A DNA stretch of 64,000 nucleotides from assembly GCA_017506865.1 (NCBI GenBank), contig JAFCMP010000445.1:124001-188000 (forward strand), in the 5' to 3' direction. The stretch comes from Tribonema minus. Lineage: Eukaryota > Sar > Xanthophyceae > Tribonematales > Tribonemataceae. Under the pieces are notes generated by a model. That model had not been told where the DNA came from. It did no database searches and saw nothing but the letters and a program-made list of their open reading frames with translations. Made by a program: the position numbers and the translations under genes. Position 1 is the first letter of the stretch. Every line of letters starts with the position of its first letter. Below, in pieces: positions 1 to 64,000 of the stretch.

Positions 1-21
1 GCGCCGTGCTGCCAGTCTCAG

Positions 22-4989
<4,968 letters not shown>

Positions 4990-5642
4990 AGCCGCCTGAT
5001 TGGCCGACAGTGCGGCGAGGGAGCGGTAGCTGTGCCTTATGCGCCGCTGACAGCGCGCAGACGGCTTGACATTTTCTGAAGTTTTTTTGAGTCAGCGGTA
5101 GTGGCACTTTGGATACACGGGCAGCACGCGCATCGGTAGGGGGCCCGGGAGCGGTGGCTGCGGGTGCGCAACGGCAGCGGCGCATGTGCAAGCCAGCGCT
5201 TGTGCGCGCCTGCCAGTGTCGCGCCCGCTGTTAGTGTGACTTAACGCCTCCGCATCACGGGGGGGCGACGGTGTCTGTAGGCGCGTACCTACAAGTTCGT
5301 CTCGGCTTGTGAAGCGGGTGGCCAGCTTCTCTTTGCAAATTGGCGTACCGAGCATGCTTTTTTTCCAGCACGTCGAGGTGAGGTGCACCTGTACCATGCT
5401 CCAACCCTGACGGAAGCTGTTCACGTTTCTTTGGCGCCGTTCGTGGCAGAAAGCTCGCTACGTCGAGTGCTCGGTTCGTGTACATGGCTGCAAAGCGCAG
5501 CTTACGGGTCTGCGCTCGAAGTGCGACGCCGTTTCTTTCCTTCTTCCCCCCCCCATATATGGCAGATCCCCCTTGTATTATGGACCTTCTGGTGCATGTG
5601 TCATTATGCTTTGCGTTGTGCGTCGCGTCATGCTTTGAACTG
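4990..5642. other. Intergenic, nothing recognised
   Basis: Follows the TGA stop of the ankyrin gene. No coding pattern, RNA gene or repeat is recognised apart from short homopolymer tracts. Confidence 0.5.
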
Positions 5643-7262
5643 CGCTTTTTACGAAGTCTCGCTCAGGGCGCGGAAAAGCCCAGATGAATGGTATCTAAGC
5701 TTGCTGTACGGAATCTACATATGTCATGTGTCGGTTTGGAAGTGTCTCAATGACAACCACTCAAACGTTGCCGCCAAATGGCATCTCTGTACATTTTATT
5801 AGGGTGCGAAAACGCCCAGAGAATTGGCAGCTAACTTGAAGCTTGCTATACGGAATCTACATGTTGACAGTCTGAAAGCGTCTCAACAACAACCTCTCAA
5901 ACGCCGCCGCCGCCAAATGGCATCTCGGGATCCTCCCCTACGTCCTCCTCCATGTGCCCCCCCCCCCCTGGGTCTGTACTTTTTATTAATTCTCGCTCAG
6001 GGCGCGAAAAAGCCCAGATGATTGGCATCTAGCTGTAAGGAATCTACATGTCGTATGACAGTCTGAAAGTGTCGCAACGACAACCACTCAAACGCCGCCG
6101 CCGCCAAATGGCATCTCGGGGTCCTCCCCTACGTCCTCCTCCATGTGCCCCCCCCCCCTGGATTCTGCCATGTGTGTCATGACACGGCCAGAGTACGCCA
6201 TGTGGAGCGCTGCCGACAGTGCCGAGCGTAAGCGCGCCAGGGCGATGCCCTTGAGAGCTTTAGGGCGCGCTCCTCCGGGCACTGACATCCTGCTGGCATA
6301 CTCCGTCGCCACAGCCTCCAGCAGCTTCCGCCCCTGCTCCCCGATGCTGCCAAATGACCCTATTGCCAATGTGGCAAGTTTGTAGCAATTCTGATCATAA
6401 TGACCAGAATAGTGGGTAGTCTTGGCGGCCTCTTGGTCGCGGCAGCATCGCTCGGGGTCTGCTGCAGTCTTCGCCGCCCGCGACGCCACCTGTGCCTCGA
6501 AGCAAGTAACGTCCACCATGAGCGGTAGGTGGCGTGTCGGGTCGTCGTAGCCGGTCACCGGGAAGGCGTCGGCAGGCAGCACGATGTCCATCCTGCGACT
6601 CCCCGGCGGCCCGGCGGACCCCAGAAACGGCGTGTAGTCCTCGTCCACCAGTCCCGTTTTGAGGTATTGCCGCAGGAGGCGCTGCGTGGCCCTCTTGACG
6701 CTATTGTGGACAATGGTGTCGTGCGCCTTGACGCGTGGCGCTTGACACAGCCGTGCATGCAGGGTGCCGCCCGGCGACTTCCCGCACAGCTTGCAGCCTG
6801 CCGTCTGCTCCTCTACTCCGATGGCGCGTTTGACGGCCAGCTGCCAGGATAGGCCATCGAACGAAGCCGTTGTGGAGTACATGGGCTCGTTGAGGAATGC
6901 CATGCCGATCGAGTGCATGTGGCGCTGCGACCGGAATCGAGCAAGTGCTTGCGTGCGTTGCGTGCCCTGCGGCAGCTGTTGCAGGTCCGCCTCCACCTTA
7001 TCTGCAAGCTCGGTAGCGACGGCATCTGCAAGCGCACTCTGATTGGGGCGCTTCAGGGTCTGTACTTTCTATCGATTCTCGCTCAGGGCGCGAAAAAGCC
7101 CAGATGATTGGCATCTAGCTGTACGGAATCTACATGTCGTATGACAGTCTGAAAGCGTCGTAACGACAACCACTTAAACGCCGCCGCCGCCAAATGGCAT
7201 CTCGGGATCCTCCCCTACGTCCTCCTCCATGTGCCCCCCCCCCCCCGGGTCTGTACTTTTGA
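5643..7262 (-). mobile_element. Tandem 3' ends of a non-LTR-like retroelement
   Basis: Four direct copies of a ~150-190 bp module begin near 5643, 5796, 5985 and 7066. On the minus strand each contains the last codons of an ORF, ending Gly-Gly-Gly-Gly-Val-stop in the best copy, then a 3' tail whose end folds as GGGC-TTTTTCGC-GCCC. Only the third copy carries longer coding sequence, up to about 7053, where it abuts the fourth. Tandem 5'-truncated copies are typical of target-primed reverse transcription into the same locus; an LTR-like reading of the two outer modules is an alternative. Solo tails occur near 765, 1005, 7800, 22215 and possibly 45965. Confidence 0.55.
6088..7053 (-). CDS. Retroelement C-terminal protein: zinc knuckle plus possible endonuclease-like region (5'-truncated)
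   Basis: A frame of about 320 codons is open from the junction at about 7053 to a TGA at 6088, with no convincing own start; the first in-frame candidate near 6996 is a GTG. A CxLCGK...HARLC zinc-binding motif lies near the middle, followed by R-M-D-I-V and L-M-V-D-V-T segments and a Lys-rich stretch. The order CCHC finger, xDxV, VDVT resembles the region after the reverse transcriptase in R2-like non-LTR elements that carry a restriction-like endonuclease. The reverse transcriptase itself is missing, so this is the 3' remnant of an element. A frameshifted relative lies at 22205-23280. The family assignment is inference from motif order. Confidence 0.5.
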   Translation of the reverse strand, partial: KRPNQSALADAVATELADKVEADLQQLPQGTQRTQALARFRSQRHMHSIGMAFLNEPMYSTTASFDGLSWQLAVKRAIGVEEQTAGCKLCGKSPGGTLHARLCQAPRVKAHDTIVHNSVKRATQRLLRQYLKTGLVDEDYTPFLGSAGPPGSRRMDIVLPADAFPVTGYDDPTRHLPLMVDVTCFEAQVASRAAKTAADPERCCRDQEAAKTTHYSGHYDQNCYKLATLAIGSFGSIGEQGRKLLEAVATEYASRMSVPGGARPKALKGIALARLRSALSAALHMAYSGRVMTHMAESRGGGHMEEDVGEDPEMPFGGGGV

Positions 7263-8690
7263 TTTATTCTCTCTCACCTGGGCGCGAAGCCAAAAGAGTT
7301 GATGTCAGAAATTTGCATGTAGCTTACGACAACTAGCAAGTGTCTCAGTGCGCACTAACAACTACTCTGTAATCGATGTCACAGAGTTTCTTGTGTGTCT
7401 CCAAGATTAGCATATGCTCTGTGGGAGTTTGCATTTTCTCATTGGTGTGCATCATGCCACTCTTATGTGACATGTGCATCCCAACTCAGTAGGGTTAGCC
7501 CTAATCCTCACCATAGGTTGCGTTCGTGTACGCCAGTGCTACATTTGTAACACTGCACCCAAACACCGGCACAGGTTGCGAGCAGGGCACACAGCCACTG
7601 GCGTGCAGCCCTACTGATGGGGTATCACAGAGTGATCATCAATGGGCATTGAGACGTTTGGCTGCAAGGTATACGTTGTAGACGTAGACTCTAGCAAGCA
7701 TGACATATATTGAGGCTTGTTGCGCAGAGTCATGCGAGTTTTTATGATTATTACGAAAATAGAATAACAGGATAGAGAGGGCTTTTTGTTGATTCTCGCT
7801 TCAGGATGCGAAAAGCCCAGATGGTGGATGTCCTTGCAAACCATTGCTGAGGTAGCGAAATTGGTCGGACTTCTGCAAATGCTACACAGCGTTGTACCAG
7901 GAATCCCAAACACATCCTGACTGGAGACCTCTAGCGCACACCACATTACATGCATTTGCCACGTGCTGAACGAAATTATGCACAACTTCAACGTAATGAG
8001 CTCATGCAGACAGACGCCCGGGGGCAACAGTGGTCACCACATGCATGCAGCATGGCACCTCAAGCATTGCGTAGAAATCAGCGGCAGCGGCGGCGACACA
8101 CACACGACGCACGAGCGGCTGGGCTGCCATAGATAGCCATTTGTGTGCGAGCAGAACAGGTGACAGGAATGGTATGTGAGTACTGAAGGAGACTCTCGAA
8201 CGGGCGCAAGAGGGGTGTCAGAATGGGGAACGAGCGCACGTGCAGATCGTTCTGCGCGCGGCGCCTGATACCATTGTGGTACCAAATTTGGGGTACCGGT
8301 GCTACCGCCCGCATGAGCCGCTTGTTCACGGCCGGACACGCTGCTACTGCTACTTCAAATCTCGCTGAAAATGAAAGTTCGTTTCGTTGTTCCCCCCCCC
8401 TTCCCCCATATTTTCCCACGTTGCCCTCCCCGAAACCGATCACACGGTCTTCCACGCACGCGCGCGCAGATACAGCGCCCACCCCATCCCCACCCAAGTC
8501 CCATCGCTGTGCGATGAGTATATGCCTTGCCCCCCCCCCCCTCCCCCCCACTCCCCAAAGACCCCAACGCGCGCCTCCGCGCAGCATCGCGCACGCCTCT
8601 CCCTCCACCCTTGCTGGCCCGCTGCGCCCCGCCGCCGCGGTGGCGGTTAACGGTCTTCTACACCGGCAGCGCTCTCCGCGCCGCCAGACG
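7263..8690. other. Intergenic, one solo retroelement tail
   Basis: A tail module (TCGCTTCAGGATGCGAAAAGCCC) is present near 7795-7825. The rest, including the C-rich tracts at 8392-8410 and 8529-8555, shows no recognisable gene. Confidence 0.4.
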
Positions 8691-8912
8691 CTGCTGCTGC
8701 CACAGCGCTCAGCAGCTGCTGCCAAGACAGCAGCGCTCAGACGCCTGCTGCTGCCACAGTGCTCAGCAGCTGCTGTGACAGCAGCGCTCAGACGCCTGCC
8801 GCCGCTGCTGCTGCTGCCACAGCGCTCAGCACCTGCTGCCGTGACAGCAGCGCTCAGACACCTGCTGCTGCCACAACGCTCAGCAGCTGACCACACCGCT
8901 CAGACGCCTGCC
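8691..8912. repeat. CTG/CAGCGCTCAG minisatellite
   Basis: Six to seven imperfect units of roughly 35-50 bp made of CTGCTGCCACAGCGCTCAG and GCAGCTGCTG blocks with ACGCCTG or GACAG connectors. The core CAGCGCTCAG recurs singly near many splice sites elsewhere in the window. Confidence 0.7.
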
Positions 8913-9224
8913 GCCGCCGTCTCCACCTCCTTCTGCTCCTCGCCACCCATGTGCTTACTGGAGTTGCGGTGCCTGGGGTGAAGGGGGGCGGGGGGGGGGG
9001 GGGGGGGTTTGACATTGCGACGAGCGTGAGGTGGTGCATAGTGTGCTGGTATGTATGCGCTGCGACGTGCAGCAAATGTCGCTGGCATGTATGTATAAAC
9101 GACCCTCGAAGTTGAGCGATGCGCTGCTTGTGAGGACGAGACGCGAGGCGCAGTCAGAAGCTGACGCGCCTGGATGAAGTCCCCCTCGCCTGCGTTCCCC
9201 TCGACGTTCTGTGTGGCTCACTGA

Positions 9225-9400
9225 GTGCCACTTGGAGAACCCCCGGAGCCTGGTCCGCTGTGCTTATTCTTTATCCCCCCCCCTTGTGGCGACACTCTCA
9301 GGACGAGAACCACACTTCGAAGGCATCTTTTTGCGTGACTCACTTGGAGAGCCCCCCGAGGCCGTGGTGCTTCTTCTTGGGGTGCTGTGAATCCATAAAG
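9225..9400 (-). repeat. Ghost copies of the ATPase C-terminal coding end
   Basis: Two diverged copies of the last ATPase codons and stop region (ACTCACTTGGAGAGCC... on the plus strand) at about 9345-9400 and 9225-9250, downstream of the true stop at 9477. The longer one repeats about 55 coding bases including the Lys-Lys-Lys-His-His stretch. Confidence 0.75.
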
Positions 9401-9476
9401 TGGGCTTCGTAACTCAGAGGCACGCGAAAACCAGGGGCACACACAAACCGTACTTCGAAGAAGCGTTATGCGCGAC

Positions 9477-9682
9477 TCACTTGGAGAGCCCCCCGATGCC
9501 GTGGTGCTTCTTCTTGGGGTGCTGCGAGTCCATGAAGTGGGACTCGTCGTAGTTCTGCACGTGGCTCGTCTGCCTGTTGATGTTGAGGATGTTGTACTTG
9601 AACATCAGCTTGTACAGCAGCACCTTGCCCAGGTCCTGGATCAGGAACCAGATGAGGCAGTAGATCCAGACCAGGCCTGCGC

Positions 9683-9716
<34 letters not shown>

Positions 9717-12700
9717 CAGCAGCGCTCAGGTAAGGTGACGGTCCGTTGTCGCTTGGTCGCGAGGCGATTCAGATGGCGGCGGGAGGGAGTCCCCTGTTAA
9801 GGAACCTCGGCGCATGCGCCGCAATGGTGGTGACAGGCCGCCCAATACAATACTTCAAACATGAAGTTCTCATCGCACATCTGCGGGCTCATGACTTGAA
9901 ATTCTCACTCACCGCAGATCTGAGAGTTGACCTTCTCAGCGCCCTCGCCGATGGGCCGCGTACATCAGATGGTGCGGACACTGATGGCAGTACAATACTT
10001 CAAAGTTGAAGTTCTCACCGCAGATCTGCGAGTTGATCTTCTGAGCGCCCTCGCGGAAGGCCCGCGTGCACGCGATGGTAGTAGACAGGCCGACGGCAGT
10101 ACAGTACTTCAAAGTTGAAGTTCTGCAATACACTACTTCAGAGTCAAAGTTCTCACTCACCGCAGATCTGCGAGTTGATCTTCTCGGCGCCCTCGCCGAA
10201 GGGCCACGTGCACGCGATGGTGGTAGACAGGCCGACGGCCACCAGGAAGGCGCACATGAGCAGCTTGCCGGGCTTCACCTCCCAGAACGGGCCGCGGTTA
10301 CGCGACGCGAACAGCGTCAGGAAATCGCTGAGGGAGACCTGCGGATGGGGAGAGGGGGGGTGGGGGGTGTGGGGGGGGTCAAGTCACCTGTTGCATCAGC
10401 AGCCTGTTGGGGTTAATGGGCACTGTGGGATAATCCTTGTGTGTGTTGAACGTCGTGCAGGGAATTGGTATGCATCGAGCTGAGTCGATGCCCCAACCCT
10501 TTTTTTTGTGTCGTATCATGACGTCACCATTCACCAGCAACAAACCTCAACATTGCGCGTGCAGCAACGCACCTTGAGGTACATCATGGCCACACTTCGA
10601 CGCTTTCAATACCACGACAGTTCATGGTCACACTTCGACGCTTTCGATACCGCAACAGTCATCAACAAACTTCAACACTGCACTTGAAGACACGCGCACC
10701 TTGAGGTACATCATGGTGACAATCTGCTCGTACTCCACGTTCTCGATGCCCCACTTGGCCATCTATTTCAACACTGCACTTCAATATTGCACTTGAAGAA
10801 ACGCACCTTGAGGTACATCATGGTGACAATCTGCTCGTACTCCACGTTCTCGATGCCCCACTTGGCAAACACAGAGTTGGGGTTGTGCGAGTCGAGGCCC
10901 ATGTAGAGCAGCGCCAGGGAGGACACGCACGCAATGCCGCCGAGCACGCTCGAGATGAGGTAGATGGAGGGCAGGTTCCAGTCGTCGGGCCGGTGGTTGG
11001 GGATAACCTGGGGGGGGGGGGGAGTGGGGGGGTAAGGTATGTAGGGGTTAGCACGCGAAGTGGGGGGCAAATGAGGGAGGTGGAGGGTTCCAGTCATTGT
11101 CATTGGGCCTCGTGGTTGGGGATGACCTGGGGGGGGAGTAGGTACGTATGATTGAGCATGCCCAAATGAGGGAGATGGTGCCAGTCGTCGGGCATGTTGT
11201 GGGGGTTGACCATGGGGGGGTGAAGGGGGTAGGCAGGCATATATAGGTGTGCGCATGCCAAGAAGCAGAGCGGCGGAGGTGTATTTATTGCGACTGTGAT
11301 GAGCATGAGGGCGAGGACAGGTTAGGGTTAACCTCAAACCCTACCTAACCCTGATCCTCATCCCACCCGACCGTGACACCGCCACATCCAACCGTTACCC
11401 TGGCACTCGCGTGGTCGTACGCAATGGAGATGATGGTGCCGTCGTTGAGCACTGTGATGAGGATGAACCCTGCCCAACCCTATGTAACTAACTGCTGGCC
11501 CTGTGACAACTTCAACCTCCAACTTCAACCACACATCCGCAGCACTCACGTGGTCGTAAGCGATGGAGATGATGGTGCCGTCGTTGAGCACGGTGATGAG
11601 GATGAGCGCAATGACGGGCATGCTCCAGAAAGGTGGCCACGCCTTGCCGTCCTCCTTCACCGTCTGGGTGGACGAGGTGGGCGCGTCAGCGGGGAGGTCG
11701 CTGGGGACGTCGTCGTAGTCCGCGGGGTGCATGGCCAGGACCTGCGGCAGTTACACCACAGCAGTTACATGGGTGAGCCCTTCAACATGAATGAATCACT
11801 GACAGTCGCCATGCGCGAGCTAAGGTTCGGGTCGCTGGCAATGGGGCTGTAGTCCGCGGGGTGCATGGACAGGACCTGCAGCAGTTACACCACGGCAGTG
11901 AGCCCTTTGACATGAATGAACCTCTGACAGTTGTCATGCGCGAGCGAAGGTTCGGGTCGCTGGGGATGTCGCCGTAGTCCGCGGGGTGCATGGGACTTGC
12001 GGCAGTTACATGAGGTAGGTAAGTACGGCAGCGGAGTGAGCTTCACGCCAGAGCTAGTGAGGGCGATGGGGTGCGATGGAGTCCTTGCGGGTGCATGCAC
12101 GGGTGCGCGCCAGTGCTCACTAGGGCGATGGCCTTTTAAGTGCATACACGGGGGTGTATACACTGCTACTACACGTTGAGTACTACACATGAACTGTGGT
12201 CAAATCAGCAACAGACGCATGCATTCCACATCCGCAAGGCTTTCAGCTCATGCAGTTTGAGAGGTGGAAGGCAGCTATCATTGGCTCCTGGCGCACTCAA
12301 AACAATCGAGCGAGAGTTGTTGAAACTTCAAGTGCGAGGGGGGACGCACCGCGATGAAGAAGAAGAGGAGCAGCTGGAATGTGCACGCGACACGGTAGAT
12401 GATGAAGTTCTTCATGCGCGCGAAGATGCAGCGCGAGATGATGATGGCTTCGATGACAACGCTCAGTCCGGGGGAGGTCAGGATGATGTCCGCGGAGGCG
12501 CGCGCGGCGTCGGTGGCGCCCTGCACGGCGATGCCCACGTCGGCCTTCTTGAGCGCTGTCACGGGGGGAGAGGGGGGAGAGGGGGGCAGGGTATGCATAT
12601 GTGATTTCATGATCAACACAGCAGGAGAAGATGTGGCATGTACGCGTGCTGACAGGAGTGTGTGACGTCGGCCTTCTTGAGCGCTGTCATGGGGGAGAGA

Positions 12701-15700
12701 GGTAGGTATGTATGTGTGAGATGGTGATCAATGAGGACTTCTTGGGCGCTGATGAGGGCAGGGAGGACGGAGGGGGGGCGGGGGGCTTGTATGTATACAT
12801 ATGTACAAGCATCATGATCGGGAGAGTGCAGACATTAGCTTGTGTATAAGCGGGCGTAGGCATTTTTTAGCACACCGAAACGCAGATGCAAAGGTGATTG
12901 CTTTGAGCATCAAGAAATGCTACTGCTACTCCAAGGCCCCCCTGAACAACACGTGTACTGTTCTTGGCCGTGTGTTGGTTATTGGAGGTGGAGGCGGCGG
13001 CGGCGCCGTGCAAGGCAATTGAGTTCGTGAAGTTGGCCAATCAAGTACTTGAACTTGGTCATCGCCGCGCCGTCACATGTGCCAAGGGGCGCAGTTTTTT
13101 AGCAACTTCAACACTGGCGCCACCGGTTCCAAAACAGGCGCGTGCACGTGTGCCAAACTCGTTACCACAATACTCAGGCCTTGCCAATGCAACCGTTTGC
13201 AGCGCTGTGCGCCACCGCGTTCAGAGCAGATGCAAAGCAGAGGGCGTGCGTTCATATCCGAGTCAACGCCCAAGATGCATCCTGCAGCGTCCACACAAGC
13301 ACATGCCAGAGTATATTCGGTGCGCACATCATGATCAAACTTCAAGTTGAAGACTCACCGGGAGCGTCGTTGACGCCGTCGCCAGTCATGCCGACCTTGA
13401 AGCCCTTCTGGCGCAGGGCCTCGACGATGAGGAACTTGTGCTCAGGGAACACCTGCGCACGGCGAACAGGAAAGGCGCGAAACGGGTTAAAGTTACAGTT
13501 TGCATAGGTGACGAGGACCAGGCTGCATCTTCAACATGTTTGACAACATAGACTATACTGTAGCAGTGAAAGATGCTGGTGCCGGGGCCGGCACCGAGTG
13601 CATCTTCGACACCATTTTCGGAGACGCAATACTGCTGCAGCAGTAGACATCGACAAAGCCAGAACGCCAATGCACCTAGGCGCGAAGCCGTTGCAGCCCA
13701 TGGCGGTGGGCCCCGGGGCCCCGCGCATTCACCAGCCAACCTGCGGAAAGCATGCTTCATACATACCTACAAGGTCCATTGCGTACATACCCTCCGTATA
13801 CGTCCAGTGTATACTCGAGAACGACTCAGCAACGCACCTGTGCGAAGCCATTGCAGCCCATGGCGGTGGGGCCGAGCGTCTCCCCCAGGTTGGCGGGGAT
13901 CTCGCCGTTGGGACCCAGCGTCGGCAGGCCTTCGCAGCCAAGAATGTTAGTGCCCATGCCCAGCTGGCGCGCCGTCTCACGCGCAATGACGGCGTGGTCG
14001 CCGGTGATCATCTTGACGTCCACGCCGTGCTCCATGGCGCGCTCGATGGTGCGCTTGGTGTCGGGGCGCGGGGGGTCGAGGAAGGTCATGATGCCCATCA
14101 TGTACCACTGGCCCTGTTGTTTTGTTGTTTGGAAGGGGGGGCAGAGGGGGGGGGGGGGCGGGGGGGGGTGATCAGAGATCAAGGCGTAGGTGAGCCTTCT
14201 CAGTGCTCCATGGCTTTCATGGCTTTGGGTACAAGTACATGCACTTGCCTTGAACATACACACTTGAGGTCTACGTTTTGTCGCCGTACGCATGCACTGA
14301 ATACAACATACATGCATACCTGGGCCGGCCGTAGGCGCCATTACCCTTCAATACTACGGATGGGTATCAGTACAAACACATGCGTACAGCAATACATACA
14401 TACCTGGTCGTTGGTGCGCGCGACGGCGATCGAGTGGATGCCGCGCTCTGCGAGCTCCATGACTGCAAAGTCTAGACCTATTCCATCATGTTTCAATGCG
14501 TAAACTTGCATCAAAGTGCACACGTGAGATCTATGTTGTGTCACCGTATGCCTCATGCCACCACACCTGCATGGTCGTTGGTGCGCGCGACGGCGAGCGA
14601 GCGGATGCCGCGCTCCGCCAGCTCCATGCCCTCAAGTCTATATCAGGCATGTATGTATACATGCGCACAATATACATACATACCTGGTCGTTGGTGCGCG
14701 CGACGGCGAGCGAGCGGATGCCGCGCTCGGCGAGCTCCATGACCTTGAAGTCGACGGCCTGGTGGATGCGGTCCCTGTCGTGGCACAGGTCCAGGACAAT
14801 GTGGGGGGCGCCCTTGGTCACCTCAAACTCCTGTCGCGAGACAGAAGGCGCAGCACAGGGGGGGGTGAGGGGGGGTGCAGAGGGGCACAAGGGGGGGTGA
14901 GGGGGGGTGCAGAGGGGTGGAACGCAGGGGGGGATGAGCGTCATGATTTGAGGGGGGCAAGGGGGGTAAGGGGCAGCACAAGGGGGTGCGCGAGGGGGGG
15001 GGGGGGGGGGGGGGGTAAGGCTGCCGCAGTGCTGAGCCCACAGGCGTGCAAAGAGGGGCGGGGTGTAAGGCAGCGCCACTATGAGCGTTTCTGCCTGCAA
15101 TGCAGACGCCACCAGCCCGCCTCCTGTTCCCACAACAAGGCGCCTCCTATTTCCACAACAAGGGGGCGGAGCTGCCCGGCGTTCCAGATTCAACTTGGGC
15201 AGCGCACACGCGCAATGCGAGCTGGCTAGCAGCGCATTTCGCCGATCTCCATAAGCACGGCGATGGGCGTGCTCAAGCGTGGGGGGGTCGAACAGGGCAA
15301 GCGTGGAGCGTCACAGGCAAAGATCAGTTGCAGCTGAGCACTGTCACACGCACGCTACGCACCTTGCCCGTGGCGATCTCCATGCGCACGGCGCCGGTGC
15401 GCTCAAGGGCCATCACAGGGGGGGGGGGGGGGAGCGTGGAGCGTCACACGTGAAGCACAGTTGCAGTTGAGCGCTGACACGCACGCGCAACACGCACCTT
15501 GCCCGTGGCGATCTCCGTGAGCACGGCGCCGGTGCGCTTGAGGGTGGGGTCGAAAGGGGTGTAGGAGGTCTGGTTGTACGCGTCGCACTTCTCCAGGTCC
15601 GCCACGCCGAGCACCATGGTGTCGAGGGCGTCCTTGGGGGGCTCCTTCCACTTGGCGGCAAGCGCGGCGTGGAGGATGACGTTGTCGCGCGTGATGCCCT

Positions 15701-18700
15701 CCGCGAACAGGGGGCAGTCTGGGGGGGGGGGGGGTTGGGGGAGGGTGAGACTGACAATTGCTTTGAAGTTTGGGGGGGGGGGGGGGGGGGGGGAATGGGG
15801 AGGATGACGCCGTCGCGCATGATGCCCTCGGCAAAGCAGGGGCAGTCTGGGGGGGGCAAATGACGATTGGTCGGCAGTGGGGGGGGGGGGGAAGGGTGAG
15901 ACAGACATTGCTGTCGGAAGGTTTTGAGGGTGGGGGGGGGGGGGGGGGGAGTGAGACTGAAACTGCGCCAAGTTCCAGCGGCCCATCACAAGCGCGCACT
16001 GCGCATGCGCCAGCATGAACATGCTCTGCTCCGACAAGACGGAAACATACATACATCACACATGCTATGGGGATGCATCTGTATGTACCTTAAACTACAC
16101 AACAATGTATGCGCATGCGATACACCCTCCTGGATGACCATCTTGTTGAGCGTCAGCAATCCCGTCTTGTCAGAGCAGAGCATGTTCATGCCAGCAAGCT
16201 CCTCAATGGCGGCGAGGCGTGCGACGATGGCGTGTATATATATATATGTGTACTTTAATGTACACAAAATGTATGCGCATGCAAACTCACCCTCCTGGAT
16301 GACCATCTTGTTGAGCGTGAGCGTTCCCGTCTTGTCAGAGCAGAGCATGTTCATGCCGGCAAGCTCCTCAATGGCGGCGAGGCGTGCGACGATGGCGTTC
16401 ATCTCCGACAGGCGGCGCGAGCCGAGGGCCATGGTCGTGGTCACAACGACCTCCATCGCGATGGGGATTGAGGCCACGAGCAGCACCACCACGAACTGTT
16501 TGGAGCGGGGCGGCACAGAATAGAGTTAAAGTTGGTGTCAGAAACTTCAAGTTAGTGAATAAATGACAGGCGGCGCGAGCCGAGGGCCATAGTCGTGGTC
16601 ACCACGACCTCCATTGCGATGGGGATCGAGGCCACCAGCAGCACCACCACGAACTGTTGAAGCGGGGGCATGCGGGAGAGCGTTCAAGATTTCAAAAACT
16701 TCGAGTTTTTGAATCAATGACCACCATTGCGATGGGAGTCGAGGCCACCAGCAGCACCACCACAAACTGTTGATGCGAGAGGCCCACAGAGAGACTTGAA
16801 GTTGTAAGAAACTTCAAGTTTTTGAATAAATGCCATTATTAAATGGCCTCGAGCGATGGAGAGGGTAGCAGCAGCACCACCGCAAACTTTTGATGCGGGG
16901 CCAACAAGAGTTGAACTTGATTCAAGTGAGTCGAGTACTGCAAGACGCGGCACGGTGACGGCGTACTTCAAAGTTCAACTAGCACTGCTACCATGCGCAA
17001 GGCGGCGGCGGCGTACTTCAAAGTTGAACATGTACTGCCAGACGCGCGACGGCGGCGTCATACTTCAATTGTGCACTAGTACTTCAAGTTGAACTATTCC
17101 GCAGCGCTCACCGAGATGGCCTCCTTGAAGTCCTCGCCGTTGACGAGCAGGTAGATGAGGCAGATGCCGCACAGCACAAACGACAGGCCGAGCAGCACGA
17201 GCATGATGTTGAGCAGGACGCGCGCCAGGTGGCCCATGCCCTCCACGCTCTGGATCAGGCTCGCCGTCTTGCCGAAGAACGTGTTCATGCCCGTGGCGTC
17301 CACGGTCGCTTCCACCTCGCCGCGCGTGACGGTGGAGCCCATCTGCGCGCGTCGGCGAATGGGTACGTGAAGCATTAGGTATGGGCACTGAACGCAGGGT
17401 ATCACAAGCACATGCGCGCGTCGGCGAATGGGTACAGTAGGTATGGGTACTGTATGCAGGGTATTCACAAGCAAATACTATGTGCACGCCCGTGGCGTCC
17501 ACAATCGCCTCCGCCTCGCCGCGCGTGACCGTGGAGCCCGATTGCATGTGCCGATAAACGGGGTAGGTAGGTAGCACATGAGGTATGGGTATGCTGGGTA
17601 TAGCATGGGCATGAGTATGTAGGGGTATGATGTGCAATGAATGTGTTTGTGCGCGTTGCGTCCACGGTCGCCTCCACCTCGCCACGCATCACGGTGGACC
17701 CCATCTGAACACGCCAATTGATCAGCGGGAAGGCTGCGTATGCAGGGTGTCACATGCAAAAACCAGTTCGTAGACTGCATTCATGCCCCGTCGCATTGGC
17801 AGCCGCACCCGCCTCGCCGCGTGTGACAGTGGAGCGTGTCTGCGCCGCAGCGTGGGATGCTTGCGCAAAGATACTGGACCGCTTCTGCAAGTGACAGCAT
17901 GCCCCCTTTGCAAAGCGACGACTGCGCAACGGCACTCACCTTGGGGTTGTCATATTTGCCCATGGTGACAGGGAGCGACTCTCCGGTGAGGGCGGCCTGG
18001 TCCACGTCAATCTGGCCATCGTTGATCTGCGCCGCGCAAGAGAATCGAAACCGCAGTGGAAGGGGGGCAAAGTTGTCAGGAGTTGAAAGGGGGGCAACAT
18101 TGTCAGGTGGTGACGGCGACGCCGTGACAGGCTGCTTGCGCCCACCGCGCCTCGTGCGAAGACGTGACGCGCGTAGCGCGAGCTTTGGACTCCAGCACTT
18201 GGGCACGGCGCCGCTGACATGCAGTTGAAGGTGGGCTTGAAGTTGGCCCTTCATGTCCGTGGCACCACCGGGAATGAGAACTCCACTGGCAGTTTTCTTG
18301 CACTTGCATGCTGAGCTTCATGTTATACACAGGTTGTTGTCCTCACCAATCGTGACATGGCGCCACCCCGTTGCAAGCGCAAGTACTTGAAGTTCAGTGC
18401 TGCCACTTGAAGTTGAGTGGTAAGCCTCGCGTCTTACACACGCAACATCCTCAGGAGCCCGCGCGGTACACGGTACTGTTCGATTGGGCGCAGCATGCAA
18501 GCTGTAAGCACTTGAAGTTGACAACTCTTGGAACGACGCTCCACTGCGCGCTCCGCTGACTCGCTTCGCATTTGGCCAAGAGAATGGCGGGACCATCACT
18601 TGGGGGCCAGCAGCACATCAACATGCATTTCATCACGCCCACTGAACCACGAATTCATGGTGGCTCTTACGATGCAGTCAGCGGGGACGGCGGCGCCTGA

Positions 18701-21361
18701 GCCGAGCAGCACGAGATCACCAGGAGACCAGCAGCGCACAAACTTGAAATTTATCGCATCTACCAAATCAAAAACATAAATTAAATCACGTCTACAAAAT
18801 GACGAAATAATGGTGGCACTCACGATGCAGTCAGCGGGGACGGCGGCGCCGGAGCCGAGCAGCACGAGATCGCCGGGCACCAGCAGCGCGGACTCCAGCG
18901 TGACCCACTTGCCGTCGCGCTTGCAGTGCGCCTGGGGCTTGAGCGACGCCTTGAGCGCTGCCACGGCGTTTCCGGCCTTGTTGGTCTCGTAGAAACCTGT
19001 TGTGTGAATATGAGATAACAATTCGGTCAAAAGTTTCGGTCAAAAGTGAGTGAGAAAGTTTGGTGTGAAGTGACTGAGACCTCTGGCAATACACCTGCAT
19101 GGCCGGCGCGTTGTCAGGCTGGTGTACACATGAAGTCAATTGCGAGTGTGCAAGTATGAACTCCGTGGTTGTGAAGCTTCTTGTTTGATACTGTAGTTGC
19201 CAGCAGACTTGGACAGGGTTCGCGTTACTTGTATCCTGCCACGCTTACACCCTATACTCCACTTCTTGTCAAAATCAGTGCCAGCTGATGCTTGCCGAGT
19301 CAACAACTTGTGATGCCTTTGTGCACTGCAACTTGATGTTCAAATAACTTCAATTCTACCAAAGACCACATCATTCCCTGCTTCTTGTTGCAAATCTGTA
19401 CTCGCAACAGCGTGCCTTGCCTTCACAAGGGCGGCCGCGGAACCCGCAGTGCAGTGACAGCTGCTCAGTGCAAGTGAAAATTCAACAGATGCATTGCTGT
19501 GCTGACACAGGTGACGCATGCGGCAAACTGCAAGTCCTCCCCCCGAGACACAGCGAGACATGCAATGTTTCCCAGCGCCAGCCCGCGCCTCCATGCTGAG
19601 CGCTGCCGCAAAACCCTCATACATACATACCCACACACGACGGGCTGTCAGCGCGCCACGCACGCAATCCCTTCAAACCAGACACCGCCAACTTCAACTT
19701 GCAAAGGCATTCAATTGGCGGCGACGCACCGACGAAACCGTTGATGGCCTGCAGCGCGCAGAGGATGGCAAAGTCGGGCCAGTTCTGCAGCACTCCCTCA
19801 ATCAGGATAGCCACCCAAATCATGATGGGCATCGGCGCGGTGAACTGCAAAACAGAGCGACGGAAGGGAAGCAAAACAGCAACGGTTCGCGCGCAGTGAG
19901 ACCAGGCGTTCGCGCCGCGTGCACGCTGCGTCGGCGGCTGATTGGCGTACAGGTGATGCGCCGCGCAAGTTGCGCAGAGGAGAGTTACATGACGCAGCAC
20001 GCTGCGCCGGCCAATTTCAAACGCGCAAAAGGTGCACTTAGCAAGCTGCACAAATGACCTGGCAGCTAGAAGTATGCCTGACCGTACAAAGTGTTGCAGG
20101 AGCGAACGCTGTTTGTGTTGGCGACTGCTGCTGTGCAGGGACGCGCACACAGGATGCCAGTACATGAGGAGACGCGCTGCATATGAGTGCGGAGATGGTC
20201 GCACTGTTGTCAATGCTGCACGATGGTGATAAGTTTCTGGTACTAAGCCGCACACTTGAACGTGCCACACTGATTTGAATCTTGTGTGCTTGACTGTCGC
20301 AGGAGACCGGTGCGTAGCAGGAATATTCACAGCACAGCCCATGAAGAAGCAACCTGGGGTACACAAGCAGCTTTTGAAATGTGCCACAACTGCTCGACAG
20401 CCCAGTCTGTTGGCCTCGCCAGCACACTTGTCCTCTGGTGGGGATGAGCTTAGTGTTGGCAAGTTCAACTCCGAAGTGCAGCGCTCCGCTCGCATGCTAG
20501 GTGAGGGGCAGCGTACCTGCTCCAGCAGAATCTTCCACTTCGACTTCGTTTTCTCCTGCAAGGCAGCAAAAGCAAAAGCGAGGGGAAAACACGTATGTGA
20601 GGTGATGTTTGCACAGTACAGGTACGTCAAAAGGGGTGACCAACATGGCGACTCCACAACGGGAACCCACCTCCAACTCGTTGCGACCCCACTTGAGGAT
20701 CAGCTCCTCGGCCTCTGCGAGCAGAGACATCAGGAAAGGAGTGCTTGAGTCAGTAATTATTGACATTTCAAGGCAAAGTGTCAGGCATCCGGTCTAACAA
20801 CGTTCACATTTCGAGCTCAAGTGCATGGACGTACTGCTCACCTGCGGTCGTGAAGCCAACAGCGGCCACGAAGCCCTCCTTGACGTTATGGACTGCAGTC
20901 TCGTGGTCCTTGGGGCGAGCGGTGTGCATGCGCTCACGGACGTCCTCATCGGACATGCGGCGTTTGAGTTGGATGGCCTGTTGCTCTCTGTAAGTCAGGC
21001 CAGAGAGCAGAGGAGACGCACGCAAAGCACCGCAGGCACATGAGATGACTGCAGAGATGATGGCCAGAAGGCTTGCAAGGAAGGTGATCACGAGCCTCAG
21101 TCACACAGGCAGCAGTGGCTGTATGCCTATGGCGTGTGCCCCGCCAAAATAGTCACCACCAAATGCGGTGCTCGCCGTTATCTCTGAGATTGGGCACGCA
21201 GTAAGCACTCACAGTCGCACATCCTTGTCGGTAAGCTTGCGCCCGGCAACGATCATGACAACATCGTCCTCCTTGGCAGCATCTGCTGCCTCAGCAGGCG
21301 CAGCAGCAGCCTCAGCCACGGGCTCTCCGGCCACGGCCGGTGCCTCTGGTTCGTCGGACAT
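9477..21361 (-). CDS. P-type (P3A) plasma-membrane H+-ATPase, 18 exons, 967 aa
   Basis: Pumps protons out across the plasma membrane at the cost of ATP. Exons, from the ATG at 21361: 21361-21213, 20987-20842, 20714-20671, 20555-20517, 19844-19730, 18996-18824, 18026-17940, 17342-17112, 16495-16291, 15718-15498, 14830-14684, 14113-13838, 13452-13359, 12555-12350, 11741-11550, 11007-10807, 10338-10161 and 9676-9477. All have GT-AG borders and matching phases. Visible motifs are TGES at about 236-239 (actuator), CSDKTGT with phosphorylated Asp382, KGAP at about 476 (nucleotide binding), TGDGVNDAP at about 634-642, PIAMEVV in TM4 and LNDGT with Asp765 in TM6, where the proton-carrying Asp of plant pumps lies. 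About ten membrane segments are present. The tail after the last one is short and basic (KKKHH) and lacks the plant 14-3-3-binding YTV end. Diverged exon-edge copies fill many introns. Identity is secure; single exon borders could shift slightly. Confidence 0.95.
9825..10160 (-). repeat. Ghost array of ATPase exon 17 donor edge
   Basis: Copies of the exon 17 end plus its GTGAG donor lie at about 10009-10090 and 9905-9975, with a shorter piece near 9825-9845. Between units stands a palindrome-like ACTTCAAAGTTGAAGTTCT. The true edge is 10161-10240. Unit length is about 125 bp. Confidence 0.85.
10571..11218 (-). repeat. Ghosts flanking ATPase exon 16 on both sides
   Basis: Donor-side copies at about 10691-10762 (nearly identical to 10801-10870 for some 65 bp) and 10571-10595. 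Acceptor-side copies of the exon start at about 11092-11130 and 11172-11218. The true exon is 11007-10807. Confidence 0.85.
11411..12005 (-). repeat. Ghosts flanking ATPase exon 15 on both sides
   Basis: A donor-side copy at about 11411-11470 repeats the LNDGT-coding end with its splice site. Acceptor-side copies at about 11828-11885 and 11955-12005 repeat the start of the exon (CCGCGGGGTGCATG on the plus strand). The true exon is 11741-11550. Confidence 0.8.
12660..12760 (-). repeat. Ghosts of ATPase exon 14 acceptor edge
   Basis: GACGTCGGCCTTCTTGAGCG plus the following CTGTCA (acceptor on the minus strand) recurs at about 12664-12690, and more weakly near 12736. The true edge is 12535-12560. 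Confidence 0.65.
13679..13735 (-). repeat. Ghost of ATPase exon 12 donor edge
   Basis: GCGAAGCCGTTGCAGCCC and the following GGCGGTGGG match the true edge at 13838-13890. The copy lies 150 bp downstream in the intron. Confidence 0.75.
14402..14683 (-). repeat. Ghosts of ATPase exon 11 donor edge
   Basis: Two copies, about 14570-14635 and 14402-14478, of the last ~70 bases of exon 11 with the donor. They still encode most of the [15 protein letters not shown] stretch. The true edge is 14684-14755. Confidence 0.85.
15232..15850 (-). repeat. Ghosts flanking ATPase exon 10 on both sides
   Basis: Donor-side copies at about 15364-15412 and 15232-15290; acceptor-side copy at about 15805-15850, followed by its own G-run (a C-tract on the coding strand). 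The true exon is 15718-15498. Confidence 0.8.
16014..16890 (-). repeat. Ghosts flanking ATPase exon 9 (the phosphorylation-site exon)
   Basis: Donor-side copies at about 16135-16230 and 16014-16045 repeat the segment that encodes the phosphorylation motif; in the longer copy the motif reads CSDKTGL. Acceptor-side copies of the TM4-coding start lie at about 16566-16660 and 16721-16775, with a remnant near 16868-16890. The true exon is 16495-16291. Confidence 0.85.
17480..17842 (-). repeat. Three ghosts of ATPase exon 8 acceptor edge
   Basis: Copies at about 17480-17545, 17650-17706 and 17790-17842 repeat the [21 protein letters not shown] start and the 3' splice site of exon 8 (true start 17342), diverging progressively. 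Confidence 0.85.
18658..18735 (-). repeat. Ghost of ATPase exon 6 donor edge
   Basis: About 75 bases of the exon 6 end, encoding VPADCI with a GTAAGA donor, are repeated 165 bp downstream of the true edge at 18824-18900. Both donors are usable by sequence. Confidence 0.85.
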
Positions 21362-22178
21362 GGCCAAACGCGAGCCAAGGCAGAGCTCTCCGCCCTGCAC
21401 CACCGACTGTCTGAGGCAGCGTCCTTGACAGCGAGAGAGGCTGCTAGCGCCCCGGTGGCAGGTTCCTGCTGTGTACCTGTCTCACTACACGCAGTGTCGA
21501 TCAACCCATTTTGACACGATCGGAAACGGGGGTCTGATTAAAGAAAGGGGTTTCCGCCGACGAGTATAGCCGGTTCAATCCGGACTTCGGCAAAAAGACA
21601 AATTAACCAAGCTCGTTCCGCTGCAATGATTCGGCTGTGTGCGGCATGCACGTCGCGCTGGTGCATACTGCAGTCCAGGGCACACGCCGTAATGCGCTGA
21701 CTTTTTTGGCACTGCACCATACCGACACAACGCTCTCGTGATTGGCCTCGGTATATGTAGATTGGGCCACACACGTGCAGCAACAACTGTTGCAGCATTC
21801 TCTTGTGCTGGCGTTTTATTGTCTGCAGATGTGATCACTCGAGTACAAAATGCATGTGGTTATGAAGGTGTGCACAAAGCCTGTTGAGAGCTGCCATGGC
21901 AAGAATTGTCTTTTTTTTGCTCAGGCGGCATCAGCAAAGTATCCGTCATTGACGTGCACACAGACAGCACAAGCTGAGCCATAGGATGTTTTGTTGTTTG
22001 CTGAACCCATGCTAGCATGAACCCATGCTAGCATGCTTGTGGTGTCGCATTGCAAGTTGTGAGACAAACCTGCTTTGTAAACAATTCTGGGTGTTTTTGA
22101 ATCGCCACAGGGGTTCAGCCCCGACACAGGAGGCTAACTGGCCAGCAGGACACAGAGCGCGCAAGGCACTGCAGGTGC
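21362..22178 (-). promoter_or_regulatory. 5' flank of the H+-ATPase (probable promoter), duplicated at 26098-26880
   Basis: Immediately upstream of the ATPase ATG at 21361, so it should hold the 5' UTR and promoter. From about 21373 it is nearly collinear and highly similar to 26098-26880. No core promoter motif can be assigned with confidence. Confidence 0.5.
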
Positions 22179-22204
22179 CGCTTTGACGCTGAAAAGTCCC
22201 CGTT

Positions 22205-23280
22205 TCATATTTTTTTCGCTTGAGCGCGAAAAAGCTCAGGTGGTAGATGTCGAGCTTGCTACCAGAATCCGAACACTTGAAAATGTCTATGTCCATCTGT
22301 TGCCCCCCCGGGGACTCCGCCACTGGCATGGCATGTGCGTCATAACACGCAAAAAGTACGCCATGTGGAGCGTTGCTGACAGAGCTGAGTGTGTGCCTGC
22401 CAGTGCTATGCCTTTCAAAGCCGAATGACTGGGTGCTCCAGGCAATCGAATCCTGATCGCGTACTCCGTAGCATCAGCATCCAGCAGCTTCCGCACCTGC
22501 GCCTCATTGCTGCCCGATCACCCGATTGCCAATTTTTAAAAATGACAAGCTTGCAACAATTCTGAACACAACGACCAGAATAGTGCGGTCCTTTTAGCGG
22601 CATTGCGGTCGCGGCAACACCTCCTGGAACCCTCTCAGTCTTCGCCGCCCGCGACTGCACCTGTGCCTCCGAGTCGAAACAGATGACGTCCACCATGAGC
22701 GGCAGCTGACGCGTCGCGCCATCGTAGCTGCAGCCATGGTGGCGAAAAAGGCGTCGGCAGGCAGCACGGTGTCCATCCTGCAATCCGCAGAAGATGTCAG
22801 GAATGGTGTGTCAGGCTCGTCGAGTAGACCCTGTTATGAGGTACTGCCGCGGGATGCGCTGCATGGCCCGCTTGACACTGTCACACGGTTGTACACGCGG
22901 GTATCATGTGCCTTGACACGTGGTGCTTGACAGCGCCGCGCGTGCAACTGCTGCTCGACGACTTCCTGCACAGCCTGCAGTGCGCCGCCTGTTGCTCAAC
23001 CCCGTAATGGGCCGCTTCAAAGCCAGCTGCCAGGCACTTCCGTCATATCATCGACTCAAATACGGCCGTTGAGGAGGACATTGGCTCGTTGAGGAATGCT
23101 CTGCCAATGGAGTGCATGTTGCGCTGCGACCAGAATCCGGTAAATGCTTTAGTGCACCGCATGCCCTGCGGCATCTGTTTCAGTTCTACTTCCACCTTAT
23201 TCACCATGCACGTGGCGACGGCGTCCGCAAGCGCACTTTGGGGCAGGCGCCTCTGGCTGCAATGCAACTGCAGAGCATTG
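22205..23280 (-). pseudogene. Frameshifted relative of the 6088-7053 retroelement ORF
   Basis: Three minus-strand frames in succession (about 23267-23043, 22783-22500 and 22496-22287) match the 6088-7053 protein in order: the RSQRNMHSIGRAFLNEP region, the LPLMVDV region and the ALSATLHMAYFLRVMTHM end. Frameshifts and stops break it. It ends with the hairpin tail module (GAGCGCGAAAAAGCTC) near 22215. It is an older copy of the same element family. Confidence 0.6.
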
Positions 23281-26097
23281 CAATGACATCATGCTCACCA
23301 TCATGCATGCAGCATCTGCAGCTCCAGTCCCGCCACCTGCTCGCTGCTGCTGCACCGGCGGCGGAGCTGGTGCCGGTGCCTCCCGGTGCTGTCCAGGCTG
23401 TTACAGGGCAGGGGAGACTGGCGGTGCCGCTGACAGCGGCTGTTGCTGCGGTTGCTGCTGCAGCTGCGACAGGGCCGCTGACCGCAGATTGTACCAGATT
23501 GTCACTGTGGCACCTGTTGGCGCACGCAGAGATGCGGCAGCTGTGGCAATTGCGTCTGCATGAGGGTCAGGTGCGCCAACTCTGATGCCGCTGCGCCTTG
23601 TAGCATTGCTCGAGCGGAACGTGCAGCACGTGGCGCTGCTGCAGGCGCTGGAGCAGCCGGGCCGGCGGCGGGTGCGCCACCGCGGCCTACCGCTGCTGCT
23701 GCTGTTGCTGCTGCTGCTGCCGCCGCCGGGGCATTGCCGCCGCGTGCTGCAGCGGTTGCTCCTGTCGCCGCTTCCGGCACCGCCGTCACTCCAGCTGCGG
23801 CACGTGTACCGCCTCCTACATATAAATATGCCATAGCTTACCACTTTTGGGCCAACGCGCCACGCAGGGCGCCTGTATTGTGAGGTGACCCTAGGGTGTA
23901 AGCGGGGGCTCCTTAGCCATGACCGACTGCATATGCCATGTGGTAGCCCTGCAGGCAGCGGGGGAAGCCCTAGGTATGCGAGCAGGTCGACTTCAATTGC
24001 AATGATATTGCAGGCTCTAGCAGTCTCTGCGCTCGTGGCATTCTTGGAAGCATTGCAATAAGAGCGTTGACCCTGCTCATGATGAGCCATATAATCATTG
24101 ATGTATGGCATGAACTGAAGGCGAGCTGTAGTTCTGCTGTCAGAAGTTGCTGACATTCTACCGCGCGCTTCAAAGTTTGTGCTTCTCAGCAACCGTGTTC
24201 AATTATAATCAACAATTGACACTGGCCAGCATGGCAAATTTGCTTCAGCTGGCTGACGATGAGCGCACGTGCTTGACAAAGGACCGCTTTATATAGTACA
24301 GCCAGCCTCCAGCTGTCCCTGGCGCACATCATTGGGCAAAGGCTGCCAGTGGTGTATGTATGCTGTGCCATCCAAGCATCAAAATCGCACTGTCATGCAT
24401 CAATTGAGGTGCCAGCATGGGCGCGCACTTGGGTTGCTCCTATGCCAGATGTGCATCCAGTGCTGAATGACATGGTACCAGGGAGAATGTACGGATCTAT
24501 GGAGTCTTAGCGTCCGCGGCGGCTGCAAGAAACAGCTGCTCAACAATGGCTGCAGTCGTACATGCAAAGTATGATGGTAACTATTCGCGCGCGCTGGAGG
24601 TACCTTAGTGGTACTTCATCCCAGTTGAGTATTGCTTCACTTCATAGTCACTGCATGTAGGCTGGCAACAAGAGCATGCAAGTTACGCATCAGGCTTGCC
24701 TTCAGGTGCTTGTCAAGCCAAGTGCCATCGATAACAAATGGCGATTCTACAGATTGCTATTAGCTCTCGCCCACGGTAGCTGGCTGACGCTGTTCTGCCT
24801 AGGGATAGTTGGCCACGCACAGGGGTGGCGGTCGTGTGCACCTGAAGCGTTTTGAGCCCACACCCGCTCCAACGGTTCCCAGAACTGAACAACACTGAAG
24901 AAGAATAAAAACGAACGAACTGTGTGTGTTGGTGGGAGAGAGGGTATCTACACTCGCTGCACGGCGCTCAAAGTAAGAAGCGGCTCATGGCCTACATGCA
25001 AGCTTCTGCGCTTGGCCCGGCGGCGGGCCACACTCACACCATCGCATGCGTATAAGGAGACCCGTGCTCGGCGGTGAAGCTGATGGCAATGTAAAAACCT
25101 TACGCTCCATCTGCGGGTCGAATGCGAGTGATAAAGGAATGGCAGCCCCATGTCTAGCGCTAAGTTGACGCTTTTTAAAGAGGCGCTGCCCGGGGAAGTT
25201 CCTAGGCTTGAAGAGCCTAGGTCTTAGCCGCTGGGGCGTAAAACAGCAGAATGTAACACTTTCGCAACTACCCCTGATGGGACGAACCAGGCAGCGATAG
25301 GCGGCGTGCTTCTCAGAATAGTCATGAACGGTGACGAAACTAGGATACGCGACTGGCGAGCAGGCGCCATCGTCTGTGGCCAGAGCGACACTAGGGATTA
25401 TCGGCTTTTATCGGTAGAAAGCTGAGGAAGGCCATTTTAGACCCGATAACCGACGCTCTGCCACTTCAGCATAACTGCCTGCTGTGCTGGGCTGGCTTCG
25501 TCCAGGCCCGACAATCAGCCAGTCACGCTTCGCAACCTATCTGAAATCTTGCCTCCCTCGTTTGCGCAATTGTGCCGACCACCGTCGCCTTGCAGTACTG
25601 GCTGCATTCGGCACCTCAAAAATTCAGTCTATCACCGCGCGCCTCATGGCCGACAAGGCTTCGTTGTTCACTGCGCATGTCAGGTAATGCTTCGTCAGAT
25701 ATGACTGTGGCAGATCAGGCTTCGTCCACTATCCAAGCCGCAGGCGAAAATAGGCTTCGTCAGGTAGACGTTTTGTTGCAGAAGGTTTCGTGTCAACAGC
25801 GCGCATGGCAAACAAGGCTTCGTCAGGATCAAACAGCATGCATGCGGCAGGATACGGCTTCGTCCGGCTTCGTCAGGACAACAGCGCTGCAGATCTTCGT
25901 CCAGCCTAGGACCCCGCAGCGGCGCACACGAACGAGTGTGATCGCAGCTCCATTCACGTGTTGAGAAAAACCCAACTTTCCGAGCAACGTGAAATTTTGG
26001 TGAAAGTGCATGCACATATGACGTTGTGAAACAGCTTGCTGAGAGCTTGCATTGCGGAGTCGACCTCTCTACTACAGAGTCAACACGCTCATGCGAG
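23281..26097. other. Unassigned sequence between the two ATPase-flank copies
   Basis: 23300-23840 is GC-rich with CTG/GCC triplet bias and open in several frames, which reflects composition rather than a recognisable gene. No protein family, tRNA or rRNA is recognised in the rest. A 7-bp perfect stem with 7-bp loop (CCTAGGC...GCCTAGG) sits at 25201-25221. Confidence 0.4.
25660..25905. repeat. Degenerate ~32-bp tandem repeat with GGCTTCGTC core
   Basis: The core GGCTTCGTCAGG or a close variant starts near 25663, 25691, 25723, 25753, 25787, 25822, 25856 and 25867. Most are preceded by a diverged ATGGCAGACAA-like segment. It is a decayed minisatellite. Confidence 0.65.
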
Positions 26098-26880
26098 TCA
26101 AGGCAGAGCTCTCCGCCCTGCACCACCGACTGTCTGAGGCAGCGCCCTTGACAGCGAGAGAGGCTGCTAGCGCCCCGGTGGCAGGTCCCTGCTGTGTACC
26201 TGTCTCACTACACGCAGTGTCGATCAACCCATTTTGACACGATCGGAAACGGGGGTCTGATTAAAGAAAGGGGTTTCCGCCGACGAGTATAGCCGGTTCA
26301 ATCCGGACTTCGGCAAAAAGACAAACTAACCAAGCTCGTTCCGCTGCAATGATTCGGCTGTGTGCGGCATGCACGTCGCGCTGGTGCATACCTGCACTGC
26401 AGTCCAGGGCACACGCCGTAATGCGCTGAATTTTCTGGCACTGCACCATACCGACACAATGGGCCACAAAGGTGCAGCAACATTTGTCGCAGCATTCTCT
26501 TGTGCTGGCCATTAATTGTCTGCAGATATGATCACTGGAGTACAAAATGCATGCAGTTGTGAAGGTGTGCACAAAGCCTTTTGAGAGCTGCCATGGCAAG
26601 AATTGGTGATTTGTTCAGGCATCATCAGCAAGGTACTCCATCGCAGACACAGCAGCTGAGCCCTGGGATGTTTTGCTGTTTGCTGAAATCTGCTAGCATG
26701 CTTGTGTGGAGTCCCATTGCAAGTTGTGAGACAAATTTGCTGTACAATTGTGGGTGTATCTAAATCGTTAAGGGGGGGGGGGGGGGGGCTTACTGGCCAG
26801 CAAGGACACACACCGCAGCCCCCATACCTCGAGCGAAAATCCACATGTAGAGTGCACAAGGCACTGCAGGTGCCGCTGCA
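26098..26880 (-). repeat. Second copy of the ATPase 5' flank
   Basis: Matches 21373-22178 from AAGGCAGAGCTCTCCGCC onward with scattered differences and a few indels. It is not followed by an ATPase exon 1, so it is a promoter-region duplication without its gene. Confidence 0.9.
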
Positions 26881-27005
26881 ATGCTTCAACTTGCTGCGTG
26901 CTTGACAAGGACCTAAGCAATACAGAGCATTGCATTCATTCCGTGCGTGAGCGCAAGTTCTACGGCCTCCACTCCGCGAGCGCGTGGCAAGCTCTCAGAC
27001 ATCTG

Positions 27006-27287
27006 TGACGGAACTATAACACCGTGGCAGAGTAGGACACCCAAGGTGGACCCAATGCAAAGTGTAGAACAGCACTAGACCAGGGCAGGCTGGTATTGCA
27101 AAGAAGTGATTATTGTGCAGGAGCGTGAGCAAGCGGAGAAATAGCCCTGAGTCAATGGCGGAACAGTACCGGACTGGTGCTGGAACATGCAGTGGTGGAC
27201 TAACAAGAGAAACTCCCAGAATGGGGAGAAACCTGTGTAGGTATGCATGCACATGCAAGTAGGGTATGTAGGTATCATACTCCGTCA
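27006..27287 (-). repeat. 3' LTR of the copia element
   Basis: 282 bp with short terminal inverted repeats TGACGGA/TCCGTCA. It differs from the other LTR at two bases (T versus C near 27065, C versus A near 27215). Confidence 0.97.
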
Positions 27288-27297
27288 CCCTCCCTCA
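27288..27297 (-). other. Polypurine tract of the copia element
   Basis: On the minus strand TGAGGGAGGG lies directly before the 3' LTR, in the position of the plus-strand primer. Confidence 0.75.
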
Positions 27298-27615
27298 GTA
27301 CGAAAGCCGTGTTCTGAAGTACTGAAATGCAAACATGCAGGTATGAGCCGGGTGTGCTCCTTGATGTGCAACGGTGTGCATGCTAACTGGTGTAGCAACC
27401 AGTGTGTACTCTGAAAACCTGGATTAGGCACCAGTGTGTACTGCAAGTGCGAACGGCGTGCTGCCGTGTAAAACTTGAGTGTGCGCCGCTTGATCCCTGC
27501 GGTTGTAGCTGCTGTTGAAGCTGAGCTGATGGTGTTTGACGAAGCTGATGAAGCTGTCGTTGAAGTTGTTGTTGAAGCTGAAGTTGGAGCTTGACATTGA
27601 AGCTGAGGTTGCTGC

Positions 27616-28263
27616 CTAGATGCCCATGATGAAGGCAGTGTGTGTGCGGTGAGCCGGCTTAGGCAGTGGCTTGGTGAAGCCGTCCGCGTACTGCTGCTGT
27701 GTACACACGGCCGTGACATCGATGACTTTGGCTGCCACTTGCTGTCTGGTGTAGTGGTATTTGACGCCAATGTGTCTAGTACGCTGCTGCGCGTAGGGGT
27801 TGGACGCCAGCTGTAGCGCCCCGGAGTTGTCCTCGTACAAGGGCATGGGCTGCTGGCCACTCACCCCCAGAAAGGCAAGCAGGCCCAGAAGTGGAACCGC
27901 CTGTTGTGACGCGTGGTACAGCGCCACATACTCCGCCTCCGTAGTGGAAGTGGTGACAAGGCCCTGCTTCTTAGTGCGCCATGCGACCGCCGCTCCCGCC
28001 AGCATGAAGACAAAGCCCGATGTTGAGCGCCTGTCGACCGGGTCGCTGGCGAAGGACGCGTCCGCATAGCCGATCAGTTGAAGCCGCTTGCTGGGCCTGA
28101 ACGTGAGATTGTAGTCCTGTGTGCCCTTGAGGTACGCCAGTGCGCGTTTGGCGTTGCGCATGTGATGCTGGCAGGGGCTGCCCATGTGCTGAGCCAGTTG
28201 AGCAACTGTGTAGGCGAGGTCGGGGCGCGTGCTCGTTGACAGGTAGAGCAAGCCCCCGACCAT
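27616..28263 (-). CDS. Copia RNase H domain, in a shifted frame
   Basis: 215 codons that continue the polyprotein after a net one-base loss near 28260-28290. The region starts with the conserved MVGGLLYLS-type segment and contains the RNase H acidic residues in ADASFASD, T-E-AEYVAL and EDN, then the C-terminal DGFTKPLPK motif. It is the polyprotein's 3' end, not an independent gene, unless ribosomes shift frame here. Confidence 0.9.
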   Translation of the reverse strand: MVGGLLYLSTSTRPDLAYTVAQLAQHMGSPCQHHMRNAKRALAYLKGTQDYNLTFRPSKRLQLIGYADASFASDPVDRRSTSGFVFMLAGAAVAWRTKKQGLVTTSTTEAEYVALYHASQQAVPLLGLLAFLGVSGQQPMPLYEDNSGALQLASNPYAQQRTRHIGVKYHYTRQQVAAKVIDVTAVCTQQQYADGFTKPLPKPAHRTHTAFIMGI

Positions 28264-31200
28264 GCTCCTGTAGGCTCAGCTTGTGCAGGCTCCAAGGCTG
28301 CTGAGGTGATGAGCTTGTCACCTTGGTAGACGGCCGGTGTTGGCGCGGGGTTGCAGTTAGTCATGTTGAACCTGCTGAGCAGTGTGGCCGCATAGCTGTA
28401 CTGGCCAAGGCTGATGGTGTGGCTGGTGGTGTTGTGAGTGATGTTGATGCCCAAGAACCACTTGAGCTCTCCTAGATCCTTGATGGAGAATCGCTGCTGC
28501 AGCTTGCTGGTGATGCTGGTGATGAGCTGGCCGTTGCTCGTGCCGGTGAAAAAGATGTCATCGACGTAGATGAGAAGGATGACGCCGGTCTCGGCGTCGA
28601 ACAAGACGCACGGGTCGTAGTCGCAGCTGGTGAAGCCCTGCTGTAGTAGGTAGTCTGACACTGTACGATGCCAGGTGCGGGGACTCTGCTTGAGTCCGTA
28701 AAGGCTCTTGTTAAGCCGTAGCACAAGTTGAGTGCCGTCTGCTGCGTGCTGCTCGTACCCCTCAGGTTGCTTGACGTAGACCTCCTCCTCCGTGTAACTC
28801 TGGACGAAGGCGTTGTTGACGTCGATATGGCGAAGCTGCCAGCCGTTGTGAGCTGCCAAGGCGATGACGGTGCGCGGCGATGCCATGTGCACTACTGGCG
28901 CGAAGGTATGCTGGAAGTCGACGCCGGGCTGCTGTGAAAAGCCCTTTGCTACGAAACGAGCTTTGTGTACCACTACCTCCCCCAGCTCGTTGCGCTTCTC
29001 CTTGAACAGCCACCTAGAGCTTACCACGTTCATGCCGCTGGTCCGCGGCACCAGCTCCCAGGTGTTGTTGTCGATGAGGGCGTCGTACTCCTTCTGCATG
29101 TCTGCACGCCACTGTTCCGATACTACCGCCTCGCCGTAGCTGCTAGGCTCCGATGAGCTGGTTTCAGCTGCTGCTGCGAACGTTTCGAAAGCGGTAATGG
29201 TACTGGGCTCCTCGGTGAATGTGACATGACGCGTCTCGATGATGCGCCGCGTAGACTCGTTGTAGACGCGGTAGGTGTTGCTCTGCTCCGCGTAGCCGAC
29301 AAACCTCCCCCGCCATGCCCTAGGGCCAAGCTTACCCTCCCTGGCGCCTGGCTCCAGGTGCACGTACGCATGCGCCCCAAACACCCTGAGGTGCGCAAGG
29401 TCCGGCACCTCGTTTGTCCATGCCTGATAAGGCGTCATGCCGCCGAGTGCCCGCGTTGGAGAGCGGTTGCGGATGTAGTTGGCGGTCTGCAGCGCCTCTG
29501 CCCACAGAAATGGGGGCAGCGATGTGTCGTACAGCATGCACCGAGCCATGCCGAACAGGGTGCTCCACGACCGCTCTGCGACGCCGTTCTCCTGCGGCGT
29601 GTACGGCGCTGAGTAGTCTGGAGTGATACCCGCGCTGTTGCAGTAGTGGATGATGTCCTCGCTGATGAACTCGCGAGCGTTGTCGAAGCGGATGCCGCGA
29701 ATGTGGATGCCCTGTTTTGCCATGGCCAAGACGAGCTTGTGCGCGATGTCGGGAGCGTCGCTCTTGCGCTTGCAGCAGTAGATGAAGCTGTAGCGCGTGC
29801 TGTCGTCCTTGAAGCCTTGCGCATAGCTGTAGCCTTGTAGCGACGCAGGCGTGATGGGACCTGCGAAGTCAGTGTGGAAGTGACTGCCGCGAGTTGAAGT
29901 ACCTGCTGGCTTCGATGCTGCTGCTGCTGGCGGCTGATGACGCGACTTGGCGAGGGCGCAGGTCGAGCAATCCGGAAGCTGCGCCTTGCTGACTGTCGTG
30001 CTGATGCCTGTGCCGCGGTCCTTGGCCAGGGCCTGTACGTCCCTCCAGTTGAGGTGACCCAACCGTCGGTGCCAAAGTTGAGCTTCGGCAATTGTAAGTA
30101 CTGCCGCCAAAGTCTCGATCGGCTGCTTGCGGCGAGACGGAGGACGTAGGCTGATGTAGTATAGGCCGTTGCGGAGCGTAGTAGGGATGAGCACCTTCCC
30201 TTTGCTGATGCCTTGAACCCTCTTGTTGCTGAACTCGAAGGTGCCACCTGCAGCCTCGAGCCGCGAGTAGCTGATGAGGTGCGAGCCTGCACCTGCTGCG
30301 ATGACCGAGTCGGTGAACTTGACGTCGGTGTAGCTGCCGTTCTTCGTCCGTGCCGACAGCGTGACATCTGCGATGATGTCAACTTCGCACAAACCTCCGA
30401 CTCCTTTGATCTTCTCGCTGCAAGGCCGCTTGTTGGACAGGGCGATGCTGAAGTCCCAAGGCAAGAGTAGAGGATCGAAGACGTACCGATTGCTGCCTGT
30501 GTCGATGGCAGCTTGGAAACCGTGCTGGTCGCCATTGGGGTGGCTGCTGTTGATGGCGAAGCCGAGTGGGCCATCTTGTCCAGCCGAAGAGGCATCGTGA
30601 CCCTCTGATCGTCGCCCGTTGCGATTGCGCCGCTCACGAGCGAGCAGCTCGCATTCGCTGGTTGAGTGCGTGTCACTCTTGTGTCGATGACACCACTTGC
30701 CGCTGGCACCAGCGCTGCTGCTGGGAGTGCTGGGGCGATGGCGCTGGCCCTTCTGCTGCTTCTTGGCGTGGCAGTTGCTGGCCTTGAGTCCGAACTTGCC
30801 GCAGGAGCGGCAGGAACCTCGGAATGCCGGCGTCGAAGCTGAGAGGGCTGTGAGAAGCCCCTGCTCCCGCTGGCTGTCGTACTCCGTCCGGAGCGCTTGC
30901 TGGATGTCTGCAAAAGACATGGCGCCGTTAACCATGATGATCTTCTTCACGGTGTCGTAGGCGCTAGGCAATCCCCGGAGGATCTGCCCGATCAACGTGG
31001 TGTCCGTGATCGTTTCTCCTAAGGCGGTCAGCTTCGCCTTCAGGTTCTGCAGCCGCATGAGGAACTCGTCCGTGTCTTCGCCTGGCTGGAGGGAAGTGCG
31101 TTGGAACTCGCTGGTCAGGGCCATGGTGCGAGCCCGCGTGTTGCCCTCGTACTTGGCGGTGAGTGCCCGCCATGCTCCGCGACCATCTGCTGGTGGCCCT

Positions 31201-31376
31201 GCGGATTGCCGTGTCACTGCGTGCGCAGCGCTGGCTGTGAAGCTGATTGATGCCACCAGACAGCCGAAGAACTGTTGATTCATCTTGGCGTAGTCGTCCT
31301 TGGCTTTCAGCTGCGTCTCCTCTGAGTCGGAGAGCCGGAAGTTGAGAAACTCTCCGGAGAACCCCTTTGATGCCAT
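28074..31376 (-). CDS. Copia Gag-Pol polyprotein (Gag, protease, integrase, reverse transcriptase)
   Basis: 1100 codons from an ATG at 31376. A UBN2-type Gag occupies about 1-180. Knuckle 1 is C189/C192/C202 with Leu where the zinc-binding His is expected; knuckle 2 (C229...C242, CxxH...H...C) is complete. Protease DTGS is at 292-295. The GAG-pre-integrase finger is H436/H441/C470/C473. The integrase triad is D503, D565, E596. Reverse transcriptase has D852 and YVDD at 937-940. After about residue 1035 the frame leaves the RNase H coding sequence, which continues in the next frame. The last residues are out-of-frame read-through. Confidence 0.95.
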   Translation of the reverse strand: MASKGFSGEFLNFRLSDSEETQLKAKDDYAKMNQQFFGCLVASISFTASAAHAVTRQSAGPPADGRGAWRALTAKYEGNTRARTMALTSEFQRTSLQPGEDTDEFLMRLQNLKAKLTALGETITDTTLIGQILRGLPSAYDTVKKIIMVNGAMSFADIQQALRTEYDSQREQGLLTALSASTPAFRGSCRSCGKFGLKASNCHAKKQQKGQRHRPSTPSSSAGASGKWCHRHKSDTHSTSECELLARERRNRNGRRSEGHDASSAGQDGPLGFAINSSHPNGDQHGFQAAIDTGSNRYVFDPLLLPWDFSIALSNKRPCSEKIKGVGGLCEVDIIADVTLSARTKNGSYTDVKFTDSVIAAGAGSHLISYSRLEAAGGTFEFSNKRVQGISKGKVLIPTTLRNGLYYISLRPPSRRKQPIETLAAVLTIAEAQLWHRRLGHLNWRDVQALAKDRGTGISTTVSKAQLPDCSTCALAKSRHQPPAAAASKPAGTSTRGSHFHTDFAGPITPASLQGYSYAQGFKDDSTRYSFIYCCKRKSDAPDIAHKLVLAMAKQGIHIRGIRFDNAREFISEDIIHYCNSAGITPDYSAPYTPQENGVAERSWSTLFGMARCMLYDTSLPPFLWAEALQTANYIRNRSPTRALGGMTPYQAWTNEVPDLAHLRVFGAHAYVHLEPGAREGKLGPRAWRGRFVGYAEQSNTYRVYNESTRRIIETRHVTFTEEPSTITAFETFAAAAETSSSEPSSYGEAVVSEQWRADMQKEYDALIDNNTWELVPRTSGMNVVSSRWLFKEKRNELGEVVVHKARFVAKGFSQQPGVDFQHTFAPVVHMASPRTVIALAAHNGWQLRHIDVNNAFVQSYTEEEVYVKQPEGYEQHAADGTQLVLRLNKSLYGLKQSPRTWHRTVSDYLLQQGFTSCDYDPCVLFDAETGVILLIYVDDIFFTGTSNGQLITSITSKLQQRFSIKDLGELKWFLGINITHNTTSHTISLGQYSYAATLLSRFNMTNCNPAPTPAVYQGDKLITSAALEPAQAEPTGAWSGACSTCQRARAPTSPTQLLNWLSTWAAPASITCATPNAHWRTSRAHRTTISRSGPASGFN

Positions 31377-31470
31377 GATGGCTAAGAAGAGGAAGAGAAC
31401 TGGTCCCAGTTCTCGTGCTGCCCATCAAACTGTGGCAGCGGCACCTTGGTGTCCATCCGCATGGAGGCCA

Positions 31471-31478
31471 TCATAACC
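31471..31478 (-). other. Primer-binding site resembling the tRNA-iMet anticodon loop
   Basis: Directly inside the 5' LTR the minus strand reads GGTTATGA, complementary to the TCATAACC core of the initiator-tRNA anticodon arm. Copia of Drosophila is known to prime with a tRNA-iMet fragment cut in that loop. The match is short, so priming is inferred. Confidence 0.6.
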
Positions 31479-31760
31479 TGACGGAACTATAACACCGTGG
31501 CAGAGTAGGACACCCAAGGTGGACCCAATGCAAAGTGCAGAACAGCACTAGACCAGGGCAGGCTGGTATTGCAAAGAAGTGATTATTGTGCAGGAGCGTG
31601 AGCAAGCGGAGAAATAGCCCTGAGTCAATGGCGGAACAGTACCGGACTGGTGCTGGAACATGCAGTGGTGGACTAACAAGAGAAACTACCAGAATGGGGA
31701 GAAACCTGTGTAGGTATGCATGCACATGCAAGTAGGGTATGTAGGTATCATACTCCGTCA
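31479..31760 (-). repeat. 5' LTR of the copia element
   Basis: 282 bp, followed outward by the target duplication ATCTG at 31761-31765. It should carry the element's promoter. Confidence 0.97.
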
Positions 31761-31796
31761 ATCTGCATTGCCTCATCGCTGTGGACAGCATACATA

Positions 31797-32600
31797 CCGT
31801 CTTGTCCGAATTTAAGGACACTGTCCGACTAATGCGGAATGGCAGTAAAAAGGGGGGGTGACCGCCAATTTGAGATGGCCAGTTAAAAGGGTGACCTATA
31901 TTTGTGGAATAGGCTCAAAACGCATTGTCAGGCATCATCAGATAGCACCAGGAGCTTTCTGCGCGACCGCGCCTTCAACTTCCTTCAACTTCAAACAATT
32001 TTGCCGAGAATGTGCGCTCGCCAGCGTAAGGTGCCACAGGCCAAGGCGGCTGCCAAAGCAGCTGTCTTTGCTGACAAGCAACGCAAGTCCAGCTTCTTCT
32101 GCACCTGTCTAGCTGCTGCAGCAAACGTGTAGCGTAGTCAAGCAGTTGGATGAGGCCCCATCATGTGGGTGCGTGCCCCGGTGGTGACGGGGCGATCGTC
32201 GTAAATGATGCTGACGAGGCCCCTCCGCTTCGTCATCAACGCACAGCAACAGCAACGATACTAGAGAGCCTGCCGCGATCCTGCCCCTCGCAAAGATCAC
32301 TATGCCAACACTGGACCAACAGTCACCAGCAGGAGGTTTAACTTGGCCAAGCCGGAGGCATATGTGCTGAAAGTGCTTGCTGCTTGCGCAACACACCTTG
32401 TACATTTACACAGTATCGTGCAGTGAAAAGTCTGGTACTGTTTTTGTCAAAGCTGAGGCTATATGCGGTTAAGTGCATGACCTCAACCCCCCCTGACCAA
32501 CAATTTGGGATGGCCAGTTAAAAGGGTGACCTATAATTTGGGTGGCTTAGTTGAAACTGACGCAATTGTCGGACAGTGTCCTTAAATTCGGACAAGACGG
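31797..32600. mobile_element. Non-autonomous DNA transposon with perfect 33-bp TIRs
   Basis: Left TIR 31797-31829 and right TIR 32568-32600 are exact reverse complements beginning CCGTCTTGTCCG. Both are flanked outside by TA (31795-31796 and 32601-32602), the duplication used by Tc1/mariner-like elements. Inside, GATGGCCAGTTAAAAGGG recurs in direct orientation near 31874 and 32510. The interior has short frames but no transposase. It lies 36 bp from the copia LTR. Confidence 0.9.
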
Positions 32601-32602
32601 TA

Positions 32603-33278
32603 TGTCATCCGTTGCGTCCCTGTAGGGGTCCCGGCTCAGCTTCATGTAGCATTTTCAATCTCTGCAGCTAGTCATGGCACGTAGGTGCTTGCCTGCCACT
32701 CTTCACTGACCGTGATTAGTGTTGCATGGCTGTCAGCTTTGCAAGCTCTACGTGATGCAGCTAAGCTAAAAGAAACTCACTGTACATGCGACTTCTGAAG
32801 CGGCAGCTTACCGACATCGAGGCACATGCGCAGAGGTTTCGACAATCTGACACAGGAGAAGTAGCACGCAGCGGCATTCAGCACCTACTGCACATGCAAT
32901 GCTCATCCCCACTCGCTTCTGGTGAAACCTGTCTATCCAGTCGAACAATGCCTCTGTACCTCACCAGCAGCTCCCATCCTATGCTTGTCCTTGCAACCTG
33001 TGCGCTAAAGGAAGTGAAAGCGCTTAAGCCCCCTTGCTCAGCGGAGCACTTTCACAATTAAAAGGTACTATACTAATGGCACAGGTATCAGAAGACTTGC
33101 AGGGAGCAGAAGCAACGGTCCATAGAGAGCAGGGATTACTGAAATGTAATCTATTGTGTATCACGGGTGAGCGCAAGTATTCCGCTGCTGTGTGCCAAAA
33201 CACCAAACACACGTAAACATGTCCACGTCACAGGAATCATACTCGGCGACCTTACGGCCCCCGCACAACGCACACGCT
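32603..33278. other. Intergenic, nothing recognised
   Basis: Between the TIR element and the DoxX-like stop codon. No gene or repeat is recognised. Confidence 0.4.
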
Positions 33279-34642
33279 CTATGCCCGCTTGTCGCTCTGC
33301 GCCGAAACTGGCACGACTCGGACAGTCTGCCCGAGGCAAAAGCAGCTCGCCAGCAGGAACCCCGCGGCAGGGTGCCAGCCGTTGTCCCCCAGCACCAGGT
33401 GCGTTCTGACCGCGCCCGCGTAGATCGCCGTCATCACGAGGTATGACACGAGCCGCGTGCGCTTCGCCAGCGACGCCAGCCCCGACACGCATTCCGCAAT
33501 TCCGACGGCGCTCCGCAGGCGGTCGGACGACAGGCCCAGGAAGGCCCACTGCGGGTGGTAGTAGATGTCGAAGGCGTGCACCTGCGCCGGTGCGATGCGG
33601 GCGATGGCGGCGAGTGAGAGTGGGCACGGTGCACGGTGAGATGCGTACGTGGTGTCAGTGCTCAGCGAAAGCGTAGGCGCGTGTGGCCGCCCCTTTCGAT
33701 GAAGCGATGAGTGGGGGCGTGCGGGCACCGTTTGGTAGTACAGCGAAATGGCGGCGGTGCAGGCATTGTCTATCTGAAGCACAGCGGGCTCGTGGCCTGT
33801 GCTGCCACAGTCTGGCAGCTGACACGACGGCGTAACGTGTGTGGGCTAACGCCGTGAGCGCTGTCACGGCCTGTCATACTACCAGCATTGAAACGCATCG
33901 GGGCCATGAGCCAGTGCACGGACGTTGCAGACGTCTGCCAACCCCTGCCACCGCAACCGCCACAGTCAACAGCATCTGTCCCTGAAGAAGATATGATCGG
34001 TGCAACCTCTTGCATGTGCTTGAAGCTAATCATTGACCAGTCCGTCGTCGATGCGCCCCATCGCTGTGCCGGTGGGCAGTTTTCGTGCACAGCGCAATTG
34101 TGCACTCCACGACGATGTTGAACGGTAGCTCCATTTACCGAGGTTGGCGAAAGCTCAGCCCATTGGGAGCTTGCTGGCGAATAAAGTAATTCAGGCAAGC
34201 AGGTGGACCAGCCGCGCCCCCTCTGATGGCAGAAGTGCTATATTGCAAGCTTGAATACAAGGCTGATGGGCGCAGCCCGAACCAGTATAGTTTTCAATGA
34301 GCTACTTCTTCTGCGTAATACTGAGAGCACCAGCCAACCCCCTGGTCGTTGAGAGTCGACTGCTGCAGCTTGCCGAATGAACCACAGTCAATGCGGAAAT
34401 ACTGTCACATGAGGTGGGGCAGCTTGCCCATTTCCGAGAAACTATTGACTGGCACTGCGTCAACTCGCAGCGACGCATGATGGCTTACTCGGCGAACGCG
34501 AGCTTGCCTGTTGTGCATAACTGGTAGAGCTGAACTGAGGTGCAAGCTTCACAAGTCCGGCCATGATCGTCCCCACCGCCAACGCTCCCGCCACCACATG
34601 TGTGATCTGTGACGCGCGGACGAGCGACAAGCCTTGCGTCAT
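33279..34642 (-). CDS. DoxX-like small membrane protein, two exons
   Basis: Exon 1 is 34642-34508 and exon 2 is 33581-33279, giving 145 residues. Exon 1 encodes a hydrophobic helix ending GLVKLAP, like the first DoxX helix. Exon 2 encodes the family pattern W-x-LGL-x(4)-LR-x-VG-x-E, then two more helices with GA-x-RTHL-x-LGD. The intron would use a GC donor (CAG|GCAAGC), which joins the frames exactly; a GT donor at 34488 would leave the frame inconsistent. The start is 346 bp from the divergently transcribed methyltransferase. DoxX-like proteins are four-helix membrane proteins of poorly defined function. The fold assignment is from pattern recognition only. Confidence 0.65.
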
Positions 34643-34987
34643 CGCGAGCCATCATGTGGTTGCGAAACACACACGCGCCAGGTTGCACAACTTTGAAGCA
34701 GTTCATGCATATATGCATGAAGCACTGCATCTGCTTGCCTTCATCATGAGCGTGCCTGCCATGCTGCTGATGGGCGGAGGCAGCACTGCAGCCCGATGCC
34801 GCACGGTGGCGCAGGCGCCCGCGCTGTACACGTCCACACTTCTCGCCTGCGAACTACAACTTCTTCATTGAAACTTCTCGCGTTGAAGTTCAGGGGCCTG
34901 CCCAATCGACTTGAAACTCCCAGCGGCTGAGGCTGCGCTGTGTAGCTGCTGTATCGTAGCAAGGCTTTACAGCAGGGGCAAGTGAGC
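34643..34987. promoter_or_regulatory. Shared divergent promoter region
   Basis: The 345 bp between the two divergent start codons (34642 minus, 34988 plus) must hold both promoters or 5' UTRs. No specific site is assigned. Confidence 0.5.
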
Positions 34988-36832
34988 ATGGCGGAGTGCA
35001 TAACTGCCCAGGGGCAGCAGCAGCAGGCACAGGCAGCGGAGGTGGCGACAGCCCTGCTGCGCACAGCCAGCAGGAATCTGCTATTGGCAGAGTTGCAGGC
35101 CCGGCTCACAACAGCCCTTGTCGCCAGCGAGGCACATGTCTGCCAGTCGCCTAGGCCACAGCGCGATGCCTATGGGAGCGAGTGCTACTGGGTGAGTACG
35201 GTACTTGCACTAGATCAGCCACATCGCGAGGTTCAACTCGAATTAACGCTGCCCCTTGCAGAGGCAGCCTGGCAGTAGTCACGCAACTTGGCTGCTGTCG
35301 ACTCTGGACCTGCACGTGTGGTGATGCAGGCAGCAGGGACGGCTGCGATCTATGATGTCCTCGGAGGGCCGTAAATGAATTCCTGGTGCGAGCACTCGCA
35401 CTTGTGCCAGCACATTGACCCCATAAAATGACAGAAGGGGCCTCTTGCAGCCACCCTACAGGATGGGCGCATTAGGCGCCAGGCTGCTATTTGCGTGCGC
35501 GCACTACCTCCTGGGGGGGGGGCGCTCGTCTGCCAACCTATGGGCCTTAGCCCTGTCATTCCAGAGATTTTTTGTTCACGCCAATCTCTCCCGCCGAACT
35601 CGGGTTACAACAAAGTGGATTAAGAGTGCCACCGACGCCAGGGCGGCCTTTTCCAGTGGCTTGTCACCCGCAAGGATCCGCGTGCCCCCCTAACCCTTGC
35701 GCGCATCGGCACACCTTTTGGAGCTCTTTCGCGCACGACCAAACCTCCGCTCGCCGTCGCTCAACTGCGCCCCAGGAGGAGCGCTACCGGCAAAGGACGG
35801 CCTCTTCGAGTGGCTTCTCACCTGGGAGGTCGTGCATGCCCCCCCTATACTCTATGTGAACGGATTGATCACCTTTCAGAGCTCTGTAGCGCACAACCGA
35901 ACCCCGCTCGCCCTCCTCCTCAAAAACGCACCCCCCCCCCAGGAGGAGCGCTACCAGCGCCAGGACGGCCTCTTCGAGTGGCTCGTCACGTGGGAAGACC
36001 TGCGCGACGCGCTGCTGAGCCGTGTCGCGCCCGCCGCGCGCGTGCTGCACGTCGGCTGCGGCAACAGCGCGCTGGGGGTGCGCCTCGCGGCGGCGGGGCG
36101 CGGCGGCGGCGGCGTCGTCAACGTCGACGTCAGCGCGACCGTCGTGGCGCAGATGCGCGCGCGCTTCGCGCACGCGCGCGGCGTGACGTGGGACGCGTGC
36201 GACGCGACCGCGACGCCATACGGCGACGGCGCATTCGACGTCGTGCTGGACAAGGTGCGCGCCGCTGCGCTCACACGTTGTACATGAAGTGTTCAGATAT
36301 CATACATGTACATGTATTCTTCGAAGTAGCATTTTTAATTGTTTGCTTCAGGAATGTGTGATAGCGTACACTGCTGCGCAGGCTGCGCGCGTGCGATGCG
36401 ATGGCGGCGTCGGGTGACGACGGCGCGTTCGACGTCGTGCTGGACAAGGTGCGCGGCGTGCTACCAAACCACACCTGTACAAACCTACAGTGCCCTCCAC
36501 AAGCTCCGTCGCTGAAGCGCTACCAAACCCCCAACGCACCCCCCCACACACACACGCAGGGGACGCTCGACGCGATGCTGTGCAAGGACCCGCCGCAGGC
36601 CAAGGCGTGCGCGGCGGCAGCGCTCACCGCGGAGGCGCACCGCGTCCTGCGCCCCGGCGGCACCTACATCATCGTCTCCTTCGGCCAGCCGGAGACGCGC
36701 CTAAGCCACATCCGCGGCAGCGCTCCGTGGACCTCCGTAACCTTCCAGAAAATTCCGCTCGCGGGCCACCCTCACATCTGGCTGTACTGCGCGACCAAGC
36801 AGCCGCCGCCGCCGCAGCAGCAGCAGCAGTAG
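34988..36832 (+). CDS. Class I SAM-dependent methyltransferase (METTL13/EEF1AKMT4-like)
   Basis: Exons 34988-35191, 35943-36254 and 36560-36832, all phase 0, encode 262 residues. Exon 1 ends AYGSECYW and exon 2 begins EERYQ, restoring the YWxxRY start of this family. SAM-binding motif I VGCGNS is at 105-110, the acidic residue after strand 2 in NVDVS at about 130, and the hallmark LDKGTLDAM spans the second junction at 171-178. Relatives such as METTL13 and EEF1AKMT4 methylate lysines of elongation factor 1A; the substrate here is inferred only. The tail ends in Pro- and Gln-repeats. Exon 2 is preceded by a C-run polypyrimidine tract and by ghost copies of its start; its donor is duplicated downstream. 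Confidence 0.9.
35630..35835 (+). repeat. Ghosts of the methyltransferase exon 2 acceptor edge
   Basis: CAGGAGGAGCGCTACCGGCA and the following GACGGCCTCTTCGAGTGGCT at about 35770-35830 repeat the true start at 35941-36000. A weaker copy lies near 35638-35680. Confidence 0.85.
36400..36455 (+). repeat. Ghost of the methyltransferase exon 2 donor edge
   Basis: GACGGCGCGTTCGACGTCGT and the following GCTGGACAAGGTGCGC repeat the true exon end at 36225-36260, including the GTGCGC donor, 194 bp downstream. Confidence 0.9.
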
Positions 36833-37660
36833 CAGCAGTAGCGGTAGGGCGGCGGCCACGCTCCGCCCCCCCCCCCCCTGCTGCGCTGCGCGTCCCCCCC
36901 CCCCCCCCCACTTGTGGCTGAGCCGTGTGGCGGCGCAGCACAGCCTGTGGCAGCACTCAGCAACTTCAACTTTGCCTTGCGCATGCAGTTGAGCGTTGCT
37001 GCTGCTGCGGGGCGGCGGCAGCGCTCCACCCCCCGTCGGCCGCGCCTCTGCTTCCTGTTCCTCTCAGAGTCTTACCCTCAGTGGGCGAGAGTCAGAGTCG
37101 TGGACGGCACTGGCAGCTGCGCTAAGCGGTTTCGTCGCATCGCACCGGCCCTTGCGGCCGTGCGCTGCAGTGCCGCTGTGCTGTCGCCACCGGCAAGGCG
37201 TGTTGCTGCCGTCGTACGTGGAGCGTCCCCCCCTGGTGTCTGGTCACGCAGGCTCACTTCAACAGTGAACTTCAACAGTGAAAAATAGTGAGGGGGGGCA
37301 GCTGCCAGGTAGCTTTTGTGCGTATACCCCTCCCCCGTGTCTCTCACGTGCAAAACTATCCCCGATACGCCGTAGACTTATCGGCAGCGGTTGCTCAGTG
37401 CGGCACCGGGAGCCCCCGCTGCCGCCTGCAAAAGATTTTGGACGCACTCCCCATTGCCCGCTTCAACTTGAAGTACATAGTTGTCGATGTCGGCCGTGAG
37501 CACAGATCAGCGCCCTCGCTCTGCCACCGCGCCATCACGAGTGCCGCGCGCGCACCGTTGCCACACACATACGCGCCAATGTAATGTCCGTGTTGTATCC
37601 TGTCGTCCGGGCGCGGAGCGTTGCGATCAGAAATCCCAAAACGGTCATCATCAAGTCACT
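36833..37660. other. Intergenic, low complexity
   Basis: C-runs near 36867-36910, then sequence without a recognisable gene. Two CTTCAACAGTGAA repeats lie near 37257-37281. Confidence 0.4.
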
Positions 37661-37671
37661 TAATCAAATGA

Positions 37672-38292
37672 TTGCGTCATACAGAGTCGCTCCTGCCAGC
37701 TCTGCCCTTGCTTGCTTCGCTGCTCAACGCGTATAGATACGTACTTCTGCCAGTTTGCGATAGTGCTCGTACTATGCGGGTGCTGGAGCTTCAGGGTCTG
37801 GGTGATGCTAACCCTGAGCTGAATAGCTGGCAGCTGCTGCTGCGGCAGTGCTCGGCAAAGAGCCATTTCTCACAGTGTGCAACGTGGTTCATGTGCTCCT
37901 GCTCATCTTGAAAGGCCTCAAGGCCTTCCAAGAATTTCGCTTGCTTCACGCATCACAACGTGCAAGCCTGGACTGATCATCCCAAATACCGGAAAGTGTA
38001 TGCAGAGTTCGCCGCATTTTTGCCATCGGATGTTGACTGCATCAATGAACTGGGTATCCACAAGACCCTCAGTTGTGATCGCATGTCCTGGTTGCAGGTA
38101 TACGAGCATCTTGAAGTGGGTATCCTCGCAAGCGCAAACATCATGACTTCATGGAATGCCTGCCACGGCTCAGCTGTCGCTGCAGCTAGTCTGCAGAAGG
38201 GTGACGTCGCGCGCAGCAATTGGACACTATGGAGGAATATTAGTAAGCGTTATCTGTGTGCCGCAGTGCGAAAGGCACTTGACTTTGCTTGA
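37672..38292 (+). pseudogene. Unrecognised coding remnant
   Basis: Two frames in the same register, 37672-37911 and 37912-38292, are split by a TGA at 37909. The second carries a Trp/Tyr-rich segment (NVQAWTDHPKYRKVYAEF) and looks protein-like, but no family is recognised. It could be a broken gene, two exons, or part of an unknown mobile element. Confidence 0.3.
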
Positions 38293-39060
38293 CAACATGC
38301 GGGTTAGGTCAGATGAAACCTGACCCCATCTTGAGTGTGTCTGTACAGCTGTGCTTCGGTGTGAGCTCTCAGTGCCACAAATGGCGAGGTGAATGGCTGC
38401 GCAGCACGATGATGACGGCACGGCAACAGCAGCAGACGACTGCCTTGATCCCCATGACGCACTTACACACGTAATGCCAACACGGGCCTGTAACAGGCAA
38501 GGCAACGGAAGAATCATGCACCCGCTTTGTTGAGGTGAGGCTGCGCAATGGCAGCTTGACCCGCGCAACAACTTGAAGCAGCAGTTGATGCAGTGAGCCT
38601 CACCATGTGTGCATGACTCTATTGATAGAGGATTGTAATGATATTTTTAAGCCCTGCAGAAGAGCTGCGACGTATATGCATCTATCCATGTTCCATGATG
38701 CATGTAGAGTAGAGTAGTGTATGCGGTATGTGCCCGCTCAAAGAAGATGCCACCACACACCTTCTCCGCAGCGCAGCCATGTGTACTTCAAGTTGAAGTC
38801 TCGTAAACCACGCACATAGCAACACCACCACATGCTGTGTGTGCGCTTGCGCACATCTTTCAACGCCGTCCACTGCTGTAGCGTCACCACTGCAGTGGCC
38901 GCTTCGGCCCCATGAAGCATCTCTTAGCGTACTTCAAGTTGAAGTCACACTCTTTGGCCGGTCGTACACTGTTCGGCGTTAGACATCATGACCATACAGT
39001 ATGTACCACAGCACGCGCTGCGAGCGGACCAGACAACAATGATCTCTCGCAGCGCTGTCA
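38293..39060. other. Intergenic with palindromes
   Basis: Two copies of GTACTTCAAGTTGAAGT lie near 38783 and 38929. No gene is recognised. Confidence 0.4.
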
Positions 39061-39620
39061 CCGTCACTGCGGCCGTTCAGTGCTCGCAAAGCGCCGCTTC
39101 ACGAGCGCCACTTTACAGCGCGCATGTGCGCCATGTACTTCAAGTTGACATGCCACACGCACGCCAAGCCCGCGCCCTCTACAGCGGCCGCTTGACGCCC
39201 GCGAGGCACCGCGCGCACGTGCGCCATGTACTTCAAGTTGACGTGCCGCACACATAAACCCCCCCACGCCCCCTACAGCGGCCGCTTGGCGCCCGCGAGG
39301 CACCGCGCACACGTGCACCATGTACTTCGAGTTGAAGTGCCACCACACACACAAAGTCCGCGCCCCTACAGCGGCCGCTTGGCGCCCGCGAGGCACCGCG
39401 CGCACGTGCATCATGTACTTCAAGTTGAAGTGCCACCACACACACAAAGTCCGCGCCCCTACAGCGGCCGCTTGGCGCCCGCGAGGCACCGCGCGCACGT
39501 GCATCATGGACTTCAAGTTGAAGTGCCACCACACACACAAAGTCCGCGCCCCTACAGCGGCGGCTTGGCGCCCGCGAGGCACCGCTTCAACTGGCGAGTG
39601 CGCCTCTTGCAGCTGACATG
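39060..39620 (-). repeat. Array of ~93-bp units carrying the C-terminal coding end of the EF-hand gene
   Basis: Six units repeat GCGGCCGCTTGGCGCC (the last codons and TAG on the minus strand) near 39115, 39180, 39275, 39370, 39463 and 39555. They are spaced by ACTTCAAGTTGAAGTG palindromes and CACA runs. The true stop is 39645-39647. Several units keep the stop codon. Confidence 0.85.
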
Positions 39621-39644
39621 CCACGCACACAACCTGCGTCCTGT

Positions 39645-42600
39645 CTACTGCGGCCGCTTGGCGCCTGCAAGGCAGCGCTTCGCGAGCGCCTTCCTGACGG
39701 CCGGCTTGGCCTCGCAGCCCGCGGCTCTGTCCGTGGCGAACTCGACAAGCAGTATGCCGCTGTGGCGCGGGCCACCCTCTCCGCGCATGTCCTCGTCCGG
39801 GCGCGTCCACGGTCCCGGCAGTATCCAGCCAGCGATGGGGGGTTTGCCTGAGGCAACGGTGATTGCACAGAGGAGTCTGTGACGCTGTGCACGCTATACT
39901 TTGATAAATTTGAAGGGCGCAAGAAGGGCTTCTGTTAGGGTTGAAGTAGGGTTAGAGTCTTGTTTGACCTCGTCCGGGCGCGTCCTCGGCCCCGGCAGTA
40001 TCCAGCCGGCGATCGCGGGCTTGCCGGAGGCGTTGTGTGCACACGGGGCAAGGGGTGTATGAGCACTGTGCAGACTCAACGTAAGTGTGCACAAAGCGGA
40101 CTGTTTGCTAGGGTTTGGAGTACGATTAGAGCGCTGTTCTCATCGGGGCGTGTCATGGTCCCGGCAGTATCCAGCCGGCGATCGGGGCTTGCCTGAGGCA
40201 TCATGTGCATGTGGGGCGAGGGGTATGAGCACTGTGCAGACTTGAACGAGCGGATAGTTTGCTAGGGTTGAAGAGCGCTGTTGTAATTGGGGCGCGCGTA
40301 GCCCGGGCAGGATTCAGCCGGCAATGGGGGGCTTGCCTGCAGCAACGATGATTGCACAGAGGAGTCTGTGACGCTGTGCACGTTGAACTTTTATGAGTTT
40401 AAAGGGTGCAAGAGGGGTCTTTGTTAGGGTTGAAGTAGGGTTAGAGTCTTGTTTGACCTCGTCCGGGCGTGTCCATGGTCCCGGCTGGATCCAGCTGGCG
40501 ATCGGGGGCTTGCCTGAGGGATTATGTGCGCATGGGGCCAGAGGTGTATGAGCACTGTGCAGACTTGATGTGTGTGTGTAAACGAAGCGGACTGTTTGCT
40601 AGGGTTTGAAGTAGGGTCAGCGCTGTTGTCTTCGGGGCGTGTCCATGGTCCCGGCAGTATCCAGCCGGCGATCAGGGGCTTGCCGATGGTGCTGGCAAGC
40701 AGACAGAGGAGAGCGTGGGGCTGTGCATACTTGACGTATGTACTGTAGGTATATAGAAGCGTGGTCTTTTGTTACAGCTCTGAAGTAGTTTGCAGCCAAA
40801 TGCTTGTCGAGACACATTCCCGGCAATATGCGATTAGCGATTGGGAGTATGACACAGGTAACGCCAACAGCGCAAGGGAGTGAATGAAGCTGTGCGGGCA
40901 GTCAGGCATGGCGCAGCCTTCGTCGTTCTATCTCACTACTGTAGTTATGAAGTGACGAGGGCAGTTTTGAGACAAAGTTCAAGTGCCATTGCTGCTGCAC
41001 CTCGCTCGTGTCGAAACGTCTCCCCGTTCCAGCTTGATCCCGGCTCTTCCGCGGCGAGGCGAATCAGAATCTTCACATGCAAACTTCAACTCCTGTTGTT
41101 CATCTAATCACTGCATGAAAACATCGCAGTGGTGTTGTTTCAGTACCTCGCTCGTGGCAGAACGTCTCCCCCTTCCACCTTGACCCCGGATCTTGACGTG
41201 CAAACTTCAACCTCCTACTGATACTGATCACCTACTTCAAGTTATATGATGCCGCAGTACCTCGCTCGTGGCGAAACGTCTCCCCCTTCCAGCTCGACCC
41301 CGGCGCTTGCACGGCGAGGCGTATGAGGATCTTGCACATGCAAACTTCAACTCCTACTGATCACCACCTTCTAGGTATACACAGTACCTCGCTCGTGGCG
41401 AAACGTCTCCCCCTTCCAGCTCGACCCCGCCTCTTCCACACCAAGGCAAATCATGATTTTGACATGCAAACTTCAACTCCTAATGATCACCTACTTCAAG
41501 CGTCACACTGATGCCACCACAGTACCTCTCTCGTGGCGAAACGTCTCCCCTTTCCAGCTCGATCCCGGCTCTTCCACAGCGAGGCGTATGAGGATCTTGC
41601 ACATGCAAACCTCAACTCCTACTGATCACCACCTTCCTGGTATACACAGTACCTCGCTCGTGGCGGAACGTCTCCCCCTTCCAGCTCGACCCCAGCTCTT
41701 CCACAGCGAGGCGTATGAGGATCTTGCACATCTCCCGCTGCTCGCGGCTGCGCAGGTCCAGCTCGTACAGGCGGTCCGGGTGCTCAGCGCTCAGCACATT
41801 CAGCATGCCCAGCCTGCGCCGCACGAAGCATAGTTTTTTTGTGGGGTGTCCCTCAAGATATGTACTTTGGAGTATGGTATCATAGTACTTTGAAGTATAA
41901 GATACAGTTGTGGTCCGGGTGCTCAGCGCTCAGCACGTTGAGCATGCCCAGCCTGCGCCGCAACGAAGCACACGTGTATGCATCAGCATTGATACTTCGA
42001 GGTATATTCCTGTGGTGGTGTGGTATTGGTATGACGTTTTCGATGTAGAACCTCAGTAAGTGTATCATCATGGTCCGGGTGCTCTGCGCTCAGCTCATTC
42101 AGCATGCCCAGCCTGCGCCGCAACGAAGCATGCGCCATGAGGCGTTGCATGAGTATAAATACCTGGTACATACATTCAACAGTATGGTATCGTGGTACTT
42201 TGAAGCAAGTACATTGATTCAATTGTGGTCCGGGTGCTCTGCGCTCAGGACGTTGAGCATGCCCAGCCTGCACCGCAACAAAACATTCATCACAAAGTGT
42301 TACGTGAGTATATACAATTTGGAGTATGGTATCGTGGTGCTTTGAAGTAGGTGTATTGATTCAGGTGTGTTAAGGGGCCTCGGGGCTCAGCACACGGAGC
42401 ATGCCCAGCCTGTGCCACACAGAGCATACGATCAGGTATTATTTCCAAAATTTTCGGCAAGTTTGGCACACAACAGAACCTAAATCCAGAAACCAGGAGG
42501 CGGTGGTTTGGGCGCGCAGGTCACATGCAGCTCAGTCTCAGCCTGAGGCAGGCATGCAGCAATCACCACCCAACGTCGCCTCAGGTGGCACGAGGGGCGT

Positions 42601-45600
42601 GCAGCCCAGGCAGCGATCAACCAGCCCACTGCTACCTAGTTACTCAAACACATACATATAATGCACACATATAGCTTAGTACAGCGCGCATCAGGGCTAG
42701 GTAGTCTGCGTCGAGGTACGCAGTGCGCGCAGATGGCACACGGGCGCTTGGCGGTGGAGCGGCGTCAGGGGTAGGGGTAGAATTAGGGTTAGGGTTAGGG
42801 TTAGCGTTATGTGCTAAGCAGCAGCGGCCACCTGCGTGGCCGATGCTGGCACCCACAAGGCTGCCTATTCGCCATCAAGTTTGCGCTGTTCTACACCGTC
42901 AAGTCTGCGCCCATGCTGCTGAGTTCCGTTTGGCGACTGTGACTAATGCGCGCACTCACAAGGCGTTCAAAGTGAATTGGCGGTCTTGGTGGTGCCTGAC
43001 GGAGACCATAGACTTGAAGTGTTGCCTATTCCTGGTGACGCACGGCATGCATGCATGTAGGTATCAAGGAGTGTCACTGGCTCAGATGAAGTAGGTTTGT
43101 GTGCCGCAACCAAGCTAGACAGAGACTGTTAACGCGCTGGAGACAGGGTCCGGGTTTGGTTCTGCATTGGGTGCGTTGTCGAGAGTGCAAGTCAAACTGC
43201 TCATAAACTTCCACACTGCAGCATCCTGCTTCTACATATAGCAGTGCTGTGGCTTGTCCACCAGGATCTAATCAGTAACAAGAGTGGCGGTGCTGCCAGC
43301 AATACCTACGTACATGCATCTGTGTGCATTGGGGTAGGTATGCATGGCAATGGATACATACCTATGGTAGAGTTCTCGCTGCTCCGGCTCGGTGAGCTCT
43401 GCGAAGATATCAATGAACCGCTCCACGTCCAGAATACGCGAAAAAATGGCGATAATAGCTTGAACCCTGTGGCAGAGGGCGGCGGAACATGGGGCAACAC
43501 ACGACCATTGCGTGAGGCAGTGAGCACACACATCACACATCGTGGGCCCAACGGATGGGAGAGTTGATGCACCATACCACATTCTGTGCAAAGATATTGC
43601 GTGGTCGCCCATTGAAAAGCGCTAGCGGAGCTCCAGCCAGCCGCTGCATGGCATACGTCACTTGCAATTGCTGCTGAGCACTGACACTTGTGTCACACCA
43701 CTGGAATAACCGCTTAGGGTTAGGGTTAGGCTGACACTTGTCACACCACTGGAATAACCGCTTAGGGTTAGGGTTAGGCTAACCCTAACTCTAACCCTGA
43801 CCCTAGCCCTAACCCTAAGGTGTGCAATCGCCGCTGGCGACGTTTGGTGCCATTTGCCCTACCCACAAAGAGTGAGCAGTGATTTTGTTCAAGCAGCCAA
43901 GATCAGCGCACGGCACCACCGCACAGGGTCAGGAGTACAATGAGGTAAGGTATAGGGTCAGGGTAGGGTTTAGGGCTAGCATGAAGTCGAGTTCTCCTCA
44001 GGGATTTGGGATGGACTAAGCAGTACACAGGACTCCTTGACATCAGGGCTAAGTGACTTCCAGAATTGGGGTTGAGGTAGGTGTAGGGTTAAAGATTCAG
44101 GGTTCAGTTGAGCACTTGGATTAGAATGTCTTAGGTGAGCATCAGTGCCGAGGCTAGCCCCCCCGCACATGCCCAAGTCCCAAACGGAGAACCGCTCAAG
44201 CTAATTACTGTACAGTAGGGGTTGAGCTTATATCTGCACGTGACGCGACCGCTGAGGACCACCCGAATGGCGTCAGGGCTAGGGTTGAAGCTGGGGTTTA
44301 GGGGTGCAACTAGGGTTTAGGGCCAGCTCCCCCCCCCACCTGCCAAAGTCTCACACGCGGCACCGCTCAAGCTTACTGTAGGGGGCTGAGCTTATATCTG
44401 CACGTGACGCGAATGCTTAGGACCACCCGCATTACATCAGGGCTAGGATTGAAGCTGGGGTTGAGGGCGCGGTCAGGGTTCAAGCAAGCTCCCCCCGCAC
44501 CTGCCAAAGTTCACTGCCATGAAGGGGACAAGATTAGGGTTAGGGCCAGCCCCCACACCCCTGCCATAGTCCGATGTGGAGACCATGACGACAACATGAT
44601 TACATGAAGACGACAAGATTTGGGCCAGGGCCAGCCCCCACGCACCTGCCAAAGTCCCAAGCGGCGAACACGACAACGACAAGATTAGGGTTAGGGGCAG
44701 CCCCCCCCCACGCACCTGCCAAAGTCCCATGCGGGGAACATGAGGACGGCGCGCTTCGCCTGCTCCACGGTGAACCACGCGCTGCACGTGCTGCTCGTCA
44801 GCAACATCAATTTGAAGTAGACGTAGCGGTACAGCGCCGTGGGCGCCCTGTCGGCGGCGAAACCGTCGACCGCCGACACGATGCGCGAAGTTCGAGATGC
44901 TGAGCCGCTGCTGCTGCTGCCGCCAGTGACGGTCCTGCTCTTGGCGTCGCCGGCGCCGCTGCCGCCGCTGTTGTTGCCGCCTTTGTCGGCGGTATCGGTG
45001 GCGGCGCTCTCGAAGATCTGGCGCTGCGCCGTGTCGAAGTAGTCGAAGCCGTAGTGGCTGCTGGACCTGCGGCAGCGGTTGAAGTTGCAGTTGAGGTTAT
45101 AGTTGAGGTTAACACACGCCTGAGCAGTGTCGCTGGGCTGACGCGCATCTGGCCCGGAAGCGCTGCAAGCATCACACCTGCACACAAACCAATGCTCACC
45201 CTACAGTAGCTATACTATTCGGTTCACAGTCCCCGACCACACTTTTCAACCAGTCGTAAGTTGCGATCACCCGAATGAACTTCCCTGCAAAGTGGTGGAA
45301 TGCAACGTACCGACCAGCCCTGCGAGTCCACGGTCATCCACGCCACAGCAGCAATCAGCAGCAGCTGACAAAGCATGGCTCGGCGCGCGCTTTGGCCTGC
45401 TTATGGTGAGCACTGACGTAAAATGCTGAGCAACGCTTTCCTACGTTGACTTTTCATTGTTCTTGCATAGCCGCACATGCTCTGGTGAAGTTGCCACCGT
45501 TCAAGCCTCACCTCTGGGATGTGGTGTGACTCTCCATGCCGCACCGTAAACAATGTTTATCTTGTCATAAACTATAAAGTAAGTACGAGAAACAGAGTGG

Positions 45601-47382
45601 GCTTCCTCACAGACCTATGCTCGAGTAGGTGACTCTGTAGCGCTCGAGTGACTGCAGTTTTAGAGCTAAGGTTAGGGTTAGGATTAGGGAAATGGTTAGA
45701 ATTAGGGTACCGGTTAAGGCAGCAGACGTGCCACCAACCCATGGTCATGAGCCAGAGAGGGTGTGTATTCAACACTACTGCGATGTTACGGGGAGGCAGA
45801 TTCACGATTGTATTCTGCTTCAAGTTGCCGTCACGATACTGATTGGCAATACGTTTGCAGTCAGTTGTAGATGGACATCAAAAGTTGAAGTTCCCTGCGC
45901 GCCTAACGCCACGCCCAGCGCGCCGTTGCGTCCACGCCGACGGCCTGAGGAACGTACTTTTATTCATTCTTGCTTGAGGTGCGAAACACCCTGCATCATA
46001 GAGTATGTGCAGGGTAGACACCATACCGTTAGCGACTGGCTCCCTGCGCACACAGGGTGAGCATAACCGCATCCTGTCCCCACCCAACTACTGCTACCAC
46101 TACTTCTACCACTACTGCTACCACTACTACCCCTCCCCGGCTGTTGCGGAACTCCGCGATGATGCGAAAATTTGACGTGGAGGTTCCTCTCACAACATCA
46201 CTTGAAGTTCCTTCTTCGTCTCACCTGAACGCTGCCGTTTTCACATCCATACCGTCAACTGATTGAATCCGCTGCCGCGGGCAGGCAGAATAAAAGGACA
46301 AATTTTGCTTCACAAGATTGTAATTGACGCTCCAATTTGTCACCTGAACGCTGACCAGTGCGCCGTCACGTCCATCCTGAAGATGCAGTCCGGCGTCTTG
46401 ATGGCATCCGCCGGAAAATTCAATTGAAGTTGAGGTTTTGCTTCACAAGATTGAAGCTGACGCTCCAGTTTCTCACCTGAACGCTGACCAGTGCGCCGTC
46501 ACGTCCATCCCGAAGATGCAGTCCGGGGTCTTGATGGTATCTGCCAGAGACGGCGGCTGCGTGTCGCGGTTGCTGCTCCTATACTTGTAGACCTGGTCAC
46601 ATGACACATACATACACGGGGAGCAGGGATGCTGTTACAGGGTGCATACATGTTTTGCATATAAGTGTCCCGGTTGCCGCTCCTGCACTTGTAGACCTGG
46701 CCACATGACACATGCACGGGAGAAGCAGGGATGCTGTGGTGTGTGATTGTGCCGGGTGTTCTGGATTATAGCAGACTTTCATTCATACCTCCATATGCCT
46801 GCCGTCAACGATCATAGTACTTCGAAGTAAGAAACAATGCTCGCTGATGCCGCCGCTATATATTCAACATGTTACCTGGCCGCAGTCGCGCATGTACACC
46901 AGCCCGTCCACAGACCCGCCCGCCGCACCCTCCGCCGCTGCCGCCACCGCCGCCGCCGCCGCCGCCTTGCCATCAGCGCTGCTCACTCGCTGCTGCCCGC
47001 CCCCTCCCCCCGTCTTCCCCAGCTGCGCACGCCCCCTCTTCCCCCTTGCTGTTTTCCCCAGCCCCCCCCCTAGCGTCCCCCCCAGCGCCGATGCCAGACT
47101 GTTCCTCGTGCCCCCCGCGCCCGGTGCGTCCGGTGCGTCTCCGCCGCTGCCGCCGCTACTGCCGCCGCCGCCAGAACCCCTGAGCGTCGTGCCCAGTGAC
47201 AAGGAGATTTTGCCGAAAACCTGCCCCTTTTTGGCGGCAGCGGCGCCAACTGGAACGTCCCCTCCCCCCCTGCCGTCAACAGAGCCGCTCTTTGATGATA
47301 GTGGCTGAGAGAATATGCCGGACCGTCGAGCGACTGCTGCAGCGCCGGCCGCCGCCGCCGCCGCCGCCTCCGCCGCCGCGGC

Positions 47383-47413
<31 letters not shown>

Positions 47414-50400
47414 GCCGCTGCTGCCGCTGCCGCGGCCTCTTTCTCCGTCCTGTCGAGCTCTTCGTAGGCAGCCTGCGGACGAGAATGGCAGAATCTGAGC
47501 ACTGCCGACGGACAGCCAGGAACCACAAAAGTGAATTGCAAGCGCGGGCAACTGTAGTGTGCTTGTGCTGTATTGCGAGGTGCATTCAGCTTGTACCACA
47601 GAGCCTGGTTCGCTCGTTTTGCAACTGGCGGCACCACCCCTTTCAGGACACTGGATACTTTGTACTTGATGTTGGCAAGTGGTGGCACCCGGCACAAGAC
47701 TGTCATGCATCGTACCTTTATGGCGTCCATGTCCGCAGGTGACAGGATGGCCAGCAACGACGCAAACCGCTGATCGCTGAGGGGCAGCACCGCCTGACGC
47801 GGTCGGTCTACGCAGACGTAGTCAAACCTGCAACACAACAGGGGCCAAGTGCGGTACAGTTGTGGGTATGTTCAGTTCTAGCATATGCATGCATGCACTT
47901 TGAGGCAGGTCCACAGCATGCACGCAGGTGTACGAGCAATTTTAGCCAGTACACTACGGGGCCAAGCGGTGGAGTACAGTTGTGGGAATGTCCTATTGTA
48001 GCATGCGCGCGTCCGTACTGGAAGGCATGTGCACATGCATGGATGCAGCTATGCAGGTATATGAGCAGTTGTGGCCAGCAGCAACGCGGACTTCTGATTG
48101 CTGAGGGGCAGCAACCACCTGCCGCGGTTGGTCAACGCATTGCAGAGTCTCACGTGTTCGGACGAAGCGGCGGGGTACATTGGTGATGTTCATTGTGTCT
48201 CACGCATGCTCGTAATGGATGTATGTGTGCATGCATGCATGCGTGCATGCAGTTGAGCCATGCAGGTGCTCCTCTGCATCATGCGCACAGTAGATTATGT
48301 GAACGTGGACTATGAACTCCAGCTGCGCATACCTGACTTTGCCGCACTTGGGCATGGCGTTGAACCAGTCGTTGGTGATGACCGCAGCGCGCCGGTGCAC
48401 CAGCTCGTTTCTGCGTCGGAGGCGCAGAGCAAACGCCTTAGGGTTAGCATGCACGTGCAAGTCGAGGGGTGAGCTTGGCGGGAGTAAGGGAATGTGGATG
48501 GGCCAAGTTGAACTTTTGACGTGCTAAGTTGCAGTTTTGACCAGGCTGTACTGTTGCTTTCATTCAAGCAATGGGGTCGACGTGCATGGCGGCCAAGCAT
48601 CGCTGCTGCAGATGCTGCGTCCGCAGCGAGCGACGGGCAACGGACTGCGCTTGCGACACCAGCAGAGCAGTCACACCGACCGGCTCCGCCATTACGACTG
48701 CGTTGCGCTGAAGCTGTCGGTGGCATCTCTCGCGCGCTACACATTAGGGTTAGGGTAAGGTTACGGCCATGTGCATGTATGTATGTGTATCGCCGTCAAC
48801 TAGGCCTTTGCTGCTATATTGGGTCGCTGTTTGCCGGCCACCCCGTCCCCCTGCTGTGCACCCCCAGGTTAATGTATGCGAACAGTGAGATTCAAATTGA
48901 GGTCTGGATAGATGCCTTGACAACTAGAAAGGGCTAGAGTGGCGGTCAAGGCCAGAGCTGCGCGCACCTGAAGCCCATGCCGTTGCCCTTCTGGCTTGTG
49001 TCGGCCCACCTGGGTTAGGTAAGATGAGGGTTGGGGGTGGGGAAAGGTGGGCAAGGGTCAGGCTCGGGGGAGGTTTTAGCGGCCAGGTTAGGATTGTATG
49101 TAGGGCACCAATGCATACTACGGCATTGTGCTCTCGCTTCGTGATACTTGGCAGTAGTATAGGTGAGCTGAAACCAGCACCTGAGGAGAGACGCTGTGTA
49201 TTATACGTGCATGTGCTTTTATGATAGATTGTATGATAGATTGTACCTGAACTCTGCGACGTGTTTGCGAGCTGCCCAGCCATACCGCTGTCGTCAGAAC
49301 CAGATTCTGCTATCAGCCAGGTTTCGGCCGTGTGTACCACCGGGGGGGGGAAGCGCACCCGAGTCTGAAGTACCAAGGTGGCTGCAGATACGCCTTAAGT
49401 GTCGTCCTTGTGAAGTGCAATAAACTGTCACATTCAGAGGCGTTGCCTCCCAGCATGGCACATCAGATATAAGTGCACCCGCATAATGAAAAGAGGTAGT
49501 GTGCTCAAGTGCGGCAAACCTATGCATGCCTCAACGCAAGGTGGCGCGATATTTGCGGCCTTGCCCACCATTGTTTCGCCAACGACCAGCCTCGTCGCCA
49601 CCAAATACGAAGTACAAAGTATCGAATAAAAGCTGCACAGGCAAGCACGAAAGAGTGAGCCAGTACGCTGAAGCAGAAGTGGAGGTATAGTAAACCTGTG
49701 CTTGGACGCGCGCTGCCGCAACCTGTTTGCGGCTTCGCCCAGCCTCATTGCGATAGATATGCAGCAACAAATAGTACTCCAAAGTAGCTGCACATACACA
49801 AAAGAGTGAGGTATAATAAATTTGTGTGCTTGGATGCCAGCTGCTGCGACCAGCTCGCGGCCTTCGTGTTGCTGCCAAACATGGAGCATCAAACAGTAGC
49901 TGCACATACATGAGAGAGAGTAAGGTACCAGTAGTCTAGTATGCTACTTTGAAGTAGTAAGGATTGCTGTCCACCTGTCCTTACTGTCGGCTGCACATAC
50001 ACATACATGAGAGATTGAGGAATAGCAAACCTGTGCTTGGACGCCAGTTGTCGTGACCTATTGGCCTCGCCCAGACCTGCTGCCAAGAAATGTGAGCCAT
50101 CAAACAATGGCTATTTTATTCGTTTTCATATCAAACTTGTGCTTGGATGCCAGTTGTTGCCATCTATTTGCGGCCTCGCCCAGCCTTGTCGCCGCCGATT
50201 ATGAAGACCAAGGTATTTGCGAGTAATGACTGCACATGCATGAGAGGGTAAGGTAGTACCACTCTAGCACAGAAATGGAGACACAGCAAATCTGTGCTTG
50301 GATGCCAGTTGTCGCGACCTATTTGCGGCCTCGCCCAGCCTTGTTGCCGACAAGATTGCAGCAACAAACAATACTTCTGCACATGCATGTAACAGTGACG

Positions 50401-53400
50401 CATAGCGAACCTGTGCTTGGATGCCAGCTGCCGTGACCTATTTGCGGCTTCGCCCAACCGTATCGCGGTCCACCTGTCCTTGCTGTCAGCGAGGTCGAGC
50501 GCGTAGTGCCCCGTGGGGTTGCCCATGAGCGCGCGGAAGCTGCCGCGCATATTCACCACCAGGCGCAAGCGCTGCGGCCGATCGAGTATGCTCTCCACGA
50601 AGAGCGCGCGCTCTTCCGGTGACACTATCTGCAGCAGCGCTCAAAGTAAGGGGTGCAATCAGGGCTCAAGTGAGGGTTGAATGTAGGGTCGAGGGGGTAG
50701 GGTTGAAGCTAGGGTTGGAGTTGCCGCGCATGTTGACCACCAGGCGCAGGCGCTGCGGCCGATCCAGTATGCTCTTGACAAACAGCGCATGCTCTTCCGG
50801 GGACACTATATGTGACAACGCTCAAGGTTCAGGGGTAGGATGAGGGATAAGCATAGGGCTAGGGTGATGTTTAGGTGTAGGACTGAGGTTTGAGGTAGGG
50901 ATGCAGTTAGGGTTACAGCTGCCGCGCATGTTGACTACCAGGCGCAGGCGCTGCGGCCGATCGAGTATGCTCTCCACGAAGAGCGCGCGCTCCTTAGGCG
51001 ACACTATCTGCAGCAGTGCTCAGGGTGAGGGGTAGGGTTAGGGCTAAGGATAGGGCTAGGGTTATGGTACATGTAGCATGAGGTTGAGGTCAGGGCTAGG
51101 GTTGGGGTTGCCGCGCATATTGACTACCAGGCGCAACCATTGCGGCCAATCAAGTTTGCTCTCTACAAAGAGAACTCGTCACCCGGTGCCGGTGACACTT
51201 TCTGCTGCAGTGCTCAGGGTCAGGGGGGTAGAACTGGGGCTACGGTCAAGACTAGGGTTAGGGTATGAGTTGGAGTTAGAGTTTGCGCTCGGGCGAGGGT
51301 TGCTCATGACGTGGACCACCAGGCACAGCCTCTGCGGCTGGTCCAGTATGCCCTCTACAAACAGTGCTCACTCCTCTGGGTACACTCTCTGCAACGGTGC
51401 TCAAGGTTAGGGATAGGGCCAGAGCTAGGCTAGTAAGGCTACAGCGAGGGTTTGACTGCAGGTTGAGGTTGAAGTTGGCGCCAGCTTGCCCATGAGCCTG
51501 CGCATGTTGACCACCAGGCGCAGGCGCTGCAGCCGGTCCAGTATGCTCTTTTAGGGGTAGTAAAGGGGGCGCCCTTCTATGGCCACGTTATCTGCAGCAG
51601 TGCTCACAACTGAGGTCGGGGGGGTAGGGGGCTAAAGGTAGGGTTAGGGCCTGGGGTTTAGGTTAGGCACTGCCTACAGCAGCGCTCAGCAGTACGGAGG
51701 ATTGGGGACACTGACGTCAGGTGCAGACCACAGAGCATGACGCTCTGAGGAACATACTTTTGTCAATAAATACTAGCTTGATGCAATGGTGAACCACAAG
51801 GATGTGGTACAAAGCGACCTGGCCCTTACCATGGGGACAGTCGGCCCAACCCACGTCCTGCAACCTACGGAAGCGGCAAGCGCCGAGGCACATTGGATCA
51901 ATCTTGACCGATACGGCACGGTCCTCGAGCGACGTTGCTTGAAACACGCACAAAGGCGCGGGATATTCAGACCACTGTGGCACGGCTTTTCCGCAACACA
52001 ATGAGCTTTTCAGCACAGATGTCTCAATGAAACAAAGGTGCTTGGATGCAGCAAGGGCGTGGAGCGCAGCCTTAGGGTTTGAGTTAGGGTTAGGGTTTGA
52101 CTTGGACTAGGGTTAGATATCTCACTACAGGTCCATTTCACCCGCCGCTGGGGTTAGGGTCAGGTGTAGGGTTCGGGTTGGGGGCAGGGGTAGGCATCTC
52201 GCCACAGGTCTAGTTCATGCGCTGCTGGGGGCGCTCACCTGCGGCAGCATGCGCTGCACCGTGTGCACGGCGCTCTCGTTGCGGCTGATGAGCGCCATCA
52301 TCTGTAGCGCCTGCGAGCTGGTCAGCGTTATGTCCGTGTTGAAGATGGCCATCTCAAACAGCTGCGGCGGCGGCGGCGCGAGGCAAGGGCATCACCGGAT
52401 TGGTATGAGCGACCTCCCTCTGAATTCACTTCGTCCTTTGCACGGACCTTCAGCCGGCGTCTCTCTTCCTCCCTGCTGCCTTTTCTACCTTGCTTGGCGT
52501 CTCGTCATGGAGCTCTAGCTGCGTCGTCTTTTCCGACAGCGCCTGCGCGTGCAGTGGACACTTTGCTATGCAGATGCACACATTCGGTGATGTATATCTG
52601 AAAATCCTTTGGGCATTGCTGCACGCACTGCAGCATGGTCAAGCCAACCTCACAAGGGTCAGGGGTTAAGGTTAGGGTTAGCCTGCTGCGTCGAAGCTGG
52701 ACGGATCACTCAGAGGCAAGTGCGCAGCCTCTGCAGGTCCCAATCCATCGTTGGACGCTGACACTTACCCCAGTCCTAACCCTTACCCCCAGCGATGTCG
52801 TGGCACACAACTGCTACGTCATTGCACAAGCACACCTTTGCCTCCCTCTGTCCTGTCTGATGACGAGGCGGACATTCGCAGCACGGCGCGCTGTGCAGGT
52901 TGCGCGCTTGCAGGCTCTGCGCGCCCACGCCAGCTGCTGAGCACCGGCGCATCTAGAATTAGGTTTAGGGGTTAGTGATAGGGTTAAGTTAGGATTAGGG
53001 TGAGGCCTAAACCTAGGGGACAGGATTAGGGATCAGAGCTAGGGTCAGGTTAGCGTCACATTGTCAGGCCTTTACGCAGGCTCTGCGGGCCCACGCCAGC
53101 TGCTGAGCACTGACGCATCCTGCTGAGGCACGCGACAGCCACGCCATTGCGCAAGGCACAAAAAAGCCCTTAAGGGCAAATTGGTGCCTTGCGACGTCCT
53201 GGCTGACACTCAGGGTCAGCCCTAATCCTAGTATTGATATTAAGCAGAGTCTCTGGGCACAGTGCGCCATGATGTCGTTAATTGCAGGGTCTAAAACGTC
53301 AGGCTTAGGACAGGGGCAAGGGTTTAGGTTTATAATCAAAGTAAGGGATAGGCACCTTGAAATGATCCAGCTCGTTCCGCACGGACTGCAGGTTGCTGAG

Positions 53401-56400
53401 CACTGGCGCATCGCAGGTCTAGGGTCAGTTTCAGGACAAGAGTTAGGGTTTAAGTATAAATTAGGGTTAGGGTTAGGCACCTTGAAACGCTCCAGCTCGT
53501 TCCGTACGGACTGCAGGTTGTCAATGAGCGCCTTGAGGCCGGCTGCGCTCTCAACGCTCAGCGCCGTGCTCGGGAACCTGCGCGTACAAGGGTTTTTAGG
53601 GTTAAATTGGGGCTAGTTGTTAGGGTTGAGGCTAGGTTAAGGGTCAGAGTGAGGGGTAGGATAGGTAGGAGCGTCACGAATGATACTGCGCCAGCAGCAG
53701 GTGTGGCAGGACTGCTCCCCGCTGCGCGTGATTCTCATGCGAACTGGTGTGCCGGCGATTGCGGGCTGAGCTGGGGCTGGTTTTCAGAAGAGAGCAACGT
53801 CGATACACGACAGTGCAGGGAGCAGCACAGCATTGGAGAACTACTGTACAAGCTGTGGACAGGTAGTCCGCAAGCCAAACAGAAGTGTTGTCGACAGTCA
53901 ACGTGCCCACGCGATGCTGCCTAGTGCTCATGTGTTACTGTGGGTTCACTGACTGACACCGAGCACGCGGCTGCTGGCAGAAGGGTTCTACTTCACATGG
54001 CAACGCTCAGTTTGTTGCGCTCGGATTTACCAGCTCCCTTTCACACAGTGAGCACAGCCAAGCAGACATATAATGGGTCACATGTGCCCATGGTGGTTGA
54101 TCATTCGTTGCAAGAGCAGCAACCACCACCAGGCTCTGTGTTGTGGATCCTGGTTATGCATGGCATGTATGCATGGTATATAGAAATGTGAGCCAGTTTC
54201 ACATTGGAGTGAGATGGTGATGCGTACGTATGCATGCAGGTAGGCACCGATGTCGAGATCACATGGTTTGTCGGGCTCAGGCCTGGAACTCAAACTTGGC
54301 AGCTGTAGGCACAGTATGCAAGTAGCACAGCCGCAGTAGGAGCATGTACTGTACCGGAAGTACTTCATTAATAAAAAGTACTTCAAGAAGTTCGCGCCCC
54401 TAGCGAAGCGAAATATATTATAGTACAGATGGGTCTAACTAGCAATCCTTACCCCAACCCTAACCCTGACCCTGACCCTAACGCTGACTCTACGCCTAAT
54501 CCTAGCCGTACCCTCAACGCTATTCCTAACCTAACCCAAAGAAGATACCGCGGTCTCATTCAAAAAGAATGTACTCGCAAACACCCTTCAGATATGTGAC
54601 GGCAAACGCTATCTGTACTCCATGTGCGCTGCGCCCCACCTCTCCGCCACTAACGTGATGAACAGGGCGCCGTGGGTAGGTATGGGCCAGAGCTAACCAA
54701 CCTTAACCCTAACTCTAACCCTAAAATGCTATCTCTACTCCATGTGCGCTGCGCCCCACCTCTCCGCCACGAAGGCGATGTACAGGAAGCCCTGGGTAGG
54801 TACAGGCCAGGGCCAACTAACCCTCACCCTAACCCCAACCCTAACCCCAACCCTAACCCTACCCCTAACCCTAATCCTAACCCTAACCCTAACCCTAACC
54901 CTACCCCTAACCCTAACCCTAACCCTAACCCTAACCCTAATCCTAACCGTAACCGTAACCATAACCATAACCCTAACCCTAACCCTAACCCTAACCCTAA
55001 CCCTAACCCTAACCATAACCGTAACCATAACCGTAACCCAACCCCAACCAAACCCTAACCCTAACCCTAACCCGAGCCCTAACCCTGAAACGTTAACTCT
55101 ATTCCAAGTGCGCGTCGTGCCCCACCTCTCCGCCACGAACGTGATGTACAGGGAGCCCTGTGTAGGTTTAGGCCAGGGCTAGCCTAACCCTAGCCCTACC
55201 GTAGATCACGGAGTAACCCCCCCCCGTTTTGTCACGTTGCGAGGCCCGTGTTAGAAAGACGGGGGGTCTATACGGGGGGGGGGGTCTTATACAACGTACC
55301 CCCCGTCTTGCACGCGCGTGAGTGGCTGCGGTAGCATATATCGCATGATATACACAGCAGCGCACAGCTACTGCAAGCAGCAGGCCACAAATGCACGTTC
55401 TGCAGCTCCTATCCTAGCACGCCTGGTTCAAACACGCCCTTAGCACTGCAACCTCACGGCTGCAGAGGCATTGCACGGCAATGCAGCTCGCACCACCTGC
55501 TTTTGCGCTGCACCACAACTAGTCCCTCGCGCTGAATTATGCCGAAACGACTTGAAGTTTGCGTAACTGCCATGTCCTTTGTCTACGACCCCGGTCTTTT
55601 ACAACACGTGCTTACCCCGGTCTTATACAGCATACCCCCGGTCTTGCGTGCACACACACACCTCCCTAGGGAGACGGAGGGTCTTATACTACAGTATACG
55701 ATGGGGGGGACTTATACAAGAGGGGGGGTTTATACTCCGTGATCTACGGTAACCCTGACCCTAACCCTAACCCTAACCCTAACGCTAGAACGCTATCTCT
55801 ATTCCACGTGCGCTGCGCCCCACCTCTCCGCCACGAACGTGATGTACAGGGAGCCCTGTGTAGGTATAGGCCAGGGCGCACCATCCGCAGAGGCCGAGAG
55901 GTGCCCCTTGGGCCTGTCAGCGCAAGAAAAGTGGTGCAAAGCAGAAGTTGCAAGCATGAGATAAGAGCGCAAGCGTCGCGAAGTGCGATGGTGCGAACAG
56001 TGACTTTTGAACTGCAAGCAGACGCGCTCATTGTCGACACTGCGCAGGCTGCGCGAGGTGAAATGTCGGACAGGTGCCCGCTGGGCCTGCCACCGCAAGA
56101 AAAAAGCGTTGCAAAGAAACTTGCGTTCGTCGCCCGGGGGAACACGCGAGCAGTCGCGACCGACACGCACGCACAGCACGGGCGTCACACAAGAAGTTGA
56201 ACTTGGCATCGTGCGCAGCACGTCGCAACCGCCGCCGCACCTGTCGATCACCCTGAACGTCAAGCAAGCAGTTGAATCCGGCATGCATCCGCAGCGCACA
56301 CGTCACATGAGTAGTTGAACTTTGAATTATGCGCAGCGTATCTCGACCGCCGCTGCACCTGTTGATCAACCTGGGTGTCAAGCGAGCAGTTGCATCCGGC

Positions 56401-59400
56401 ATGCACCCGCAGCGCGCACGTCACATTACTAGTTGAACTTTGAATCATGCGCAGCGTGTCTCGACCGCCGCTGCACCTGTCGATGAACCTGGGCAGCGCG
56501 CACGTCACATGAGAAGTTGAACTTTGCATCATTTGCAGCGTGTCACCACCGCCGCCGCAACTGTCGATCACCCCTGGGCTTCGCGCGAGCAGTTGCAACC
56601 GGCACACGAGAAGTCGAACTTTGCTAAGTCATGCGCAGCACGTCTCAACCGCCGCCGCACCTGTCGGGCTGCTTCATGTGCTCCAACATCATCACAGTCG
56701 TAAAACAAGACTCGCGTCAACCCGGGGCGTAGTGCAATCGGTCGAACGAGCCGCACATGAGACCTGCGGCACGCACGTCACATGTTAAGTTGAAGTTTGC
56801 CTTATGCGCAGCACGTCTCAACCGCCGCCGCACCTGTCGGGCTCTCTGACGTGCTCCAGCATCATCATGGTCACAAACTCGTCCGCCTCGATGCGCCCGC
56901 TCTTGTCAATATCGAAGATCGCGATGAGCCTGCGGCAGTGCGTGTCAGTGCTCGGCGCGCCCAGCGCCAGCAGCACCTGCGCGCGAGGGCGGTTATCGTA
57001 ACTGTATATAGCTGCCACGATTCAAAAGGGTGCAGCGCGCAGTTGCTACAACCGATGTAACTGCCCCACGATTCGAAATTGTGCAGTAGAAATGCTCTAT
57101 ATCCGTGCCATCATGACCAAATGTAACTGCCGTGATTAAGCGCTTTGCCGTAGGAAGGCGCCATGACATGCCATGCATGAGGCCATGAAATTTGCCGCTG
57201 GGCTTTCAAGTACAGTAATAGGAGAGTCACTCAAGTTCAAACACTTTCAAATGAGTTCCGGGCTGAGCACACGCGCGGCAGCTGCTGCAGCAACTGGCCA
57301 GGAGTCGACTTGAGCGCCTTGTCAGGATATGCTAAGGAGGGGGGGGGGGGCGAGTGCAAGCTCTTGACGAAGGGTTTCATTGTCGAATTGCGGCCATTGC
57401 ATGTTGGGGAGAAGGCAGCGTTGGCTGTAGTTTGTTCTATTCATGCAGCCGCAAGTTCGCCGTCTAAACTGTACGCCTGGTGAGTGTTGACACCCGCACA
57501 AGTACGAGAACAGGAAGAGCTACTTGAACTTCAGCAAACTACGTGGGTGGGCGTTGAGAGAGCTGCGGCGAGCGGCGCTGTCACTGGTGGGGTGAGCAAG
57601 TACGTAGTCTGCATGCAGTGCGGTTTGGGTTGAAGAAGCGCAGCGCTCAGCAAAGCTGCGACGCTCACATGGCGCCGGTGTCAAGTTGTACAGCGATCAT
57701 ACTTCGAAGTACAAGATTTCACGGTGGCCCCCTACCTGGTGAAGTTCGTGCCACTCCAGCGATCTGCTCCCATCCGTGTCGAACAGCTGCAGGCTCGCAA
57801 AAAACGCAACAGCAGCCGTAATACCATGTCAATTTTCAAGCATTTAGAAAACGCGTCAATGCGGCAAGATTACGACTCATGAGTCAAGTACTTCACAGGT
57901 CAGTCAGGCTAGCGGACAGTGCAACAGCAGCAACAAAAAGACGTGACGTCAGCTTTAAGTAGACAAAGTTTATCAGGAAAGCGCCAGAAGGACAAGAATA
58001 TGACTCGGGAGTCATGCACCTCACAGTTGAGTCATGCAGGCGGGGCCTTGCACACGATTCGCATGGCTTTTTCAGACAAAGGGAGGCTCTTTTGCACGCT
58101 GCAGTGTGCGTGAGAAATCTGCAGGTTACAAGTTGAAGCTTTGCTGAGCATTAGTCTGCACCTGCTGCAACGCAATCGTGATGCCGGTTGTGACGTGCCA
58201 CGGGGATCGATGCTGCTGGTCAACGAAGTGCAAAGTGGATACAAACTTGACTATTGTTGAGAGTTGTCATTTTGTTGCAAGCGTCGTGCGAGTACGGACA
58301 GTGCCTAGGGCTACAACCAAGTCCCACAATATTGCCACTACCAGCGGAGGTGCGCACAGAAGACATGCTCGCCCAAGATTGGTCGGCTCTGTCTAGCATC
58401 CCGGGCGCGTCAATTTGCGGTCTCACACAGCTAACCCTAACCCTAAGAGGCCCTGTGCTTCACACCCTAGACCTGACCCTAGCCCCTGCCATAGGCTCCG
58501 TTTCCATCAAGCAGTCTTGCAAGTCCAGACAGCGCCTAGTGTGGGGTTCAGCAAATCCACCAGAGGTGGGTGCGTGTGAGACCAAGGTCGGGGTTCGTAC
58601 ACATGCCTTGCACGTCCAGGCCGACCGATGCGCGGCAGGTTAGGGTTATAAAGTCAGGGTTAGGGTTAGGATAAGGGTTGACGCACGATGAGCACCGCCG
58701 TGAACTTGGTGTTAGGGTTAACATCAGGGCCAGGGTTAGGGTTAGCTGATTGGGGCTGACGCACCATGAACACCGCCCTGAACACAGCAGCAAACACCTC
58801 GGGCCCGGGCAGCCCCGGCCAGTAGATCAGCGGAACGATCCTCTGGCACAGTCCCTCGGCAGGGGACAGCCCCAGGCACCGCAGCGCGCGATCGAGGAGA
58901 TCCGCAGCACGCCTCAACTGCTCAGGCTCCCAGTCGGGCCAGATGACGCCTTCATCGGGGCTCGAAGAGGGGGTCTTCTGCACTGGCGAGGCTGGCTGTG
59001 CTCTTGTTTTGCCTGCAGCAGGCCGGTGGGGGGGGGGGGGGGGGGGGGGGGAGGGGCAATTTAGAAATGCTGTTCCCGAGAGGTAGCAGCAGTTTGACAG
59101 CATCCATTCCGGTGGGAAGCAACACTTCAGCAGCACCTATCACAGTGAATGCGGTTTGTTGTAAGCACTTCAGCATTTGCTACAGATTCATGCAAAGCTT
59201 TTAATAAGTACTTCGGAAGTAGCAGCAATCTGCACAATAGCGAGATATAGCAGTTTGGTGATGCTACATGGGGGCTGACTATGCTCGCGCTTTGCCCGCA
59301 GCGGGGCACGGTGTCACATTTCAGAGTTACTTGGGAGGCGTGGACACTTCAACTTCACTTCTTCAACTTCATCAACCATTTATTAGAGTCAAACATTACA

Positions 59401-62186
59401 CATTCACAGCGCTTCTGTTGGCGTATTACGATGGAGTTGTGCAGGCACTGGCCACTGGGAGCATCTGCACGTAAACTCTCACATCGTACCCATATGTGTA
59501 CGTTTTGGGGCAGTGCCCATCGCTGCGGCCCCGATGCGCAAGCATACGGTCGACCCTGCAGCTATGTACACATGCAGAATCTCGAGCTATCTCTGGGTAC
59601 TATGTGCAGCGCCCCCACCGCCGCCACCACTGCGCTATGAGCCATGACGCATAGTTCAAGCACCGATGGACCCAAAGGTGCGTGTACACGGGAAGCTGTG
59701 AGCGTTTTTCTGCGTGGTGGCAGTCTGAGCGCCTCTCACTGCTTGCGCAAGGGACAACGCGTCATGGCTCAGCAGCCGCCGTCGACGCGCTCTCAGGGGC
59801 ACCCCCTCGCCGCCGCCGCCTCGCGCGATGACGTGTCATGGCTCAGCAGCAATGGCCGTCATGAGTGCGTACATCTGCACGTTAGCAATCTGCGCACCCC
59901 GCCCATGTCAAAGGACGCCATGGAAACGACCTTGGGTTTAGGGTTAGGGTTAGGGTTAGGGTTAGGGTTAGATGTCACATCTCAGCAACGGCAGCAGCAG
60001 CTGCCGTCATCGCTACATACAAGGGCAGGTAGGCGGGTACACGTGCACGGTTGTGAGCGCGCCGCCCCGACTGACGACCAAAACGTGACATGTCTCAACA
60101 GCAACAACGGTCGCTTGAAGTCATGAGTATGTAGTATCTGCGCGATTGCAAGTACGCCGCACAAATTTAGGGTTAGGGTTAGGGTTAGGCCAAGACGTGA
60201 CATGGCGCAGCAGCAACAGCAAGTGTTGACTAACGTCGAGGGTACGCAGGCATACCTGCGCGAGCGTACGTCTGCGTCAGCGCTGCGCCGCGCGCCGCCG
60301 CCGCCACGAACGACCACGTGTTGTGGCCGAGCGACGCTGCTTCCTCCAATAGTGGGTCATAGCTGCGGACAGCATGCACAGGGCATTGAGAGAAGTTGAG
60401 CGCGTGTAAAGCGGCGCTGTAATCGTGCTTCAAGTGTTGCAATTGTGGTAGCAGCGTATTGGAGCATATGGCACTTGCATGCTCATCGCCGTTTGCACGC
60501 TTGGCGGTTACGGCAGTTACACTTGCCAGTGCACGGACTACAACTCGTCCACTTCTGGCAGCATACAACTACGTCGGCCTCCAAGAGCGGGGCATAGCTG
60601 CGAACGGCATGCAGAGCGTAGTGAGGTGAGCAACAAAGTAACGGGCAACCATGTAGAGCGGCATGGTGCCCGCGCGTCACATGTCGTGCTTGCTGCGCAT
60701 GGCGCAGCCGCTTTGACAGCTTGAACATCCTTTCGGCACCCAGTTTGCGATAGCAGCGCATCGATCGTACATGAGTTCAGCATCTCAACGAGCCATTTCG
60801 GAATTCCGCTGGTATCGCATTCCTTTAACATTGCCGGCGCTCGAGGCGGCCTCAGTGTCATTGTGCGCGAGTCAGTTAATAGCCACTTTCTTTGTGTCAC
60901 CTCACATTGGTAACCTGAGTCGACTGAAGCAGGCGAGAGTGATCACGCATTAACCGCCTTCTGTGACCCCACTCGCAGTTTTCATCCACAATGTGACCAA
61001 ACAGGCAGAAAAAGGTCATCTTTCAGCTGTGCCTACCAGCCATTGCCTCTACCGCAGCTGCGCCTAACCCTTGTTGGCTGCCTGTCAGCATGAGGTGTGA
61101 TTTGACACACTGCCGGTTTCCCCGGGGGCTTGCCAAAAGTGTTCTACGCCTGGTCCCCAACCGCACTCTCAGCTCGCATTAGAACGTGACCAAAGCAGGC
61201 AGAAGAAGCCTCTGGCAGCACCTGGCTTTTCTTAGCGTTGCGGGGGTGGACTGGTGGAGGAGTTTGATGGGGCTCCGCTTGGCCCGCGCCCCGGGGCCGC
61301 TGGCCAGATCCATTGACTGCAGCTCAAATCCCTGGTGCGATGATTGTGGACAGCAGAGATGTCAAAACAGGTGTCACACGGGCCAGGCTGCAGTGCTCCG
61401 TTGACAAAGTCAGGTTCATGCTCTGCAGCTTGAACCCCTGCTGCGGTGACTGCGGCAAAAACCTCTAAAAATGTATATGCCGCACGGCTGAGGCAGCAGT
61501 GCTTGCTTGACCAACAACTCAGGTTTGTTGACTGCAGCTCAAACCCCTGGTGCGTTGATGGTGGGAAAGTGCGCTCATATGTTGAAGTTGTCACACGGCT
61601 CAGGTGACGAACAGAGCATCCCAACAAGGAGGGCTGTACGGCCTTGCACAGGCAATCGCTTGTTTCCTCACATCAACACAGTACGCCAAACTTCAGCACT
61701 TGTGTGCATCTGTGCTCATCCCAGACCCACGAGGCAACGTGTTCACGGCGTCGGCAAGCAAACCCTTGCAGCAGTTGCAGCTGCGCAGCACGCACTGCCA
61801 AATCCCAACATTACTCAGCATCGAGGCGTCTCATACATACATGCGCCGTGGCGCCTGCCCAGTCCAGGGGCGGTGTTCACATGCCTTTCCGCTGATTGCT
61901 GACATGTGCAAAACGTGCGGTGAAGGAGCAACTTACAGTGTGGCATATCCAACATGCTTCTGGTATACTGCCTCGCTACAGGCTCAGGTGTGTAGGTGAA
62001 CTGCAAGCACTCATTTATCACTCCGAAGTGTTTTGTGCGCCAGCAATGAGGCTTGGTCCAAATGGAAGTCCTCTGCCTGTTTGTGACCATATACAAACAA
62101 AAGTAGTCACCTGCTTGGTCTCGCTGAGGTAGATGAGCTCGGCGCACACCATCTTGCCGTAGGGCGTGGAGAGATCCAGCGCGTAC
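39645..62186 (-). CDS. Large modular EF-hand protein, at least 19 exons (5' end not found)
   Basis: Exons: 62186-62111, 61316-61222, 60362-60256, 59012-58765, 57786-57736, 56976-56834, 55913-55824, 53577-53481, 52361-52239, 50628-50411, 48410-48333, 47827-47716, 47472-46876, 46592-46477, 45066-44716, 43466-43362, 41813-41653, 39847-39645. One further candidate lies at 63314-63229. The 18 listed exons join in phase at every junction and give 989 residues before a TAG. Exons 57786 and 56976 form a classical EF-hand pair with loops DTDGSRSLEWHE and DIDKSGRIEADE, so calcium binding is likely. Other parts recur as modules: a Y-x-LDL segment three times (exons 62186, 50628, 41813) and a W-x(2)P...G-x-L-x(3)F segment twice (exons 55913, 39847). 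Exon 47472-46876 is 199 residues of poly-Ala and Gly/Ser. No enzyme domain is seen; function unknown. Confidence 0.75.
39960..40870 (-). repeat. ~173-bp ghost array of the EF-hand gene last-exon acceptor edge
   Basis: Six units with starts near 39971, 40143, 40290, 40463, 40636 and 40805 each repeat about 50 coding bases (PIAGWILPGP-coding) and the 3' splice site; the true edge is 39794-39847. Spacing is 147-177 bp. Divergence grows toward 40870. Confidence 0.85.
40990..41640 (-). repeat. Ghost array of the 41813-41653 exon donor edge
   Basis: Five copies of ACCTCGCTCGTGGCGAAACG and the next bases (donor plus ETFRHER-coding end) begin near 40998, 41143, 41259, 41389 and 41523. Each is followed by CTTCAACTCCTA-like intron sequence. 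Confidence 0.9.
41905..42420 (-). repeat. Ghost array of the 41813-41653 exon acceptor edge
   Basis: Four copies of GGTGCTCAGCGCTCAGCACG and the following CATGCCCAGCCTGCGCC lie near 41910, 42070, 42228 and 42378. They include the 3' splice site and the RLGMLN-coding start. Confidence 0.9.
42780..42808 (+). repeat. Telomere-like TTAGGG tract
   Basis: Three to four TTAGGG units inside an intron of the EF-hand gene. Confidence 0.8.
43713..43818. repeat. Head-to-head telomere-like repeat with 50-60 bp duplication
   Basis: Two near-identical segments (CACACCACTGGAATAACCGC plus TTAGGGTTAGGGTTAGG) are followed directly by CTAACCCTAACTCTAACCC, reversing repeat polarity near 43775. Confidence 0.85.
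44160..44665 (-). repeat. Ghost array of the 45066-44716 exon donor edge
   Basis: Five copies of GCACCTGCCAAAGTCCCA or close variants near 44165, 44338, 44500, 44560 and 44642, separated by TTAGGG-derived sequence. The true edge is 44711-44730. Confidence 0.8.
46215..46710 (-). repeat. Ghosts flanking the 46592-46477 exon
   Basis: Donor-side copies (TCACCTGAACGCTG on the plus strand) at about 46221-46255 and 46338-46415, and an acceptor-side copy (CACTTGTAGACCTGG) at about 46665-46705. Confidence 0.8.
49510..50345 (-). repeat. Ghost array of the 50628-50411 exon donor edge
   Basis: About six copies of CTGTGCTTGGATGCCAG and the following TTTGCGGCCTCGCCCAGCC near 49525, 49695, 49828, 50028, 50138 and 50292, diverging with distance from the true edge at 50411-50465. 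Confidence 0.9.
50700..51690 (-). repeat. Ghost array of the 50628-50411 exon acceptor edge with TTAGGG filler
   Basis: Five copies of CCGCGCATGTTGACCACCAG and the ~95 bases after it, ending in the splice-site motif CTGCAGCAGYGCTCA, begin near 50722, 50930, 51110, 51303 and 51492. Each unit is completed by 50-100 bp of TAGGGTTAGGG-derived sequence. Confidence 0.9.
53355..53405 (-). repeat. Ghost of the 53577-53481 exon donor edge
   Basis: CACCTTGAAATGATCCAGCT and the next 30 bases repeat the true edge at 53479-53530, with CTAACCCTAA-type sequence after the donor in the true copy. Confidence 0.85.
54605..55165 (-). repeat. Ghosts of the 55913-55824 exon donor edge set in telomere-like sequence
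   Basis: Three copies (about 54610-54680, 54732-54802 and 55098-55168) of the PTQGxLYIxFVAER-coding end with its GTGGGG donor. The intervals are CCCTAA arrays. Confidence 0.9.
54817..55089 (-). repeat. Long degenerate CCCTAA array
   Basis: About 45 hexamer units, mostly CCCTAA with CCCCAA, CCATAA and CCGTAA variants, inside an EF-hand gene intron. Variant units cluster (ATAACC/GTAACC), indicating local amplification. Confidence 0.95.
55199..55749. mobile_element. 551-bp TIR element (MITE-like) inserted in telomere-like repeats
   Basis: The ends are inverted repeats starting CCGTAGATCACGGAGTA, flanked by TA (55197-55198 and 55750-55751). On both outer sides the host sequence is CCCTAA-derived. 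Inside, GTCTTATAC-type motifs and runs of C or G recur about eight times in both orientations. There is no transposase. Confidence 0.85.
56200..56700 (-). repeat. Ghost array of the EF-hand-2 exon donor edge
   Basis: Five copies of GCCGCYGCACCTGTCGAT or variants near 56231, 56350, 56465, 56552 and 56652, each preceded by AGTTGAACTTTG and a GCGCAGCACGTCTC-like piece. The true edge is 56823-56865. Confidence 0.85.
58680..58720 (-). repeat. Ghost of the 59012-58765 exon donor edge
   Basis: GACGCACGATGAGCACCGCC and GTGAAC match GACGCACCATGAACACCGCC at the true edge (58758-58780). TTAGGG tracts lie on both sides. Confidence 0.8.
59934..59971 (+). repeat. Telomere-like (TTAGGG)5 tract
   Basis: Five perfect units within an intron of the EF-hand gene. 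A shorter tract of about three to four units is at 60166-60189. Confidence 0.9.
60580..60625 (-). repeat. Ghost of the 60362-60256 exon acceptor edge
   Basis: GAGCGGGGCATAGCTGCGAA and CGGCATGC repeat the true border at 60350-60375 (ATAGCTGCGGACAGCATGC). Confidence 0.8.
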
Positions 62187-62269
62187 CTACATACCCCAGT
62201 GGGCAGCAGCAAACAGCCCACGAGCACTCATGAGATCAGTGCACGGCAATTCAAACACATTCTGAGCAA

Positions 62270-62325
62270 GTATATATATTGCCGTAGGGCATGGACTGGT
62301 CCAGTGGGTACCTACCTACCCCAAC
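62270..62325 (-). repeat. Ghost of the 62186-62111 exon acceptor edge
   Basis: GCCGTAGGGCATGGACTGGT and the following CCAGTGGGTACCTACCTACC repeat the true border at 62156-62195. Confidence 0.8.
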
Positions 62326-63228
62326 GTGCAGCAGCGAGCAGCGTGCAAGCACATGAGATCCGCGCTCCCCAATTTCATTGTAACGTGACTGAGCATCAGC
62401 AGCAGAAGAAAATCAATGCGGTGACCAGTCTAGGGGGCTTTCGGGATACCGCTCAAGAGCCAATACAGTAGCATCTAGATGCAATACGCACCTGCGTATG
62501 CACAAGTCAGCAACCGTGTACGAAGCCAAACTAAGCAAGTACTTTGAAGCACATATTCGGTGCATGAAGCGAAGGTATGTTAGCATAAGCACGTCGCTGC
62601 TAGAAGTAGAAAGGGCTTGAAGTTGATACGGCCAATAAGACCACGTGATCCATTAAGGTTAACAGGGCCAGCACGCGCGCACAGCAGCAGCGCTCAGCAA
62701 GCAGGACCAGAACGCGCCGGCACCCATCGCAGCTGCACTTACTCAAAGGTGCTCACATAATGTGGACCGTTGGGCGCGAGATTAGGGCAGAGGCAGTGGC
62801 CTCTGGCGCACGTAGCACAGACCGTGTTTCAGTGCAATACATGCGCATTGAGACACTCTCGAGTTTTTGCAAGACGATACTGTGCAAGCTGGACATCTGT
62901 CATTTGGGCAATTTCTTGAAATCACAACACGGGCTCGCATTTCCGCATGTACACTGTTGGCAAACATAGCTATGGGTTCAGGGTTGAAGTTAGGGTTAGG
63001 GTTAGGTGGGGCCCGCGTGCCCTTACTTGTGTAAGCGGTAGAGCCCAGAGACAAATCCTTCAATTCAAAGTGCAAATGTCATCCGCACAACTTACTGTAC
63101 TGTAACATTAAGAGCAGGCCCTGCACAACGGCCAAGCTGATCACTGATTTCAAGCGTGAATGCCGTGAATACAAACAAGCACTGATGTATTCGAGCGCGA
63201 CGTGCGTGCTGTTAGTTCACTCACTTGC

Positions 63229-63314
63229 CCGCCGGCTGCGCGGCATCGAAGCACTCCGGCGTCTCCAGATCGTTGTCGCCGTTGGACATGCTGACTACCA
63301 GCGGAAGTTGCTCG
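63229..63314 (-). other. Candidate upstream exon of the EF-hand gene
   Basis: Acceptor AACAG|CGAGCAAC, an acidic protein-like frame (VSMSNGDNDLETPECFD) and either a GC donor or a TGA at its end. A copy of its start lies at about 63445-63475, as beside true exons. Its phase does not join 62186 directly, so another exon is missing or it belongs to another gene. Confidence 0.35.
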
Positions 63315-64000
63315 CTGTTACGCAAAGATTAGCGCAAGGGGGGGGGGGGGGGAGGGGTCAGCACATCTACAGGTTCTTACAATGCACAGCGTCTTGTTTA
63401 CTGAATATTGCAGTCATCACCCGCCGCTTGCAAAGGGGGGGGCTTGACCACCAGCGGCAGCTGCTTGCTGTTACCCAAAAACAAGCGCGAGGGGGGGGGG
63501 GGAGGGTCAGCATATCTATAGGTTTCTGCAATGCACAAGTGCAAGAGGGTGCAAGGGTTCAGCACATCTGCAGGTTTCTGCAATGCACGATGTCGTGTTA
63601 AGTGGACAGTGTTGTCAGAATCTGCCGCTTGCGCAGGGGGGGGCGCAGAAAGGAAAAAAAAAAGGTTCAATTGCACTATACTTCACCTCACTCAAAGTTC
63701 AATGCAACTCACGCACATCCCCACAAAGTCAGATGTGCCTGGTGGGTGAGGTGATACGCACAAATTCTCTCGGCTAGTTTTTGCCTTGAGTTGCTTTCCT
63801 GGGCCGAGATAGTGCATTGTGCAACATCTCGAGGCCTAATTGCATGCAAGTGTTGAAGGCAGCAGGATGCACAAGGGACTGATCAAGCGCACAAAAGTAC
63901 CGCCGCGAATCAAGATGGCCATTGGCACCAGCACATCGACTGAGGGAGGGCATTATAATGTAACTTCAACCCTCAAACCAACCCCAACCCTGACCCTAAC
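63315..64000. other. Window end, no secure gene
   Basis: G-runs near 63339-63353 and 63492-63504, ghost-like repeats of the candidate exon, and CCCTAA-like sequence at 63970-64000. A short minus-strand segment at about 63900-63950 has acceptor- and donor-like ends but is too short to call. Confidence 0.4.

Follow-up and report, generated by a model that had tools for sequence, protein, structure and literature searches.

The origin and lengthening of introns is an open question, to which the usual answer is transposons. Intron gain by tandem duplication was reportedly described by Gao and Lynch in 2009 and by Hellsten in 2011. According to the accessible part of one account, tandem duplication is one of the leading causes of intron gain and the only mechanism of intron gain that has been shown in vivo (PMC3443670). 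In the potato RdRp gene, as described in the accessible part of the original article, a tandem duplication extends over an intron-exon boundary, and the duplicated unit holds the polypyrimidine tract, the 3′ splice site and the start of the exon; a second duplication of 83 bp lies inside an intron of the same gene (Ma, Lan & Niu, 2016, PMC4974935). In addition, introners are associated with large-scale intron change in diverse eukaryotes (PMC9860276, accessible part), and small tandem duplications arise at breaks with 3′ overhangs through overhang filling and end-joining, according to the abstract of Schimmel et al. (2021, PMC8355091). A single duplication across an exon border is therefore already known. 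In the literature searched, which was mostly without subscription papers and is weak evidence of absence, no paper was found to report that duplications favour exon borders across a genome.

The window analysed here is a stretch of 64,000 nucleotides of Tribonema minus (C445:124001-188000) from an assembly of 158 Mb in 554 contigs. Its self-matches were mapped first, and the exons of a P-type (H+-)ATPase gene were then placed by peptide and GT-AG sites (Table 1). The gene, which was recognized by Pfam E1-E2_ATPase, peptides and a stop-free GT-AG model, has 14 exons and 13 introns, and more exons are possible on either side. Its own introns contain 21 exon-edge copies, a count of the same order as the more than 25 given in the original prediction, and 12 of the 13 introns carry copies of an exon edge with its splice site. 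Of the repeat clusters in these introns, 14 straddle an exon border, one touches a border and none is interior.

Edge copies also accompany an exon of a methyltransferase gene (Pfam Methyltransf_25), with two copies upstream of the exon start and one downstream of the exon end, and an EF-hand-like exon, whose end is followed by five downstream copies. The EF-hand_7 match is weak (27.7 bits against a curated cut-off of 30, E = 5.5e-4, C445:180860-180967), and the donor of this exon was read from the sequence. The figure of more than 45 copies claimed for the EF-hand gene was not reproduced, because only one exon was anchored, the one with the five copies, and the remaining exons were not. Dense arrays found as self-matches, with units from 93 bp upwards, make up 81% of the stretch at 39-42.5 kb and are probably the same exon-edge-copy feature. 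No Pfam family was found for the three ORFs tried there, so a fourth host gene remains a candidate. Of the four unrelated host genes originally proposed, the fourth is thus unconfirmed.

From 20 to 34 kb, no local repeat (offset 60-260) was found at a G+C content similar to that of the rest, so the repeats of the window are unevenly spread. Within this stretch lies an element bounded by 282-bp direct repeats that are 99.3% identical, with a long ORF between them, which we take from its look to be a Copia-like LTR retrotransposon. The same stretch without local tandem repeats contains a direct repeat of approximately 740 bp, whose copies are 84% identical and lie 4.7 kb apart. Elsewhere, the window has interior telomere-like tracts of (CTAACC)n or its complement, the longest with 45 copies, and a low-complexity open frame of 1272 codons that is rich in Ala, Gly and Ser and may either encode a real protein or be open by chance in GC-rich DNA. 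A search of the window with Rfam returned nothing at the gathering score.

Table 1. Gene models, exon-edge copies and other features of the window (positions in the window; ATPase exon ends are peptide-based).
Feature	Position	Strand	Real edge or remark
P-type (H+-)ATPase gene	9480-19838	-	
ATPase E1	19838-19728	-	
ATPase E2	18997-18821	-	
ATPase E3	18029-17940	-	
ATPase E4	17342-17106	-	
ATPase E5	16498-16292	-	
ATPase E6	15701-15498	-	
ATPase E7	14830-14690	-	
ATPase E8	14113-13838	-	
ATPase E9	13452-13360	-	
ATPase E10	12559-12347	-	
ATPase E11	11729-11547	-	
ATPase E12	11001-10804	-	
ATPase E13	10338-10159	-	
ATPase E14	9677-9480	-	
E2 end and donor, copy	18620-18737	-	real 18773-18889
E4 acceptor and start, three copies	17481-17539; 17639-17707; 17780-17845	-	real 17277-17345
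E5 acceptor and start, copies	16565-16835	-	real about 16407-16568
E5 last ~107 coding bases and donor, copy	16084-16233	-	real 16249-16398
E6 acceptor and start, copy	15799-15947	-	real 15671-15793
E6 end and donor, copy	15243-15409	-	real 15374-15544
E7 end, two copies	14572-14632; 14378-14463	-	real 14659-14745; farther copy with donor
E8 end and donor, copy	13668-13713	-	real 13830-13873
E10 acceptor and start, copy	12665-12702	-	real 12537-12573
E11 acceptor and start, two copies	11830-12010	-	real 11696-11755
E11 end and donor region, copy	11403-11466	-	real 11542-11605
E12 start, copy	11071-11136	-	real 10955-11017
E12 end and donor, copies	10669-10759; 10535-10589	-	real 10778-10866
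E13 end and donor, copies	9908-10097; 9820-9974	-	real in 10014-10239
E14 end and following bases, copy	9308-9410	-	real 9446-9547
Methyltransferase exon and copies	35624-36458	+	gene about 35.7-36.5 kb
Methyltransferase exon start, upstream copies	35624-35667; 35712-35835	+	
Methyltransferase exon end, downstream copy	36388-36458	+	real 36194-36264
EF-hand-like exon and copies	56194-56967	-	EF-hand_7 match 56967-56860; donor about 56834
EF-hand-like exon end, downstream copies	56611-56694; 56507-56566; 56431-56482; 56305-56362; 56194-56246	-	
Dense arrays	39115-42428		
LTR element	27006-31760		repeats 27006-27287 and 31479-31760
ORF between the LTR repeats	28074-31424	-	
Direct repeat, ~740 bp	21370-22104; 26093-26767		
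Telomere-like tracts	54817-55086; 59938-59971; 43779-43818		
Open frame, 1272 codons	1171-4989		(CGG)n, 115 bp, at 3429-3543

The wider sample consisted of CCT, GroEL, HSP70 and further P-type ATPase loci, which were located with Pfam profiles and picked by family rather than by repeat content. The three GroEL genes joined the sample together after copies were already visible in two of them, and all three were included. HSP70 was sampled with five genes from 12 groups and kinesin with two from 13 groups. The main set comprises 75 introns of 15 genes (46.4 kb), a small sample of genes in which chaperones predominate. To fix the splice sites, we used continuity of the profile, reading frame, lack of stops and GT-AG scores; in L027 and L022, the final intron was retained with a weak model. 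The counts omit L019 and L020, in which copies are visible and exon hits are too few, L031, L035, and adjacent exon pairs that lacked a splice model or had an oversized profile gap. A second set contains 12 introns of nine loci, with four weak splice models (L028, L029, the second of L032, and L033). To find edge copies, all 75 introns of the main set were searched with coding-edge queries of at most 100 nt.

Against their own introns (150 edge-intron pairs), these queries gave 79 plus-strand matches at 41 of 150 edges, including 25 donor and 16 acceptor edges, and a single minus-strand match. Against all other introns (11,100 pairs), they gave 43 matches, of which 34 lie between paralogous genes, three trace to the opposite edge of the exon concerned and six belong to neither class. 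Most copies (69 of 79) extend to within 3 nt of the real edge. Moreover, the intron sequence beside a copy resembles, on average over the copies, the intron beside the real edge, and the whole intron part is homologous (z > 3) in 23 of the 37 nearest copies. Therefore, the duplicated unit crosses the junction. The duplications are mostly 80-230 bp long and their exon part is usually 20-80 nt; across the clusters, exon-part length is fairly even from 0 to approximately 80 nt and rarely greater. In the GroEL gene L027, for example, the exon end corresponding to E. coli residues 273-311 is repeated four times downstream with a spacing of approximately 160 bp, and in the GroEL gene L024, the exon end up to residue 290 is also repeated four times. 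Set against minisatellite-like arrays, in which one unit recurs head to tail regardless of gene structure, the picture is mixed: spacing is regular in some arrays (L027_i3, L024_i4 and the EF-hand-like exon), but placement follows the borders, and several aligned copy pairs are separated by spacers of 8-288 nt, so such pairs are not perfect tandems. These results confirm that the edge copies are real and extend beyond the window, and the predicted introns with tandem decaying copies of adjoining exon borders are present in several unrelated genes, within the window and outside it.

Several further features of the repeats were noted. Local repeats with good matches have offsets from near 80 bp, which are densest at 120-200 bp. 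Among L017-L041 and L045-L046, only one local repeat with an offset of 20-80 bp was found at an identity of at least 85%, which represents a sharp lower limit of size; the densest range, 120-200 bp, is nucleosome-like. An intron of L041 (3803-4328) has an 87-bp unit that reaches 4 nt into the exon and is 97.7% identical between copies; this pair has the highest overall identity among the pairs listed as alignments, and its 8-nt separator, gtgagctt, is itself a good donor-like sequence. The motif CTTCAA/TTGAAG is approximately fivefold over-represented in the window (124 vs. 25) and clusters near intron starts in the 15 genes (19 vs. 5.6 expected within the first 25 nt), where it is perhaps an intronic splicing signal. 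As a breakpoint signal, the motif was unconvincing, with 12 occurrences in 1960 nt before donor-type copies and five in 1200 nt after acceptor-type copies, and it was rejected as the cause of the duplications.

The placement of repeat clusters along the introns is uneven. When straddling is defined as crossing the border by at least 8 nt, 44 of the 53 clusters in the 75 introns straddle a border, four touch one and five are interior, on the understanding that clusters within one gene are not fully independent and that long border arrays may hide interior duplications from the counts. Among clusters at an identity of at least 88%, 21 straddle, one touches and none is interior, and when the ATPase gene of the window is left out, 30 border, three touching and five interior clusters are counted. 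As a null, uniform duplication was simulated in introns of the same genome with mutation, indels, exon constraint and identical search settings. Single events gave a border share of 0.41-0.45, with roughly equal numbers of border and interior clusters. When events were repeated in the 42 copy-free introns and clustered in the same way, the share was 0.41, 0.42 and 0.45 at three rates, and at each rate none of 4000 resamples of 75 introns reached 44 of 53. The base introns with no duplications added yield 4.3 border, 5.4 touching and 4.2 interior clusters per 75 introns. The second set, with five border, one touching and three interior clusters, points in the same direction and is not decisive. 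The analysis thus supports the view that duplications favour exon-intron junctions over intron interiors in these introns, and the border enrichment that was originally suspected holds against the simulated uniform null.

After duplication, the copies are mostly unconstrained, decay roughly neutrally and look dead. Copies and real exons differ at 103 of 1467, 78 of 1465 and 213 of 1473 sites at codon positions 1, 2 and 3, respectively (7.0, 5.3 and 14.5%). The coding constraint by which a duplicated, mutually exclusive exon would be known is not seen in the copies, in which positions 1 and 2 together differ at 6.2%, compared with 14.5% at the third position, and 188 of the 394 mismatches are nonsynonymous. 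The corresponding values for coding paralogues are 5.2, 2.7 and 30.5% for L037-L039, 0.6, 0.4 and 3.5% for L037-L038, and 16.4, 11.5 and 43.2% for L021-L027, the last with a third-position ratio of only about 3. For equal change at the third position, the copies vary more at positions 1 and 2 than coding exons do. The third positions of copy-exon pairs also accumulate the silent changes of the exon itself, and their excess is larger than the approximately twofold excess expected if copies and synonymous sites were fully neutral. Changes private to the copy are distributed over the codon positions as 15, 9 and 27 in the nearest copy (p = 0.007) and as 10, 7 and 13 in the most similar copy (p = 0.41). 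Because the excess is more than twofold and the private changes give a split result, slight constraint on the copies, or gene conversion, is possible. An excess at the third position is also found between copies (151 of 1267, 128 of 1270 and 231 of 1277), and it would follow from successive copying off the exon. The original prediction held that the copies usually keep GT or AG and the reading frame. The splice dinucleotide is indeed retained in 57 of 69 copies (0.83; 34 of 43 donor-type and 23 of 26 acceptor-type), but decay alone predicts 0.88. Gaps are indeed rare (17 in 79 alignments), but the distances of the copies modulo 3 (19, 21 and 29) reveal no preference. A coding role for the copies was therefore rejected, as codon position, frame and splice-site retention give a mostly neutral pattern.

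Of 75 ordered pairs, 56 show greater divergence in the farther copy (Spearman 0.32, p = 0.004), in agreement with the predicted rise of divergence with distance, whereas the comparison of the nearest with the farthest copy at each of 19 edges reaches only p = 0.07. The median length is 688 nt in the 33 introns with copies and 488 nt in the 42 without (p = 2e-5). Strong differences exist between paralogues that have the same intron positions. In GroEL, L021 has edge copies in none of five introns (357, 479, 772, 302 and 524 nt; none by the edge-search criterion, with one small border self-match cluster that reaches 10 nt into the exon), and L027 has them in all six, including introns of 2382, 897, 1131, 865 and 823 nt. 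In HSP70, copies occur in none of the four introns of L037 and of L038 and in three of the four introns of L039. L037 (C522:953100-959300) and L038 (980200-986400) lie on opposite strands with a third-position divergence of 3.5%; three of their introns align at 67-77% (BLAST) and one is 99.6% identical, a pattern that suggests either gene conversion in patches or introns that evolve very rapidly. A recent edge event between these two genes was considered and rejected, as their 127-bp intron difference (450 vs. 323) is interior and has no repeat cluster. Across the 15 genes, the fraction of edges with copies is correlated with gene GC3 (Spearman 0.77, p = 9e-4): copies occur at one of 64 edges in genes with GC3 below 0.85 and at 40 of 86 edges in the remaining genes. 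L018 is an exception, with the top GC3 of the first set (0.945) and copies at one of eight edges, and the link was not reproduced in the small second set of 12 introns. Within genes, the edges that bear copies are higher in G+C (p = 0.001).

We believe that these introns probably grow by recurrent duplications that straddle the junction, with the outer splice site remaining in use and the inner copy decaying. Short local duplications, mostly of 80-230 bp, would extend between a point in the exon, usually no more than 80 nt from the border, and a point in the intron. The spliceosome would stay with the outer original site, which is the first donor or the last acceptor, because only the outer site yields the right protein, and the inner copy would turn into intron and decay. 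Further rounds would recopy the real edge, so that inner copies would tend to be older and introns would lengthen from both borders. With less confidence, we suggest that the duplications may start where GC-rich exon DNA breaks or its synthesis stalls; those that cross a border would survive, and wholly exonic ones would be purged because the protein would change. The fairly even distribution of exon parts between 0 and about 80 nt, with few longer ones, fits a break at the exon edge combined with selection against long exon copies, and it fits a process coupled to splicing equally well.

This explanation must be weighed against others, the simplest of which is that neutral duplication arises anywhere and that copies at borders are merely noticed or preserved more often since their exon half does not decay. 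The original prediction had offered such a neutral alternative; its neutral decay agrees with the copies, but their origin is non-uniform along the introns examined. The exon half does ease the detection of old border pairs (0.85 vs. 0.64 in the oldest simulated class), and three interior clusters accompany the five border clusters of the second set. However, the null that yields a border share of 0.41-0.45 includes this detection bias, and the observed ratio is 44 border to five interior clusters, or 21 to none at an identity of at least 88%, which makes uniform duplication improbable. Selection on the copies, either as working alternative ends of exons or as decoy splice sites, could be invoked for the dinucleotides kept in 57 of 69 copies and for the larger divergence of third codon positions. 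Nevertheless, retention is near and not above the neutral value, the distances are not multiples of three and nearly half of the mismatches (188 of 394) are nonsynonymous; the competing functional splice sites originally envisaged find no support in the codon-position mismatches, the distances or the dinucleotide retention, although inner sites may still be used, and we regard selected copies as very improbable. It is scarcely credible that the repeats are traces of intron birth, whether by tandem duplication of an exonic AGGT or by introner transposons, even though many junctions read AG/GT and the accessible part of PMC3443670 ranks tandem duplication among the leading causes of intron gain. 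The donor flank of an intron matched its own acceptor flank at E 0.01 in none of the 75 introns, compared with 18 matches among 5550 pairs of different introns. Between genes, ten intron matches were found at E 1e-6, five between the HSP70 genes L037 and L038, four between the GroEL genes L024 and L027, and one of 104 bp between L027 and L040. With no matching flanks, and with matches between genes limited to paralogues and this one 104-bp case, neither intron birth nor introners explain the sample. Furthermore, the intron positions predate the copies, as the copy-rich L027 shares with L021 all five positions compared in this pair, and these introns are not new.

The alternative closest to the explanation that we favour is duplication coupled to the junction, in which the DNA around splice sites would be duplicated by a process linked with either splicing or the transcript (RNA-DNA hybrids, breaks connected with the spliceosome, or RNA-templated repair). 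It shares with recurrent straddling duplication all of the established observations, namely straddling copies, many of them with an intron and an exon part, their location in the adjacent intron, their mostly unconstrained sequence and their far higher frequency at borders than in interiors, and the two differ solely in what would produce the border bias. Such coupling is suggested by the 48 of 53 clusters that straddle or touch a border, by copies at 25 donor edges as well as at 16 acceptor edges, and by the fairly even exon-part lengths from 0 to 80 nt. However, a model with initiation in the exon predicts the same drop, and the junctions of the copies have no consistent motif; we therefore consider this alternative unlikely. 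In a bolder form, which we advance as a tentative and somewhat doubtful proposal, junctions themselves would be duplication hot spots through splicing or co-transcriptional structure, and introns would grow inward from their borders, most of all in GC-rich genes. If this is true, intron length would be a by-product of junction-targeted mutation and not of transposons or uniform insertion.

Each copied exon edge represents an oriented and roughly datable fossil of one insertion, and intron growth therefore becomes readable event by event. Because of the border bias, a mutational mechanism tied to gene structure becomes directly testable. The copies are also a warning for annotation, since gene finders that rely on homology will be misled by incomplete copies of exons whose splice signals are intact.

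Compared with the known systems, introners copy themselves into many genes according to the accessible part of PMC9860276, and no such family occurs among the 75 introns. The abstract on break-repair duplications mentions no link with exon borders (PMC8355091), whereas the units described here are mostly 80-230 bp long and biased towards junctions. The resemblance to intron gain by tandem duplication, as presented in the accessible part of PMC3443670, consists of a short duplication that includes exon sequence and of splicing that absorbs the extra copy. However, in that model a new intron is formed out of an exon and its donor and acceptor ends match, whereas here existing introns are lengthened. 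The potato RdRp gene is similar in that the duplicated unit spans a splice junction with exon and intron sequence, as in 23 of the 37 nearest copies here (z > 3). According to the accessible part of PMC4974935, the potato case concerns one gene in which the exon part was kept as an exon and a new intron was made, whereas in the present case many genes are involved, on both donor and acceptor sides, and the copies have apparently been left as intron.
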